Translations under genes and position numbers: made by a program
Notes under the pieces: generated by a model
Seen by the model: only the letters and a program-made list of their open reading frames with translations
Told to the model about the DNA's origin: nothing
Databases searched by the model: none
In this document: one piece after another, positions 1 through 64,000 of the stretch
How the letters are laid out: each line of letters opens with the position of its first letter
Position numbering within the stretch: position 1 is the first letter of the stretch
Origin: Halobacillus halophilus DSM 2266
Lineage (GTDB): Bacteria > Bacillota > Bacilli > Bacillales > Halobacillaceae
NCBI RefSeq assembly: GCF_000284515.1
Contig: NC_017668.1
Span: 1,860,001-1,924,000 of the forward strand
Length of the DNA stretch: 64,000 bases
Direction: 5' to 3'

Positions 1-254
1 ATTTCACCGCGCCCATTTTCATCTTATCTGTGCACGTCCTTTTGCTCGTTATATTTGAACAGAATTTTTTTGCTTTTATTATGATTTTTCTACTAATTCT
101 TTTGGGCCTTTCCCTAATTGTCCAGTATCGAAAGGATCATGATGTTCAGCTCAAACGGGCTTTCAAGGGCTTTTGGAGAGTCAGCTTCTTAGTTTTTACC
201 CTTTTCTATTTAGGGCTGACTGTTTATGGTCTGGTCGATCGATTATTGGGATAA
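1..254 (+). CDS. DUF3397 family membrane protein, 5'-truncated by window edge
   Basis: The reading frame is open from the first bases of the window, and a GTG at 30 is only an internal codon candidate, so this is the C-terminal part of a longer gene. The visible about 84 residues are hydrophobic, with about two membrane segments separated by a short basic and acidic loop (QYRKDHDVQLKRAFKGFW). Small DUF3397 membrane proteins of about 120-130 residues are commonly found just upstream of bshC in Bacillaceae; the loop pattern and position fit that family. The function of the family is not known. Confidence is moderate because the N-terminus is missing. Confidence 0.6.
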   Translation, partial: FTAPIFILSVHVLLLVIFEQNFFAFIMIFLLILLGLSLIVQYRKDHDVQLKRAFKGFWRVSFLVFTLFYLGLTVYGLVDRLLG

Positions 255-350
255 GAAACAGATTAGATGAACTCCCTGAATCTTTTTTGTACAATACTAA
301 GAGGATACATACTACAAAGAATATTTGCCCGACAAAGGAGTAGTTCATAA

Positions 351-1976
351 ATGCGTATCGATCCTATTCAATTAAAGCCGAAACAGAGACTGTTTCATGA
401 TTATAAATATAACTTCGAAAACGTAAAAGATAAATTCTCATATGAGCCCGGAGATCCGGAAGCCTGGGAGAAGAGGCTGCAGTTCTTGCAAGGCCAAACC
501 TACCAGCGCAGCAATCTTTCGGAGGTTTTAAAAGAAATGAATGAGCGGTGGGGGGCACCGGAAAGTACATTGGACAATATTGAAAGGCTGAAAGATGAAA
601 ACGCAACCGTCGTCATAGCGGGACAACAGGCGGGGCTGCTTACAGGTCCATTGTACACGGTTCATAAAATCATCTCTGTTCTTCAGCTGGCTAAAAAGAA
701 GGAAGCGGAACTAGGTAAGCCTGTTCTCCCGGTTTTCTGGATTGCCGGAGAGGATCATGATTTTGATGAGATTAACCACATTATGGTTAATAGTCATGGG
801 AGAATGAAAAAGATGGCGATCTCCCAGGAGCCGGACCGGAAAGCTTCCGTCTCAGATATTAAAATTGACCAGAGAGCTGGAGAAGAATGGCTGAAGCAAA
901 TATTCAGTGAGATAGATGAGACCGAATACACGGGTGATTTTTATCAACAGACTCTGCGCTTATTGGAGCAGTCGGAGAGCTATAGTGATTTCTTTGCTCA
1001 ACTGGTTTATCTCCTTTTTCCAGATGAAGGTCTGGTAGTGATGGATGCTCATCGTCCGGAAGTACGTAAGCTTGAGTCTGCTTACTTTACTTCAATGATT
1101 AAGCATAATGCCGAAATCGCTCATCGTGTTTTTTCATCCATTCAGTTAAATGCCCAGGAAGGATACGAGACGGTGTTAGAAAGTGAAGCAGAAGATGCTC
1201 ATTTGTTCTACCATCATGAGGGAGAGCGTGTTCTTCTCACTCGTGAGAAAGATGGGAGCTTCAGGGGCAAACAGAATGAATTCCTGTTATCAGAACAGGA
1301 ATTATTAGAGATAGCAGAACACCACCCTGAGTGTTTAAGCAATAATGTAGTGTCAAGACCGCTCATGCAGGATTTCTTATTTCCTGTACTCGCGTTTATA
1401 GGTGGACCAGGCGAGATTAATTACTGGTCTGTACTTAAACCTGGCTTTGAAGCCGTCGGTCTTCAAATGCCTCCGGTACTTCCTCGTTTATCCTTTACAT
1501 TGGTAGACCGTAAGGCCGAGCAGGAGTTGAAACACTTCCACGTAGAACCTCAGGAAGCTGTACAATTTGGCACCGGCGAAAAGAAAATGAGGTGGATTGC
1601 GTCCAAGAGTGCCCCGCCTATTCCTCAGCTTAGTGCTCAGGTGAAAGAGGAAATTGAGCGTATTCATAAGCCTCTTAGAGAAAAATCAGCGGAACTGGGA
1701 CCGGATCTTGAAGGTCTTGCAGATAAAAATCTTCATTACATTTACCAGCATGTTGATTATTTAGAAAAGCGGATGGCTAAAACTTTGGAAGAGAAATACG
1801 AAAAAGAAGTGACCCAGTTTAATGAGTTGGATTTACTTCTCCACCCTGCAGGCGGTCTTCAAGAACGGATGTGGAGTATCCTCCCGTGGGTGAATCAGCA
1901 GGGAACGGACGTTTTCCAGCGACTAAATCAGCATTTGTTAACGTTTGATCAGGATCATTATGTGGTGTACGTGTAA
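351..1976 (+). CDS. bshC: Bacillithiol biosynthesis cysteine-adding enzyme BshC
   Basis: A 541-residue protein of the usual BshC length. BshC is proposed to add L-cysteine to glucosaminyl-malate in the last step of bacillithiol synthesis, the main low-molecular-weight thiol of Bacillaceae, in the cytoplasm. Visible family segments include the VVIAGQQAGLLTGPLYT nucleotide-binding-like stretch (about residues 85-101), PVFWIAGEDHDFDEINH (about 126-142) and the FIGGPGEINYW segment (about 350-360), plus a coiled-coil-like C-terminal third. The ATG at 351 has an AAAGGAG ribosome site. Position immediately before mraZ matches B. subtilis yllA. A terminator follows, so it is probably a separate unit from the dcw cluster. 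Confidence 0.93.
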   Translation: MRIDPIQLKPKQRLFHDYKYNFENVKDKFSYEPGDPEAWEKRLQFLQGQTYQRSNLSEVLKEMNERWGAPESTLDNIERLKDENATVVIAGQQAGLLTGPLYTVHKIISVLQLAKKKEAELGKPVLPVFWIAGEDHDFDEINHIMVNSHGRMKKMAISQEPDRKASVSDIKIDQRAGEEWLKQIFSEIDETEYTGDFYQQTLRLLEQSESYSDFFAQLVYLLFPDEGLVVMDAHRPEVRKLESAYFTSMIKHNAEIAHRVFSSIQLNAQEGYETVLESEAEDAHLFYHHEGERVLLTREKDGSFRGKQNEFLLSEQELLEIAEHHPECLSNNVVSRPLMQDFLFPVLAFIGGPGEINYWSVLKPGFEAVGLQMPPVLPRLSFTLVDRKAEQELKHFHVEPQEAVQFGTGEKKMRWIASKSAPPIPQLSAQVKEEIERIHKPLREKSAELGPDLEGLADKNLHYIYQHVDYLEKRMAKTLEEKYEKEVTQFNELDLLLHPAGGLQERMWSILPWVNQQGTDVFQRLNQHLLTFDQDHYVVYV

Positions 1977-1980
1977 AAAC

Positions 1981-2000
1981 CCTCCACCTTTCTCCACCTC
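1981..2000 (-). promoter_or_regulatory. Candidate inverted MraZ-type repeat pair
   Basis: Read on the minus strand, two GTGG motifs (1984-1987 and 1994-1997) lie exactly 10 bp apart, the same unit and period as the direct repeats at 2081-2105 upstream of mraZ. They point the opposite way and sit between the bshC stop codon and its terminator. Operator function is an inference. Confidence 0.35.
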
Positions 2001-2023
2001 ATAAAAAAATCGTTAATCCCTTT

Positions 2024-2057
2024 AAAATCTTGCCTTTTCAGGCAGGATTTTTTTTGT
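2024..2057 (+). terminator. Rho-independent terminator after bshC
   Basis: An 11-bp stem (AAAATCTTGCC with GGCAGGATTTT, one G-U pair) around a 6-base loop, followed by a T run. It separates bshC from mraZ. Confidence 0.8.
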
Positions 2058-2080
2058 AGGTGCAGAAAAATTAAAAGTAT

Positions 2081-2105
2081 GTGGAGAAAAGTGGGGCGAT
2101 GTGGT
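2081..2105 (+). promoter_or_regulatory. Putative MraZ operator (TGGNN repeats)
   Basis: Three GTGG motifs start at 2081, 2091 and 2101, an exact 10-bp period, giving TGGNN units separated by 5-nt spacers. MraZ proteins autoregulate the dcw cluster by binding tandem TGGGN-type repeats with 5-nt spacers just upstream of mraZ (known for E. coli and, with a related motif, Mollicutes). The repeats lie 30-54 bp before the mraZ start. No convincing -35/-10 pair was assigned. Confidence 0.6.
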
Positions 2106-2134
2106 AAGGTGAAGACAGAAGGTGGGGAACCAAC

Positions 2135-2566
2135 ATGTTCATGGGTGAATTCCAGCATAACATTGATACGAAAGGGCGGATCATAGTCCCGTCCAAATTT
2201 CGTGAAGATCTTGGGGAAACGTTTGTCCTTACTCGAGGTTTAGATCAATGCTTATTTGCTTATCCTATGAACGAGTGGAAGCTCCTTGAAGAGAAGCTTA
2301 AGAAACTCCCCCTCACCAAAAAAGATGCCCGCGCTTTCACTAGGTTTTTCTTTTCAGGTGCCGTCGAATGTGAGGTAGACAAGCAGGGAAGAATCAATAT
2401 TCCTCCACCACTTCGGAAATATGCTTCACTTGAGAAAGAATGTGTTGTTATTGGCGTATCCAACCGTATTGAGTTCTGGAGCCATGAACAATGGGAAACG
2501 TATTTTGAGGCATCGGAAGAATCGTTCTCTGAAATTGCGGAGAATATGCTTAATTTTGATATTTGA
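2135..2566 (+). CDS. mraZ: Transcriptional regulator MraZ
   Basis: A 143-residue protein with the two AbrB-like MraZ repeats: [20 protein letters not shown] at the N-terminus and a second about residues 78-90 ([13 protein letters not shown]). MraZ forms oligomeric rings and binds DNA upstream of its own gene as repressor or modulator of the dcw cluster. Start chosen at ATG 2135 (MFMGE, as in B. subtilis), 7 nt after a GGTGGGG ribosome site. It is the first gene of a run continuing into rsmH and ftsL, and a TGGNN repeat array lies just upstream. Confidence 0.96.
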
Positions 2567-2587
2567 AGATAAGAAACGAGTGAGCAC

Positions 2588-3568
2588 ATGTTTGAACACT
2601 ACAGCGTATTAAAAGAAGAAACTATAAAGCACTTAAACATTCATCCTGACGGTACATATGTCGACTGTACGCTTGGCGGTGGAGGACACTCAGAAGTGAT
2701 TGCCTCCATGTTAAGCGAGAAGGGCCGTTTAATTTCATTCGATCAGGATGAAGCAGCCCTGGAAGCGGCTCGTGAACGTTTAGATGAATACTCGGATCGA
2801 GTGATTTTTGTGCATGCAAACTTCAGAGAATTAGAGAGTGAACTGGAAGAATTAGGTTACACCGAAGTCGATGGGATTTTATACGACCTTGGTGTATCGA
2901 GTCCTCAATTAGACGTTGAGGAACGTGGATTCAGCTATCATCAAGATGCACCTTTAGATATGCGTATGAATCAGTCTAATGAACTAAGTGCCAAAGAAGT
3001 CGTGAATGAGTGGCCGTATGAGCGTCTCGTAAGAATTTTCTTTAAGTATGGAGAAGAGAAATTTTCTAAACAAATTGCCAGAAAAATTGAAGCCGCACGA
3101 GCTGAGAAAATGATTGAAACAACAGGTGAACTTGTCGAACTAATTAAAGAGGGAATCCCTGCACCCGCCAGGCGTAAGGGCGGGCATCCGGCGAAGAGGA
3201 TATTTCAGGCAATTCGTATTGCCGTAAATGACGAACTGGGTGCTTTTCAGGATAGTCTGCATCAGGCTGCCCGAGTGTGTGCCGTGAATGGACGGATTGC
3301 CGTGATTACCTTCCATTCTTTAGAAGACCGCTTATGTAAGCAAGCTTTTAAAAAATGGAGTTCTAATCCGCCTCTGCCCAAAAATATCCCCGTTATCCCT
3401 GAAGATAAACAGCCGCCATTTGAGATGGTTACACGTAAACCGATTGTTGCGGAAAGTGAAGAATTGGAAGAAAACCGTCGTTCACGCTCAGCAAAATTAA
3501 GAGTTGTAGAGAAGATTAAACCTTGGAATTCAGAGTTTCAATTTGAAGAAGGGTGGAAGCAAACATGA
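2588..3568 (+). CDS. rsmH: 16S rRNA (cytosine(1402)-N(4))-methyltransferase RsmH
   Basis: A 326-residue SAM-dependent methyltransferase (MraW family) that N4-methylates C1402 of 16S rRNA at the decoding centre. The SAM motif [10 protein letters not shown] lies near residues 26-35. [11 protein letters not shown] (about 98-108), [14 protein letters not shown] (about 113-126) and the ITFHSLEDR segment (about 240-248) are family signatures. The gene lies 21 nt after mraZ and its stop overlaps the ftsL start (ATGA), the standard dcw arrangement. Confidence 0.96.
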
Positions 3569-3933
3569 GTGTAGAGAAAATAAGAAAAGAGGAGCAGCCT
3601 TTTCATCAGCCTGAGAGACAGAAACAGGTTAAAAAAGTAAAGCTGCGCAAAAAGCAATGGATCAGTACAGGGGAAAAGATGCTTTATTCGGCAGCCACAA
3701 CATTATTTCTCGCAGCCTCTGTATTTCTTGTGCAATTTTCGGCGTCCACGGATGAGCTGAATCGTGATATTCGAAGCTTGGAACAGGATATTTCTAAACA
3801 GGAAACTCAAAATGAGAACCTGGCTTTTCAAGTGAAAGAACTGAGCAACCCGGACCGTATTCTTCAGATCGCCAAAGAGAATGGACTGGACATCCAAAAT
3901 GCGCAAGTTAAACAAGCGGCTAATATCGAGTGA
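3565..3933 (+). CDS. ftsL: Cell division protein FtsL
   Basis: A 122-residue bitopic protein with a basic cytoplasmic N-terminus (many Lys/Arg in the first 35 residues), one membrane segment (about residues 38-57, [20 protein letters not shown]) and an extracytoplasmic coiled coil. FtsL joins DivIC and DivIB in the divisome subcomplex that activates septal synthesis. The ATG at 3565 is preferred over an in-frame GTG at 3553 because AAGGGTGG (3548-3555) then sits 9 nt upstream and the ATGA overlap with rsmH is kept. Assignment rests on topology and position, since FtsL sequences diverge strongly. Confidence 0.88.
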
Positions 3934-3960
3934 TAAAATCTTAAAACTGGTGATGTATAT

Positions 3961-6102
3961 ATGAAAAACCCAAACACACATAGGGGTGCAGCTCTGCTCA
4001 TCCTTGTGTTTTCTTTTGTATTTCTGATTATTGTCGGCCGGTTCCTTTATATTGAAACTACAGCGACTGTAGAAGGTGTAGACCTAAAAGAATGGGCGGA
4101 GGAGATCAGGACAAGTTCTTACAAGATTGATGCCGACCGCGGTAAAATCTATGATAAGAATGGAATGGTGCTGGCTTATGATCGCCCTATGTATCGCTTA
4201 CAGGCGATTGTAGACCCGGACTATTCGGCCAATCTTGAAAATCCCAAACACGTAACGGATCCTGAAAAAGTGGCTTCAAATCTTGCTCCTTTACTTGGAC
4301 TCAAGAAAAGTGAAATGATTGAAACCATTAAGAATGGTCAGGAGAATGATCGCTTCCAAGTAGAGTTTGGCGCTAATGGACGGGAAATCTCTCAAGAAGA
4401 AATGGAAGAGATTAAAGATTTAAACTTGAATGGTATCACGTTTCAGGAAGAAGCTAAGCGCTATTATCCTAACGGGGTTTTCGCCTCCCATCTCATTGGG
4501 TTTGCCCGGTCACAAGATGGCGATATCAAAGGAATTACAGGAATAGAAAAGCAAATGCAGAAGTATTTGAAAGAAGAAGAAGGAAAAATAAGCTATGAAC
4601 GTGATAAATACGGAACTAAACTGCTGGATCCGAATCAGGTGATGAAAGAGCCGGATGACGGAGAAAATGTTTACCTGACGATTGACCAGAAGATCCAGAC
4701 CTTTCTGGAAGATGCTATGTCTCAAGTAGATGAACAATACAGTCCGGAGAAGATCATGGCCGGTGTTATGGATCCAGATACAGGTCAGATCTTAGCCATG
4801 AGTAATCGTCCGAGTTATAACCCTAATGACCTTGGGGAGGTAGAGAACTGGTACAATGATTTGATAGCTTATCCTTTCGAACCAGGCTCCACTATGAAAA
4901 TGTTCACATGGGCATCAGCCATCGAAGAAGGTGTTTATGATGGTGATGAACTGTATAAATCCGGCAGGTATCAAGTGACGGAGAATTCAAGTACTATTGG
5001 CGATCATAACAATGGAGAGGGCTGGGGGATGATTTCTTTTAACGAAGGATTTCAGCGATCCTCTAACGTTGCTGCATCCATCCTTGCTTATGAGAAATTA
5101 GGACCCGATATGTTTAAGAAATATCTCTCTGATTTTCATCTCAATCAACAGTCTGGAATTGATTTACCTGGAGAGAAAACAGGTTCATTCGTTTTTGATA
5201 AGCCAATTGAGCAAATTACGACCGCGTTTGGTCAAGGCTCAACGGTTGCACCGATCCAGCTTATGACAGCTGCTACATCCATTGCAAATGATGGCAAAAT
5301 GATGAAACCTTATATTCTTTCAAAAATTTCCTCAAGTAAGGACGGGGAAGTGATCAAAGAGCGCTCCCCTGAAGTTATTGGAGAGCCTATTTCAAAATCA
5401 ACAGCCTCTCAGGTGAGAGATTTAATGGGGCAGGTAGTCACTTCGGAAAATGGAACCGGTCAGAAATTTAAACTTGATGATTTTTCCCTTGCGGGTAAGA
5501 CCGGAACCGCACAGATTAGTAAACCAGGAGGCGGCTATATGACCGGAAGAGAGAACTACACGTTTTCTTTCATGGGCATGGCTCCGAAAGATGATCCTGA
5601 ACTATTAATGTATGTGGCCGTCCAGCAGCCTAATTTGGATAATACCGAGTATGGCTCAGATCCTGTATCTCACATTGTGAAAACGGTCATGGAAAACAGC
5701 CTCCATTATCTCGATATTAAACCAGATGAGGAGAGTCAAACCAAAGTCTCTCAAGTAAAACTTCCTGATGTCACCGATCTTTCTGTGGAGAAAGCGACCA
5801 GCCGATTAAAAGAAAACTTCAATCGGGTGGAAGTGATTGGTCAAGGCAGTGAGGTAGAGAGAATATTACCTGAACCAGGCGCTGAGGTATTAAAGAACCA
5901 GAGAATAATGGTTATAACCGATCAACCAACGATGCCTGACCTGACAGGCTATTCTTTGAGAGATGTCCACCGTCTTGCCGAGTATTTTGGCTTTAATATA
6001 GAAACGATGGGTAATGGGTACGTAACCAAGCAGAGTATAGCTCCAGGTTCAGAGATTAAAGAAGAAGGTTATCTGGTGGTGGAACTAGCACCGCCAGAAT
6101 GA
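3961..6102 (+). CDS. pbpB: Penicillin-binding protein 2B (septal transpeptidase)
   Basis: A 713-residue class B PBP that cross-links septal peptidoglycan. An N-terminal membrane anchor (about residues 9-29) is followed by the dimerisation domain and a transpeptidase domain with all three active-site motifs: STMK with catalytic Ser310, SSN at 367-369 and KTG at 513-515. Two PASTA domains follow, the first beginning near VKLPDVTDLSVEKA (about 599) and the second near PTMPDLTGYSLRDV (about 657). Two PASTA repeats match B. subtilis PBP2B. It lies between ftsL and spoVD, as expected. Confidence 0.95.
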   Translation: MKNPNTHRGAALLILVFSFVFLIIVGRFLYIETTATVEGVDLKEWAEEIRTSSYKIDADRGKIYDKNGMVLAYDRPMYRLQAIVDPDYSANLENPKHVTDPEKVASNLAPLLGLKKSEMIETIKNGQENDRFQVEFGANGREISQEEMEEIKDLNLNGITFQEEAKRYYPNGVFASHLIGFARSQDGDIKGITGIEKQMQKYLKEEEGKISYERDKYGTKLLDPNQVMKEPDDGENVYLTIDQKIQTFLEDAMSQVDEQYSPEKIMAGVMDPDTGQILAMSNRPSYNPNDLGEVENWYNDLIAYPFEPGSTMKMFTWASAIEEGVYDGDELYKSGRYQVTENSSTIGDHNNGEGWGMISFNEGFQRSSNVAASILAYEKLGPDMFKKYLSDFHLNQQSGIDLPGEKTGSFVFDKPIEQITTAFGQGSTVAPIQLMTAATSIANDGKMMKPYILSKISSSKDGEVIKERSPEVIGEPISKSTASQVRDLMGQVVTSENGTGQKFKLDDFSLAGKTGTAQISKPGGGYMTGRENYTFSFMGMAPKDDPELLMYVAVQQPNLDNTEYGSDPVSHIVKTVMENSLHYLDIKPDEESQTKVSQVKLPDVTDLSVEKATSRLKENFNRVEVIGQGSEVERILPEPGAEVLKNQRIMVITDQPTMPDLTGYSLRDVHRLAEYFGFNIETMGNGYVTKQSIAPGSEIKEEGYLVVELAPPE

Positions 6103-6195
6103 TAGGAAGACCATTCCAGGCAGTGTTCTAATCGCTTCTACAATGCATATAGTGATACAAGCTGACTCTACCGACTTTCAAAAGGAGTTATGTGG

Positions 6196-8118
6196 ATGAG
6201 AAGAGTATCACAAGTCATTGTTAAGAAGCGGTTGATCACTGTTTTTCTTGTGGGAATGGTTATTTTTGGTGTCATTATTGGAAGGCTCGGGTACGTGCAA
6301 TTTGTACTCAGTGATTTTCTGATCGCCAAAGCAGAAGAGTCATGGAGCCGTGATATCACGTTTGAACCAGAAAGAGGCAACATTGTGGATACAAATGGGG
6401 AAGTGCTTGTCGGTAATCAGTCGGCTCCAACCGTTATGGTTGTACCAAGACAGGTAAAGGATCCTGAAACCACGGCTAAGAATTTAGCTCAAATTCTTGA
6501 GATGAGTGTGGAGAAAGCGTACACCCACGTTACGAAACAAATATCTATTGAAAAAATCCACCCAGAAGGACGCAAAATTTCTGAAGATAAAGCAGAAGCT
6601 ATCCAATCCCTTGGTATGCCTGGTGTCTACATCGCAGAAGATTCGGAGCGATACTACCCTCATGGTTCGTTTCTTTCCCATGTTCTTGGCTTCAGCGGCA
6701 TTGATAATCAGGGACTGCTTGGTCTTGAAGCCTACTATGATGATGAACTTAAAGGTGAAAAGGGAGCCCTTTCTTTCTTCTCCGATGCTAAGGGGAAACG
6801 AATGCCTGACATGGCCGATATCTACAACCCCCCGGTGGACGGAAAAGATCTTCAGCTTACGATTGATTATAAAGTGCAGGCCATTATTGAAAGAGAGCTG
6901 GATATTGCCCAAAGCAAGTACAATCCAGATGGAGCGGTCGCTTTAGCGGTGGATCCTGATACTGGGAAAGTAGTAGCTATGGCCTCGCGTCCGAATTTTA
7001 ATCCAGCAAATTATCAGGAAGTTGAACCAATGGTTTATAATCGCAACTTGCCGGTTTGGAGTACGTACGAGCCGGGTTCTACTTTTAAGATTATTACGCT
7101 CGCAGCGGCGCTTGAAGAAAATCTGGTCGATCTTCACGAGGAACATTTTCACGATTCAGGTGCTGTGAAGGTAGATGGAGCCACATTACACTGCTGGAAG
7201 CGGGGAGGACACGGGGATCAGACGTTTCTGGAAGTTGTTCAAAACTCTTGTAACCCAGGGTTTGTGCAATTGGGCCAGCGCTTAGGAAAAGATAAACTTT
7301 TTGAATATATTGACCGGTTCGGTTTCGGTGAAAAGACCGGTATAGACTTGGAAGGGGAAGGCAAAGGAATATTGTTTAAGCCTGAAAATGTTGGTCCTGT
7401 AGAACAGGCAACGACAGCGTTTGGACAAGGAGTTTCTGTTACCCCTATTCAACAGGTAATGGCCGTAGCTGCAGCTGTGAATGGAGGATATTATTACGAG
7501 CCTTATATTCAGGAAGCCTGGCTTGATCCAGTCACAGGAGAAGCGGAAGAAAAGAATGAGCCGAAAGTAAAGGATCGCGTAATCTCAGAAGAAACATCCG
7601 CACAAATCCGTAAGGCACTGGAAAGCGTGGTGGCTAAAGGAACAGGTCGCGGAGCTTACGTCGAAGGGTATCGCGTAGGTGGTAAGACGGGTACCGCTCA
7701 GAAAGTTGGACCTGACGGAAGGTATATGGAAAACAACCATATCGTTTCTTTCATTGGCTTTGCGCCTGCAGATGATCCTGAATTAGTGGTTTATCTCGCC
7801 ATCGATAACCCGAAGGATACCGTCCAGTTTGGCGGCGTGGTCGCGGCTCCGATCGTTGGGAATATCATGGAAGACAGCCTGAGGGCCTTAGAGGTGAAAC
7901 CGCGTAAAGATGGGCTGGAAAAAGAATACACATGGCCTGATGAGCCATTGGTTGAAGTTCCGAATGTTACGGGACTTGAGAAGAAAGAGCTCAATCAGCT
8001 GCTCACCAACTTAAAAATCGAGGCAAGTGGAAAAGGAGATAAAGTGATTACCCAGGCTCCTGAAGCTGGAGTGAAGGTGCCAAGCGGATCCAAGGTCCGG
8101 GTTTATATGGGGAATTAG
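6196..8118 (+). CDS. spoVD: Stage V sporulation protein D, sporulation-specific PBP
   Basis: A 640-residue class B PBP needed in the mother cell for spore cortex synthesis. It has an N-terminal anchor (about residues 14-34), STFK with catalytic Ser295, an SCN motif (NSCNPGF) and KTG at 497-499. A single C-terminal PASTA domain (VPNVTGLEKKELNQLL) distinguishes SpoVD from the two-PASTA PBP2B next door. An upstream in-frame ATG at 6190 is only 2 nt from AAAGGAG, whereas ATG 6196 is 8 nt away and gives MRRVSQV, close to the B. subtilis N-terminus. The 93-bp leader holds a CATATAGT block resembling a SigE -10 element, also seen before ylmC; that promoter is tentative. Confidence 0.94.
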   Translation: MRRVSQVIVKKRLITVFLVGMVIFGVIIGRLGYVQFVLSDFLIAKAEESWSRDITFEPERGNIVDTNGEVLVGNQSAPTVMVVPRQVKDPETTAKNLAQILEMSVEKAYTHVTKQISIEKIHPEGRKISEDKAEAIQSLGMPGVYIAEDSERYYPHGSFLSHVLGFSGIDNQGLLGLEAYYDDELKGEKGALSFFSDAKGKRMPDMADIYNPPVDGKDLQLTIDYKVQAIIERELDIAQSKYNPDGAVALAVDPDTGKVVAMASRPNFNPANYQEVEPMVYNRNLPVWSTYEPGSTFKIITLAAALEENLVDLHEEHFHDSGAVKVDGATLHCWKRGGHGDQTFLEVVQNSCNPGFVQLGQRLGKDKLFEYIDRFGFGEKTGIDLEGEGKGILFKPENVGPVEQATTAFGQGVSVTPIQQVMAVAAAVNGGYYYEPYIQEAWLDPVTGEAEEKNEPKVKDRVISEETSAQIRKALESVVAKGTGRGAYVEGYRVGGKTGTAQKVGPDGRYMENNHIVSFIGFAPADDPELVVYLAIDNPKDTVQFGGVVAAPIVGNIMEDSLRALEVKPRKDGLEKEYTWPDEPLVEVPNVTGLEKKELNQLLTNLKIEASGKGDKVITQAPEAGVKVPSGSKVRVYMGN

Positions 8119-8214
8119 AAATCGTCTGTTGCATTTTGTTTCAACTTGGTGAACGAACCGTAACGATAAACCGTTCAAAAAAACAATAATGGGCATACAG
8201 AAGGTTCGTCAATT

Positions 8215-8223
8215 TGCTATAAT
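8215..8223 (+). promoter_or_regulatory. Extended -10 promoter for murE
   Basis: TGCTATAAT is a perfect extended -10 (TGn plus TATAAT) 31 nt before the murE start; no good -35 hexamer lies 16-18 bp upstream. It would give murE-murF-mraY-murD vegetative transcription independent of the sporulation gene spoVD. Confidence 0.55.
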
Positions 8224-8253
8224 GAATCTTGTATGTGGGTAAGGGTGACAGTT

Positions 8254-9729
8254 ATGAAAATGAAAAAGTTACTGAAGCTTATGCCTTTTTATAAAGTAAC
8301 TCAACCCCTGTCAGACATTACGGTTCAAGGGATTTCGATGGATTCACGATCCACGGGTCCCGGCGACCTTTTTATTTGCATTCACGGTGTAGAAGCGGAT
8401 GGACACGAATATGTGCAAGAAGCAGAAGCTAAAGGGGCAGCTGTCGTCATGGCGGAAAGAGAAGTCACAACCAGCCTGCCTGTTGTGATCGTCAATGATA
8501 CGGTGAGGGCACTTGCAATGGCGGCTTCTATTTTTTATGGATTTCCATCTGAGCACTTGAGGGTGATCGGAGTTACCGGAACGAATGGGAAAACCACCAT
8601 TACGTATTTATTGGACGAAATTTTTCGGAACAATAATCAACGGACAGGGATGATCGGCACGATTCAAGTGTCGATCGCAGGAAAAACCTATCCTGTTAAG
8701 AATACCACTCCGGACAGTCTCTCACTTCAGCGTTATTTTGCGGAAATGCGCAAGGCGAAGGTAACGACGGCAATAATGGAGGTCTCCTCGCATGCGCTTG
8801 ATCAAGGCCGGGTCTATGGCTGTGATTTTGACATTGCCATCTTCACCAATCTCACCCGCGATCATTTAGATTACCACGATAACTTTGATGATTATCTTCG
8901 GGCTAAGTCCCTATTGTTTGCTCAATTAGGTAACGGGTATAATAAAGGGCGGCGCAAGTTTGCTATCATAAATAAAGATTCTGAGCAGGCGAAGCGTTTT
9001 ATCCGCTCGACTTCACAATCCCTGCTTACGTATGGGATTCACAGCAATGCAGATATAATGGCAAAGAACATCACACTAGGAGAGACAGGCGCTGCTTATA
9101 TTCTGAAAACACCTAAAGGGGAAATTGCCATTAACAGCCCTCTAATGGGGCTTTTCAGTATTTATAACATGCTTGCCGCAGCTGGAGCAGCCATTTTGTC
9201 GGGTATTCCTCTTACCGTCATCAAACATGCTTTCGAAATGACCCGCGGAGTGAGGGGACGTTTTGAGCCGGTTCGGGAAGGGCAAGAGTATGGAGTAGTG
9301 ATTGATTATGCCCATACACCGGATTCCTTGGAAAATGCTTTAAATACCCTCTCAGAATTCTGTAAAGGTTCCATCTACGTAGTGGTGGGGTGCGGGGGAG
9401 ATAGAGACCGGAGTAAGCGCCCGTATATGGCAGATGCCGCGATGAACAGGGCCGACTATGTGATTTTTACTACAGATAACCCACGCTCGGAGGATCCTAA
9501 GCAGATTTTTCAAGATATGACCAGTCACTTGAGCGATCCATTTGAATTAATTGAAGACCGGGAGCAAGCGATTGAACATGCTCTTAAGCGCGCAAAGTCA
9601 GGGGATATGGTACTTATTGCCGGAAAAGGACACGAAACCTATCAGGAAGTGAATGGTGTGAGACACCATTTCGATGATAGTGAAGTAGCAAAAATGATAT
9701 TAAAGAGAATGAAGGAGCGTCCATCATGA
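8254..9729 (+). CDS. murE: UDP-MurNAc-L-Ala-D-Glu:meso-diaminopimelate ligase MurE
   Basis: A 491-residue cytoplasmic Mur ligase adding the third residue of the stem peptide. The ATP-binding TGTNGKTT lies about residues 109-117. The amino-acid-selecting DNPR motif at 408-411 is that of meso-DAP-adding MurE, so the cell wall is predicted to be DAP type rather than Lys or Orn. Start ATG 8254 gives MKMKKLL and places AAGGGTGA 6 nt upstream; the in-frame ATG at 8233 lacks a ribosome site. It overlaps murF by ATGA. Confidence 0.95.
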   Translation: MKMKKLLKLMPFYKVTQPLSDITVQGISMDSRSTGPGDLFICIHGVEADGHEYVQEAEAKGAAVVMAEREVTTSLPVVIVNDTVRALAMAASIFYGFPSEHLRVIGVTGTNGKTTITYLLDEIFRNNNQRTGMIGTIQVSIAGKTYPVKNTTPDSLSLQRYFAEMRKAKVTTAIMEVSSHALDQGRVYGCDFDIAIFTNLTRDHLDYHDNFDDYLRAKSLLFAQLGNGYNKGRRKFAIINKDSEQAKRFIRSTSQSLLTYGIHSNADIMAKNITLGETGAAYILKTPKGEIAINSPLMGLFSIYNMLAAAGAAILSGIPLTVIKHAFEMTRGVRGRFEPVREGQEYGVVIDYAHTPDSLENALNTLSEFCKGSIYVVVGCGGDRDRSKRPYMADAAMNRADYVIFTTDNPRSEDPKQIFQDMTSHLSDPFELIEDREQAIEHALKRAKSGDMVLIAGKGHETYQEVNGVRHHFDDSEVAKMILKRMKERPS

Positions 9730-11087
9730 TTTTAGAAGTGCAAGAACTGACTACCCTCTTCCCTGAATTTAAAGGAGCGGCACAAGACAGAATTACATTA
9801 AGAGAAGTTCTAACCGACACAAGAGTGGAAGCTAAGCAGAGTTTGTTTATACCTATAGTGGGTGAGAATTTTGATGCCCATGATTTTATAAAGGACGCGA
9901 TTAAACAAGGGGCGGTCGCAGCACTCTGGCAGAAGGATAAAGATCTTCCTTACGCCGTACCGACCGATTTCCCTGTCTTTTTTGTTGAGGATACAACGAA
10001 AGGACTTCAGGAAGTGGCGGAGTATTATTTGCAGAAGGTTCGTCCTTTAGTCATTGGAATAACCGGCTCCAATGGAAAGACAACGACAAAGGATATGACG
10101 GCTTCCGTGTTAAGCCGGAAGTATAAGACGCATAAAACAGCTGGAAACTATAATAATCATATCGGACTTCCCTTAACGATCCTTGCCATGAAGGAGGATA
10201 CAGAAGTTCTCGTCCTGGAAATGGGGATGGACCGGGCGGGTGAGATCTCCGTCTTATCAAAACTTGCTCATCCTAAATATGCCATCATAACAAATATTGG
10301 TGAATCTCATATTGAAAACCTTGGCTCCCGTGAGGGCATCGCTTCTGCTAAGCTGGAAATCAAGGATGGGATGTCAGAGGATGGTGCGTTAATCATTGAT
10401 GGGGATGAACCGCTGTTACATGCCGTCAAACTGGATGAAAGATCACTATCATGCGGGTTCGATAGCACCAGCGATACCCAAGTGAAGATAATCAGCACTT
10501 CAGACGATGCCAGTGAATTCAAGGTTAATGAAAAAGAAACTTATAATCTTCCTCTCGCTGGAAAGCATAATGTGAAAAATGCGTCTTACGTCATTACTCT
10601 TGCAAAAAAAGCAGGACTGTCCAATGATCAAATTCAAGAAGGCTTTGACCATCTTCAGATGTCGAGCATGCGTTATGAAAAACATATCGGAATAAATGAA
10701 TCTTTAATTATAAATGACGCCTACAATGCCTCGCCGACCTCAATGAAGGCTCTGATAGAAGTGATGGCTCAACTAACTACGAAGTCTCGCAAGGTTCTGA
10801 TTCTCGGGGATATGTTTGAACTTGGGTCACAGTCCCGCGTTTTACACCGCAGTGTAGCTGAAGCCGTTACCGATAAAATTCATGCCGTTTATACCATTGG
10901 CGAGCATTCCGAAGAAATATCCAGGGCGGTCGCTGAACGGCAGCCACAAATAGCAACAAAGCATTTTACAGATAAAGAAACTTTAAGTCATCATGTACGT
11001 GCAGCATTAACGGCCGATACCGTAGTTCTTATTAAAGCTTCGAGAGGAATGAAGCTGGAGGAATTACTGAACGATCTCGTAAAATGA
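9726..11087 (+). CDS. murF: UDP-MurNAc-tripeptide:D-Ala-D-Ala ligase MurF
   Basis: A 453-residue Mur ligase that attaches D-alanyl-D-alanine to the UDP-MurNAc tripeptide, completing the cytoplasmic pentapeptide precursor. The P-loop [14 protein letters not shown] lies near residues 108-121, followed by GNYNNHIGLPLT and the central NDAYNASPTSM motif (about 328-338), all typical of MurF. The ATG overlaps the murE stop and AAGGAGCG lies just upstream inside murE, indicating translational coupling. Confidence 0.95.
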   Translation: MILEVQELTTLFPEFKGAAQDRITLREVLTDTRVEAKQSLFIPIVGENFDAHDFIKDAIKQGAVAALWQKDKDLPYAVPTDFPVFFVEDTTKGLQEVAEYYLQKVRPLVIGITGSNGKTTTKDMTASVLSRKYKTHKTAGNYNNHIGLPLTILAMKEDTEVLVLEMGMDRAGEISVLSKLAHPKYAIITNIGESHIENLGSREGIASAKLEIKDGMSEDGALIIDGDEPLLHAVKLDERSLSCGFDSTSDTQVKIISTSDDASEFKVNEKETYNLPLAGKHNVKNASYVITLAKKAGLSNDQIQEGFDHLQMSSMRYEKHIGINESLIINDAYNASPTSMKALIEVMAQLTTKSRKVLILGDMFELGSQSRVLHRSVAEAVTDKIHAVYTIGEHSEEISRAVAERQPQIATKHFTDKETLSHHVRAALTADTVVLIKASRGMKLEELLNDLVK

Positions 11088-11132
11088 TTCATAGGAGATG
11101 ATGGACAACGAAGTAACAGGAGGTACTAGAAA

Positions 11133-12119
11133 ATGAACGACTACATATTACTAATCACTATGGCATTATCATTCGCTCTTACAGTTGTGATATCACCGAT
11201 CATCATTCCTTATTTGAGACGTTTGAAGTTCGGTCAGGCTATTAGAGAAGAAGGGCCCGAATCTCACCAGAAAAAATCAGGAACCCCTACGATGGGCGGG
11301 GTAATGATTATCATTGCGGTACTTGTCACTACGCTCTGTGCATCATACTGGTTTACACCGGGTTCTTCCAATGTACACCTATTTCTCGTTTTATTCGTAC
11401 TGCTCGGGTATGGGCTGCTCGGGTTTTTAGATGATTATATAAAAGTAGCCTTAAAGCGAAATCTCGGTTTAACTTCAAAACAGAAAATGGCTGGCCAAAT
11501 TATTATCGCACTTGTTGTTTACATTATTTTAGAACGAACAGGTTTTCCTACTTTTATTACGGTACCTGGCACGTCTTTTGAATTGGAACTGGGCTGGGGA
11601 TATGGCCTGCTCATATTATTCATGCTTGTAGGGGGATCCAACGCGGTTAACTTAACAGACGGTTTGGATGGACTGCTTGCTGGAACAGCAGCTATTGCTT
11701 TCGGAGCCTTTGCTATCCTCGCGTGGACGGATCAGTCTAATGTGGAAGTAACTATTTTTACACTTGCTGTTGTAGGAGCATTACTAGGTTTTCTTGTATT
11801 TAATGCCCACCCCGCCAAGGTGTTTATGGGGGACACCGGATCGCTCGCTCTTGGTGGAGCAATTGCAATCGCAGCTATTTTAACAAAACTGGAACTTATC
11901 CTTGTAATTATTGGCGGGGTGTTCGTACTCGAAACACTCTCCGTTATTATCCAGGTTATTTCATTTAAAACAACAGGCAAGAGAGTCTTTAAGATGAGCC
12001 CGCTGCACCACCATTATGAACTGAAAGGCTGGTCCGAGTGGCGCGTCGTCACAACGTTTTGGACAGTAGGTCTTGTGTTCGCCGTGCTTGGGATTTATAT
12101 TGAGGTGATGTTTGGATGA
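11133..12119 (+). CDS. mraY: Phospho-MurNAc-pentapeptide transferase MraY
   Basis: A 328-residue polytopic membrane enzyme (about ten hydrophobic segments) that transfers phospho-MurNAc-pentapeptide to undecaprenyl phosphate, making lipid I. Visible signatures are the Mg-binding GFLDDYIK (about residues 96-103), NLTDGLDGL (about 174-182) and the [15 protein letters not shown] segment near the C-terminus. A strong AGGAGGT ribosome site precedes ATG 11133. Its stop overlaps murD (ATGA). With murG missing downstream, lipid II formation must rely on a gene elsewhere. Confidence 0.96.
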
Positions 12120-13462
12120 AGACGTTAAAGAATTTTCCTTATAAACATGTGTTAGTCGTAGGTTTAGCTAAAAGCGGCACGGCGGCCGCCCATCTTCTGC
12201 TTGATTCAGAGATCAACGTTAGAATCAACGACCTGAAGGCTGATAAAGAGAGTGAAGAAGTTCAGAAGTTAATCGAAAAAGGGGCAGAAGTCATTACAGG
12301 GGGCCATCCGCTTGAAGCGCTTGAAGGAATAGAACTGATCGTTAAAAACCCAGGCATCCCATATGAGAACCCCTTAATTGCTGAAGCTGTAAAACGGGAA
12401 GTCCCAGTCGTTACGGAGGTAGAGCTTGCGGGAAGACTTCATGACGGTCCGCTGATTGCGATTACGGGTTCCAATGGAAAAACCACGACCACAACATTAA
12501 TCCACGAGATCATTAAGGCTGATGATCAGCCTGTTTCCGTAGCAGGGAACATTGGAAAAGTCGCTTGTGAAGTAGCTCGTTCGACCAGCGATGAAGAGGC
12601 CATGGTTGTTGAAATGTCCTCCTTTCAGTTGTTGGGTACAGAAACGTTCAAACCGGACGTTGCGGTGTTATTAAACCTCTACGAAGCTCATTTAGATTAT
12701 CATGGCACGCTTGAGGCTTATCATAATGCAAAAGCAAAAATTATAGAAAACCAGACCTCAGAAGATACTTTTGTCTACAATGCCGATGATGAGAAGATCA
12801 TGAGCTACCTTCCGGGTACCAAGTCGAAACAGGTCCCTTTTACTCTTAATCAGCAGGGTAGTGGGGCATGGACAGATAAAGAATGGATCTATTTTAATGA
12901 GGAAGCTATTATGAAGAAATCGGAAATCGTACTGGTAGGGGAGCAGAATCTGCAAAATATCCTGGCCGCTCTAGCTGTGGTGAAAACAATCGGGATTTCC
13001 AATGAAGCCATTCACCAGGTGCTGACGACCTTTGCCGGCGTGAAGCACCGATTGGAATACGTGCAGGAGAAAAACGGCAGGTTCTTTTACAATGACTCCA
13101 AAGCGACCAATATATTAGCCACTTCCTATGCATTGCGATCGTTCCAGCAGCCGATTATTCTGCTCGCAGGGGGGCTGGACCGGGGTAACAGCTTTGAAGG
13201 GCTTGCCCCGTATCTCTCAAACGTCAAAGCAATGATCGTATTTGGTGAAACGGCTGATCTTCTAAAAGAGACCGGTACGTCTGTCGGTATCAAAGATATC
13301 ATTAACGTAGAAACTATGGATAAGGCTGTAACAGAAGCTTATCGTCTATCCAATCAAAATGACGTCGTATTATTATCTCCGGCCTGTGCGAGCTGGGATC
13401 AATATCGTACATTCGAAGAAAGAGGCAACATGTTTACAGAAGCTGTGCATAAGCTGAAGTAA
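12116..13462 (+). CDS. murD: UDP-MurNAc-L-alanine:D-glutamate ligase MurD
   Basis: A 448-residue Mur ligase adding D-Glu to UDP-MurNAc-L-Ala. The N-terminal Rossmann-like part starts at [14 protein letters not shown], the P-loop [14 protein letters not shown] is near residues 116-129, and NDSKATN (about 324-330) and [10 protein letters not shown] near the end are MurD signatures. It overlaps mraY by 4 nt. The 61 nt after it contain competing hairpins leading into spoVE. Confidence 0.96.
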
Positions 13463-13523
13463 GGGCTTTATGCGACAAGCTTGAGCCCTGTTTTCCATTC
13501 AGATGGGAGGTAGGGCTTTTTTT
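13462..13523 (+). promoter_or_regulatory. Three-arm attenuator-like leader between murD and spoVE
   Basis: Arm A AGGGCT (13462-13467, starting on the last base of the murD stop) can pair with arm B AGCCCT (13484-13489). Arm B can alternatively pair with arm C AGGGCT (13512-13517), extending inward to about 13 pairs with several G-U pairs. The B-C helix is followed at once by seven T residues and contains the GGGAGG spoVE ribosome site. It could therefore act as a terminator and as a translational block, with A-B as the competing form. Function is inferred. Confidence 0.5.
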
Positions 13524-14624
13524 ATGGAGGAAAAACGAAGAAAGCCGGATTTATGGTTAGTTGCCGCTATACTAGGGATATTGATCATGGGGATTATCAT
13601 GGTTTACAGTTCATCAAGCATCTGGTCCGAGTATAAGTTTGATGACCCCTGGTTCTTTGCGAAGCGTCAAATACTTTTTGCCACAGTAGGACTGGTTGCC
13701 ATGGTGACGTTATCAAGAATTCCCTACTACGTATGGCACGGGCACTCTAAGTGGATTTTGATCATGTGTCTTGTATTTCTAATTGCTGTGTTAATTCCAG
13801 GTGTGGGTATGGTACGTGGGGGAGCTAGGAGCTGGATTGGCGTAGGGATGTTCAGTATTCAGCCTTCCGAGTTTATGAAGCTTGGTTTGATTTTATTTCT
13901 GGCACGTTTCTTGTCTGAGCGTCAAAAGAAAATGAACTCATTTCAGCAGGGATTTCTTCCTGGACTAGCTTTAATCCTTGTTCCATTTGCTTTAATTATG
14001 CTTCAGCCTGATTTAGGGACAGGCGTGGTTATGGTTGGGACATGTATGGTGATGATGTTTACTGCTGGAGCCAGAATCAGCCATTTTATGTGGATGGCAG
14101 GGGCGGGTATGGCTGGAATGATCGCTTTAATTGCTTCAGCTCCCTACCGGATTAAACGTATTACTGCTTTTCTTCATCCATGGGAAGACCCTCTTGGAAG
14201 CGGCTTTCAAATCATCCAGTCTCTCTATGCCATTGGTCCAGGAGGATTGCTTGGTCTTGGGTTAGGAAACAGCATGCAGAAATTCTTCTACTTACCTGAG
14301 CCTCAGACAGACTTTATTTTTGCGGTACTTGCAGAAGAACTCGGGTTCCTGGGGGGAGCTTTTATCCTGATTTTATTTTTCATTCTCCTATGGAGAGGAA
14401 TCAGGACCAGTCTCTATGCTCCTGACCTTTTTGGTTCACTTCTTGCTCTGGGTATTGTGGGCATGGTGTCCATTCAGGTGATGATTAATGTTAGTGTAGT
14501 AACGGGGCTGATTCCCGTAACCGGGATTACGCTTCCTTTAGTGAGTTATGGCGGATCATCTCTCACTCTTACTCTTGCCTCGCTAGGATTATTGCTTAGC
14601 GTCAGCAGATTTTCAAGTCATTAA
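13524..14624 (+). CDS. spoVE: SpoVE, SEDS-family peptidoglycan polymerase/flippase-like protein
   Basis: A 366-residue, ten-helix SEDS protein, paralogue of FtsW/RodA, that works with the class B PBP SpoVD in cortex synthesis at the forespore. Signatures include FSIQPSEFMKL (about 111-121), LQPDLGTGVVM (about 153-163), PEPQTDFIFAVLAEELG (about 256-272) and LPLVSYGGSSL near the C-terminus. Start ATG 13524 was chosen because GGGAGG (13505-13510) precedes it; an in-frame ATG at 13503 lies before that site. Adjacency to murD and the cortex gene spoVD in the same cluster supports SpoVE over FtsW. Confidence 0.9.
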   Translation: MEEKRRKPDLWLVAAILGILIMGIIMVYSSSSIWSEYKFDDPWFFAKRQILFATVGLVAMVTLSRIPYYVWHGHSKWILIMCLVFLIAVLIPGVGMVRGGARSWIGVGMFSIQPSEFMKLGLILFLARFLSERQKKMNSFQQGFLPGLALILVPFALIMLQPDLGTGVVMVGTCMVMMFTAGARISHFMWMAGAGMAGMIALIASAPYRIKRITAFLHPWEDPLGSGFQIIQSLYAIGPGGLLGLGLGNSMQKFFYLPEPQTDFIFAVLAEELGFLGGAFILILFFILLWRGIRTSLYAPDLFGSLLALGIVGMVSIQVMINVSVVTGLIPVTGITLPLVSYGGSSLTLTLASLGLLLSVSRFSSH

Positions 14625-14657
14625 AAGACGATACAGATTTATCTGCATCGTCTTTTT
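14623..14657 (+). terminator. Terminator after spoVE
   Basis: AAAGACGATACAGAT pairs with ATCTGCATCGTCTTT around a 2-nt loop, one mismatch, followed by T residues. It ends the dcw transcript where B. subtilis continues into murG and murB. Confidence 0.85.
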
Positions 14658-14719
14658 GTTATTTCCCTGACTTTATTAAACGTAGTTATAGATTATTTGA
14701 GAGGTTTATTGAACGATTA

Positions 14720-14845
14720 GGCCCTGCACGACGCAGGGTCGTTCGACGTTCCCACAGGACGTGGCGGTTTTAGTCGAACATGCTTTTATGGACCTATTTA
14801 TCTCGAAACTGAGTCTATATAGTATCGGGAGCTTATCTGTAAAAT
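14720..14845 (+). repeat. Dispersed mosaic repeat, copy R1 (left end degraded)
   Basis: The 517-bp gap between spoVE and divIB contains one truncated copy of the repeat family. It starts in the double-hairpin cassette (CCCTGC-n5-GCAGGG, then a stem ending GTCGAAC with a CCAC-n5-GTGG core, about 14721-14780), ends in the inverted-repeat end TCTCGAAACTGAGTCTA (14801-14817) and has the shared tail GGGAGCTTATCTGTAAAAT (14827-14845). The remainder of the gap holds the spoVE terminator, an AT-rich stretch with nothing recognised, and the divIB promoter. Confidence 0.75.
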
Positions 14846-15018
14846 CTACACTCAAATCTAACAGGTCTATTTCTATAATTTTATTGTGAAACTCGTGGAA
14901 AACGGATGACGAGAAGCTGTAATTCTGACATACTAGTCAATGAAAGCGGATAAATGAGAAAATAGGAGAAAATATTATTAAACTAGTTTAACTCACGTAA
15001 TCCGTTAGCGAAAATTTG

Positions 15019-15027
15019 TGATATAAT
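15019..15027 (+). promoter_or_regulatory. Extended -10 promoter for divIB
   Basis: TGATATAAT (TGn plus TATAAT) 114 nt upstream of the divIB start, in AT-rich DNA; the -35 region is weak. A separate promoter is expected because a terminator and a repeat lie between spoVE and divIB. Confidence 0.5.
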
Positions 15028-15141
15028 GGGAGTCATTAGATGAAGAAACCCCTTCATTGAATTAAGTAATGGTAAATCATTCTTTCATACAGCTTAATGC
15101 AGCATCGAAAGGGTGTCTAGCAGTAAGGAGAAATGCCCGTT

Positions 15142-16200
15142 ATGGAAGAGAGAAAAGTCGTTTCCATAGAAGATCGCATACCTAAGTTGAAGCAGACAAG
15201 AAGGAAAAAAGCAAACAGAAGACTGATTCTTTATTTGATGATTCTCTTTATACTTATTGCGGTTGTGATTTATTTACAGTCACCGCTGAGTAATGTAGGT
15301 AATATAGAAGTCCAGGGGGAAAGGCATGTAACTGCTGATGAAATAAAAGAACTGGCTAATATAACCACAGAGACTAATTATTGGAAAGTAGATACTGATT
15401 CTATAACAAATAATGTTGAATCTCATAAAGAAATTAAGAGTGTGAATGTGAATCGAGATTTTCCGAATACTGTTCAGATTCAAGTAGAAGAAGCAGAACG
15501 GATCGGATACGTGCAAACGAACGGTGAATTCTCTGCCATTCTTGAAAATGGAACTAAACTAGAAGCCGCTTCTTCACTTCCTGGAGGAGATGCGCCGATT
15601 CTGGCCGGCTTTTCAAAACAGACTTATCTTGAAGAAATGTCCAAAGAGTTAAAGGAATTACCTCAGAGTGTAACAAATTTAATTTCCGAAATTCATTGGG
15701 AGCCTAAAGAAGACAACCCTTATCAAATTAGGCTGTATATGAACGATGGTTTTCAGGTACTTGCTTCTATCCGTAATTTCTCTAATAAAATGACCATCTA
15801 TCCATCCATTGTGGCTCAATTGGAAGAAGGCGCTGAAGGGATTATTCATATCGATGTAGGTGCTTATTTTGAAGAATATGCCGGCGCGGGGGAAGAAGGA
15901 AATACGGAAGGTGAAGTCCAAGCCGAGAGCCCGGATCAGGTCGATGAACCAATCTCTGAATTTGACGCAAATAATGACCCGGAAGGTAATCCGGAAGCAG
16001 CACCAGAATCTGAAACAAATATCATTCCTCAGGCAAATTCGGAGTTAACCCCTCAACCTGAAACAAATGAGGATTCCGAGCCTGATAGGGAACACACTCC
16101 AGCCTCTGAACAGGAGGGCACTGAGCAAAGCGGAAGTGTAGAAGATAGTGATGGATCTGATTCTACAGACGATTCCAGCTCGGAAGAATCCGGACAGTAA
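15142..16200 (+). CDS. divIB: Cell division protein DivIB (FtsQ) with long acidic tail
   Basis: A 352-residue bitopic protein: basic cytoplasmic N-terminus, one membrane segment (about residues 27-46), POTRA domain starting VGNIEVQGERHVTADEI, then the beta domain ending near YFEEY (about 245). DivIB stabilises FtsL/DivIC at the septum. B. subtilis DivIB is 263 residues; here about 107 extra residues follow, rich in Glu, Asp, Ser, Pro and Asn with one Arg and no Lys. TAAGGAG at 15124-15130 is 11 nt from ATG 15142 but only 2 nt from ATG 15133, so 15142 is preferred by spacing and by similarity (MEERKVVSIEDRIPK). Confidence 0.92.
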   Translation: MEERKVVSIEDRIPKLKQTRRKKANRRLILYLMILFILIAVVIYLQSPLSNVGNIEVQGERHVTADEIKELANITTETNYWKVDTDSITNNVESHKEIKSVNVNRDFPNTVQIQVEEAERIGYVQTNGEFSAILENGTKLEAASSLPGGDAPILAGFSKQTYLEEMSKELKELPQSVTNLISEIHWEPKEDNPYQIRLYMNDGFQVLASIRNFSNKMTIYPSIVAQLEEGAEGIIHIDVGAYFEEYAGAGEEGNTEGEVQAESPDQVDEPISEFDANNDPEGNPEAAPESETNIIPQANSELTPQPETNEDSEPDREHTPASEQEGTEQSGSVEDSDGSDSTDDSSSEESGQ

Positions 16201-16503
16201 CCTTAGACAATTGATAAGGATATTGGAAAAGTTAAAAACGTTTCGACGGCAGCAGAGTCAATTCATGTAAATTCAGCGAATGTTCCTTGACTTAAATTTG
16301 AAAAAATGCGATGAATGAAAAGGATATTCTTTAGACTTTGTGGAAATCAACTAAAAGAATAGCTTTAAAAATGATCTAAAGAAAAGCCGGAGACTCAAAA
16401 TGTATCATTTGATTTACGAAATGGTTGCAAAGATTGTTTTTTTATCGTAAATTCGATATGCTTTGAACTACTCAAATGGCTTGTAATAGGAGGTGCGCCA
16501 CTG
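16201..16503 (+). promoter_or_regulatory. ftsAZ leader with candidate SigH promoter
   Basis: This 303-bp gene-free stretch takes the place of ylxW-ylxX-sbp of B. subtilis. It contains AAAGGATAT (16319-16327), a full match to the SigH -35 consensus RNAGGAWWW, and 12 nt later GTGGAAATC (16340-16348), a 7 of 9 match to the -10. The B. subtilis ftsAZ operon also has a SigH promoter raising FtsZ at sporulation onset. A TTGACT at 16287 has no good -10. No other feature is seen apart from the ftsA ribosome site (AGGAGGT, about 16488). Confidence 0.35.
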
Positions 16504-17793
16504 GTGAAACAAGAAGAAATATTAGTTAGCTTAGATATAGGAACGAGTCGTATAAAGGTAATTATTGGAGAGATCTCAAATGATACCCTCAATATTATTG
16601 GCGTAGGCTCAGCGAAATCAAACGGTATGAAAAAAGGGGCAATTGTTGATATAGATCAGACGGTCCATTCTATACGTTCAGCAGTAGAACAGGCAGAACG
16701 TATGGTAGATATGAAAATTGACCGTGTAGTGGTAGGTATTAACGGTAATCATATTCAGCTGCAGTCCTGCCATGGAGTGGTTGCTGTCTCAAGTGAAAGC
16801 AGAGAGATTGGTAATGAAGACATTACAAGGGTGATTGACGCAGCCCAGGTGCTATCTATACCTCCAGAAAGAGAAATTATTGATGTCATACCCCGCCAGT
16901 TTATCGTGGATGGACAGGATGAAATCACGGATCCTCGCGGAATGATTGGCGTTCGATTGGAAATGGAAGGTACGATTATTACGTGTGCTAAAACCGTTTT
17001 ACATAACACTTTGAAGTGTGTTGAGCGTGCGGGGCTTGAGGTACTGGATGTTTGTCTTCAGCCTCTTGCTTCAGGGACAGTATCCTTGTCCAGCGACGAA
17101 ACCAATCTTGGTGTTGCGCTACTGGATGTGGGCGGTGGATCTACCACAATTTCTGTTTTTGAAGATGGTCACCTTAAAGGAACCAGCTTAATTCCATTCG
17201 GTGGAGATAACATTACAAAAGACTTGTCGATCGGATTAAGAACATCGACAGAAGAAGCAGAGAAAGTGAAAGTCGAGCATGGGCATGCATTTTTTGATGA
17301 TGCCAATGAACAGGAAACATTTTCTGTCACAATCATTGGAAGTAATCGCGAACAGGCATTCAATCAATTGCAATTATCTGATATGATTGAAGCTAGACTA
17401 GAAGAAATATTTGTCTTAGCAGCTGAAGAGCTACAGCGAATGGGAGTAAGAGAATTGCCGGGAGGTTTTGTACTGACTGGCGGAACGATGAACATGCCTG
17501 GCATACTGGAACTTGCCCAGGACGTATTCCATTCGAATGTTCGATTGGCCATCCCGGATTATATCGGTGTAAGAGAACCACAGTTCACAAGTGGAGTGGG
17601 TATCTTGCAATTCGCCTATCGTAATGCGAAAATACAAGGAAAAGAGATTTTCCCATCTGTAACTGAAGAATTTGCACAACCAGCGCCTAAAAAACAGAAA
17701 CGTGCTGCGAAACAGCAAAACGAAGAAAATGAAAAGCCCGAGAAGAAGAAAGAATCAGGCTTGTCCAACTTATTAAAGTATTTCTTTGATTAA
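16504..17793 (+). CDS. ftsA: Cell division protein FtsA
   Basis: A 429-residue actin-like protein that tethers FtsZ filaments to the membrane. The N-terminal LVSLDIGTSRIKVIIGE is the phosphate-1 motif, LDVGGGSTTISVF (about residues 202-214) is phosphate-2, and GGFVLTGGTMNMPG (about 320-333) is the adenosine motif. The Lys/Glu-rich C-terminal linker ends in an amphipathic, hydrophobic tip (LSNLLKYFFD) expected to be the membrane-targeting helix. GTG start at 16504 follows a strong AGGAGGT site. It is followed 75 nt later by ftsZ. Confidence 0.96.
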   Translation: MKQEEILVSLDIGTSRIKVIIGEISNDTLNIIGVGSAKSNGMKKGAIVDIDQTVHSIRSAVEQAERMVDMKIDRVVVGINGNHIQLQSCHGVVAVSSESREIGNEDITRVIDAAQVLSIPPEREIIDVIPRQFIVDGQDEITDPRGMIGVRLEMEGTIITCAKTVLHNTLKCVERAGLEVLDVCLQPLASGTVSLSSDETNLGVALLDVGGGSTTISVFEDGHLKGTSLIPFGGDNITKDLSIGLRTSTEEAEKVKVEHGHAFFDDANEQETFSVTIIGSNREQAFNQLQLSDMIEARLEEIFVLAAEELQRMGVRELPGGFVLTGGTMNMPGILELAQDVFHSNVRLAIPDYIGVREPQFTSGVGILQFAYRNAKIQGKEIFPSVTEEFAQPAPKKQKRAAKQQNEENEKPEKKKESGLSNLLKYFFD

Positions 17794-17868
17794 TGACAGG
17801 TCAAGGTCGGTCAGCGGACGGACACAAACAATAAATCTTGTAATCTCGTGTATTAGGAGGAACGGAAG

Positions 17869-19023
17869 ATGTTAGATTTTGATACAAGCATGGACCAACT
17901 GGCAACCATTAAAGTTATCGGAGTAGGCGGCGGTGGCAGTAATGCCGTCAACCGTATGATTGAGCATGGAGTGCAAGGCGTAGAATTCATCGCCGTAAAC
18001 ACAGATGCTCAGGCACTGAATTTATCTAAAGCAGAAGTTAAAATGCAAATTGGCGGTAAACTGACTCGAGGTCTTGGTGCGGGTGCAAACCCGGAAGTAG
18101 GCCGCAAAGCTGCTGAAGAAAGTAAGGAACAGTTAGAAGAAGCTCTTCAAGGAGCAGATATGGTTTTCGTTACAGCCGGAATGGGCGGCGGAACAGGAAC
18201 AGGTGCTGCACCGGTCATTGCACAAGTTGCTAAAGAACTTGGTGCGCTTACCGTAGGTGTTGTAACACGTCCGTTTACATTTGAAGGACGTAAACGCTCT
18301 ACACAAGCTGCAGGCGGAATCGAAGGGTTGAAAGGAAGCGTAGATACGCTGATCGTCATTCCAAATGACCGTCTTCTTGAAATTGTTGATAAAAATACAC
18401 CGATGCTCGAAGCATTCCGCGAAGCAGACAATGTTCTTCGTCAAGGTGTACAAGGTATATCAGACTTAATTGCTGTTCCAGGACTGATCAACGTTGACTT
18501 CGCAGACGTTAAGACCATCATGGTAGACAAAGGATCAGCCTTGATGGGCATTGGAATAGCTACGGGTGAAAGCAGAGCCGCAGAAGCTGCTAAGAAAGCC
18601 ATATCTTCACCATTGCTTGAAACATCCATTGATGGGGCACATGGCGTACTAATGAATATTAGTGGCGGAACCAACTTGAGCCTGTATGAAGTTCAGGAAG
18701 CAGCTGATATCGTTACATCAGCAGCGGATCAGGAAGTTAATGTTATCTTTGGTTCAGTTATCAATGAAAACCTCAAAGATGAAATTGTAGTTACGGTTAT
18801 TGCCACTGGTTTTGATGAGACACAAATTGCTCAAGGGCAAAAGAAACGTCCATCTACAAGCCAGCCAAGTCCGAGCCAGCAAAAACCTAGTCAGCCTGAG
18901 CGCAGCGTACGTGAGGAACAGCCTCGTCGTGAAAGCCCTCAGCCGCAAAATCAAAAGCCAAACCAGGAAGAAGACACCCTGGATATCCCGACATTCCTAA
19001 GAAACCGGAATCGTCGCCGTTAA
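17869..19023 (+). CDS. ftsZ: Cell division GTPase FtsZ
   Basis: A 384-residue tubulin homologue that forms the Z ring. [13 protein letters not shown] (about residues 18-30) and the tubulin signature [13 protein letters not shown] (about 104-116) bind GTP; the T7-loop segment ADVKTIM contributes the catalytic acid. A Gln/Pro/Ser-rich linker (about residues 315-368) precedes the conserved C-terminal peptide [13 protein letters not shown], which contacts FtsA, SepF and other partners. A strong terminator follows, closing the ftsAZ transcript. Confidence 0.98.
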
Positions 19024-19032
19024 AATGAACCT

Positions 19033-19073
19033 AAAGCCCGCTGCACCTCACAAGGTGCAGCGGGCTTTTTTCG
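19033..19073 (+). terminator. Terminator after ftsZ
   Basis: A 16-bp GC-rich stem (AAAGCCCGCTGCACCT with its complement) around a short CACA loop, followed by six T residues. Confidence 0.92.
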
Positions 19074-19120
19074 TGGGATATGTATAACTTTATTGCTGAT
19101 TTTATATGCTTGTTATTCAA

Positions 19121-19309
19121 TTAAAGGGCCGGATTGTTGAAGACTCAGTTTCGAGATATTGTCTGGAGAAAGGGGCTCCAGGGAACGGCTCGCTTACCGC
19201 GACCCTGCGTCGTGCAGGGCCGGAAAGCGAAATCGTCCCCCGAAGTACCTTCCGCTCAACATATATCTCGAAATCAAGTCTTCCAGAAAAGGGAGCTTAT
19301 CTGTAAAAT
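19121..19309 (+). repeat. Dispersed mosaic repeat, copy R2 (both ends present)
   Basis: In the 568-bp ftsZ-spoIIGA gap. The left end AGACTCAGTTTCGAGATAT (19141-19159) and right end ATATCTCGAAATCAAGTCT (19263-19281) form an inverted repeat matching at all but three central positions. The element carries the CCCTGC-n5-GCAGGG hairpin, inverted relative to R4, and ends in the tail GGGAGCTTATCTGTAAAAT (19291-19309). No open frame with coding character was seen. The rest of the gap (19310-19540) is AT-rich with nothing assigned before the spoIIGA promoter. Confidence 0.8.
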
Positions 19310-19541
19310 CAATTCAAGGTTTAATCAATCAAAAAATAACCCTTCGCGATAACTATTTGATTTCATTCTGATTGATCAATTATTGATACTTTTGACAAGA
19401 CTCCTGAAAAACGATATTTGATCATGCAGAAGAGAAGGATTGGTGGGTAAGATATGATAAGAGTAACGAAGGTTAACTAAAATATGCTGAGATTATAGGC
19501 CGTTACATGATGTTACAAAACTTGCTAGCTTGCTATTCATA

Positions 19542-19576
19542 TTGTGACAGACTTTTTAGGCGGACAGGCTTATAAT
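19542..19576 (+). promoter_or_regulatory. Long-spacer spoIIG-type promoter
   Basis: TATAAT at 19571-19576 is preceded by TTGTGACA (19542-19549); any -35 reading of it gives a spacer of 21-23 bp instead of 17. The B. subtilis spoIIG promoter is known for a 22-bp spacer overcome by Spo0A~P. A matching Spo0A box cannot be named with confidence here. The predicted start point is only about 9 nt before the first spoIIGA ATG. Confidence 0.5.
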
Positions 19577-19591
19577 TTCTTATAACAATAG

Positions 19592-20518
19592 ATGAAGGGA
19601 GCGGGGGTCATCTATCTTGATGCTGTCTGGTTGCTCAATCTTTTAATGGATGCCATGATCCTCTATCTTACTCAGGGTGTGGTAAGGGCAAGATCTTCTA
19701 AAATCCGTATGTTTTGCGCCGCTTTTGCAGCCTCCAGCATTGTGCCTATATCTATCTTTATGCCGGATCTCTGGTTGACGAGCACCCTTGGGAAGCTGGT
19801 CTTTTCATTACTTATCATCGGAATTGCCTTTTCTTTTACCTCACTTCGTGCTTTTATTCTACAGTTGGTCAGCTTTTATTTTATTACATTTTCCATCGGG
19901 GGGAGTATGCTTGGCGTCCATTTTTTCCTAGCCACGGAAATAAGTATTCAAGGAGGATCGATTGTAACATTTTCAGGGGGATATGGTGATCCTGTCAGCT
20001 GGATGTTTGTATGTATTGGGTTTCCTTGTTCATTTTTCTTCACAAAGTGGCGGATGGAGCAAGTAAGCGTCCACCAAATGAAGCTTGAGAACATTTATGA
20101 TGTAAAAATCACTTGGAATGGGAAAGAAGTCCTTTGCCGTGGAATGGTCGACAGTGGTAATCAATTAATTGATCCAATCAGCAGAAAAATGGTTTTCCTG
20201 GCTGACCATACGGTGATGGGCCAGTTTCTTGAACCGGAAGTACTGGAAAAACTTCAAGTAGATCAAATCCTGACTTCAATGGAAGAATTGCCCTCAGACA
20301 TTCAATCGTCTGTTCGCTTAGTACCTTTTCAAGCCGCAGGTTCTAAAGGTCAACTGCTTGTTACGGTGTTAGTGGATCAAATATCAATTGTAACTCCACA
20401 AGGAAATTTAGAAATGAAGCAGCCATTGGTCGGTGTGCAGCATCATGACCTCACACATGATCGTCTTTATCAAATGCTGATACATCCCCACATAATGGTT
20501 AAAGGAAAAACTGCCTAA
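19592..20518 (+). CDS. spoIIGA: Sporulation sigma-E processing peptidase SpoIIGA
   Basis: A 308-residue membrane-embedded aspartic protease that removes the pro-sequence of SigE after engulfment-stage signalling from SpoIIR. Five hydrophobic segments fill the N-terminal half. The catalytic VDSGN triplet context has Asp187 (GMVDSGNQLIDP). The C-terminal half is the cytoplasmic protease domain. Start is uncertain: ATG 19592 has no ribosome site, while GGGAG (19597-19601) lies after it and would fit initiation near the GTC/ATC codons at 19607-19610, where homologues begin (M-K-I-Y-L-D). No standard start exists there. It is followed 15 nt later by sigE. Confidence 0.9.
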   Translation: MKGAGVIYLDAVWLLNLLMDAMILYLTQGVVRARSSKIRMFCAAFAASSIVPISIFMPDLWLTSTLGKLVFSLLIIGIAFSFTSLRAFILQLVSFYFITFSIGGSMLGVHFFLATEISIQGGSIVTFSGGYGDPVSWMFVCIGFPCSFFFTKWRMEQVSVHQMKLENIYDVKITWNGKEVLCRGMVDSGNQLIDPISRKMVFLADHTVMGQFLEPEVLEKLQVDQILTSMEELPSDIQSSVRLVPFQAAGSKGQLLVTVLVDQISIVTPQGNLEMKQPLVGVQHHDLTHDRLYQMLIHPHIMVKGKTA

Positions 20519-20533
20519 GGGAAGGGGAATGAC

Positions 20534-21253
20534 ATGGTCAAATGGTTTTTTAAATTAAGGCTGTGGTTTTATCGTATTTTAATTAAGCTTGGGATTAAGC
20601 AAGACGAAATTTATTATATTGGAGGTAGTGAAGCTTTACCGCCTCCACTTTCAAGAGAAGAAGAAAAAGAACTGCTTGAACTTCTGCCTAAAGGAGATAA
20701 AGCAGCACGGGCTATGTTGATTGAACGGAATTTGCGGCTTGTAGTCTATATAGCTCGAAAATTTGAAAACACGGGGTTAAATATAGAGGATCTAATCAGT
20801 ATTGGTACCATTGGCTTAATTAAAGCCGTCAATACATTCGATCCTGAGAAAAAAATAAAACTCGCCACTTATGCTTCCCGCTGTATCGAAAATGAGATTC
20901 TTATGCACCTGAGAAAGAGTAATAAATTGAAAACAGAGGTTTCATTTGATGAACCGCTAAACGTTGACTGGGATGGAAACGAGCTATTATTATCGGATAT
21001 TTTAGGCACGGAAGAAGATTTGACGACCAAAGGTATTGAGAAGAAAATAGACAAGAAATTACTAATGTCGGCATTGGATCAATTAAATGATCGTGAAAAG
21101 CAGATTATGGAACTAAGGTTTGGTTTAATCGGAAAAAAAGAAAAAACCCAAAAAGATGTAGCGGATATGATGGGGATCTCCCAATCCTATATATCAAGGC
21201 TTGAGAAAAAGATTATTCGCCGCTTACAGCGTGAATTCGATAAAATGGTCTAA
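20534..21253 (+). CDS. sigE: RNA polymerase sigma-E factor precursor (pro-SigE)
   Basis: A 239-residue sigma-70 family factor controlling early mother-cell genes. The first about 29 residues (hydrophobic and basic, [16 protein letters not shown]) form the membrane-binding pro-sequence cut by SpoIIGA near YYIGGSE. Region 2 contains [13 protein letters not shown] and [19 protein letters not shown]; region 4 has the helix-turn-helix [20 protein letters not shown]. It is the second gene of the spoIIG operon, with an AAGGGGA ribosome site before ATG 20534. Confidence 0.97.
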
Positions 21254-21272
21254 TAGAACTAATAATACAGAT

Positions 21273-21300
21273 GCATAATTTTTCCTCCCAAGGAGATACT
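21273..21300 (+). promoter_or_regulatory. SigF-type promoter for sigG
   Basis: GCATA at 21273-21277 fits the SigF -35 GYATA; after 14 nt, GGAGATACT (21292-21300) fits every fixed position of the -10 GGNNANANT. B. subtilis sigG is transcribed from such a forespore promoter. Predicted start about 21307, downstream of the 5' arm of the ribosome-site hairpin. Confidence 0.7.
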
Positions 21301-21327
21301 GAGAACTGATTACAGCTTCTTGGGAGG
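21284..21327 (+). promoter_or_regulatory. RNA hairpin sequestering the sigG ribosome site
   Basis: CCTCCCAAGGAG (21284-21295) pairs with CTTCTTGGGAGG (21316-21327), 12 pairs with one G-U. The 3' arm is the sigG ribosome-binding site. Only transcripts reading through from spoIIG would contain the 5' arm, which overlaps the SigF -10. A comparable hairpin that limits sigG translation from read-through RNA is described in B. subtilis. Confidence 0.7.
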
Positions 21328-21334
21328 GTCTTAT

Positions 21335-22114
21335 TTGACACGACACAAAGTAGAAATATGCGGAGTAGATACATCCAAACTTCCAGTGCTGACCAATAAA
21401 GAAATGAAGGCCCTGTTTATACGTCTCCAAAGTGGTGAAACGGAAGCACGTGAGGAATTAGTCAATGGGAATCTTCGTTTAGTATTATCGGTTATTCAGC
21501 GCTTCAATAATCGCGGAGAATATGGTGATGATTTATTTCAGGTAGGCTGCATTGGATTAATGAAATCCATAGACAATTTTGATTTAAGCCATAATGTTAA
21601 ATTTTCTACTTATGCTGTACCTATGATTATCGGAGAAATACGCAGGTATTTACGGGATAATAATCCGATACGCGTTTCCAGGTCTTTAAGAGACACGGCT
21701 TATAAGGCGTTACAAATGAGAGAAAAGATGATTGGTGAAACCAATAAAGACCCTGCTCCTCATGAAATTGCTAAGAGGATGGGGGTTCCACCAGAAGATG
21801 TCGTATTTGCAATGGATGCCATCCAGGATCCAGTGTCGTTGTTTGAGCCAATTTACAACGATGGAGGAGATCCAATATTTGTGGTTGATCAATTAAAAGA
21901 TGACCGTGAAAAAGACTCCATCTGGTTAGACGAACTCTCTTTGCGCGAAGGTATGAAGAAATTGAATGATCGTGAAAAAATGATTCTGACGAAACGGTTC
22001 TTCCAAGGTAAAACTCAAATGGAAGTTGCTGAAGAAATCGGAATATCTCAAGCTCAAGTATCCCGATTAGAAAAAGCTGCTATTAAAGAAATGAATTCGT
22101 CTATGTTTCAATAA
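21335..22114 (+). CDS. sigG: RNA polymerase sigma-G factor
   Basis: A 259-residue forespore sigma factor driving late forespore genes. It starts at TTG 21335, giving MTRHKVEICGVDTSKLPVL, aligned with the start of B. subtilis SigG (260 residues) and about 7 nt after the GGGAGGG site. Region 2 (LRLVLSVIQRFNNRGEYGDDLFQVGCIGLMKSIDNFDLS) and the region 4 helix-turn-helix (TQMEVAEEIGISQAQVSRLE) are well conserved. The weak TTG start combined with the hairpin over the ribosome site suggests tight translational control. Confidence 0.97.
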   Translation: MTRHKVEICGVDTSKLPVLTNKEMKALFIRLQSGETEAREELVNGNLRLVLSVIQRFNNRGEYGDDLFQVGCIGLMKSIDNFDLSHNVKFSTYAVPMIIGEIRRYLRDNNPIRVSRSLRDTAYKALQMREKMIGETNKDPAPHEIAKRMGVPPEDVVFAMDAIQDPVSLFEPIYNDGGDPIFVVDQLKDDREKDSIWLDELSLREGMKKLNDREKMILTKRFFQGKTQMEVAEEIGISQAQVSRLEKAAIKEMNSSMFQ

Positions 22115-22146
22115 GCATTAGTACCCTATTTGATCATAAGTGTTCT

Positions 22147-22178
22147 GGCTGTCGAGAATGTCTCGACAGTCTTTTTTT
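22147..22178 (+). terminator. Terminator after sigG
   Basis: CTGTCGAGA pairs with TCTCGACAG across a 3-nt loop, extended by two more pairs, then seven T residues. Confidence 0.85.
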
Positions 22179-22353
22179 GTCCTTCGAAGAGGTATTCTTC
22201 ACTCGATAAGGCAGTAAAAATGCCCTCAGTGAAAATTATAGTTTATCTTTAAAAAGTTAGAACAACTCTTCAGTAGCTAGAAAATTTCAGTTCGTTATTT
22301 CTCAAGGGTCTGCTAAGCTCTCCTATTGATATTACAGACAAACTCTCGATACT

Positions 22354-22650
22354 GGAAGGCTCAGTTTCAAGTTAAATGGCTCCGTTACGTTTAAAGGGAG
22401 GAGGGCTGGAGGGGAAATAACTCGCCTTCCTGCGGCCCTACACGATGTAGGGTCGATCGACGATGCCACAGGACGTGGCGACTTTAGTCGATCCTCCTTT
22501 TACCAGGAGCCTCCTCAGTTGTTTCACTCCTTGTGGGGTCTCGCCTAGCTCCTTCTCCCATGGGAGTCTCGCTATTTCCTCTCCAACTCAGTAATTTCTT
22601 GTGAATGGACCCTGCTAATAGGAAAAATGGGAAACCTGAAATCGTCTTAA
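22354..22650 (+). repeat. Dispersed mosaic repeat, copy R3
   Basis: First of two copies in the 1,024-bp sigG-ylmC gap. The left end GAAGGCTCAGTTTCAAGTTA (22355-22374) is a variant of the family terminus; the right end (about 22633-22650) is weaker. It contains the double-hairpin cassette in a diverged version (about 22438-22496, CCCTAC-n5-GTAGGG). The flanking modules are the reverse complement of those in R6, which lacks the cassette. No convincing coding sequence lies in the gap outside the two repeats. Confidence 0.72.
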
Positions 22651-22740
22651 ATGCTTCTATAGTGGCGTTTATCTCCCTGGACAGACTCGGAATTTAACGT
22701 TGATCATAGTCATTCTCCCTCATATAAAGGTATATACGTA

Positions 22741-22998
22741 GAGGATTTTGAACGCTCCTTGATCGCAAAGGGGTGGAAGGGAGCGGCGAATACTCCTGCG
22801 GGATGAACATGATCGGTGAGATCCCGGAAAGCGAAGCCTGAGGAAGCTCACCACAAGGGATGTTCGACTAAGACCGCCACGTCCTGTGGCAACGTCGAAC
22901 GACCCTGCGTCGTGCAGGGCCGCGGTAAGTGAGTCGTTCCCTGGAGCCACTTTCTCCAGACAATATCTCGAAACTGAGTCTTGAACTATCCGGCCATC
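22741..22998 (-). repeat. Dispersed mosaic repeat, copy R4 (inverted)
   Basis: Second copy in the sigG-ylmC gap, in opposite orientation. Read on the minus strand from 22998 it begins GGCCGGATAGTTCAAGACTC, the same as R2 (19128 onward) with few differences for about 85 bp. The double-hairpin cassette follows (about 22863-22922), then a module ending in CCTGCAGGAGT-like and CTCACCGATCATGTTCATCC sequence shared with R5. Confidence 0.78.
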
Positions 22999-23138
22999 TA
23001 GCGTAATAAGCTTCATTTAAAAAATTAACAATAACCTTTAACCTAGTCTTTCTGAAAAAACATTTACGCCTGCTTTGTCTTTTATTTTCACAAGTGTTGC
23101 GACATTGAAGCATATAGTGAAGGAAAGGGGGATGAATG

Positions 23139-23414
23139 ATGAAAATTTCAGAACTACAGCTTAAAGACGTGATTGCTATGGAAACAGGAGAGCGACTGGG
23201 ATATATCAGCGATTTAGATATAGACACACAGCGTGGGCGATTAAGCGGACTTGTCCTGACGATGAAAGGGAAGGCGATGGGACTTTTTGGCAAAGAGGAA
23301 GAGATGGTCATACCATGGGATCAGATCGTCAATATTGGTGCTGATGTGATTCTTATTAAGAAGTCAGGCGCTGCTGGTTATTCTGTATCTCAAAAGTCAG
23401 ATTCGAAAGAATAA
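23139..23414 (+). CDS. ylmC: YlmC/YmxH family PRC-barrel sporulation protein
   Basis: A 91-residue PRC-barrel protein: KISELQLKDVIAMETGERLGYISDLDID, then GRLSGLVLTMKGK and the conserved GKEEEMVIPWDQIVNIGADVILI. Family members belong to sporulation regulons, but their biochemical role is unknown. ATG 23139 lies 7 nt after AAAGGGGG; ATG 23136 is the alternative, 4 nt away. A CATATAGT block (23111-23118) resembles a SigE -10 and matches one before spoVD. It precedes pgeF by 54 nt, as ylmC precedes ylmD in B. subtilis. Confidence 0.88.
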   Translation: MKISELQLKDVIAMETGERLGYISDLDIDTQRGRLSGLVLTMKGKAMGLFGKEEEMVIPWDQIVNIGADVILIKKSGAAGYSVSQKSDSKE

Positions 23415-23437
23415 TACAAGAAATAAGATGAATAATG

Positions 23438-23446
23438 TGTTAAAAT
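23438..23446 (+). promoter_or_regulatory. Extended -10 promoter before pgeF
   Basis: TGTTAAAAT (TGn plus TAAAAT) 23 nt upstream of the pgeF start; no strong -35. It would let the ylm-sepF-divIVA group be expressed vegetatively. Confidence 0.4.
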
Positions 23447-23468
23447 GAAGGGAAATTGAGGTGGTAAC

Positions 23469-24269
23469 ATGCATGAACCTTTTAAAGCAGAAACGTTGCG
23501 ACAATATTCTTGTTTTACGAATCATGAAAATATAATTGCAGGTCTTACCACTAGACAAGGTGGTCATAGTGAACGTCCTTTTAATACCCTGAACATGGGG
23601 CTCCATGTTCAGGATGAATCTGACACCGTACTGCGAAACAGAAAAGAACTAGCACAGGAAACCGGTTTTCCTTTAGAAAACTGGATTATAGGAGAACAAA
23701 TTCATGATATCCGTGTGAAAGTGGCAGGAAATGGGGAAAAAGGTAAAGGAGTATTCTCTCATGAATCAGCAGTCGCTGGAGTTGACGGATTGATCACTAA
23801 TCAACCAGGTCTGTTACTAGGAGCCTTCTATGCGGACTGTGTACCCTTGTTCTTCTACGCCCCGGTTTCCGGTTGGATTGGGATTGCCCATGCGGGCTGG
23901 AAGGGAACGGTCCGAAATATGGTTTCGCAGATGATTGGCCATTTGACTGAGCAAGGTTGTTCTATTGAAGAGATCGAACTCGTCATTGGACCATGCATAA
24001 GCGAGGAGCACTATGAGGTTGATCAGCGTGTATATGATCAGATACCGATGGGATTTCAAGGAGAATCAGCTGTACCTGTTTCTTCTGGAAAGTACAAGCT
24101 GGACTTAAAGAAATTGAATGAGTCCATGGCACTTAAATCAGGGCTGCATAAAGAGAACGTCAGAGTCTCGGGGCTTTGTACATACGAGGAAGAGAATTTG
24201 TTTTACTCCCATCGCCGTGACCAGGGACAAACAGGGCGTATGCTTGGTTTTATTGGTTTGAAGGGCTGA
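23469..24269 (+). CDS. pgeF: YlmD/PgeF, YfiH-type laccase-domain protein
   Basis: A 266-residue member of the multicopper-like YfiH family, now known for purine nucleoside phosphorolysis and deamination in vitro and named peptidoglycan editing factor in E. coli. Metal and active-site segments are visible: TTRQGGHSERPFNTLNMGLHV (about residues 28-48), ADCVPLFF (about 118-125), IAHAGWKGTVRNM (about 136-148), the VIGPCIS motif and FYSHRRDQGQTGRM near the end. It is the first of a tight run with ylmE-sepF-ylmG-ylmH. Its physiological role beside sepF is not established. Confidence 0.92.
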   Translation: MHEPFKAETLRQYSCFTNHENIIAGLTTRQGGHSERPFNTLNMGLHVQDESDTVLRNRKELAQETGFPLENWIIGEQIHDIRVKVAGNGEKGKGVFSHESAVAGVDGLITNQPGLLLGAFYADCVPLFFYAPVSGWIGIAHAGWKGTVRNMVSQMIGHLTEQGCSIEEIELVIGPCISEEHYEVDQRVYDQIPMGFQGESAVPVSSGKYKLDLKKLNESMALKSGLHKENVRVSGLCTYEEENLFYSHRRDQGQTGRMLGFIGLKG

Positions 24270-24287
24270 TGGTGGAAGGAGAGAAAG

Positions 24288-24956
24288 ATGTCGGTAGTTG
24301 AAAATCTTGAAAAAATAAAACAAAATATTGCGGAATCCTGCTATAATTGTGGGCGTTCCACTGAGGATATTACGATTATTGGAGTGACCAAATACGTATC
24401 CGTGGAGCGTGCACAAGAAGCTATTGATGCGGGAATTGTTAACCTGGGCGAGAATCGTAAAGAAGAACTGCTGGAAAAATACGAAGCCATTGGTTCCCGT
24501 GCAAATTGGCATTTTATAGGGTCCCTGCAGTCAAGAAAAGTGAAAGAGGTTATTGATAAGATCACTATGATCCATTCGCTGGACAGGAAGTCTTTAGCAA
24601 AAGAAATTAATAAACGGGCGTCAGCCCCAGTCCCCTGCTTTATACAAGTTAATGTAAGTCAGGAAGAGTCCAAGCATGGACTTGCGCCTGAAGAGGTGGA
24701 AGACTTTGTGCATTTAATGGAATCCTATGAAAACGTCAAAGTAGCAGGGTTAATGACCATGGCACCTCATGATGCTGACGATGAACGTCTGCGGGGGATA
24801 TTCAGGCAGCTTCGTGCTTTGCGCGATAAAATCAGAGATAAACATTTGCCTTATGCTCCTTGCGAATATTTATCTATGGGAATGAGCAATGATTACCGTT
24901 TAGCCATTGAAGAAGGTGCGACTCATATCCGGATTGGTTCCAGCCTTGTAGGTTAA
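24288..24956 (+). CDS. ylmE: YggS/YlmE-type pyridoxal-phosphate homeostasis protein
   Basis: A 222-residue TIM-barrel PLP-binding protein related to alanine racemase fold III but without racemase activity; it is thought to balance PLP and amino acid pools. The PLP lysine is in VTKYVSVERAQEAIDAGI (Lys about residue 36), followed by LGENRKEELLEKY, WHFIGSLQSRKVK (about 79-91), GLMTMAP and LSMGMSNDYRLAIEEGATHIRIGSSL near the C-terminus. An AAGGAGAG ribosome site precedes ATG 24288. Confidence 0.94.
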   Translation: MSVVENLEKIKQNIAESCYNCGRSTEDITIIGVTKYVSVERAQEAIDAGIVNLGENRKEELLEKYEAIGSRANWHFIGSLQSRKVKEVIDKITMIHSLDRKSLAKEINKRASAPVPCFIQVNVSQEESKHGLAPEEVEDFVHLMESYENVKVAGLMTMAPHDADDERLRGIFRQLRALRDKIRDKHLPYAPCEYLSMGMSNDYRLAIEEGATHIRIGSSLVG

Positions 24957-24980
24957 CTAATAAAACTTGAGGTGATCAGC

Positions 24981-25436
24981 GTGAGTATGAAAAATAAATT
25001 ACGGTCATTTTTTACTTTGGATGACGAATATGAATATGAATATGTAGATGAGGAGACTGATGAACCAATGGAAGAAGAATACGAGCAGAACCAGCGAAGC
25101 CGCAGAAAAGAAGATACGCAGAATGTCGTTAGTTTGAAAAGTGCGAAGTCCTCTTCCAAAATGGTATTGAACGAACCTAGCAGTTATAATGAAGCTCAGG
25201 AAATAGCCGATGAACTCGTCAACCGTCGAGCCGTGGTTATTAATCTTCAACGGGTGGACCATCATCAGGCGAAGCGAATTGTAGATTTTTTGAGCGGTAC
25301 AGTATATGCTATAGGGGGAGACATTCAAAAGTTAGGTTCTCAGACTTTTCTATGTACTCCTGACAACGTGGAAATCTCAGGTTCCATATCTGATATGATT
25401 TCGCAAGAAGATGAGGAACTTTATAAAAGGTGGTAA
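24981..25436 (+). CDS. sepF: Cell division protein SepF
   Basis: A 151-residue FtsZ-binding membrane anchor that forms rings and bundles FtsZ filaments. A short amphipathic N-terminal helix ([11 protein letters not shown]) targets the membrane, an acidic Tyr/Glu-rich linker (residues about 13-37) follows, and the DUF552 core spans about 60-140 ([36 protein letters not shown]). GTG 24981 was chosen to match the MSMKN start of B. subtilis and follows GAGGTGAT by 4 nt; an upstream in-frame GTG at 24972 is part of that ribosome site. Confidence 0.94.
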
Positions 25437-25439
25437 GTC

Positions 25440-25712
25440 ATGGCGTTTTTGTTTAGTATTTTAACGAATGTATTAGAAATATACAGCTGGATTGTAATCA
25501 TTTATATTCTGTTATCCTGGTTTCCAGGTGCCAAGGAATCGAGCTTCGGGGAAACGTTAGGACGTTTAGTCGAGCCGTTTCTAGAGCCGTTCCGCAAAAT
25601 TATTCCTCCACTTGGAATGATTGATATTTCACCGATTGTAGCAATCCTTGTACTCAGGTTTGCGTCAGCCGGTTTACATGAGCTGTATAATGTGCTTGCA
25701 GGAATAGTTTGA
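25440..25712 (+). CDS. ylmG: YggT family membrane protein YlmG
   Basis: A 90-residue integral membrane protein with two hydrophobic helices and the family motif SWFPGAKESSFGETLGRLVEPFLEPFRKIIPPLGMIDISPIVAILVL split between them. YggT proteins occur next to sepF in Gram-positives and plastids and are linked to division or membrane organisation; the mechanism is unknown. It begins 3 nt after the sepF stop, so the two are almost certainly co-translated. Confidence 0.93.
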   Translation: MAFLFSILTNVLEIYSWIVIIYILLSWFPGAKESSFGETLGRLVEPFLEPFRKIIPPLGMIDISPIVAILVLRFASAGLHELYNVLAGIV

Positions 25713-25716
25713 AAAT

Positions 25717-25777
25717 GGGAACAGGTCTTGGGAATTACGCTGTGAAGCGCCCATATATCTGTTCCCTTTATTTTTGG
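25717..25777 (+). terminator. Hairpin with U-rich tail between ylmG and ylmH
   Basis: GGGAACAG (25717-25724) pairs with CTGTTCCC (25759-25766), with further inner pairing (GGG/CCC and CGC/GCG), followed by TTTATTTTT. The tail runs straight into the ylmH ribosome site. It may act as a partial terminator or processing hairpin within the ylm operon. Confidence 0.5.
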
Positions 25778-25789
25778 TTGGAGGTTGCT

Positions 25790-26563
25790 ATGGATATTTA
25801 TCAGCATTTCAGGGAAGAGGAACGACCCTTCATTGATCAGGTTTTGGCCTGGAGGGAGGACGTAGAGCTCAAGTATCAGAGAAAGTTGAGCGACTTTTTA
25901 AATCCAAGGGAGCAGGACATTGTAAAAGCGGTTATGGGAAATCATCCAGACTTCAACTTTGGTCTGAGCGGAGGAAAAGATCAAGCCGAGCGCAAACGGG
26001 CCATTATTGCTCCTGAGTACGAAATCATTGAAGAAGAAGATTACCAGCTCACCATGCTGGAAGCATCTTATCCGGCAAAATTTGTGACCCTTGAGCACCC
26101 GGACGTTCTTGGAGCATTCATGTCTTTAGGGATCAGACGAGAGAAGCTTGGAGATCTGGTCGTGAAGGACGGGGTCATCCAGATCATCACCGATCAGGAA
26201 ATTAGTGACTATATACGAATGAATTTTACAGGAGTCAAGCGAGCAACCGTTAACTTTGAAGAAAAGCCGCTATCTCAAATGCTTGAGAGTGAAGAGACGT
26301 GGGTTATGAAAAATACAACGGTTTCCTCACTAAGACTTGATGTTCTCGTGAAAGAAATCTATGGCATGTCCAGGAAGAAAGCAGGTATGCACATCGACAG
26401 CGGCCACGTAAAAGTCAATTTCCGTGTTGTAGAAAACGGTGCTTTTCAGCTGCAAGAGGGAGATCTAATTTCCTTGAGAGGTCAGGGCAGAAGTAAGCTT
26501 GAGGAAATTCAAGGCTTAACAAAAAAAGAAAAATATAAAGTATCCACTTCTAAATTGAATTAA
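25790..26563 (+). CDS. ylmH: S4-domain RNA-binding protein YlmH
   Basis: A 257-residue protein with an N-terminal YlmH domain and a C-terminal S4 RNA-binding domain (about residues 180-240: SLRLDVLVKEIYGMSRKKAGMHIDSGHVKVN). In B. subtilis YlmH binds stalled 50S-peptidyl-tRNA complexes and works in ribosome rescue and quality control, which fits the presence of rqcH in this window. ATG 25790 follows TTGGAGG and gives MDIYQHFREEERPFIDQVL, as in B. subtilis; upstream in-frame ATGs lie inside the preceding hairpin. Confidence 0.93.
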   Translation: MDIYQHFREEERPFIDQVLAWREDVELKYQRKLSDFLNPREQDIVKAVMGNHPDFNFGLSGGKDQAERKRAIIAPEYEIIEEEDYQLTMLEASYPAKFVTLEHPDVLGAFMSLGIRREKLGDLVVKDGVIQIITDQEISDYIRMNFTGVKRATVNFEEKPLSQMLESEETWVMKNTTVSSLRLDVLVKEIYGMSRKKAGMHIDSGHVKVNFRVVENGAFQLQEGDLISLRGQGRSKLEEIQGLTKKEKYKVSTSKLN

Positions 26564-26641
26564 AGGCTGATTCAAGAAGGAATCTTCACTCAAATGGTCG
26601 AAACTAATCTACGAATGGAATACATCTGGGAGGTGTCTGGT

Positions 26642-27175
26642 GTGCCATTAACACCAATAGATATTCATAATAAAGAATTCACAAGAGGATTCAGAGGATA
26701 TGACGAAGATGAAGTGAATGAGTTTTTAGATCAGATTATTAAAAACTATGAAATGGTGATTCGCCAGAAGAAAGAGCTTGAGCAGGAAGTAAGCGAGTTG
26801 AATGAACGTCTCAGCCACTATAGCAATATTGAAGAGACCCTTAACAAATCAATTGAAGTCGCTAAAGAAACAGCAGAAGAAGTAAAAACCAATGCCAATA
26901 AAGAATCCAGTTTAATTATTAAAGAAGCTGAAAATGATGCATCTCGAATTGTTAATGAAGCCGTAGAGAAATCTCGTCGAATTTCTTCAGAAGTGGAAAC
27001 GATGAAAAAGCAGGCCAAATTCTTTAAAATCCGCGTACGCAAGCTTGTGGAAGCTCAAATGGAGATGATTGACCATGAGGGCTGGGAAGATATGTTTGAG
27101 ACGGAGCTTGATGGAAGTGAAACCCTTGAAGAAGCTATTGATAAGGAACTGACACCGAATCAAAACCGCTCTTAA
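26642..27175 (+). CDS. divIVA: Division site and polar-scaffold protein DivIVA
   Basis: A 177-residue coiled-coil protein that recognises negative membrane curvature at poles and septa and recruits MinJ and other partners. It starts at GTG 26642 (MPLTPIDIHNKEFTRGFRGYDEDEVNEFL), 5 nt after GGGAGGTG. The membrane-binding N-terminal domain spans about residues 1-60, followed by long heptad-rich helices and an acidic C-terminus. In B. subtilis ileS follows; here lspA does, 200 bp downstream. Confidence 0.95.
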   Translation: MPLTPIDIHNKEFTRGFRGYDEDEVNEFLDQIIKNYEMVIRQKKELEQEVSELNERLSHYSNIEETLNKSIEVAKETAEEVKTNANKESSLIIKEAENDASRIVNEAVEKSRRISSEVETMKKQAKFFKIRVRKLVEAQMEMIDHEGWEDMFETELDGSETLEEAIDKELTPNQNRS

Positions 27176-27210
27176 TTTCTACATAGCATGAATGAACAGC
27201 GGGTGAGCAG

Positions 27211-27238
27211 ATGCCGTCTCTTGGGGAGGCGGCATTTC
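27211..27238 (+). terminator. Probable terminator after divIVA
   Basis: ATGCCGTCTC pairs with GAGGCGGCAT with one G-U pair around a 5-nt loop; the T stretch is short, so efficiency is uncertain. No T-box consensus is present in the 200-bp spacer. Confidence 0.5.
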
Positions 27239-27337
27239 AACTTCCAGGTGCGGGAGGAATGGCACGGTAAAGCGGACCAATGAAGTGAAAGCTGCTAATT
27301 TTCTTTTTCTGTTGGTAAATGCTGCCCGCTCAATTTA

Positions 27338-27346
27338 TGGTACAAT
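27338..27346 (+). promoter_or_regulatory. Extended -10 promoter for lspA
   Basis: TGGTACAAT (TGn plus TACAAT) 31 nt before the lspA start, with no clear -35. A promoter is expected because the divIVA unit ends upstream. Confidence 0.45.
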
Positions 27347-27377
27347 AGCGAAGGAATATACTTGATGGAGGCAGCCT

Positions 27378-27851
27378 ATGTACGTGTATTATATAATAGC
27401 TTTGGCTATTATCATTCTTGACCAGTGGACCAAATGGCTTGTGGTATCTAATATGCAGATTGGGGAAAGCATTCCGGTTATAGAGAATTTTTTCTACCTG
27501 ACTTCCCATCGTAACCAGGGAGCTGCCTGGGGAATACTGCAGGGACAAATGTGGTTCTTTTATATTATTACCATTATCGTGATTGGAGTCGTCATTTATT
27601 ACATGCAGCAATTCGCAAAGGAAAGCAGACTAGCGGGAGTGTCCTTATCTTTAATTCTTGGCGGGGCAATCGGTAACTTTATTGATCGTGTGTTCCGTAA
27701 AGAAGTGGTAGATTTTGCTGACACGTTAATTTTCACGTACGACTTTCCTATTTTCAATGTTGCGGATTCTGCTTTAGTCATTGGAGTTATATTAGTCATG
27801 CTCGCTACATTGCTGGATGAGCGAAAGAAGAAAGGAAGTTTGGAACAGTGA
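27378..27851 (+). CDS. lspA: Lipoprotein signal peptidase (signal peptidase II)
   Basis: A 157-residue aspartic membrane protease with four transmembrane helices that cuts diacylglyceryl-modified prolipoproteins before the lipid-bearing Cys. Conserved segments: [10 protein letters not shown] (about 14-23), NQGAAWGIL (about 51-59), [19 protein letters not shown] with the first catalytic Asp, and [11 protein letters not shown] with the second. The ylyB gene overlaps its stop (GTGA), as in B. subtilis. Confidence 0.96.
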
Positions 27852-28756
27852 GTGAACAATACGAAGTAAGGCCGGATGACGAGTTTAAAAGGATCGATAA
27901 GCTTTTGACAGAAGTCATAACCGATGCCTCGCGTTCTCAAATTCAAGGCTGGCTGAAAGATAAGCTGGTTGAAGTAGATGGAGAAGCGGTTAAAAGTAAT
28001 TATAAAGTGCAGCATGGGGAAACCATTACGTGGAGCATCCCTGAACCAGAACCTTTGGAAGCTGCCCCTGAAAATATCGACATTGATATTGTATATGAAG
28101 ATGATGACGTAGTGGTCGTGAATAAAGCCGCAGGAATGGTGGTTCATCCTTCTGCCGGACATTCAGGCGGAACTCTCGTAAATGCTTTATTGTATCATTG
28201 TAAGGGACTTTCAGGAATTAATGGAGTAGAACGCCCTGGCATTGTCCATCGCATTGATAAAGACACAAGCGGCCTTTTAGTTGTAGCTAAAAACGATAAG
28301 GCTCACCAATCTTTAGCTGAGCAGTTGTCGAATAAATCAGTCGAGCGAAAATATGAAGCGATCGTTCACGGTCTGATCTCTCATGAATATGGAACGATTG
28401 ATGCTCCGATTGGACGTGACACGAAAGACCGTCAGCGAATGGCGGTTGTAGAAAATGGACGCGAGGCGGTTACTCACTTCAGAGTGCTTGATCATTTTGA
28501 AGACTTTACGCTGGTTGAGTGTACGCTCGAAACAGGACGTACCCACCAGATCCGTGTTCATATGAAGTATATTAGTCATCCGCTTGCCGGTGATCCAAAG
28601 TACGGGCCGCGGAAAACATGGGGACTGAAGGGTCAGGCCCTGCATGCCAAATCTCTTGGATTCGAACATCCCCGTACAGGAGAATGGTTGAAATTTGAGG
28701 CCGATCCTCCAGAAGATTTTACGGATATGATTACGTTTCTGAAGAACCGCCGTTGA
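27848..28756 (+). CDS. ylyB: RluD/YlyB family 23S rRNA pseudouridine synthase
   Basis: A 302-residue RluA-family pseudouridine synthase. An N-terminal S4 domain ([31 protein letters not shown], about residues 15-45) precedes the catalytic domain with [20 protein letters not shown], whose Asp is the nucleophile, and the [20 protein letters not shown] motif. Start GTG 27848 overlaps the lspA stop. The pyr promoter -35 hexamer overlaps its own stop codon. Confidence 0.93.
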
Positions 28757-28781
28757 CAAACCGGACAAGCCATGACATAAT
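28753..28781 (+). promoter_or_regulatory. SigA promoter of the pyr operon
   Basis: TTGACA (28753-28758), exactly 17 bp, then CATAAT (28776-28781): a near-consensus housekeeping promoter. The -35 overlaps the ylyB stop codon. Transcription would begin about 28788, just before the first PyrR attenuator. Confidence 0.85.
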
Positions 28782-28799
28782 CATGGATAGAATAAAAAA

Positions 28800-29463
<664 letters not shown>

Positions 29464-29484
29464 AATCATACCAATCACTACCTT

Positions 29485-29580
29485 TAAGGAAGTCCCGTGA
29501 GGCTTAAAAGGTCGTAATGATATACGTGTTCCAATAACACGTCTACCTCTTTGCGCACTTTTAAGCAAGGAGGTTTTTTT
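29485..29580 (+). promoter_or_regulatory. PyrR attenuator 2 (between pyrR and pyrP)
   Basis: The PyrR-binding element AGTCCCGTGAGGCTTAAAAGG (about 29491-29511) is followed by a terminator in which ACCTCTTTGC pairs with GCAAGGAGGT, then seven T residues ending at 29580. The 3' arm of the terminator contains an AAGGAGG ribosome site facing an ATG at 29581. Confidence 0.9.
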
Positions 29581-29631
29581 ATGACTAAAATTCCTCACAG
29601 CCTGAATGTAAATAAAAAGGAGGAAATCAAC

Positions 29632-31023
29632 ATGAACCAACAAAAAGCCGCTCTTAATATCAATGAAGTTCCTAAAATGCACCAATGGTTAACGTTAAGC
29701 TTACAGCATTTATTTGCGATGTTCGGCGCCACGATACTTGTTCCATTCTTAACCGGACTGCCGCCGTCAGTTGCCTTAGTATCCAGCGGATTTGGCACAC
29801 TAGCTTACTTATTAATTACACGAGGAAGAATACCAGCTTATCTCGGATCCAGTTTTGCTTTTATTGCTCCTATTATTCAAGTATCCGAGAACCACGGCAT
29901 AGCCGGAGCCATGATCGGAAGCTTTCTGACCGGACTTGTGTACGGACTCGTCGCCCTCTTCATCACCTTGTTTGGAACGAAATGGCTGACGAAACTGTTA
30001 CCGCCGATCGTTGTAGGTCCCGTCATTATGGTGATTGGACTGGGACTTGCTTCTACCGCTATTGATATGGCCATGTACCTCCCAGGCCAGGAAGGAAATG
30101 TTTACAGCGGCACTCATTTTATGGTAGCTCTGGTCACCCTGGCCATAACCATCATCGCCTCTATATTCTTTCGGGGATTTTTCTCCCTGCTTCCGATTTT
30201 ATTTGGAATCGTAGGCGGGTATCTATTTGCACTCTCTCAAGGGATCGTAGACACTAGTGGTCTGAAAAGTGAGTGGACAGCTCTTACATCAGCAGAATCT
30301 TTTGGAGGAGTTATAGGAGCCATTTTTGAAATGCCCGATTTTGTTGTACCCTTTGTTGATTTCTCGCCGCTTTCAGTGTTCAGCTGGGAGATTGTCTTTC
30401 TCATGGTTCCCTTTGCGCTTGTAACGATAGCCGAGCATACAGGTGACCAAATGGTCCTATCAAAAGTAGTGGGCAGGAACTTTCTAAGAAATCCAGGATT
30501 AAACCGCTCGATTTTAGGAGACGGAGTAGCAACTGTGATTGCCTCCTGCCTGGGCGGACCGCCAAACACGACTTACGGTGAAAACATTGGCGTGCTAGCC
30601 ATTACTCGAGTGTACAGTGTATTCGTTATTGGAGGGGCCGCAGTAATTGCCATTTTATTCGGCTTCCTGGGGATGATTACAGCATTGATCAGCTCTATTC
30701 CATCTGCTGTGATGGGCGGAGTTTCCATCCTCCTGTTCGGAATCATTGCCTCAAGCGGCCTGAGAATGTTGATTGATAATCAGATTGACTTGGGTGAAAA
30801 ACGAAATCTGGTCATCTCTTCGGTTATTCTAGTCATCGGAATCGGAGGAGCCTTTATTCAGTTCACAGATAATTTTCAAATCGAAGGTATGGCTCTGGCA
30901 GCCATTATCGGTGTGCTTCTTAATCAAATCCTTCCTGGTAAAGAAAAAGGGGAAGGAAACGGAAGCATGTTTGAAGAACCGAGCGAAGAAGAAATGGAAG
31001 AAGAAAATAAAAGAGCGGTATAG
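29632..31023 (+). CDS. pyrP: Uracil permease (NCS2/UraA family)
   Basis: A 463-residue polytopic transporter of the nucleobase-ascorbate family importing uracil by proton symport. About 14 hydrophobic segments; signatures HQWLTLSLQHLFAMFGATILVPFLTGL at the N-terminus, IAEHTGDQMVLSKVVGRNF and the GGPPNTTYGENIGVLAITR motif (transport-critical Glu/Thr region). ATG 29632 has a perfect AAGGAGG site. An in-frame ATG at 29581 with its own AAGGAGG inside the terminator stem could add 17 residues. It sits between attenuators 2 and 3. Confidence 0.94.
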   Translation: MNQQKAALNINEVPKMHQWLTLSLQHLFAMFGATILVPFLTGLPPSVALVSSGFGTLAYLLITRGRIPAYLGSSFAFIAPIIQVSENHGIAGAMIGSFLTGLVYGLVALFITLFGTKWLTKLLPPIVVGPVIMVIGLGLASTAIDMAMYLPGQEGNVYSGTHFMVALVTLAITIIASIFFRGFFSLLPILFGIVGGYLFALSQGIVDTSGLKSEWTALTSAESFGGVIGAIFEMPDFVVPFVDFSPLSVFSWEIVFLMVPFALVTIAEHTGDQMVLSKVVGRNFLRNPGLNRSILGDGVATVIASCLGGPPNTTYGENIGVLAITRVYSVFVIGGAAVIAILFGFLGMITALISSIPSAVMGGVSILLFGIIASSGLRMLIDNQIDLGEKRNLVISSVILVIGIGGAFIQFTDNFQIEGMALAAIIGVLLNQILPGKEKGEGNGSMFEEPSEEEMEEENKRAV

Positions 31024-31039
31024 TTTAACCAACGCACAC

Positions 31040-31137
31040 GTTTTAACCAAGTCCAGTGAGGCTTAGAAGGGTGTAACGGGTTGAGCTCGTTTGTCATGCG
31101 AGTTCAGCACCCCCATACACTCGGGGGTGCTTTTTTT
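31040..31137 (+). promoter_or_regulatory. PyrR attenuator 3 (between pyrP and pyrB)
   Basis: PyrR-binding element AGTCCAGTGAGGCTTAGAAGG (about 31050-31070), an antiterminator region, then terminator GCACCCCC (31107-31114) pairing with GGGGGTGC (31123-31130) and seven T residues. It controls the biosynthetic part of the operon. Confidence 0.92.
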
Positions 31138-31168
31138 ATAAAATTTTTTACGATGGGAGAGAAGAAAC

Positions 31169-32047
31169 ATGAAGCATCTACTTTCCATGAAACAGTTAAC
31201 AAACGATAAAATTCATCATCTATTCAAGATCGCAAAGGATTTGGAAAATGGAGATCTCTCCTGGCAGGCTGAAGGGAAATTCGCTGCTAACCTGTTTTTA
31301 GAACCAAGCACAAGAACAAAGAGCAGTTTTCACATAGCAGAGCGAAAGCTTGGACTGGATGTTCTGCATCTCGATGGAATGGATTCTAGTCTTACGAAGG
31401 GAGAAAGTTTACATGATACTTTGAAAACTCTGGAAGCGATCGGAGCGGATGTAGCAGTCGTGCGACAATCTGAAGTCGGAATCCTGGACAGCTGCGCAGA
31501 GAACTTAAACCTTTCTCTTATTAATGCAGGCGATGGATGTGGCGAACATCCGACTCAATCTCTGCTCGATTTATATACCATACAAGAACAATTTGAAGAG
31601 TTTGAAGGTCTCCACGTAGCCATCGCAGGCGACCTTAAGCACAGCCGAGTGGCACGCTCCAACGCTCATGCGCTCCAACAGCTTGGTGCCAGGGTGTCAT
31701 TTGTGACAAAACCAGAGTGGAAAGATTCAACTTTCTCCCATCGCTACATAACGATGGATGAAGCGGTCGAACAATGTGATGTTCTCATGCTGCTCCGAAT
31801 TCAACATGAACGACACGAACAAAAGACATCTGCCTCATCCTATTTGAAAGACCATGGCTTAACGAAAGAAAGAGAATCTAGAATGAAAGATGATGCGATT
31901 ATTCTTCATCCTGCCCCGGTGAACCGGGGAGTAGAAATAGATGCCGAGCTTGTCGAATCAGAAAAATCACGGATTTTCAGACAGATGACCAATGGTGTGA
32001 CGATTCGAATGGCTATCATTCAAGCCTTATTGAAAGGGGAGCTGTAA
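31169..32047 (+). CDS. pyrB: Aspartate carbamoyltransferase catalytic subunit
   Basis: A 292-residue enzyme forming carbamoyl-aspartate from carbamoyl phosphate and aspartate, the committed step of pyrimidine synthesis. The carbamoyl phosphate loop FLEPSTRTKSSFHIAERKLG (about residues 43-62) and GCGEHPTQSLLDLYT (about 124-138) are present, with HPAPVNRGVEI near the C-terminus. No regulatory-subunit gene (pyrI) is nearby, as usual in Bacillus, where regulation is by PyrR. pyrC follows with no gap. Confidence 0.96.
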   Translation: MKHLLSMKQLTNDKIHHLFKIAKDLENGDLSWQAEGKFAANLFLEPSTRTKSSFHIAERKLGLDVLHLDGMDSSLTKGESLHDTLKTLEAIGADVAVVRQSEVGILDSCAENLNLSLINAGDGCGEHPTQSLLDLYTIQEQFEEFEGLHVAIAGDLKHSRVARSNAHALQQLGARVSFVTKPEWKDSTFSHRYITMDEAVEQCDVLMLLRIQHERHEQKTSASSYLKDHGLTKERESRMKDDAIILHPAPVNRGVEIDAELVESEKSRIFRQMTNGVTIRMAIIQALLKGEL

Positions 32048-33343
32048 ATGCAGATAAAAATTGTAAATGGTAAAAGGCGAATTAACGGAGGATGGGAAGC
32101 TTGTGAGGTACTCATTAACGAGGGTCTCATTCAAAAAATTAGTTCCTCTATCGAAGAGAAAGCAGACAAAGTGATTGATGCTCAAGGTCAGCTTGTATCT
32201 GCTGGTCTGGTTGACGTTCACGTCCACCTGAGAGAACCGGGCGGGGAAGCGAAAGAAACGATTGAAACCGGGACAAAAGCGGCGGCAAAAGGCGGTTTCA
32301 CTACCGTCTGCGCGATGCCAAATACAAGACCAGTGCCTGATACAAAGGAAAATCTTAATGCCTTGTGGGATAAAATTAATCAAGATGCTCATGTCCGCGT
32401 ACTTCCCTACGCATCGATTACAACGAGACAGCTTGGTGAAGAGCTCGTCAATATGGAAGCTTTAAGTGAGAATGGAGCTTTTGCATTTACAGATGATGGA
32501 GTTGGGGTTCAGACAGCCGGAAAAATGTATGAGGCAATGCTTGAAGCGAGCCGTGTGAACAAGGCTGTCGTGGCTCACTGTGAGGATAATTCGGTCGTTT
32601 ACGGAGGAGTGGCCCATAAGGGAGAGGTAAGCGAACGTTTAAATCTCCCGGGAATTCCAAACATTGCCGAATCCATTCAAATAGCGAGAGATGTGCTTCT
32701 CGCTGAAGCTGCTGACTGTCACTATCATGTGTGTCATGTGTCCACTAAGGAATCTGTCCGCGTCATCCGAGATGCCAAAAGGGCGGGTATCCGGGTAACG
32801 GCAGAGGTTACACCTCACCATTTGATTTTGAATGAACATTCGATTCTTGAAGATGACGCCATGTTTAAAATGAATCCTCCACTTAGATCGGTTGAGGATC
32901 GGCAGGCTCTTCTTGAAGGCCTACGGGACGGGACGATCGACTTTATCGCTACCGACCATGCCCCTCATACGGAAGAGGACAAAACGCAAGGTTTCTTGAA
33001 CTCTCCTTTTGGCATCACTGGATTCGAAACGGCGTTTCCTCTCCTTTATACAGAATTAGTCGAAAAAGAAGTGATTACACTGGAACAGCTTCTTTATTGG
33101 ATGACCCAAGCTCCGGCTGACGTGTTCGGTTTGCCTTACGGGCGCCTGGAAGAAGGGGCCCCTGCGGATATTACCCTCATTGACATAGAAGCAAGCAGGG
33201 TAATTGACCGTCACCAATTTATCTCAAAGGGCAAAAACAGTCCGTTTCATAACTGGACAGCTAAAGGTTTTCCAGTATTAACATTATCAAATGGAGAAAT
33301 CGTTTGGGAGGAGGCACAAAATGAAAAAGCAGCTCGTACTTGA
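32048..33343 (+). CDS. pyrC: Dihydroorotase
   Basis: A 431-residue class I dihydroorotase cyclising carbamoyl-aspartate to dihydroorotate. The zinc site [11 protein letters not shown] lies about residues 57-67, with further metal ligands in VAHCEDN and CHVSTKESV and the catalytic [12 protein letters not shown] (about 302-313). Length matches B. subtilis PyrC (428). Its ATG directly follows the pyrB stop and its 3' end overlaps carA by 23 nt. Confidence 0.96.
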
Positions 33344-34433
33344 AGATGGCACCATTTTTGTCGGAGAAGGGTTTGGAAGTGAAAAGGAAACGATAGGGGA
33401 AATCGTATTTAATACTGGAATGACCGGCTATCAGGAGGTAATCTCAGATCCTTCCTACTGTGGGCAGCTCGTCACTTTCACCTATCCCTTAATCGGAAAC
33501 TACGGAGTTAATCGTGATGATTTTGAGACGGTGAACCCATCCTTACTCGGTGTGGTAGTGAAGGAGCATTGTGAGCAACCGTCGAACTTCCGTAGCGAAG
33601 AGACACTGGATGAATTTTTAAAAGCGAAAGAAATTCCTGGCATCAGCGGTATTGATACAAGGAAGCTTACCAAGATTATTAGAAAACATGGAACGATGAA
33701 GGCGATGCTGACTTCAAGCGAACGTCCTGTAAGTGAAGTGTTGCAAATCTTAGGTGAGACTAAGCTTGCTACGGATCAGGTTAAACAAGTGTCGACGGTT
33801 AAGCCATATGTCGTTCCAGGGCGCGGTTATCGGATTGTTCTGATTGATTACGGCATGAAACACGGGATATTAAGAGAATTTACAAAGCGAAACTGTCACG
33901 TGACAGTTGTTCCATATAACACCTCCGCGGAAGAAATCGAGCGTCTTAAGCCTGACGGCGTGATGTTGTCGAACGGACCAGGAGATCCAAAGAACGTGCC
34001 AGAAGCGATTGAGACCGTTGGAAAATTAATTGGATCTGTGCCGATCTTTGGGATTTGTCTGGGCCACCAGCTGATTGCTCTTGCTTCAGGAGGCGACACT
34101 ACGAAAATGAAATTTGGTCATCGAGGTTCAAACCAGCCAGTGAAGGATTTTGAATCCGGAAGGACATATATTACCTCACAAAACCACGGTTACACGGTCG
34201 ATAAAGATTCGCTTACCGATACGAATCTCGTGTTGACACAGGTGTCACTGAACGATGAGACCGTAGAAGGACTGCAGCATAAGCAATTCCCGGTATTTAC
34301 TGCCCAGTACCATCCGGAAAGCTCACCAGGTCCGGAAGATACATCTCATTTATTTGATGAGTTTCTGCGCCAAGTAAAAGAAAACCTAGCCAAAGAAAAG
34401 GGGGACTCAGCATGCCAAAACGTAGAGATATAA
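33321..34433 (+). CDS. carA: Carbamoyl phosphate synthase small subunit (pyrimidine-specific)
   Basis: A 370-residue glutaminase subunit (PyrAA) delivering ammonia to the large subunit. The N-terminal half has [13 protein letters not shown] and [16 protein letters not shown]; the class I amidotransferase domain has the nucleophile in [16 protein letters not shown] and the catalytic His/Glu in [16 protein letters not shown] 33321 follows GGGAGGAGG and starts inside pyrC; the gene ends 22 nt inside carB, showing tight translational coupling. Confidence 0.96.
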
Positions 34434-37400
34434 GAAGAATCATGGTGATCGGGTCCGGTCCCATCGTTATCGGACAGGCGGCAGAATTTGATTACTCAGG
34501 CACGCAGGCCTGCCAATCTCTGAAAGAAGAAGGTTTCGAAGTTATTCTTGCCAATTCCAATCCGGCGACAATCATGACAGATCATACCTTTGCCGATCAA
34601 GTGTATATGGAACCTCTGACAGTCGAATTTTTGCAAAAAATTATTCGTAAAGAAAAACCTGATGCCATTCTGCCTACCCTTGGCGGTCAGACAGGTTTGA
34701 ATATGGCCGTTGGCTTAAGTGAATCCGGTATTCTTGAACAATATGGAGTCGAACTGTTAGGGACACCGCTTGAAGCCATTGAAAAAGCGGAGGACCGTGA
34801 GAAGTTCCGTTCTCTTATGCATCAGATGAACGAACCTGTACCGGAAAGTGAAATTGTAAGCTCTGTAGATCAAGCGCTCAACTTTGCCGAGGATATTGGA
34901 TATCCCGTTATCGTCCGCCCCGCTTATACAATGGGCGGTGCAGGAGGAGGTATGTGCGATAATGAAGCCCAGCTAAGAGAAACCGCACGGAACGGTCTCG
35001 CCTTGTCGCCGGTAAAGCAGTGTTTAATAGAAAAGAACATTGCCGGATTTAAGGAAGTAGAGTATGAAGTGATGCGCGATAAAAGCGATCACGCGATTGT
35101 CGTATGCAACATGGAGAACTTTGATCCGGTAGGCATTCATACAGGAGACTCTATTGTAGTAGCACCTTCCCAGACACTAAGTGATCGAGAATACCAAATG
35201 CTTAGAAATGCGTCCCTGGATATCATACGCGCGCTTGAAATCGAAGGCGGATGCAACGTTCAGCTTGCTTTAGATCCTCACAGCTTTCAATATTATGTGA
35301 TTGAAGTGAATCCTAGAGTCAGTCGTTCTTCTGCGCTTGCTTCAAAGGCTACTGGGTATCCAATTGCCAAACTTGCGGCTAAGATTGCGGTAGGCATGAC
35401 GCTTGATGAAATCCAAAATCCTATTACGGGCACCACTTATGCCTGCTTTGAACCAGCACTCGACTACGTGGTTACGAAAATCCCACGCTGGCCTTTTGAC
35501 AAATTTGCTAAAGGAAACCGAAAGCTTGGGACTCAAATGAAAGCGACTGGTGAAGTCATGTCAATTGGACGAACACTGGAAGAATCCTTATTAAAAGGTG
35601 TCCGCTCCCTGGAGGGTGAGACAGAAGAACTATACATGAGCTCGATTGCAGATCTTTCAAAAGAGCAAATGTTTACTCGTATGAAGTCCGCAGATGATGA
35701 AAGGATCTTCATCTTAGCGGAAGCTTTAAGAAGAAAACATACGATTCAGGAACTGCACGAACAAACAGGAATCGATTACTTCTTTTTAAACAAGCTTCAG
35801 AACATTATCCATTTAGAAGAAGAACTCAAGCAGCATGGCCTGCAGGAAGATTTACTCCTTAAAGTCAAACAGGCAGGATTCGCGGATCGTCAAATTGCCC
35901 GTCTTGCAGAATGTTCGATCGATGATGTAATGAACTATCGTAAAGAGCGAAGCATTCTGCCGGTTTACAAAATGGTGGATACATGTGCCGGTGAATTCGC
36001 ATCAGAAACGCCTTATTTTTACAGCAGCTATGAAGACGAGAATGAATCACTGCCTTCCAATAACAAAAAAGTACTCGTAATTGGTTCTGGACCGATTCGA
36101 ATCGGCCAGGGGGTAGAGTTCGACTACGCTACGGTTCACTCGGTACTTGCTCTTAAAGAAATGGGTTATGAAGCGATTATAATGAATAATAATCCGGAAA
36201 CGGTTTCCACAGACTTCAGCGTATCGGACAAGCTGTATTTCGAACCGCTTACGCTTGAGGATGTTATGAACGTCATCGACCTGGAAGAGCCGGAAGGCGT
36301 GATCATCCAGTTCGGCGGACAGACGGCCATTAATCTTGTCGAAGGGTTAAGCCGCCAGGGAGTTCAAATATTAGGAACCACGATGGATGCTATCAATCAG
36401 ACAGAAGATCGTGACTTATTCGAACAGCTGCTGAACAAGCTTGAGATCGCTAAGCCTGGCGGGGAGAGCGTAACAAGTGAAGAGGAAGCCCTTCAGGCAG
36501 CCGCTCACATTGGTTATCCACTCGTCGTAAGGCCTTCCTATGTACTCGGCGGCCGCGCAATGGCGATTGTCTATTCCGAAGAAGAGTTGAAGACCTACTT
36601 GGAAACGAATGTAACGGTCCACAATGGCCACCCGATCTTAATAGATAAATATATGACCGGGATGGAGATTGAAGTGGACGCCATCACAGACGGTAATGAT
36701 GTATTTATTCCAGGAATTATGGAACACATTGAACGAGCTGGTGTTCACTCCGGTGACTCCATGGGTGTGTATCCGACCCAGCGTCTGGCGCAGGCTCTTG
36801 AAGATCAGTGCATTGAGGCAACAACTAAAATCGCCAGAGAGTTAAACATGAAGGGGCTAATCAACATTCAGTTTGTGGTGTTTGAGGATACAGCTTACGT
36901 TCTTGAAGTGAACCCTAGAGCCAGTCGTACCGTTCCGTTCCTCAGTAAGATTACCGGCGTACCTATGGCTAAACTGGCAACTCAAGTTATTCTAGGTGAA
37001 AAGTTGCCTGAGTTAGGCTTTCCTTCAGGGGTAGCTCCCAAGCCAGATGGTGTATACGTGAAAGTGCCGGTCTTCTCCTTTGAGAAATTAAGAAGCGTTG
37101 ATACGACGCTTGGACCTGAGATGAAATCCACAGGTGAAGTAATTGGATATGACCAGACGCTTGAAAAAGCTTTATTTAAAGGAATGATCTCCGCAGGGCT
37201 TAAAATACCAACCCAGGGGTCCGTCTTACTAACCGTAGCTGATAAAGATAAATCAGAAATGCTGGAAATCGCACAGACTTTTTATGAATTAGGCTTTCAG
37301 CTGTTTGCAACCGAAGGAACGGCTGCCGTTATTGAAGAAGCTTCCATTCCTGTAGAAGCGGTCGGAAAAGTAGGATCTGATCAGAGGGATGTGATTGATC

Positions 37401-37611
37401 TAATCCAGAACGGAGATGTCCAGTTCGTCGTTAACACACTGAATACAGGATCAAGAGCTAGATCTGACGGATTCCGCATCCGCAGGGAAGCAGTCGAACA
37501 CGGCATTGCCTGTCTGACCAGTCTGGATACAGCAAAAGCGATCGTGGATGTCATTAACGTCATGACCTTTACAGCCCGCGCCATTCCGCCAATGGAAGCG
37601 GTGAGAAGTTC

Positions 37612-37615
<4 letters not shown>
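34412..37615 (+). CDS. carB: Carbamoyl phosphate synthase large subunit (pyrimidine-specific)
   Basis: A 1,067-residue protein (PyrAB, B. subtilis 1,071) making carbamoyl phosphate from bicarbonate, ammonia and two ATP. Two homologous ATP-grasp halves are visible: [21 protein letters not shown] at the start and [20 protein letters not shown] near residue 552, each followed by its GGQT and ATP-grasp motifs. The C-terminal MGS-like allosteric domain starts about residue 930 ([15 protein letters not shown]) and would bind UMP/PRPP-type effectors. Its stop overlaps the pyrK start. Confidence 0.97.
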
Positions 37616-39973
<2,358 letters not shown>

Positions 39974-39981
<8 letters not shown>

Positions 39982-40600
39982 TCAGCTGATACAGGATTTA
40001 TTAAAAATTGAAGCCGTTAAAATCGAAGTCGATGACATGTTCACTTGGACGTCAGGGCTTCGTTCACCTATCTATTGCGATAATCGCATGACGATGTCAT
40101 ATCCAGAGATTCGGCGCCGTGTGGCTGATGGTTTTGTAGAGTTAATTAAAGAGCTTGAGCTGGATGTCGATGTGATTGCTGGATGTGCAACTGCTGGTAT
40201 CCCTCATGCAGCCTGGGTAGCTGAGCGACTGGATCTGCCGATGGTGTACGTTCGCTCGTCACCAAAGAAACATGGGAAAGAGAATCAAATTGAAGGGCAC
40301 ATTGAAAAGGGGCAGCGCGCCGTGGTAATCGAAGATTTGATTTCTACAGGTAAGTCCTCCATTGAGTCTGCCCAAGCATTACGGATGGCTGGAGTCGAAG
40401 TAGAAAAGGTGCTGTCTATCTTTACCTACAATTTAGAAAGAGCAAATGAAGCCTTTCTGGAAAGTGAGTTGTCTTACCAATCGCTGGCGAGCTTTGACCA
40501 GTTGTTGCTTCAATTAATTCAGCAAGGTCAATTGAAAGAGAAAGAAGTCCAGTTACTGAATGAGTGGAAAAAAGATCCCGCTGTCTTTACGCAAAATTAA
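39974..40600 (+). CDS. pyrE: Orotate phosphoribosyltransferase
   Basis: A 208-residue enzyme attaching orotate to PRPP to form OMP. The PRPP motif AVVIEDLISTGKSSIESAQALR lies about residues 115-136; VAGCATAGIPHAAWVAERLDLPMVYVRSSPKKHG contains catalytic Lys residues and the flexible loop. It is the last recognised biosynthetic gene of the pyr operon, and a small membrane-protein gene follows before the terminator. Confidence 0.96.
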
Positions 40601-40657
40601 CATAGCGTCAGTTGCTATTTGGAGCGTCTCCTAGTAGGATGGAATCATCAGAAAGTA

Positions 40658-40936
40658 ATGGTGATGATATTGAAATCAAGAAAGCATTCTTTTTTCATAT
40701 TAATGAACGCGTCCCTTGGGTTACTCACGTGCTTTGTCTATTTATATACGTGGGTGGCTTTTTCTTTCATGGAATCCATGTTTTCCTGGCAGCCGCTGTT
40801 GAGCCTGGCAGGTTCGATTACGCTGTTTATTCTATGGAACATGTATATGCTGAAGAGAGAAAGAAACCGATACTGGGCGCAGGCTATTTTTTCTTATGTT
40901 GGTTCCATTGTTATTTTTGCCTATTTTTTAACGTGA
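40658..40936 (+). CDS. Hypothetical small membrane protein after pyrE
   Basis: Not recognised. About 92 residues with three hydrophobic segments (about residues 11-31, 39-58 and 72-92) and a basic loop MLKRERNRYW between the second and third, consistent with a real membrane protein. The start is uncertain: ATG 40658, GTG 40661 and ATG 40664 are candidates and none has a good ribosome site; the frame is open back to TTG 40619. It lies between pyrE and the operon terminator, so it would be co-transcribed with the pyr genes. An overlapping frame on the same strand (40612-40962) is cysteine- and histidine-rich without clear topology and is less likely. Confidence 0.5.
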   Translation: MVMILKSRKHSFFILMNASLGLLTCFVYLYTWVAFSFMESMFSWQPLLSLAGSITLFILWNMYMLKRERNRYWAQAIFSYVGSIVIFAYFLT

Positions 40937-40981
40937 AAGAACAGTTTTCTGGTGACTTTTAAGCAGCAAGGACCATAAAAT

Positions 40982-41022
40982 AATGGAGGGTGCCCGAGTT
41001 CAACTCGGGCACCCTCCATTAT
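40982..41022. terminator. Bidirectional terminator between the pyr operon and rqcH
   Basis: A nearly perfect 19-bp inverted repeat (AATGGAGGGTGCCCGAGTT and its complement) with a 1-2 nt loop, AT-rich on both sides. It ends the pyr transcript on plus and rqcH on minus. Confidence 0.85.
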
Positions 41023-41031
41023 TATTTGGAC

Positions 41032-42768
41032 TTAATTTTCTTTGCTTTTCTCTTTTGCTGCCCGTCTCAGTTCTCTAACATATGAGAATTCGGGTGTAAC
41101 GAAAAGCGTTTGTTGATGGTCATAGGTAACAAAGCCTGGTTTTGCGCCTGACGGCTTTTTCACATGCTTAATTTGAGTATAATCTACCGGAACAGAAGAA
41201 GACTGGCTTGATTTACTAAAGTTAGCTGCCAGTTGAGCTGCTTCAAGGAGAGTATCTTCACTTGGATCCTCATTTCGAATGACTACGTGAGAGCCTGGGA
41301 TATCCTTCGCATGCAGCCATATATCGGATTTGTTAGCCATACGATTGGTTAAATATTCATTCTGCTTATTGTTTCTGCCGACATAAATCAGCGTACCGTC
41401 ACTCGATAAAAAGCTTTCCGGTGCCGGCTTCTTAGGTTTGTTCTTTTTCTTACCGTGATAGGAAGGTTTCTTCTTCATATACCCTTGTTCTCTTAGTTCG
41501 TCCCTAATTTCTTCAATGTCCTGCTCACGGGCTGATTCTACTTGTTGAATTAACCGTTCGAAATACTGAATTTCCTCTTCTGCCTTTTTAACTTCCTGCT
41601 GAACAACCTGCTTAGATTTTTTCAGTTTCTGATACGTTTGGAAATAGTTTTGAGCATTTTCACTTGGTGACTTATTTGGATTCAGTTCAATAGTCAGCTC
41701 TGATTGATCAGGATCATAGTAGTCTACGACTGTAACTTCAGCGTCTCCGTTTTGCACTATATGCATGTGAGCGGTTAACAATTCGCCTAGACGCTGATAC
41801 TCTTCCGCTGATTCTGAACGTTTTAACGTCTGCTCATGCTTTTTAATTTTCCGCTTATTTTTGTCCCGCTCATTCTTTAGGAAGCGATACAGGTCGCCTG
41901 CTTGCTGTTTTACTCGGTCTCTTTCTGCTTTCCCTGAATAATAGCCGTCCAGCATATCACTGACCGTGTCATAAGTTTCAACTTTTTCTGAAAAAGAGTG
42001 TAGGGGAAACACATAAAACTGTTCCCGTTCCGCTAAATGAACGCGAGGTTCGTAGTCATGGTTCAGGATACGCTCCCGAACATCACCATAAGCATCGGCG
42101 TAGGCTTTTCGTCCACCAAGTTTTGCCTGGTGGGCAATTTCTTTTGTGATCATCGGGGAAAAGCCCATTACGGTTCTAAGGATTTGCTGATCGATTTTCC
42201 CAGCGTTAAAATCGAGCTTTCTTAACAATGTATCAGGTTCTAGATCGATGGGGCTTATTTTCCCTTGCTCTGGCGGCAGTTTATAAGGCTGGCCAGGCAT
42301 AATGGTCCGGTGCCGGTTCTGAGAAGGGGGAAGATGTTTAATGCTGTCGAGAATGTGTCCCTGCTCTTCGTCAACTAACAGGATGTTCGAATGTTTGCCC
42401 ATGACTTCGATAATTAAAGTCTTAAGTGTTTCATCGCCTACTTCGTTGCGAGTCCGTACCTGAAATTTTACAATTCGTTCCATGCTGACCTGTTCAATGC
42501 TTTCAATAAATCCTCCGACCAGATGCTTACGAAGAAGCATACAAAGCATCGGCGGTTCTTTAGGGTTATTATAATCGTCCTTCGTTAAATGGAAGCGTGC
42601 ATAGCTCGGATGAGCCGATAATAATAAGGAATGATTTTTACGCTGTGCACGAACCGTAAATACAAGTTCTGTATCTGTAGGCTGATAGATTTTCATAATT
42701 CGTCCGGACTGGATCGTTTCCTCCAGTTCATGGGTGATCGCCCGGGTTACAATTCCGTCAAAAGACAT
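41032..42768 (-). CDS. rqcH: Rqc2-type ribosome quality control protein RqcH (NFACT family)
   Basis: A 578-residue NFACT protein (YloA/FbpA) that binds 50S subunits with stalled nascent chains and directs C-terminal alanine tailing. Order: NFACT-N domain (MSFDGIVTRAITHELEETIQSGRIMKIYQP start, LRKHLVGG about residues 88-95), a helical middle, a long coiled coil (about 290-430) and the NFACT-R domain (YVGRNNKQNEYLTNRMANKSDIWLHAKDIPGSHVVIR, about 455-490). The start is set at 42768 because GAGGTGAAG precedes it; longer in-frame starts give 25 extra residues without similarity. Single minus-strand gene between two plus-strand operons. Confidence 0.94.
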   Translation of the reverse strand: MSFDGIVTRAITHELEETIQSGRIMKIYQPTDTELVFTVRAQRKNHSLLLSAHPSYARFHLTKDDYNNPKEPPMLCMLLRKHLVGGFIESIEQVSMERIVKFQVRTRNEVGDETLKTLIIEVMGKHSNILLVDEEQGHILDSIKHLPPSQNRHRTIMPGQPYKLPPEQGKISPIDLEPDTLLRKLDFNAGKIDQQILRTVMGFSPMITKEIAHQAKLGGRKAYADAYGDVRERILNHDYEPRVHLAEREQFYVFPLHSFSEKVETYDTVSDMLDGYYSGKAERDRVKQQAGDLYRFLKNERDKNKRKIKKHEQTLKRSESAEEYQRLGELLTAHMHIVQNGDAEVTVVDYYDPDQSELTIELNPNKSPSENAQNYFQTYQKLKKSKQVVQQEVKKAEEEIQYFERLIQQVESAREQDIEEIRDELREQGYMKKKPSYHGKKKNKPKKPAPESFLSSDGTLIYVGRNNKQNEYLTNRMANKSDIWLHAKDIPGSHVVIRNEDPSEDTLLEAAQLAANFSKSSQSSSVPVDYTQIKHVKKPSGAKPGFVTYDHQQTLFVTPEFSYVRELRRAAKEKSKEN

Positions 42769-42907
42769 TGTCTTCACCTCTCTAATGTTGACAGTATAGC
42801 ATGTTTTGCCCGCCTCTACACGACCAAAGGCTGGGAATATCACTGCTTATGCGATTCTCTTATAAGTCAGACCTTAGGTCAATGATTCGCGTTTACAGTC
42901 CTCCTTT

Positions 42908-42916
42908 TGGTAAAAT
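42908..42916 (+). promoter_or_regulatory. Extended -10 promoter for yicC
   Basis: TGGTAAAAT (TGn plus TAAAAT) 33 nt before the yicC start, in the divergent region with rqcH; no consensus -35 hexamer is seen. Confidence 0.45.
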
Positions 42917-42949
42917 AGGATTAAATAACGAACGTAAAGGTGATGGATC

Positions 42950-43831
42950 ATGGTTAATAGTATGACAGGGTATGGGAAAAGCTCCACCGAAGTAGGAGAA
43001 TCCAGGGTTTTGATCGAAATACGCTCGGTCAATCATAGATATTTGGACATTTCCCCCAAAATGCCAAGAACCCTGCTTTTTTTAGAGGAAAAAATTAAAA
43101 AAATTGTCAGGGATAAGATGGAGCGAGGTCGAATAGATCTGTTTATTTCCCTGGAGGGTCAGGGACTATTTGAAAAAAAAGTGTCTGTGGATTGGAATGT
43201 CCTTGATCAATACATAAACAGACTGCATGAAGTGAAGGATCGGTACGATTTGACGGGGGATATATCTATTGATATGGTATCCAAGTTAGACGATGTTTTC
43301 TTTACCGAGGATATAGAGGATGACACAAACGAACTCCAGCGATCACTTTTATCTACATTGGAACACGCTCTCGATCAGTTAATTATTATGCGGGAGAACG
43401 AAGGTAAAAGGCTTACAGAAGACCTCCAGGTCCGTGTATCAAGCGTCAGTCATCTGCTTGAAAAACTTGAATCCCGACGTCCGGTCGTTGTTAATGAATA
43501 CAAGGACAGGATTCGTACTAGAATTGAAGATTACGTGAAGGAAGAAATTCAGCCGGATGATGCCCGTATTCTTCAGGAAGTGGGGCTGTTAGCTGAAAAA
43601 GGGGATGTCACGGAGGAATTTACAAGGCTGCGTTCTCATATCTTTCAATTTACCAAGACACTCGAACAGACAGGATCTGTTGGAAGGCGGCTTGATTTTA
43701 TTGTTCAGGAGATGCACCGCGAGGTAAATACAATTGGATCGAAATCCAATGATTCAAAAGTGACAGAGTGGGTTATAGAATTAAAGAGTGAAATAGAGAA
43801 AATGAAAGAACAAGTACAAAATGTTGAATAG
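42950..43831 (+). CDS. yicC: YicC family endoribonuclease (YloC)
   Basis: A 293-residue YicC-like protein. The N-terminal MVNSMTGYGKSSTEVGESRVLIEIRSVNHRYLDISPKMPR and the C-terminal GSVGRRLDFIVQEMHREVNTIGSKSNDSKVTEWVIELKSEIEKMKEQVQNVE are the family signatures. YicC proteins are hexameric endoribonucleases acting on small RNA or mRNA in E. coli; the targets in Bacillaceae are not established. It heads the yicC-remA-gmk-rpoZ group conserved in Firmicutes. Confidence 0.93.
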   Translation: MVNSMTGYGKSSTEVGESRVLIEIRSVNHRYLDISPKMPRTLLFLEEKIKKIVRDKMERGRIDLFISLEGQGLFEKKVSVDWNVLDQYINRLHEVKDRYDLTGDISIDMVSKLDDVFFTEDIEDDTNELQRSLLSTLEHALDQLIIMRENEGKRLTEDLQVRVSSVSHLLEKLESRRPVVVNEYKDRIRTRIEDYVKEEIQPDDARILQEVGLLAEKGDVTEEFTRLRSHIFQFTKTLEQTGSVGRRLDFIVQEMHREVNTIGSKSNDSKVTEWVIELKSEIEKMKEQVQNVE

Positions 43832-43911
43832 TAATTGTGTTTATGACTAGTTTTTTCTTATAATAGAGATAATGATTATTTTGTCCTGGTCAAAAGAAGG
43901 AGGAGTCAGCT

Positions 43912-44803
<892 letters not shown>

Positions 44804-44806
44804 ATT

Positions 44807-45034
44807 ATGATGTTAGAACCGTCCATTGATTCTTTACAGAAACAAATCAAATCCAAGTACACATTGGTAACCTTATCAGCAAGAAGAGCCCGTGAATTGA
44901 AGCAGGGCAGTGCTCCAATGGTAGATAAACCAACTTCCCATCAGCACGTGGGTGTGGCATTGGAAGAAATTCGTGATGGTAAACTCGACTACACGTATTC
45001 CGACGAAATACAGTCTCGTACAGAAACCACATAA
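44807..45034 (+). CDS. rpoZ: DNA-directed RNA polymerase omega subunit
   Basis: A 75-residue subunit that helps assemble and stabilise the beta' subunit of RNA polymerase. The conserved core [33 protein letters not shown] is followed by [22 protein letters not shown] 44807 or 44810 could be the start; the first is closer to GGAGG. A terminator follows and ends the yicC-rpoZ transcript. Confidence 0.95.
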
Positions 45035-45062
45035 AGCTACGAGCTTCTTGAATAATTTGTAG

Positions 45063-45103
45063 AAAAAGCCGCGCTTCCTGGTTGTTATAGCGCGGCTTTT
45101 CCT
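45063..45103 (+). terminator. Terminator after rpoZ
   Basis: AAAAAGCCGCGCT pairs with AGCGCGGCTTTT around a 13-nt loop, followed by a short pyrimidine-rich stretch. Confidence 0.75.
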
Positions 45104-45134
45104 ATCCTTTACAGGAACGGAGGAGGACGGACCT

Positions 45135-46340
45135 ATGTTAGAAGGGAAGAAGATCGTCTTAGGAGTATCTGGAGGAATTGCAGCGTATAAAGCAGCAGCC
45201 CTTACAAGTAAGCTGGCGCAGGCTGGAGCTGAAGTGAGAGTGATCATGACAGAGAGCGCTCATCATTTTGTAGGGCCAAACACCTTTCAGGCTCTATCCA
45301 GACGACCGGTTTACACTGACACATTTAAAGAAGTCGACCCGACTCAAATCCAGCACATTGATCTGGCAGACTGGGCAGACTTATTTTTGCTTGCCCCTGC
45401 GACGGCGAACATTATTGGAAAGTTAGCAGGAGGAATTGCCGACGACATGCTTTCAACTACTCTGCTTGCAACAGAAGCTCCTGTCTATATAGCACCCGCG
45501 ATGAATGTGCATATGTACAGCCACCCTGCGGTAATTAAGAATCTGAAGCAATTGGATGAATGGGGTTTTCGCTTTATCGAACCGGGTGAAGGTTACTTAG
45601 CATGCGGTTATGTAGGTAAAGGTCGTTTAGAAGAACCGGAAAGCATCGTACAGGTGTTGGAAAACGAGTTTAATAAAACAAAGGTTCTCCAGGGGAAGAG
45701 AGTTCTCATTACAGCAGGACCTACACGTGAAAATATTGATCCTGTCCGCTATTTTACGAACCCTTCGACAGGTAGGATGGGATTTGCACTGGCCCGTCAG
45801 GCTTCGCTTATGGGAGCAGTGGTCACACTCATCACAGGTCCGGTCGATTTAGACACACCAGGTGGCGTCAATAGAATTGACATTATAACAGCTGAGGATA
45901 TGTATCAGGCGGTGTTAAAAGAATATCCCCAACAGGATATCGTAATTAAATCTGCAGCTGTTGCAGACTACAAGCCTAAGGTGACCTATGAGCATAAGAT
46001 GAAAAAATCCTCAGGCGATTACGCTGTCGAAATGGAACGAACAAAGGACATCCTAAAAGAGCTTGGCAGGCAGAAAGAACATCAGTATTTAATCGGCTTT
46101 GCGGCGGAGACGAATGACCTTGAGGCTTACGGAAGACAAAAGCTTGAGAAAAAGAATCTCGATGCGATTGTGATTAATAACGTGGCTGAGGAAGGTTCTG
46201 GTTTCGGTCATGATACGAACGCTTCACTCATGATATTCAGCACAGGGAAAGAAAACACATACCCCTTAATGTCTAAGGACGACCTGGCCCGTAAAATCCT
46301 TGAAGAGTCTGTTCATGATATGAAGGGTGAACCCTCGTGA
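45135..46340 (+). CDS. coaBC: Bifunctional phosphopantothenoylcysteine decarboxylase / synthetase CoaBC
   Basis: A 401-residue fusion enzyme in coenzyme A synthesis, adding cysteine to 4'-phosphopantothenate and decarboxylating the product. The N-terminal CoaC flavoprotein half has GVSGGIAAYKAAALTSKL, PAMNVHMYSHPAV with the catalytic Asn/Met region and GYLACGYVGKGRLEEPE with the catalytic Cys. The CoaB half begins about residue 189 with VLITAGPTRENIDPVRYFTNPSTGRMG and includes KSAAVADYKP. It overlaps priA by 4 nt. Confidence 0.96.
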   Translation: MLEGKKIVLGVSGGIAAYKAAALTSKLAQAGAEVRVIMTESAHHFVGPNTFQALSRRPVYTDTFKEVDPTQIQHIDLADWADLFLLAPATANIIGKLAGGIADDMLSTTLLATEAPVYIAPAMNVHMYSHPAVIKNLKQLDEWGFRFIEPGEGYLACGYVGKGRLEEPESIVQVLENEFNKTKVLQGKRVLITAGPTRENIDPVRYFTNPSTGRMGFALARQASLMGAVVTLITGPVDLDTPGGVNRIDIITAEDMYQAVLKEYPQQDIVIKSAAVADYKPKVTYEHKMKKSSGDYAVEMERTKDILKELGRQKEHQYLIGFAAETNDLEAYGRQKLEKKNLDAIVINNVAEEGSGFGHDTNASLMIFSTGKENTYPLMSKDDLARKILEESVHDMKGEPS

Positions 46341-48748
46341 CCATTGCCAATGTGATTGTTGATGTCCCCTCACAAAATACGAACCGCCCCTTTGATTACG
46401 GAATTCCAGAGAAGTTTGAAGGAATAGTTCAGCCGGGGGTCAGGGTGATTATCCCTTTTGGCCCCCGAAAAATAATGGGGTATGTCGTATCTATTTCTGA
46501 GGAGAGCGACTTTTCAAAAATTAAAAATATTATCGATGTCCTGGACGTGACACCAGTGCTCACAGAGGAATTACTCGAACTTGGGAAATGGCTCTCGCGA
46601 AAGACACTTAGTTACTATATTTCCTGTCTTCAGGTGATGCTTCCACAAGTGATGAAAGCAAAATATAGAAAAGAACTTTGGAAGCTTACAGACGAGTATC
46701 TTCAATCGGATTTAGATCCATTGTTTGATGGAAGAGCTGTCATTGACTATGAAGAATTTGAACAATCCAATCTCAGCTATAAAATGCTCAGGAAGCATAT
46801 AGATGATGGGGAAGTGGATGTTCATTATGAAGTGAAAAGCAGGGAAACTAAAAAAGTCACCAGCATGCTGGAGCCCCAAATGGATACCATGCAGCTTGAA
46901 GAAGTGCTGGTGGACTTATCCAAACAAGCTAAAAAACAGCGGGCGATTGTCGAATATTTTATGGATCATAAAGAACCAATTACGAAAAAACAACTGCTTC
47001 AGACACTGGGAACGACTGCTGCCTCCGTTAAACCTTTGGTGAAACAGGGAGTACTTCAGGAATATGAGCAGGAAGTTTTCAGAGATCCTTATGGAAATCG
47101 TAATTTTGAACGGACAGAACCATTTCCACTTACGGAGGAACAGTCCCAGGCTATAACGCCGATTTTGTCATCCATAGAACAAAGGCAGCATGAAGTGTTT
47201 TTGCTTCATGGTGTAACGGGAAGTGGTAAGACAGAAGTCTACTTACAATCGATTCAGCAGGTCATTGATAACGGAAAAGAGGCGATTATGCTCGTTCCTG
47301 AGATCGCCTTAACCCCGCAGATGGTAGAGCGATTTAAGGGACGGTTTGGATCAAAAGTAGCCGTGCTACACAGTGCCCTTTCTGCAGGGGAAAAATATGA
47401 TGAGTGGCGAAAGATTCAGCGCAAAGAAGTTCAGGTTGTAGTAGGGGCCCGATCGGCCATTTTTGCTCCCTTTTCAAATATTGGGATCATTATTATCGAC
47501 GAAGAACATGAAAACAGCTATAAGCAGGAAGACCGGACACGTTACCATGCAAGAGATGTGGCCATCGAGCGGGCAAGCCGCCATGGATCTCCCGTTGTTC
47601 TGGGAAGTGCAACCCCGGCTCTTGAAAGTTATGCCCGCGCAGCCAAAGGGAATTATCATTTGCTAACGTTATCAAAGCGGATGAATAATGCCGTGATGCC
47701 AGAAGTAGAACTCGTGGATATGCGGGAGGAGCTTCATGAAGGCAATCGGTCTATGTTCTCAAGAGTACTTAAAGAGAAAATCGAAGCGCGGCTGGCACGC
47801 AGGGAACAGGTCGTTTTGTTCCTGAACCGAAGGGGCTATTCCACCTTTGTCATGTGCCGGGACTGCGGACACGTAATGGAATGTCCGCACTGTGATATCG
47901 CGCTGACCTATCATAAAAACCAAAATCGCCTCAAGTGCCACTACTGCTCTCATGAAGAGCCTATGCCAACCGAATGCCCTGAATGTGAAAGTAAAACCAT
48001 TCGTTATTTTGGCACCGGAACGCAAAAGGTAGAAGAAGTTCTTCAGCAGCTTATACCGGAAGCGGAAGTGATCAGGATGGATGTAGATACCACTAGAAGA
48101 AAAGGCGCTCATGAGAAACTCCTGCAGCAATTTGGAGATAAAAAAGCCGATATACTGCTCGGTACACAAATGATTGCCAAAGGGTTGGATTTTGGTAATG
48201 TGACCCTGGTAGGAGTGCTGGCCGCAGATGCTCTTCTTAATCTTCCTGACTTTCGTGCCTCTGAAAAAACCTTCCAGCTTATTACACAGGTAAGCGGACG
48301 AGCCGGACGTCATGAAAAACCGGGCGAAGTCATTATTCAGACTTACACACCTGAGCATTACAGTGTAGAGCTCGCCAGTCAGTATGAATACGAGCAGTTT
48401 TTCCAAGAAGAAATGAAGCTAAGAAAAGCTTTTAATTATCCTCCTTATTACTTCCTGACCTTATTTACGGTTTCTCATCCAAATGAGCTGAAGGTTCAGG
48501 AAGTTACTCAAAAGATTGTGCAGTTTATGCGACAGAAGTTATCCGATCAGTCTATGGTGCTTGGACCAACACCCTCCGCACTTACTCGGATCAATAATAG
48601 ATATCGCTATCAATGCATGGTAAAATACAAGAAGGAACCAGAGCAGCGAAAGCTCGTAGAACGGATTTTGCACTACTATGAAGATGAAATGAAACAGGAA
48701 AATGGACTGCAGATCGTGGTCGATTTTCAACCGTACCAGTTGATGTAG
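46337..48748 (+). CDS. priA: Primosomal protein N' (replication restart helicase PriA)
   Basis: An 803-residue 3'-5' DNA helicase that reloads the replisome at stalled forks. An N-terminal DNA-binding domain precedes Walker [16 protein letters not shown] (about residues 290-304) and the DEEH box (about 387). A zinc-binding insert with eight cysteines follows ([30 protein letters not shown], about 511-553), then helicase motifs [13 protein letters not shown] and [18 protein letters not shown] 46337 overlaps the coaBC stop. B. subtilis has def next; here fmt follows directly. Confidence 0.96.
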
Positions 48749-48765
48749 GAAAGGAGACTTGTTTG

Positions 48766-49713
48766 ATGACACGCATTGCATTTATGGGGACGCCTGATTT
48801 TGCTGTGCCGGTTTTAGACCGGCTGATGGAAGATCAATATAATGTAGTTCTCGCTGTAACTCAACCAGACAGGCCGAAAGGCAGAAAGAAGGTTATGACC
48901 CCGCCGCCTGTTAAAGTCGCAGCTGAAAAGCACGGCATTCCGGTTTTCCAGCCGGAAAAGATTAAGAATGAATATGAGGAAGTATTAAAATATGAGCCTG
49001 ACCTCATTATTACCGCGGCTTTCGGACAGATCCTTACAGAAGATCTGCTTCAGGCACCTGAATACGGCTGTATTAACGTTCACGCCTCGTTATTGCCTGA
49101 ATTCCGCGGAGGCGCTCCGATTCATTACGCCATTCTTGAAGGGAAAAAGGAAACCGGTGTCACCATTATGTATATGGTGAAGAAGCTTGATGCAGGCGAT
49201 ATGCTGGCTAAAACGGTTGTTCCTATTGACGACGACGATCACGTGGGCACCCTGCATGATAAACTTTCCGTAGCCGGAGCTGATCTGCTCATGCAGACAC
49301 TTCCTTCTTTACTGGAAGGTTCCATCACACCACAGCCGCAGGATCATTCCCTGGCCACTTTTGCCGGAAATATTAAAAGAGAACAAGAGCTTATTAATTG
49401 GTACAAGGATCAACAGGAAGTTTATAATCACGTGCGTGGACTTCATCCCTGGCCGGTAGCTTATACTTTGTGGAATAGAAAGCCGCTGAAAGTCTGGTGG
49501 CTCGAGAAAGTGAACGGTACGTTTAATCAGGAACCAGGAACCGTTGTGGAAATGGCAGAAGACGGTTTCCTTGTGCAGACAGGTGATGGCAAGGCCGTTA
49601 AAATTGTGGACCTGCAGCCTTCTGGTAAAAAACGAATGGACGGTCGCTCCTTTATTAACGGAACCGGTCAGTCACTAACTGAAGGCGAACGTCTGGGGGA
49701 GCACGATGAGTAA
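48766..49713 (+). CDS. fmt: Methionyl-tRNA formyltransferase
   Basis: A 315-residue enzyme that formylates initiator Met-tRNA with 10-formyl-THF. The catalytic core has [38 protein letters not shown] (about residues 105-128, with the catalytic Asn/His) and [13 protein letters not shown]. The C-terminal OB-like tRNA-binding domain starts about 205. ATG 48766 is chosen by similarity ([12 protein letters not shown]); a TTG at 48763 is also in frame. The expected partner def is not adjacent. Confidence 0.95.
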
Positions 49714-51058
49714 ATATGTTTTGAGGGAAACGGCGCTTGACTTATTAACTCGAATTGGAGAGCAGGGCGGATTCAGTCACGTTCTGTTAGATCGCGAGAT
49801 TACGAAACAGGAGCTGTCCCGCCAGGACGGGGCTCTTCTTACAGAAATTGTGTATGGAACTCTTCAGCGAAGAGACTTGATTGATTATTATGTTCAGCCC
49901 TTTGTGGCAAAGCAGAAGAAAATCAAACCATGGGTACGCTGGCTTTTATATATGTCTGTCTATCAAATGGAGTTTCTTGAGCGCGTGCCAGACCACGCCA
50001 TTATTCATGAAGCCGTTGAAATTTCAAAGAGACGCGGACACAAAGGGATTTCTTCTTTTACAAATGGTGTACTGAGAAGCGTTCAGCGCAAAGGCCTGCG
50101 CAGTCTGGATGAGATTGAGGAGCCAGTGGAACGCTTAGCGATTGAAACGAGTCATCCTGCATGGCTGGTGAAGCGTTGGATGGATCAGTATGGCAGAAGC
50201 ATTACAGAAGAAATGTGCCGCGCTAACATGCAGCATCTGCCTCTATCTGTTCGCGTGCAGCCGCTGCGGATTTCACGATTGGAAGCTATGGAGCAGTTAA
50301 GAGAAGATGGCTTCAAAGTGGAAGAAAGTCTGCTGTCGCCGCAAGGTATGGTAGTCAGTGAAGGACAGCTGCTGAAGCATTCATTGTTTACCGAGGGTAA
50401 AGTAACGATTCAGGATCAAAGTTCTATGCTTGTCGCTGAGATGATGGATCTTGAAAAAGGGATGACAATTCTTGATGCCTGCAGTGCCCCAGGGGGGAAA
50501 ACCACCCATATAGCTGAGAAAATGGAAGACGAGGGCGAAATTGTTGCGTATGATTTACATGTTAAAAAGGCTAAACTGGTAAATAAGAAAGCTGAACAGC
50601 TACAGTTAACGTCTATTCAGGCAAGTCAAGCTGATTCAAGAAATCTTGCTGATTTGCATGAAGCAGCTTCATTTGATCGGATTTTACTCGATGCCCCCTG
50701 TTCTGGCCTGGGGGTTCTTAGGGGTAAACCGGATATTAAGTATCACAAACAACTTGAAGACGTATTTTCACTTAGGAAGATACAGGATGAATTACTGGAT
50801 CGTGTTGCACCGCTTCTTAAAGAAGGTGGAAAACTGGTTTATAGTACATGCACAGTGGACCGCCACGAAAATGAAGAAGCTGTACAGCATTTTCTGAAAC
50901 AGCATCCTGAATTTACGGTCGATCACGAATTCTTCAATGATCTTCCTGAGGTCACGAAAGGTTCAAAAGGTCAAAGCGACTTTGGCCTTCAGATGTTTCC
51001 GCAGGATTTTGATACAGATGGATTCTTTTTGACGAGGCTAGTCAAACAATCAAAATAA
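49706..51058 (+). CDS. rsmB: 16S rRNA (cytosine(967)-C(5))-methyltransferase RsmB
   Basis: A 450-residue enzyme (SunL family) with an N-terminal NusB-like RNA-binding domain (about residues 1-140: [38 protein letters not shown]) and a C-terminal SAM methyltransferase domain. [17 protein letters not shown] binds SAM, and the two catalytic Cys are in [17 protein letters not shown] and [14 protein letters not shown]. It overlaps fmt by 8 nt. rlmN, next in B. subtilis, is absent; a terminator follows instead. Confidence 0.95.
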
Positions 51059-51098
51059 TTGGAGGGGTCAATCATGGCCCCCTCCTTCCAATTTTTTG
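51057..51098 (+). terminator. Terminator after rsmB
   Basis: AATTGGAGGGG pairs with CCCCTCC and CCAATT with a small bulge, then a six-T run. It separates the coaBC-rsmB unit from prpC. Confidence 0.8.
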
Positions 51099-51187
51099 CT
51101 TTTCGTGCGCAAGGGTCAGCGGTAAGTATCGAAGGAAGTTTGCCGTTACGATTGTGCCGCAGAGCTTACCGAAAATGAGGTGAGTCC

Positions 51188-51946
51188 ATGAATGGCTTTT
51201 ATCTTACAGATCAAGGCAGGGTAAGAAATCATAATGAAGATGCCGGCGGCGTATTTAAGAATGACTCCGGTCAAATCTTAGCGGTAGTTGCCGACGGAAT
51301 GGGAGGACACCGTGCAGGAGATGTAGCAAGTCAGAAAGCAGCTTCTCATCTACATAGCAAATGGCAGGAAGCAGAGAAGCTTCATACGCCTGACGAATCT
51401 CAATCATGGCTAAAGTTTGCCATCCAGTCAGTAAATAACGAAATTATATCTTATGCTAATCAGAATGAGGACTGTCATGGTATGGGAACGACTGTAGTCG
51501 CGGCCATTTGTACAGAAGACTTTATAACGATTGCCCATATTGGAGACAGTCGCTGCTACTATGCTAATGCGTATGGATTTAAACAGCTCACGGAAGATCA
51601 TTCTCTCGTTAATGAACTTGTCCGATCTGGACAAATCACGGAGGAACAGGCTGAACACCACCCACGTAAAAACGTACTTCTTAAAGCACTGGGGACGGAG
51701 TATGACATTAAAGTGGATACAAAAACACTTGAATTTGAGCCTGGAGACAGACTGCTCCTTTGCACCGATGGACTCACGAACAAAGTAAGTGATGAAGAAC
51801 TGTCTAAGCTCGCTTCTTTTGAAGGAGAATGGGCGGAGTTCTGTCAGGAGCTTGTGGATCTTGCTAATGATCGCGGGGGAGAAGACAACATTACGATTGC
51901 CGTTGTGCATTATGACAGCACAGATGAGAAAAGAGGTGCGGATTAA
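51188..51946 (+). CDS. prpC: PP2C-type serine/threonine protein phosphatase PrpC
   Basis: A 252-residue Mn-dependent phosphatase opposing the kinase PrkC. Metal-binding motifs DQGRVRNHNEDAG (about residues 8-20), VVADGMGGHRAGDVAS (about 34-49), IAHIGDSRCYYA, LLCTDGLTN and GGEDNITIAVV are all present, so it should be active. Its stop overlaps the prkC start (TAATG). The 129-bp leader contains an inverted CGGTAAG/CTTACCG pair (51120-51171) of unknown role. Confidence 0.95.
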   Translation: MNGFYLTDQGRVRNHNEDAGGVFKNDSGQILAVVADGMGGHRAGDVASQKAASHLHSKWQEAEKLHTPDESQSWLKFAIQSVNNEIISYANQNEDCHGMGTTVVAAICTEDFITIAHIGDSRCYYANAYGFKQLTEDHSLVNELVRSGQITEEQAEHHPRKNVLLKALGTEYDIKVDTKTLEFEPGDRLLLCTDGLTNKVSDEELSKLASFEGEWAEFCQELVDLANDRGGEDNITIAVVHYDSTDEKRGAD

Positions 51947-53982
51947 TGCTTAACGACCGTCTCCTTAATGACCGTTACCAAATTCAGGATATGATAGGCG
52001 GCGGTGGAATGGCCAACGTCTATTTGGCTCACGATGTCATTTTAGACAGGGAAGTTGCGATTAAGATTCTTCGTTTAGAGCATGAAAACGATGAGGAATT
52101 TATTGCGCGATTTCATAGAGAGGCTCAGTCTGCTACCAGTTTAGCTCATTCGAATATAGTCAATATCTATGATGTAGGAGAAGAAGAAGATATTTACTAT
52201 ATGGTCATGGAATACGTAGACGGCATGACGCTTAAGCAGTATATCCAAAAGCATAGTCCGATCGACGTCGCGGAAGCAGTCGATATCATGAGACAAATTA
52301 CATCAGCCATTTCCCATGCCCATGATAATGAAATTATTCATCGCGATATAAAGCCTCAGAACATTTTGATTGATCATTACGGGCATGTAAAGGTAACCGA
52401 TTTTGGGATTGCTATGGCTTTAAGCGCCACATCTCTGACCCAGACCAACTCAGTACTTGGATCGGTGCATTACCTATCACCTGAGCAGGCTCGCGGGGGA
52501 ATGGCCACAAAAAAATCAGACGTGTACTCGCTCGGCATTGTATTTTTTGAACTATTAACCGGCAGGCTTCCTTTTTCGGGGGAATCGCCGGTATCAATAG
52601 CTCTAAAGCACCTCCAGCATGAGACGCCTTCGCTTCGAAGGTGGATTAACAATCTGCCGCAAAGTGTGGAAAATATTGTATTGAAAGCAACGGCTAAAGA
52701 TCCTTTTCACCGTTATGAATCAGTCGTGGAGATGGAGGAGGATTTAGAAACAAGTCTGGAGCCCGACCGTGTAAATGAGCCGGCGTTCGAAACACCTGCT
52801 GAAGAAGAAGATGAGAAAACAAAGGCTATCCCTGTCATTACGGATGACACATACGGAGCCCAGGAAGAAGAGAATACAATCGTTCATAGTCAGACCAGTC
52901 CAACCTCTCCCATTCGTGAGCGGAAGCCGTCTAAAGATGAGGCAGCACAGTCATCGCTCCACAAAGAGAAAAAGAAAAAAGGAGTGCGGTTCTGGCTGAT
53001 TCCCATTTTAATCTTACTACTTAGCGGAGTCGCTGCCCTGTTTCTAATCCCGGGTATTATTCAGCCTGCCAACGTAGAAATGGTTGATGTATCAGGCATG
53101 GAGTATGAAGAAGCTTATAGCCAGCTAAGAGAGATGAATCTGGAAGTGAAGAGGGAAACTGAATATTCCGACGAGGTTTCTGAAGGGATGGTTATTCATA
53201 CAAAACCAGAACCAGGTAAGATTATTAAGGAAGAATCTGAAGTGGTGGTATATGCAAGTCTGGGGAAAGAGAGAGCCGAGTTTAAGGATTATACGGGACA
53301 GGATTATGAAAAAGTGGAGCAGGAACTTAAAGATAAAGGTTATGAGACCATCATTCCATTTAAAGAAAGCAGTCAGCAGCCTGAAGGTGAGATTACAGCT
53401 CAACTTTCGCCTCAGGTAGGAGAAGAAGTTATTCCGGATGAAACGCGAGTGATTTTCCGGGTCAGTAATGGACCTCCGAGAGTTAATCTTGGCGTCTTAG
53501 AAGGAATGACTGAGGAAGAGGCAACGAAATATTTGAACGAACGAAACCTTAAAGTTGACGTAACTGAGAATTATTCTGATCAGGTGACGCAAGGTGAAGT
53601 GATTTCTCAGAATCCAGAAGCCGCAACCCAGGTTAAAGAAGGATCTACGGTTTCCATTACGATTTCATTAGGACCTAAAGAAGAACCTCCAAGGACAGAA
53701 ACCATTCAGATAGAGGTTCCCTTTGCACCTGAAACAGAACAGGAATCAACAGAAGACTCCGGTGCAGGATCTGAACCGTCTGAAGGCACACAAGCGACTG
53801 AACAAAAAGTACTGATTTATATTGAAGATATGGACCATAAACTATCCGATGTATTTAAAGAGGAAACCATTACAGAGGATACCGTGTTTGAAATTCCATT
53901 AACCATTCAGCCAGGAACCGAAGCATCCTATAAAGTACAAAGAGGTGACGAGGTCATTGAAGAAGGAAGTGTTCCGTATTAA
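51946..53982 (+). CDS. prkC: Serine/threonine protein kinase PrkC with PASTA domains
   Basis: A 678-residue membrane kinase that senses muropeptides or lipid II and controls germination and cell-wall homeostasis. The kinase domain spans about residues 10-270, with GGGGMANVYLA, ATP lysine Lys40, catalytic HRDIKPQN and DFGIAMA. An acidic juxtamembrane linker leads to one membrane helix (about 347-371, FWLIPILILLLSGVAALFLI). Three PASTA domains follow (about 374-440, 441-510 and 511-578), then a Glu/Thr-rich linker and a C-terminal beta domain (about 615-678). Confidence 0.95.
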   Translation: MLNDRLLNDRYQIQDMIGGGGMANVYLAHDVILDREVAIKILRLEHENDEEFIARFHREAQSATSLAHSNIVNIYDVGEEEDIYYMVMEYVDGMTLKQYIQKHSPIDVAEAVDIMRQITSAISHAHDNEIIHRDIKPQNILIDHYGHVKVTDFGIAMALSATSLTQTNSVLGSVHYLSPEQARGGMATKKSDVYSLGIVFFELLTGRLPFSGESPVSIALKHLQHETPSLRRWINNLPQSVENIVLKATAKDPFHRYESVVEMEEDLETSLEPDRVNEPAFETPAEEEDEKTKAIPVITDDTYGAQEEENTIVHSQTSPTSPIRERKPSKDEAAQSSLHKEKKKKGVRFWLIPILILLLSGVAALFLIPGIIQPANVEMVDVSGMEYEEAYSQLREMNLEVKRETEYSDEVSEGMVIHTKPEPGKIIKEESEVVVYASLGKERAEFKDYTGQDYEKVEQELKDKGYETIIPFKESSQQPEGEITAQLSPQVGEEVIPDETRVIFRVSNGPPRVNLGVLEGMTEEEATKYLNERNLKVDVTENYSDQVTQGEVISQNPEAATQVKEGSTVSITISLGPKEEPPRTETIQIEVPFAPETEQESTEDSGAGSEPSEGTQATEQKVLIYIEDMDHKLSDVFKEETITEDTVFEIPLTIQPGTEASYKVQRGDEVIEEGSVPY

Positions 53983-53994
53983 GAAGGTGAAAGT

Positions 53995-54876
53995 ATGCCG
54001 GTAGGGAAAATTATTAAAGCGTTGAGCGGTTTTTATTATGTTCTTTACGAAGGACATATTTATCAATGCAGAGGCCGTGGAAACTTCAGGAAAAAGAAAG
54101 TGAGTCCGCTCGTAGGAGATACCGTAGAATTTAAAGCCGAAAAACAGGATGAAGGGTATATATTATCCATTGACAAGCGAAAGAATGAGTTTGTCAGACC
54201 TCCAATTGCTAATGTAGATCAGGCATTAATTGTAACATCCGCCGCCAATCCAGAGTTCAACGCTTTGCTATTGGATCGCTTTCTTGTGCTAGTGGAAGCA
54301 AAACGGATTGAACCTTTCGTTGTGATTTCCAAGATGGATCAGTTAGATGAAGGAAGAGCAAATGATATGAAAGTCTATCAACAGATGTATGAGTCGGTTG
54401 GTTATCCCGTTATCCTTTCTGCCGTGAACGATGCTGAATCCATGGAACAGATCAGGGCGCACCTGGCTGGCCGCACTACTGTCATTGCCGGTCAGTCAGG
54501 CGTCGGGAAATCATCTCTTTTGAATACGATTGATCCAAGGCTTTCAATTGACACAGACGAAATTTCTAAAAGCCTGGGACGCGGGAAGCATACCACGAGA
54601 CATGTGGAATTATATGAAATATCTGGTGGTCTTGTAGCTGATACACCCGGATTTAGTTCACTGGAATTCGGTGATTTGCAACTGGAACAATTACCTGAAT
54701 GTTTTCCGGAGTTTGTCCAAGTACAGGATGACTGCAAGTTTCGTGGGTGTCTGCACAATAAAGAGCCGAAATGTGCCGTAAAACACGGGGTAGAAGAAGG
54801 GGATATTTCCAAGCAGCGTTACGAACATTATTTGCAATTTCTAGAAGAAATCCAAAATAGAAAGCCGAGGTATTAA
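53995..54876 (+). CDS. rsgA: Ribosome small subunit-dependent GTPase RsgA (CpgA)
   Basis: A 293-residue circularly permuted GTPase that checks late 30S maturation. Order: N-terminal OB domain (GKIIKALSGFYYV, PLVGDTVEF), then the permuted G motifs G4 VISKMD, G1 AGQSGVGKSSLLN (about residues 166-178), G2 in the GRGKHTTRHVE switch and G3 DTPGFSSLE. The zinc site is CKFRGCLHNKEPKCAV near the end. CpgA is a PrkC substrate in B. subtilis, consistent with its position. Confidence 0.95.
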   Translation: MPVGKIIKALSGFYYVLYEGHIYQCRGRGNFRKKKVSPLVGDTVEFKAEKQDEGYILSIDKRKNEFVRPPIANVDQALIVTSAANPEFNALLLDRFLVLVEAKRIEPFVVISKMDQLDEGRANDMKVYQQMYESVGYPVILSAVNDAESMEQIRAHLAGRTTVIAGQSGVGKSSLLNTIDPRLSIDTDEISKSLGRGKHTTRHVELYEISGGLVADTPGFSSLEFGDLQLEQLPECFPEFVQVQDDCKFRGCLHNKEPKCAVKHGVEEGDISKQRYEHYLQFLEEIQNRKPRY

Positions 54877-55541
54877 TGATGACAAAGATTGCTCCTTCCA
54901 TTCTGGCTTCCGATTTTTCTAAATTGGGAGAAGAAATTAAAGATGTTGAACAAGGAGGTGCTGACTATATTCACGTGGACGTGATGGATGGTCATTTCGT
55001 ACCTAATATTACGATTGGTCCTCTTATCGTAGATGCCATTCGTCCTGTGACCAGTCTGCCTCTTGATGTCCACTTAATGATTGAAAATCCTGATCAATAT
55101 ATTGAGGCTTTTGCAAAAGCTGGGGCGGATATTATTACGGTTCATCAGGAAGCCTGTCCACATTTACATCGGACCCTTCAGCTAATTAAGAGCTTTGGGG
55201 TTAAGGCCGGGGTCGTGATTAATCCAGCTACACCCGCTGAAACGATTAAGCCTGTGCTCCAGGACGTGGACCTCGTGCTCCTTATGACGGTAAATCCTGG
55301 CTTCGGCGGGCAATCGTTTATAGAATCTGTCGTTCCAAAAATTCAGCAGGTGGCTGATTGGCGTGAAGAGCAGTCGCTTTCCTTTGAGATAGAAATTGAT
55401 GGCGGTGTAAAAGAGGAAACAGCCCCGATTTGCATTGAATCCGGTGCCGACGTACTTGTGGCCGGTAGTGCCATTTTTAAAGAAGAGGATCGCGGCCAAG
55501 CCATCGAAGTCATCCGTCATTCTGTAAAAGCTGAAAAATAA
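54876..55541 (+). CDS. rpe: Ribulose-phosphate 3-epimerase
   Basis: A 221-residue TIM-barrel enzyme interconverting ribulose 5-phosphate and xylulose 5-phosphate in the pentose phosphate pathway. APSILASDFSKLGEEI, HVDVMDGHFVPNITIGP (metal and catalytic residues), LDVHLMIENPDQYI, LMTVNPGFGGQSFIESVVPKI and the phosphate-binding VAGSAIF are all present. The start overlaps the rsgA stop (TAATG); ATG 54879 is an alternative. Confidence 0.96.
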   Translation: MMTKIAPSILASDFSKLGEEIKDVEQGGADYIHVDVMDGHFVPNITIGPLIVDAIRPVTSLPLDVHLMIENPDQYIEAFAKAGADIITVHQEACPHLHRTLQLIKSFGVKAGVVINPATPAETIKPVLQDVDLVLLMTVNPGFGGQSFIESVVPKIQQVADWREEQSLSFEIEIDGGVKEETAPICIESGADVLVAGSAIFKEEDRGQAIEVIRHSVKAEK

Positions 55542-55561
55542 TAAACTGAGCAGTTTTATGC

Positions 55562-55604
55562 GCCTGGAGGAGTGCCTGATGGCAGTTCCTTTAGGCTTTT
55601 TGTT
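55562..55604 (+). terminator. Terminator after rpe
   Basis: GCCT..AGGA..GCC pairs with GGC..TTCCT..AGGC around a TGAT loop, with small bulges, followed by five T residues. Confidence 0.6.
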
Positions 55605-55654
55605 TAGAAGACTCTTAATAAATGTTTTGTTGATTTTAAAAAGACTTATTAAGC

Positions 55655-55860
55655 TAAAGGGCCGGTTACTGTAAGACTCAGTTTCGAGATTTTTGATGAG
55701 ATTAAGGTCCTGCGGGGTACGATTTCGCTTTCCGCGGGCATGTGCTGAGCCTCCTCGAGCTAACGCTCTCCGGGGTCTCACCGATCATGTTCATCCCGCA
55801 GGAGTCTTCATCTTCCCCCTCCGGACCTTTTCAAATTAGAAGCTCGAAACCACTTCAACC
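55655..55860 (+). repeat. Dispersed mosaic repeat, copy R5
   Basis: First of two copies in the 715-bp rpe-thiN gap. It begins TAAAGGGCCGG like R2; the left end AGACTCAGTTTCGAGAT lies at 55674-55690 and a degenerate inverted end (GCTCGAAACCACTTCAAC) at 55842-55859. The internal module CTCACCGATCATGTTCATCC followed by CGCAGGAGT is shared with R4. The double-hairpin cassette is absent. Confidence 0.72.
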
Positions 55861-55979
55861 ATCACCTGCGTGGTGAGGAATTAGACCATATGGTTTGTAA
55901 CCTATTTGAGGACGTAACGATGCACAATAGCCTGTCAAACCATCATTTCATACAGATTGAGCAGGAGAATCTTCCTCTT

Positions 55980-56210
55980 TCCAGAAGGGTCTGTTCACAT
56001 GAAATGGTTGGGTTGGTGGGGAAATGGCGAGACTCCCATGGGAGAAGGAACTAGGTGAGATCCCGCAGGGAGTGAAACGAGCGAGGAAGCTCACCTAGTT
56101 CCCCCATAGGAAAGCGAGTTATTTCCCAACCAGCCCTCCTCCATTTAACGTAAAGGACCCAAGTTATCTTGAAATCAAGTCTTCAAGTAATGGGAGCTTT
56201 ACTCTAAAAC
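55980..56210 (+). repeat. Dispersed mosaic repeat, copy R6
   Basis: Second copy in the rpe-thiN gap. The right end TTATCTTGAAATCAAGTCTT (56164-56183) and tail GGGAGCTTTACTCTAAAAC (56192-56210) match R1 and R2; the left end is unclear. The internal modules are the reverse complement of R3 without the double-hairpin cassette. No coding sequence was seen in the gap. Confidence 0.7.
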
Positions 56211-56256
56211 CACCGTGGAGGTTATAACAATTCACTAAGTAAGGAGGTTGATCTCT

Positions 56257-56919
56257 TTGGCGAAATCTATAGCGATTGTAGGAGGCGGACCAAAAGCTTA
56301 TATTCCTGACTTGAAATCATTTGACCATGAAGAGCGTATTTGGATTGGAGCTGATCAGGGAGCCGAAGTTCTTCTTGAACATGATATATGTCCGGACGTA
56401 TCCATTGGAGATTTTGACTCTGTGGATCAGGCCTCTTTGGAAAAAATTAAAGAGAGATCCATCCAGTTTAGTCCATACCCGAATGAAAAAGATGAAACGG
56501 ATCTTGAACTGGCCATCAATCAGGCACTTAATTGGAACCCGGAGCATATTCTATTATTCGGGGTGACGGGTGGAAGAATCGATCACTCAATGGCCAATTT
56601 GCAACTTCTTTATCCTTTATTAAAGAAAGGAGTACGCTGTACAATAAGGGACCATCAGAATCAAGTGGAATTAGCAGCTGAAGGTGAGCATACGCTTAAA
56701 GCGGATCATGAATTTCCTTATGTATCCTTTTTACCGATGACCCTTGAAGTAACTGGTCTCACCCTTCAAGGTTTTTATTATCCTCTGCAAAATGCCCATT
56801 TACCTTATGGTTCAACCCTATGTGTCTCTAATTGTCTGATTCATAATACAGGTACTTTTTCATTTCGTTCAGGCATACTATTAGTAATAAGAAGTAAAGA
56901 CTTGACTAATAGAGGCTGA
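56257..56919 (+). CDS. thiN: Thiamine pyrophosphokinase
   Basis: A 220-residue enzyme (YloS) converting thiamine to thiamine pyrophosphate. Signatures: GADQGAEVLLEHDICPDVSIGDFDSV (about residues 31-56), PYPNEKDETDLELAINQAL (about 70-88) and GVTGGRIDHSMANLQLL (about 98-114). AAGGAGG at 56241-56247 is 9 nt from TTG 56257 but touches the in-frame TTG 56248, so 56257 is preferred. The protein continues into the usual C-terminal beta domain. Followed by spoVM, as in B. subtilis. Confidence 0.93.
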   Translation: MAKSIAIVGGGPKAYIPDLKSFDHEERIWIGADQGAEVLLEHDICPDVSIGDFDSVDQASLEKIKERSIQFSPYPNEKDETDLELAINQALNWNPEHILLFGVTGGRIDHSMANLQLLYPLLKKGVRCTIRDHQNQVELAAEGEHTLKADHEFPYVSFLPMTLEVTGLTLQGFYYPLQNAHLPYGSTLCVSNCLIHNTGTFSFRSGILLVIRSKDLTNRG

Positions 56920-56962
56920 AACAAGCATTCTGCATTAGCTTGATATAGGAGGAGGGAGCTCT

Positions 56963-57043
56963 TTGAGATTTTATACGATCAAACTCCCAAGGTTTCTCGG
57001 GGGCCTGGTACGCGCAGTCATAACTACTTTTAAAAAAGATTAA
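56963..57043 (+). CDS. spoVM: Stage V sporulation protein M (26 residues)
   Basis: A 26-residue peptide, MRFYTIKLPRFLGG followed by LVRAVITTFKKD, the same length as B. subtilis SpoVM and clearly similar. SpoVM is an amphipathic helix that recognises the convex forespore membrane, anchors SpoIVA and so starts coat assembly; it also inhibits FtsH. Pro10 (numbered from TTG-Met) and the Gly pair needed for curvature sensing in B. subtilis are kept. The TTG start at 56963 follows a very strong AGGAGGAGGG site. A terminator follows immediately. Confidence 0.93.
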   Translation: MRFYTIKLPRFLGGLVRAVITTFKKD

Positions 57044-57045
57044 CA

Positions 57046-57077
57046 AAAAAAGCACCCCGGAAGGGTGCTTTTTTTGG
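57046..57077. terminator. Bidirectional terminator between spoVM and rpmB
   Basis: AAAAAAAGCACCC pairs with GGGTGCTTTTTTT around a CGGAA loop, giving T runs on both strands. Confidence 0.88.
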
Positions 57078-57136
57078 TCGAAGAACCTCTTCGACACGGA
57101 GCGCAAGAATCTCTTACGCTGATAGGAAGCCTTGAA

Positions 57137-57325
57137 TTATACGCGGGTAAGTTTACCTGACTTCAATTCACGTGCTGTTACATAAACTTTTTTCGGCTTG
57201 CCATCTACAAGAATACGTACTTTTTGCAGGTTAGCTTTAAACTTACGTTTATTAGCGTTCATTGCGTGTGAACGGTGATTTCCAGTGTTTGTTCCTTTAC
57301 CGGATATTACACTTTTACGTGCCAT
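57137..57325 (-). CDS. rpmB: 50S ribosomal protein L28
   Basis: A 62-residue ribosomal protein of standard length. [59 protein letters not shown] is typical L28. It lacks the paired cysteines of zinc-binding L28 forms, including Cys5 of B. subtilis, where Ser is found. A GGAGGG ribosome site precedes the start. Minus-strand single gene between spoVM and yloU, as in B. subtilis. Confidence 0.96.
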
Positions 57326-57522
57326 ATGATAATCCCTCCTGTTACATACATAAATCTTCAGATACTTAATTAATGTATCATACCAACTTCATGTTTGCAA
57401 TATAGTGAAAAGAATTATATCAAGAATTTTCTCTTGACAGATACTTTAATTTGTTTCAAAGTATAATAGGAATATCAGGTACAATTTTTGAAAAGTGAAC
57501 GTCTAATCATTTGCCTTCCTTG

Positions 57523-57531
57523 TGTTATAAT
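57523..57531 (+). promoter_or_regulatory. Extended -10 promoter for yloU-fakA
   Basis: TGTTATAAT, a perfect extended -10, 38 nt before the yloU start. A second TATAAT at 57462 follows a TTGACA at 57435 but the 21-22 bp spacer is too long for a standard promoter. Confidence 0.5.
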
Positions 57532-57569
57532 ATAGGCATGAAGTTGATGAGTTTAAAAGGAGGATTCAT

Positions 57570-57932
57570 ATGTCTGTTGATCTCACTAATCAGTATGGTC
57601 ATATTACGATCAGCAATGATGTCATTTCTACAATTGCAGGAGGGGCAGCCGTGGAATGCTACGGAATTGTAGGCATGGCGTCCAAGAATCAAATCCGAGA
57701 CGGATTATCGGAAATGCTTCGCAAAGAAAACTTTTCCAGAGGCGTAGTGGTTAGACAAATCGATGAGCGCCTTCATATAGATATGTTTATCATTGTAAGC
57801 TATGGCACGAAGATTTCCGAAGTTGCTCATAACGTTCAATCACAAGTAAAATATACATTAAATAAAACGGTAGGCTTATCCGTGGACTCTGTGAATATCT
57901 ACATTCAAGGTGTTCGCGTGACAAGTGAATAG
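57570..57932 (+). CDS. yloU: Asp23/Gls24 family envelope stress protein YloU
   Basis: A 120-residue Asp23/Gls24 (DUF322) protein: YGHITISNDVISTIAGGAAVECYGIVGMASKNQIRDGLSEML, then VVVRQIDERLHIDMFIIVSYGTKISEVAHNVQSQVKYTLNKTVGLSVDSVNIYIQGVRV. Family members form membrane-associated filaments linked to envelope stress, and in B. subtilis yloU pairs with yloV; the precise function is unknown. AAAGGAGG precedes ATG 57570, and fakA starts 30 nt after its stop. Confidence 0.94.
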   Translation: MSVDLTNQYGHITISNDVISTIAGGAAVECYGIVGMASKNQIRDGLSEMLRKENFSRGVVVRQIDERLHIDMFIIVSYGTKISEVAHNVQSQVKYTLNKTVGLSVDSVNIYIQGVRVTSE

Positions 57933-57962
57933 GTTTCGTTGTAGTCAAAGGAGGAAGCAAGC

Positions 57963-59627
57963 GTGACGTTACAAAATATAGACGGCAAAACATTAGCCGA
58001 AATGATCTTACAAGGAGCTCATAATTTACAAAAGAACTCCCAAATGATCGATGCGTTAAATGTATTTCCTGTCCCGGATGGCGACACAGGGACGAATATG
58101 AATTTATCTATGACTTCAGGAGCAGAAGAAGTAAAAAACGTGGATGAAAATCATGCCGGTGCAATTTCGAAAGCTTTCGCTAAGGGGCTTTTGATGGGAG
58201 CTCGCGGCAATTCAGGTGTCATTCTTTCTCAAATCTTTCGAGGCTTCTCCAAAGCTATCGAAGAGAAGGAAGTCTTAACAACCAAGGATTTAGCAGAGGC
58301 TTTTGAAGGAGGAGTAACCACGGCCTATAAAGCAGTAATGAAGCCTGTCGAAGGTACGATCCTTACTGTAGCGAGAGAATCAGCTGAAGCAGCTGCTAAC
58401 CTGGCTGAAGAAGAAGAAGAGATTATTTCTTTTATTGAAGGTGTAGTAAGTGCAGCGCGTGAATCATTAAAAGGAACCCCGGAACTGCTCCCTGTATTGA
58501 AAGAAGTCGGTGTAGTTGATAGCGGCGGGCAAGGTCTTTTGACCATTTACGAAGGATTTCTTGCTAACTTAAGAGGAGAAGAACTCCCTGAATTAGATCA
58601 AACTGTATCAATGGATGAAATGGTTAGTGCAGAACACCATAAGCTGGCACAGGATTTCATGAATACGGAAGACATTGAATTCGGCTATTGCACAGAGTTC
58701 ATGGTGAAATTCGAAGAAAAGAAGCTGGAAGAAAATCCATTTGATGAAGAAGAATTTCGTCAGGCATTAAGTGAAATGGGAGATTCGCTGCTCGTAGTCT
58801 CTGATGAAGACTTAATTAAAGTACACGTTCACGTGGAGTACCCCGGAGAAGCCATGAATCTCGGTCAGCAGTTCGGCAGCTTGATCAATATGAAGATCGA
58901 AAACATGCGCGAACAACATACCTCCATTGTCGGCGATAAAAAAGATGTTCAAAAGCCCAAAGAAAAAGCTGAATACGGGATAGTGACAGTTTCCATGGGT
59001 GATGGAATCAAGCGGTTGTTTGAAAGTCTTGGCGCAAGCGTTGTCATTCAGGGTGGACAGACGATGAATCCGAGCACCCAGGACATTTCTGAAGCCATCA
59101 AACAGGCGCACGCAAAGCAGATTCTTATTCTTCCAAATAACAAAAATATTGTTATGGCAGCCCAGCAGGCTGCAGATATGGCTGAAGAAGAAGTAGCTGT
59201 GATCGCTACAAAAACGATCCCTCAGGGTATGAGTGCTCTACTAGGGTTTAACCCGGAAGCGGATCTTGATACGAACAAAGATGAAATGACCAGTCTTATG
59301 GGAGAAGTAAAGACTGGCCAGATTACGTATGCCGTCAGAGACACCCAGATCGAAGGGCTATCGATTGAAAAAGGTCACTTTATGGGCATAGCCGATGGCA
59401 AAATATCTGCGACTGATAAAGACAAATTTACGACAGCGAAGTCACTTCTTAACCAAATGATTGATGAAGATGAAGATGAAATCCTCACCATCATCTCCGG
59501 TGAAGAAGTAGATGAAAAAGAGGTAGCTGAATTGGAAGCCTACGTGGAAGACACGTTCGAAGATCTTGAAGTAGAGATTCACAAAGGCGGACAACCGATT
59601 TACGCTTATATCTTTGCAGTGGAATAA
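57963..59627 (+). CDS. fakA: DAK/DegV-partner fatty acid kinase catalytic subunit (YloV, FakA-like)
   Basis: A 554-residue protein with an N-terminal DhaL-type ATP domain (about residues 1-200: DALNVFPVPDGDTGTNMNLSM, metal-binding Asp residues; GARGNSGVILSQIFRGF; DSGGQGLLTIYEGF) and a C-terminal domain with conserved HVHVEYPGEAM and PNNKNIVMAAQQA. FakA phosphorylates fatty acids presented by a DegV-type FakB, feeding exogenous acids into phospholipid. GTG start at 57963 follows AAAGGAGG. No fakB is in the window. Confidence 0.93.
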   Translation: MTLQNIDGKTLAEMILQGAHNLQKNSQMIDALNVFPVPDGDTGTNMNLSMTSGAEEVKNVDENHAGAISKAFAKGLLMGARGNSGVILSQIFRGFSKAIEEKEVLTTKDLAEAFEGGVTTAYKAVMKPVEGTILTVARESAEAAANLAEEEEEIISFIEGVVSAARESLKGTPELLPVLKEVGVVDSGGQGLLTIYEGFLANLRGEELPELDQTVSMDEMVSAEHHKLAQDFMNTEDIEFGYCTEFMVKFEEKKLEENPFDEEEFRQALSEMGDSLLVVSDEDLIKVHVHVEYPGEAMNLGQQFGSLINMKIENMREQHTSIVGDKKDVQKPKEKAEYGIVTVSMGDGIKRLFESLGASVVIQGGQTMNPSTQDISEAIKQAHAKQILILPNNKNIVMAAQQAADMAEEEVAVIATKTIPQGMSALLGFNPEADLDTNKDEMTSLMGEVKTGQITYAVRDTQIEGLSIEKGHFMGIADGKISATDKDKFTTAKSLLNQMIDEDEDEILTIISGEEVDEKEVAELEAYVEDTFEDLEVEIHKGGQPIYAYIFAVE

Positions 59628-59655
59628 GCAAATAATGAAGCAATATTTTATAGCG

Positions 59656-59695
59656 TGAAAAAGAGGAACCTCATATAACGGTTCCTCTTTTTTTA
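59656..59695. terminator. Bidirectional terminator between fakA and the RsbR-like gene
   Basis: AAAAGAGGAACC pairs with GGTTCCTCTTTT around a 9-nt loop, with A and T runs at the two sides serving both converging genes. Confidence 0.88.
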
Positions 59696-59698
59696 CGG

Positions 59699-60541
59699 TT
59701 AAAAATTGAATTCCTTCAATGCTTGCTGGAGATTGCCTTTGACTTTAAGATGCTTTGGCTTCAAACCTAATGAAACCATCGTATGCGAGATTTCTGGTCG
59801 AATCCCGGTTATAATCGTCTCTACGCCAATTAAATCCAGGGATTCGATAATTCTAAACAGTTGATTGGCAACCATTGTATCAATCGTGGAGACTCCGGAC
59901 AGGTCTATTACCAAGTGATCTAAATGCAATTTCTCTGCCTGGCTCAGCGTTTCTTGCATTAAATAATGAGCTCTTTCAGCATCTATTGCACCAAGCAAAG
60001 GTAAAATGCCTGTACTTGGACCAAGCGGCACTACAGGGACCGATAAAGCAAGATAAGAGGTTCGGGCACTCTCAAGCGACTGCTGCAAAGAGGTCACATA
60101 GGAATGACCGAAATGATAGACAGCTGTATCCAGTAAAGGATCTATGACAGCGCGTATCTTAAAGATCGTGTCAGCTGAGAATTGATTTCTGATCGAGTGA
60201 TCGCGGATGAATTTCCATAAGTAATCTCTGTAGAAACTCGTATCTTTTAAGGATTCATCCAAGTCTGCTCCTAATGAAAAAAAATAACTTCCATTCTCTT
60301 CTGCCCATTTTTTTATTTTTTTGGAGGATGTTCGAGAATCCAATTGTTTAGCTAATGACTCACCAAAGATTTGGATAAAGTTGACTCGGGTATCGATTAC
60401 ATGTGGTTCAATCTTTTGAAAATCCGCCTTTTGCGCAATGGTCATCGAAACATGAGCCATTCGTTCATCGTGAATCTCCTGCGCAATCGAATACTTATGT
60501 TGTAAAATTAATTCCCCGATTAGTTGCGGTCCATTTGACAT
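59699..60541 (-). CDS. RsbR-family stressosome protein with STAS domain
   Basis: A 280-residue protein with an N-terminal four-helix, globin-like sensory domain (about residues 1-135) and a C-terminal STAS domain (about 160-275). The STAS motif HLVIDLSGVSTIDTMVANQLF carries Thr equivalent to the RsbR T171 phosphosite, and ITGIRPEISHTMVSLG carries that equivalent to T205. RsbR paralogues build the stressosome with RsbS and are phosphorylated by RsbT to turn on SigB. No rsbS or rsbT is adjacent. Which RsbR paralogue it matches cannot be decided by eye. Confidence 0.85.
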   Translation of the reverse strand: MSNGPQLIGELILQHKYSIAQEIHDERMAHVSMTIAQKADFQKIEPHVIDTRVNFIQIFGESLAKQLDSRTSSKKIKKWAEENGSYFFSLGADLDESLKDTSFYRDYLWKFIRDHSIRNQFSADTIFKIRAVIDPLLDTAVYHFGHSYVTSLQQSLESARTSYLALSVPVVPLGPSTGILPLLGAIDAERAHYLMQETLSQAEKLHLDHLVIDLSGVSTIDTMVANQLFRIIESLDLIGVETIITGIRPEISHTMVSLGLKPKHLKVKGNLQQALKEFNF

Positions 60542-60716
60542 ATATTCATTCCTCTCTATCTGAAAAAAGTGAATCTTGGTAGACTATAGATCTATTGTAA
60601 CTTATTTACATAAATTAGGATAATCGTAACTGTTTACGGAAAAGATTGTTTTCAACAATCCGATAGTATGAATAAATATCTATTAAAATCATCAACCAAG
60701 TTTAACTAATCCTCAC

Positions 60717-60750
60717 AAAAAAAGAGCACCATCATTTGATAGTGCTCTTA
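60717..60750 (-). terminator. Terminator after the sugar porter gene (minus strand)
   Basis: On the minus strand AGAGCACTATCA pairs with GATGGTGCTCT (one G-U), followed by seven T residues. Confidence 0.85.
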
Positions 60751-60764
60751 AGAACAAGAATTAT

Positions 60765-62102
60765 CTATGAAGCTTCACCTCTTAAATCCCTTTCGATATC
60801 CTCCAGACTGCGTCCTTTGGTTTCAGGTACAAATTTCATGACAAATAAGAAGGCAAGTACTCCAATGCCTGCAAAAATGACAAAGACCCAAGCTGTTCCC
60901 AGGGCTCCCAGCATAACAGGGAAGAAAAGGGAAACAATCAGGTTGGCTAAGGAGAGTAATAGAGTTGTGAAGCCTGTGGCTGCTCCTCTCGCTTTAAGAG
61001 GGAATAACTCAGGCAGCATTACCCACACAACAGGTCCCCAGGTTGCTGAGAAAAACATGATAAACAATCCTAAGAATACCACGGTCATCCACGCTATAGC
61101 TGTGGTCAGTTCTGCTGTGAATAGTATAGTCGCAAGCACGGCTAGGCTGAGGGTCATTCCCACATTTCCTATTAATAGAAGTTTCTTGCGGCCTAATTTG
61201 TCGATCGTTGCAATAGCAACCAGCGTCATAAGCACGTTAACGATACCAATTCCCAGAGTACCTAAGATCGATGCTGCATTTCCCAGTCCGGCTTTAGTAA
61301 AAATGGTGGGCGCGTAGTAAATGACAGCATTGATACCGATAAATTGCTGGAAGACAGCAATACCGCTTCCGACGAGAAGCATAGGGCGAACCCATTTTGA
61401 TTTCAGTACATCCCAAGTACTTTCTTCGACTTCTTCAATCTTTTTCATTTGTTTAATCTCGTCATCGATTTCACTTTGCTGACGGGTAAGAGCCATGATT
61501 TTACGGGCCTCTTTTTCACGATTATGTTTGATGAGCCATCTGGGGCTCTCCGGCATGAACAGTACTCCAATCATTAAGATAAGAGCGGGTACTGAAGCAA
61601 GTCCAAGCATCCAGCGCCAGCCTTCAATGGGAGTGAAGGCGTAATTGACTAAGTAAGCAAGCACAATACCAATTGTGATCATTAGTTGGTTAAGAGAGGC
61701 AAGTGAACCGCGCTGGTGTGTAGGTGCCATTTCAGATAAATAAACCGGCACAATGGCTGTTGAACCCCCGACAGCTAAACCAAGAATGACACGACCGGCA
61801 ATCAGAATGGCTGCGTTTGGTGATAAAGCTAAAACTAGAGAGCCTATTAAGTAGATGAGCGCAATGACAAATACTACGCGTCTCCTCCCGAACCGGTCCG
61901 ATACATACCCGCTCATTCCTGCGCCAACAATAGCACCAACGAGCAGAGAACTCACAACTACTCCTTCAAGAAAGTTGGATAGCTGAATATCCTCATTAAT
62001 GAATAAAAGCGCACCTGAAATCACTCCCGTGTCATATCCATACAGCAAACCGCCTAAGGCGCCGAAGAAAAATATCCAGCCCTTACTTAAGTTCTTATTC
62101 AT
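60765..62102 (-). CDS. csbC: CsbC-like sugar porter (MFS)
   Basis: A 445-residue major facilitator of the sugar porter family with twelve hydrophobic segments, probably a proton-coupled monosaccharide or polyol importer. Family motifs: FFGALGGLLYGYDTGVISGALLFI in helix 1, DRFGRRR between helices 2 and 3, FMPESPRWL after helix 6, QQFIGINAVIYYAP in helix 7, and VPETKGRSLEDIE at the C-terminus. It closely resembles B. subtilis CsbC, a SigB-controlled transporter; the substrate is unknown. The start at 62102 follows GAGGTGG; a longer open frame to 62408 lacks a ribosome site. Confidence 0.85.
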   Translation of the reverse strand: MNKNLSKGWIFFFGALGGLLYGYDTGVISGALLFINEDIQLSNFLEGVVVSSLLVGAIVGAGMSGYVSDRFGRRRVVFVIALIYLIGSLVLALSPNAAILIAGRVILGLAVGGSTAIVPVYLSEMAPTHQRGSLASLNQLMITIGIVLAYLVNYAFTPIEGWRWMLGLASVPALILMIGVLFMPESPRWLIKHNREKEARKIMALTRQQSEIDDEIKQMKKIEEVEESTWDVLKSKWVRPMLLVGSGIAVFQQFIGINAVIYYAPTIFTKAGLGNAASILGTLGIGIVNVLMTLVAIATIDKLGRKKLLLIGNVGMTLSLAVLATILFTAELTTAIAWMTVVFLGLFIMFFSATWGPVVWVMLPELFPLKARGAATGFTTLLLSLANLIVSLFFPVMLGALGTAWVFVIFAGIGVLAFLFVMKFVPETKGRSLEDIERDLRGEAS

Positions 62103-62481
62103 AGAATGTAACCACCTCTTTACAATTTGTGTGTCCAAATATTTTCCACCTAAATGGAAATCGCAAACATAGTTGTATGAATTTAACATAAATGTTGGTA
62201 AACTAAGTAAAAGTTGAACAATAGTAACGGGGCGAGTTTTTAATAGATGCTTGGAAATTTCGAGAGTAATAGGAAGAAGTAATTTTATAGGATGATAGCA
62301 TTTTATTTCTATTTTTGTCTGGTCCTGTTCTTGAATAAACCTCTTCTGCTTAGCCAGCAGTTTGAATAGCTCGGTAATAAAAGTTTCTTTGGATGTAAGT
62401 CCTAACATTTGCCTTATAGTGAACGGGGAGGGTTATGATAAGAGGGAATCACATATCATAAAAGATGCAGGAGGATTTTAT
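62103..62481. promoter_or_regulatory. Divergent intergenic region with a weak SigB-like promoter
   Basis: This 379-bp stretch separates the minus-strand sugar porter and plus-strand SDR gene. On the minus strand GTTTGC (62163-62168), 14 nt and TGGAAA (62143-62148) partly match the SigB consensus (4 of 6 and 5 of 6). No other regulatory element could be supported. An open minus-strand frame upstream of the porter lacks a ribosome site and is not called. Confidence 0.3.
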
Positions 62482-63249
62482 ATGAAGTACACAGTTATCA
62501 CAGGAGCCAGCTCAGGTATAGGTTATGAAGCAGCTCATGCCTTTGCAGCGCGCGGGAGACATGTAATCGTAGTCGCACGAAGAGAAGAAAAACTGGAAGA
62601 ATTAAAAAGTGAGATCCAGAAAAATCAACCTGATGTAAATGTGATTGTCAGGCCAGCAGATCTATCAGTATCAGAAAATGTTTATCAATTATACGAAGAC
62701 CTTAGTGAGTATGAAATAGAAACATGGATCAATAATGCTGGATTTGGTAATTTCGATCCTATAGCTGAACACGACCTCTCAAAAATAGAGAAGATGCTTC
62801 GATTAAACAACGAAGCTCTAACGATTCTCTCATCCTTATTTGTGCGGGATTACGAAAATAAAGCAGGAACCCAGCTTATTAATGTCTCCTCAGGTGGAGG
62901 ATACACCATTGTGGCTGACGCAGTAACCTATTGTGCAACGAAGTTTTTTGTGAGTGCGTTTACGGAGGGACTAGCACAGGAGTTATCTGGTAAAGGTGCT
63001 GCTATGCAGGCGAAAGTACTCGCACCGGCAGCTACTGAGACGGAATTTATAAATCGTTCGTTTGATAATGATGAGCTGAAATACGAAGGAAATGTACCTC
63101 AATACCATACGGCTAAGGAAATGGCTCAATTTCTATTAGAATTATATGATAGTGATCAAATAGTTGGAATCGTAGATGGAAAAACCTACGAGTTTCATTT
63201 GCAAGATCCCATTTATCCGTATGTTTCCCGCTCAAGTGATTCAGATTAA
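62482..63249 (+). CDS. Short-chain dehydrogenase/reductase of unknown substrate
   Basis: A 255-residue classical SDR. The cofactor-binding TGASSGIGYEAAHAFAARG lies about residues 6-24, with basic residues after beta strand 2 (VARREEKLEEL) that favour NADP(H). NNAGFGNF (about 88-95), the catalytic Ser in NVSSGGGY and the YCATK catalytic Tyr/Lys (about 152-156) are present. ATG 62482 follows AGGAGG. The closest type is the broad DltE/YqjQ-like group; the substrate cannot be inferred. A terminator follows. Confidence 0.85.
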   Translation: MKYTVITGASSGIGYEAAHAFAARGRHVIVVARREEKLEELKSEIQKNQPDVNVIVRPADLSVSENVYQLYEDLSEYEIETWINNAGFGNFDPIAEHDLSKIEKMLRLNNEALTILSSLFVRDYENKAGTQLINVSSGGGYTIVADAVTYCATKFFVSAFTEGLAQELSGKGAAMQAKVLAPAATETEFINRSFDNDELKYEGNVPQYHTAKEMAQFLLELYDSDQIVGIVDGKTYEFHLQDPIYPYVSRSSDSD

Positions 63250-63257
63250 TGATTAAA

Positions 63258-63298
63258 AGAAAAGCGCAATACAAACTCTGGATTGCGCTTTTTTTTTA
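63258..63298 (+). terminator. Terminator after the SDR gene
   Basis: AAAAGCGCAAT pairs with ATTGCGCTTTT around an 11-nt loop, followed by a run of nine or more T residues. Confidence 0.88.
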
Positions 63299-63320
63299 CA
63301 TACGAATAGGGGAGATAAGG

Positions 63321-64000
63321 ATGATGAATAGCAAGTTAGCCAGTATCTACCGTACATTTGCTCAAGAAGAATGCAGAGGAGTAAGCCGTTTATATGAAGT
63401 ACTAGCTAGGAATATTGCTGAAGATGAGGATGTTATGAACTTCTCTGTAAAAGTAAAGGAAGGACAGCCGGTACCTAATTTACTTTTTGGAGCAGTACAT
63501 TATTTATTACTTCAAGGCAAGCCGCATAAACTTAAGCATTTTTATAGAAGTATGACGGATCATCCTATGGAGCCTGAAAAATCATTTCCATATTTTAAAA
63601 ATTTCTGCAGACTATACTCGAAGGAAATTGGATCACTATTGCAGACAAAATTAGTACAGACAAATGAAGTGCGGAGATGCGCCTATCTTTACCCGGTTTT
63701 TTGCGAAGTTCACCGTTTAACCAAGAAGCCACTGGCTATGATCGAGCTTGGCTCAAGTGCTGGGTTACAACTGTTATGGGATCAATATTCATACGCATAT
63801 GAAGGAGAAGAGGTATATGGAAACAGAAACTCATCGCTTCTTTTGTCTTCAGAAGTAAGGACAAATACAGCTCCTTTTTTATTAAAAACATCACCGCCTG
63901 CTGGTAAACGAATCGGAGTGGATCTGAATATTTCAGATCTAACTAATGAAGAAGAATACCTGTGGTTAAAAGCCCTCATTTGGCCAGAGCATCATGAACG
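63321..64000 (+). CDS. DUF2332 family protein, 3'-truncated by window edge
   Basis: An open frame of at least 226 codons runs off the right edge without a stop. It begins MMNSKLASIYRTFAQEECRGVSRLYEVLARNIAEDEDV; PVPNLLFGAVHYLLLQG and AMIELGSSAGLQLLWDQYSY are typical of DUF2332, a family of about 330-350 residues. The ELGSSAGL stretch resembles a methyltransferase SAM motif but catalysis is unproven. ATG 63321 or 63324 could be the start; AGGGGAG precedes both. Confidence 0.8.
   Translation, partial: MMNSKLASIYRTFAQEECRGVSRLYEVLARNIAEDEDVMNFSVKVKEGQPVPNLLFGAVHYLLLQGKPHKLKHFYRSMTDHPMEPEKSFPYFKNFCRLYSKEIGSLLQTKLVQTNEVRRCAYLYPVFCEVHRLTKKPLAMIELGSSAGLQLLWDQYSYAYEGEEVYGNRNSSLLLSSEVRTNTAPFLLKTSPPAGKRIGVDLNISDLTNEEEYLWLKALIWPEHHE

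Follow-up and report, generated by a model that had tools for sequence, protein, structure and literature searches.

The repeats that fill intergenic gaps of the Halobacillus halophilus DSM 2266 chromosome are insertions of a small transposon that lacks an enzyme of its own; roughly a hundred sites of the genome carry it. In a neighbouring species the same insertions have been kept, with mostly different contents. We consider it somewhat probable that two layers are nested here, an IS1595-type MITE outside and, inside it, a cassette that is swapped by a Xer-like recombinase. The analysis started from a window of 64,000 nucleotides (contig NC_017668.1, positions 1,860,001 to 1,924,000) and was extended to the whole genome (G000, 4,170,008 bp) and to a close relative (G001); individual loci carry L-numbers.

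The sequence-only reading of the window had listed six non-coding copies, R1 to R6, sharing a terminal motif. This 17-bp motif, AGACTCAGTTTCGAGAT, was confirmed at every place named, and it has 214 exact matches in the 4.17-Mb genome, against none for the reversed-pattern control. The two strands carry 112 and 102 of them, so that strand bias was rejected. When up to four mismatches per motif were accepted, 69 pairs of a forward and a reverse motif less than 1 kb apart were found in 40 genome stretches plus the window. They are 141–902 bp long, and 32 of the 69 measure 491–510 bp. A 16-bp form of the motif occurs in 39 of 81 searched genomes, 37 of these 39 being of the same family. Pairing reduced the six copies to four elements: R3 and R4, like R5 and R6, had been taken for adjacent pairs and each make up a single element, R1 has suffered a deletion and R2 is a short copy. 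The features of the window are as follows.

14669..14868, + strand: element 1 (R1); tips decayed, matches 19/30 and 21/30
14826..14833, + strand: right-type core of element 1, CGGGAGCT, as read from the sequence
19076..19332, + strand: element 2 (R2), short copy; left tip 22/30, right tip 15/30 and decayed beyond safe recognition, so that the right end is approximate
19125..19132, + strand: left-type core of element 2, AGGGCCGG, flanked by inverted arms
19141..19157, + strand: left 17-bp motif of element 2
19265..19281, − strand: right 17-bp motif of element 2, three mismatches
19290..19297, + strand: right-type core of element 2, AGGGAGCT
22298..22305, no strand: left target duplication of element 3, TTTCTCAA, 7/8 match
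22306..23048, − strand: element 3 (R3 and R4), reverse orientation; tips 21/30 and 24/30
22357–22373 and 22965–22981: motifs of element 3 (motif pair 22357–22981)
22437..22503, − strand: Bacillaceae-1 RNA module of element 3, RF01690, 64.9 bits
22852..22918, + strand: second Bacillaceae-1 RNA module of element 3, RF01690, 68.4 bits
23049..23056, no strand: right target duplication of element 3, TTTCTGAA, 7/8 match
55610..56233, + strand: element 4 (R5 and R6), in the rpe/thiN gap; tips decayed, 20/30 and 17/30
55658..55665, + strand: left-type core of element 4, AGGGCCGG
55666..56190, + strand: cassette of element 4 (inner arm, motif, interior, motif, inner arm)
55674–56182: motif pair of element 4
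56191..56198, + strand: right-type core of element 4, TGGGAGCT

In element 1 the left motif and part of the interior have been deleted, and the left arm abuts a Bacillaceae-1 module.

Conservation extends past the 17-bp motif on its outer side, and the motif is not the terminus for which it had been taken. Comparison of filled and empty sites between G000 and G001 placed the true ends about 65 bp farther out, at GGCTCTGTTAAA..TGTTGATTTT; in the alignments of filled sites with G001 the left end begins with GGCTCTTTTAAAGTTTATTGTTGATTTT and the right end, on the complement, with GGCTCTGTTAAACTTCCGTGTTGATTTT. An 8-bp target stands once in the empty site of G001 and is doubled at the filled site (for example, TTCCTTTA and TTATAAAA). 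Among the 69 elements examined, both tips were recognizable with at most four mismatches in 27, the 42 with poorer tips being left out; the flanking 8-mers agree at 7 or more of 8 positions in 13 of these 27, as against 5 of 702 mismatched flank pairs. Within the window a duplication was found at element 3 only (7/8), and none at elements 1, 2 and 4, whose tips are decayed. The examined parts of G001 allowed 27 of 77 elements to be placed; 20 of these sites hold an element or part of one and 7 lack it; among the latter, L069 keeps remnants of the arms and L175 lies beside another element. The MITE structure of this outer layer and its past mobility are well supported. The flanking tail that the earlier reading had described holds as a position, that of a conserved, variable right arm, and fails as an exact sequence, GGGAGCTTATCTGTAAAA being found in two genome copies only, R1 and R2.

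The same ends are found on IS1595 elements of other genomes. When 84,980 species genomes were scanned for the tip pattern, 102 stretches came up; of the 80 examined, 51 had a second tip together with a duplication matching at 7 or more of 8 positions, a figure from a script that selects such pairs and was run without a shuffled control. Two of these tip-bearing stretches, L246 and L237, enclose an open transposase frame of the IS1595 family (PF12762, and for L237 also NF033547), with the tips seen here and 8/8 duplications. Among the 30 loci recovered with the L237 protein, L325, L326, L327 and L329 have tips matching at 11–12 of 12 positions and 8/8 duplications. The L237 transposase has no match in G000 and only partial matches in 8 of 22 genomes of the genus, one of which (L349) is a deleted copy of 642 bp with an 8/8 duplication; two long copies of the repeat contain nested IS4-like and IS3-like genes. 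Since the ends (GGCTCTGTTAAA..TGTTGATWTT) and the 8-bp duplications equal those of transposase-bearing copies and the L237 transposase is unmatched in G000, the elements are best described as orphaned IS1595-type MITEs. Their interior sets them apart from the IS1595 family: it is an exchangeable cassette that bears no relation to the insertion sequence. The suggestion of a non-autonomous mobile element was thus supported by terminal inverted repeats, 8-bp duplications, empty sites, IS1595 elements with matching ends in other genomes and the lack of a match to their transposase here. The ISL3 family was rejected as a source: the ISL3 copies of this genome have GGCTCT ends and 8-bp duplications, but their subterminal continuation differs. 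One element used as a query had no match in phages, and one left arm had two short matches in plasmids.

None of 74 elements lies inside a gene. The gaps that bear them are tandem in 47 cases, convergent in 20 and divergent in 7, the corresponding numbers for neighbouring ORF pairs overall being 336, 80 and 58. The elements had been said to mark breaks of gene order, which found no support at the three gaps tested: the gene pairs rpe/thiN, ftsZ/spoIIGA and sigG/ylmC remain 75–1038 bp apart in the 21, 18 and 20 loci of the genus that have both genes, with or without an element. Traces of the motif (at most four mismatches) were detected at 10 of 21, 10 of 18 and 8 of 20 of these loci, respectively.

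A known RNA family had been named as an outcome that would undo the mobile-element reading, and it applies to some copies and not to the element as a whole. RF01690 (Bacillaceae-1 RNA) modules of 67 nucleotides lie at 14723–14789, 22437–22503 and 22852–22918, whereas in R2 and R5/R6 nothing scores above the gathering threshold. Bacillaceae-1 RNA is therefore an internal module of some copies. It was rejected as the element itself, standing without these ends at all eight loci tested in other genomes; a counter-example is L245, an IS1595-type element of Evansella that also contains RF01690. The family has been the subject of a 2022 paper in Gene, as the reference list of PMC10440787 records. 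A functional reading, in which the repeats are structured RNAs or regulatory elements and have been retained as Bacillaceae-1 RNA genes, seems very improbable to us. The modules themselves speak for it, as does the fold of element 4 as RNA (z = −6.4 over 20 shuffles), which we put down to the long inverted repeats and which is no proof of an RNA function. Against it stand the copies lacking RF01690, the replacement of interiors, the sites that are empty in G001 and the end arms, for which compensatory pairing was looked for and not found: as hairpins, inner and outer arms agree at 5.23 of 8 positions versus 5.01 in shuffled pairings (86/2000) on the left and at 4.84 versus 4.84 on the right.

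The inner layer begins at an 8-bp core that lies near each end between inverted arms, AGGGCCGG on the left and NGGGAGCT on the right, under arm and core rules drawn up post hoc from data already viewed. Thirty-one orthologous ends of G000 and G001 (17 left, 14 right) were compared with 5,000 shuffled pairings. Identity of the tips was 0.68 in orthologous against 0.40 in shuffled pairs on the left and 0.59 against 0.39 on the right, and that of the outer arms 0.85 against 0.64 and 0.77 against 0.61; no shuffle reached any of these values, nor that of the flanks, which also exceed shuffled pairing. From the core inwards the excess disappears: core and motif show none, the inner arms give 0.72 against 0.67 (601/5000) on the left and 0.63 against 0.64 (2929/5000) on the right, and the first 45 bp inside 0.37 against 0.36 (2130/5000) and 0.37 against 0.37 (2309/5000). 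Four of the 31 ends are still at least 60% alike inside, one of them 93%. The cassette boundary thus lies at the cores, and inside it the memory of the locus is lost on average.

These values bear on a plain, decayed MITE family in which orthologous interiors differ through independent insertions at the same spots. IS1595 MITEs with other interiors are indeed widespread in Bacillales, but the outer arms of orthologous ends are far above shuffled pairing, so the shell was inherited; independent insertion is already disfavoured, and we hold it to be highly unlikely.

Individual loci display the same replacement. In all six orthologous pairs first compared, the best match of the G001 interior is a different G000 copy; the flank alignments end no more than 80 bp from the motifs in three pairs and extend into part of the interior in two, and those of L171/L179 continue across it at 80%. 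The site of element 4 is filled in two close relatives as well, with another interior, the one in G001 being an orthologous pair. Two loci with differing outer arms have a whole cassette in common (L057, 15716–16212; L058, 18862–19358). The shuffled modules of the sequence-only reading were accordingly supported, with their boundary at the two cores. Empty docking sites, in which outer arms would be joined by one core, were sought in the stretches of the own genome examined, and none was convincing.

Near-identical interiors (at least 97% over 60 bp) link 24 pairs of left ends and 27 pairs of right ends, pairs that overlap in their members, and none of 6,806 left–right combinations. Orientation is kept in these recent exchanges. 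The tips of such ends hardly exceed background identity (0.45 and 0.41, against 0.42 and 0.39). Among interiors 85–93% identical there are 55 left–left, 134 right–right and 35 left–right pairs, and at 93–97% one left–right pair, so that orientation is not kept without exception. The inner arm is common to 10 of the 24 left and 11 of the 27 right pairs (background 16% and 11%). It should move together with its cassette and often does not, so many exchanges have their breakpoint inside the 17-bp motif, as is expected of homologous recombination.

Homologous recombination is the main rival to exchange by a recombinase, and within the motif it very likely contributes at the least. As a full account it would have the interiors of IS1595-type MITEs exchanged by RecA-dependent recombination or gene conversion, the cores being the edge of homology and the recombinase unrelated; we regard this as possible, though on the unlikely side. 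In its favour, 14 of the 24 left and 16 of the 27 right near-identical pairs do not have the inner arm in common, and the longest block that the copies share is the conserved 17-bp motif. Repeated rounds would wipe out locus memory up to the homology edge as observed at the 31 ends, and the 35 left–right pairs at 85–93% fit as well. However, the common block is only about 33 bp long at 65–95% identity, and most of the sites compared have had one interior replaced by another of unrelated sequence. Both ends carry the motif as the same inverted repeat, yet none of the 6,806 left–right pairs reaches 97%, which this account does not lead one to expect; it also leaves unexplained the arm–core–arm design of plasmid arrays near the recombinase.

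That design appears first in 58-bp palindromes (motif, arm, core, arm, motif), found at 10 places in 7 genomes. Their core is AGGGCAGG or its complement in 8 of the 10, one base off the left core AGGGCCGG, and AGGGCATG and AGGGCAGT in the others. The G000 palindrome lies about 100 bp past the stop codon of a 280-aa tyrosine recombinase gene (G000:C1:669136-669978), and is the only one of the ten with the recombinase in the stretch examined. The protein has a PF00589 catalytic domain (133 bits). Its nearest model is XerA, with 218 bits against a cut-off of 220, XerD and XerC both giving 205 (cut-offs 330 and 335); the nearest solved structure is XerD. The 19 kb around the gene hold eight site calls at six distinct places, where 1.4 were expected with a maximum of 6, and a looser scan put the count within the control range. 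Small genes lie between the sites, one encoding a GNAT acetyltransferase. No copy of the recombinase gene was present in the roughly 0.6 Mb of G001 examined, though G001 cassettes differ.

Among the matches listed, plasmid relatives with 54–63% identity come from Sporosarcina, Peribacillus, Cytobacillus, Niallia, Metabacillus and a plasmid labelled Arthrobacter citreus. On the last (L392, a 45-kb stretch), 44 sites were counted against a mean of 5.4 and a maximum of 9. The pattern CTAAnCTGCC occurs there 12 times (0.12 expected) and CTAAnGCA[CT]C 13 times (0.32); as read, the sites comprise 12 CTGCC-type and 11 GCATC-type cores, seven neighbouring pairs of which are 57–72 bp apart, with small genes between the sites in the layout of a gene-cassette array. 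L396 (12 sites against 1.9) and L394 (9 against 1.9) are also enriched, their cores often being NGGGNNNN, and one L394 core is AGGGAGCT, a right core found here. The excess is thus clear at three of six plasmid stretches. It is slight at L391 (5 against 2.6, maximum 4), where a looser scan fell within the control range, and L393 (3 against 1.3, maximum 5) and L395 (1 against 1.9) show no enrichment. The Niallia locus had no excess in the 5.8 kb scanned. In the loose arm scan, which is noisy in A/T-rich DNA, L384 (13 against 2.65, maximum 7) and L385 (14 against 4.55, maximum 11) stood above the control, and L056, L386, L387 and L388 were within its range; nor did pattern matches show a real excess at L386 and L387. 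At half of the plasmid stretches, then, site design near members of this recombinase family matches that of the cassettes here.

For the nested reading we propose the following mechanism. An IS1595-family transposase, now not found in the genome with the L237 query, would have recognized GGCTCTGTTAAA..TGTTGATTTT and placed the element in A/T-rich intergenic DNA, leaving the 8-bp duplications. The MITE would hold a cassette bordered by two different arm–core–arm sites, with AGGGCCGG on the left and NGGGAGCT on the right, both putative targets of the Xer-like tyrosine recombinase at G000:C1:669136-669978. This 280-aa enzyme may perform the exchange between loci, pairing left sites with each other and right sites with each other; the two cores being unlike, orientation would be retained, and like-with-like swaps would let a locus keep its shell while its content changes, which is the pattern observed.

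On the sequence evidence we tentatively extend this, with slightly less than even confidence, to a chromosome-wide Gram-positive system of cassette exchange. It would comprise a dedicated Xer-like recombinase, two incompatible site classes and gene cassettes in plasmid and chromosomal arrays; the same type of cassette, gene-free here, would have reached roughly a hundred intergenic docking loci by way of an IS1595 MITE and been swapped among them in fixed orientation. Integrons likewise combine a tyrosine recombinase gene with an adjacent array whose small genes are separated by recombination sites. The recombinase here, however, scores far below the integron-integrase model (TIGR02249, 95.6 against a cut-off of 265 bits), and the sites, as read, are simple inverted arms around a core, which attC sites are not. 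In the pdif modules of Acinetobacter plasmids, too, short Xer-type sites flank discrete modules, and the tested xrs cassettes formed no excisable modules, according to PMC11705084. Compared with these, the present system has a separate recombinase, which falls short of the XerC and XerD cut-offs and narrowly of that of XerA; its cassettes, many of them non-coding and spread over the chromosome, each have two core classes. Among the matches listed in a search of the open-access literature, none dealt with these repeats, with IS1595 MITEs in Bacillaceae or with cassette arrays there.

If the proposal holds, integrons and pdif modules would be joined by a site-specific cassette system of Bacillales in which two core classes preserve orientation and a MITE acts as the spreader of docking sites. 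The Rfam family Bacillaceae-1 would then be placed partly inside mobile cassettes, and there would be a testable reason why the intergenic repeats of one genus hold their place yet change their contents.

Two family elements carry insertion sequences nested between their motifs, where the genes comprise an IS4-like transposase of 455 aa and IS3-like ORFs:
L041 3765-5818, family element with nested insertion sequence
L043 4553-6489, family element with nested insertion sequence

The H. halophilus genome also holds three apparently recent copies of ISL3 (stretches L191-L193), with complete identity over at least 1383 bp and 8/8 duplications. Window positions 28798-28905 contain an ordinary PyrR binding site (Rfam RF00515, 58.6 bits).

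In relatives, the boundaries of several draft contigs fall within or close to family elements:
L122 and L123, contig start 0.5 kb ahead of spoIIGA
G023:C7:85 and G023:C14:85, contig boundary within or close to an element
G019:C6:54 and G019:C7:122, contig boundary within or close to an element
Assemblies of the genus may therefore misplace or lose element copies.

The stretch L392 (CP053689.1 105000-150000) is a plasmid gene-cassette array with two site classes. Its plasmid is labelled Arthrobacter citreus, a label that may be wrong, because the remaining close recombinase relatives, among the matches listed, come from Bacillales.

In the aligned elements, the final base of the right core seems, with exceptions, to vary together with the inner-arm allele:
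right core ending CCCA, inner-arm allele TTACTTGA
right core ending CCCT, inner-arm allele TTTCTGTA
right core ending CCCG, inner-arm allele TTTGTTGA
Judged from this association, the exchange point would lie before the final base of the right core.
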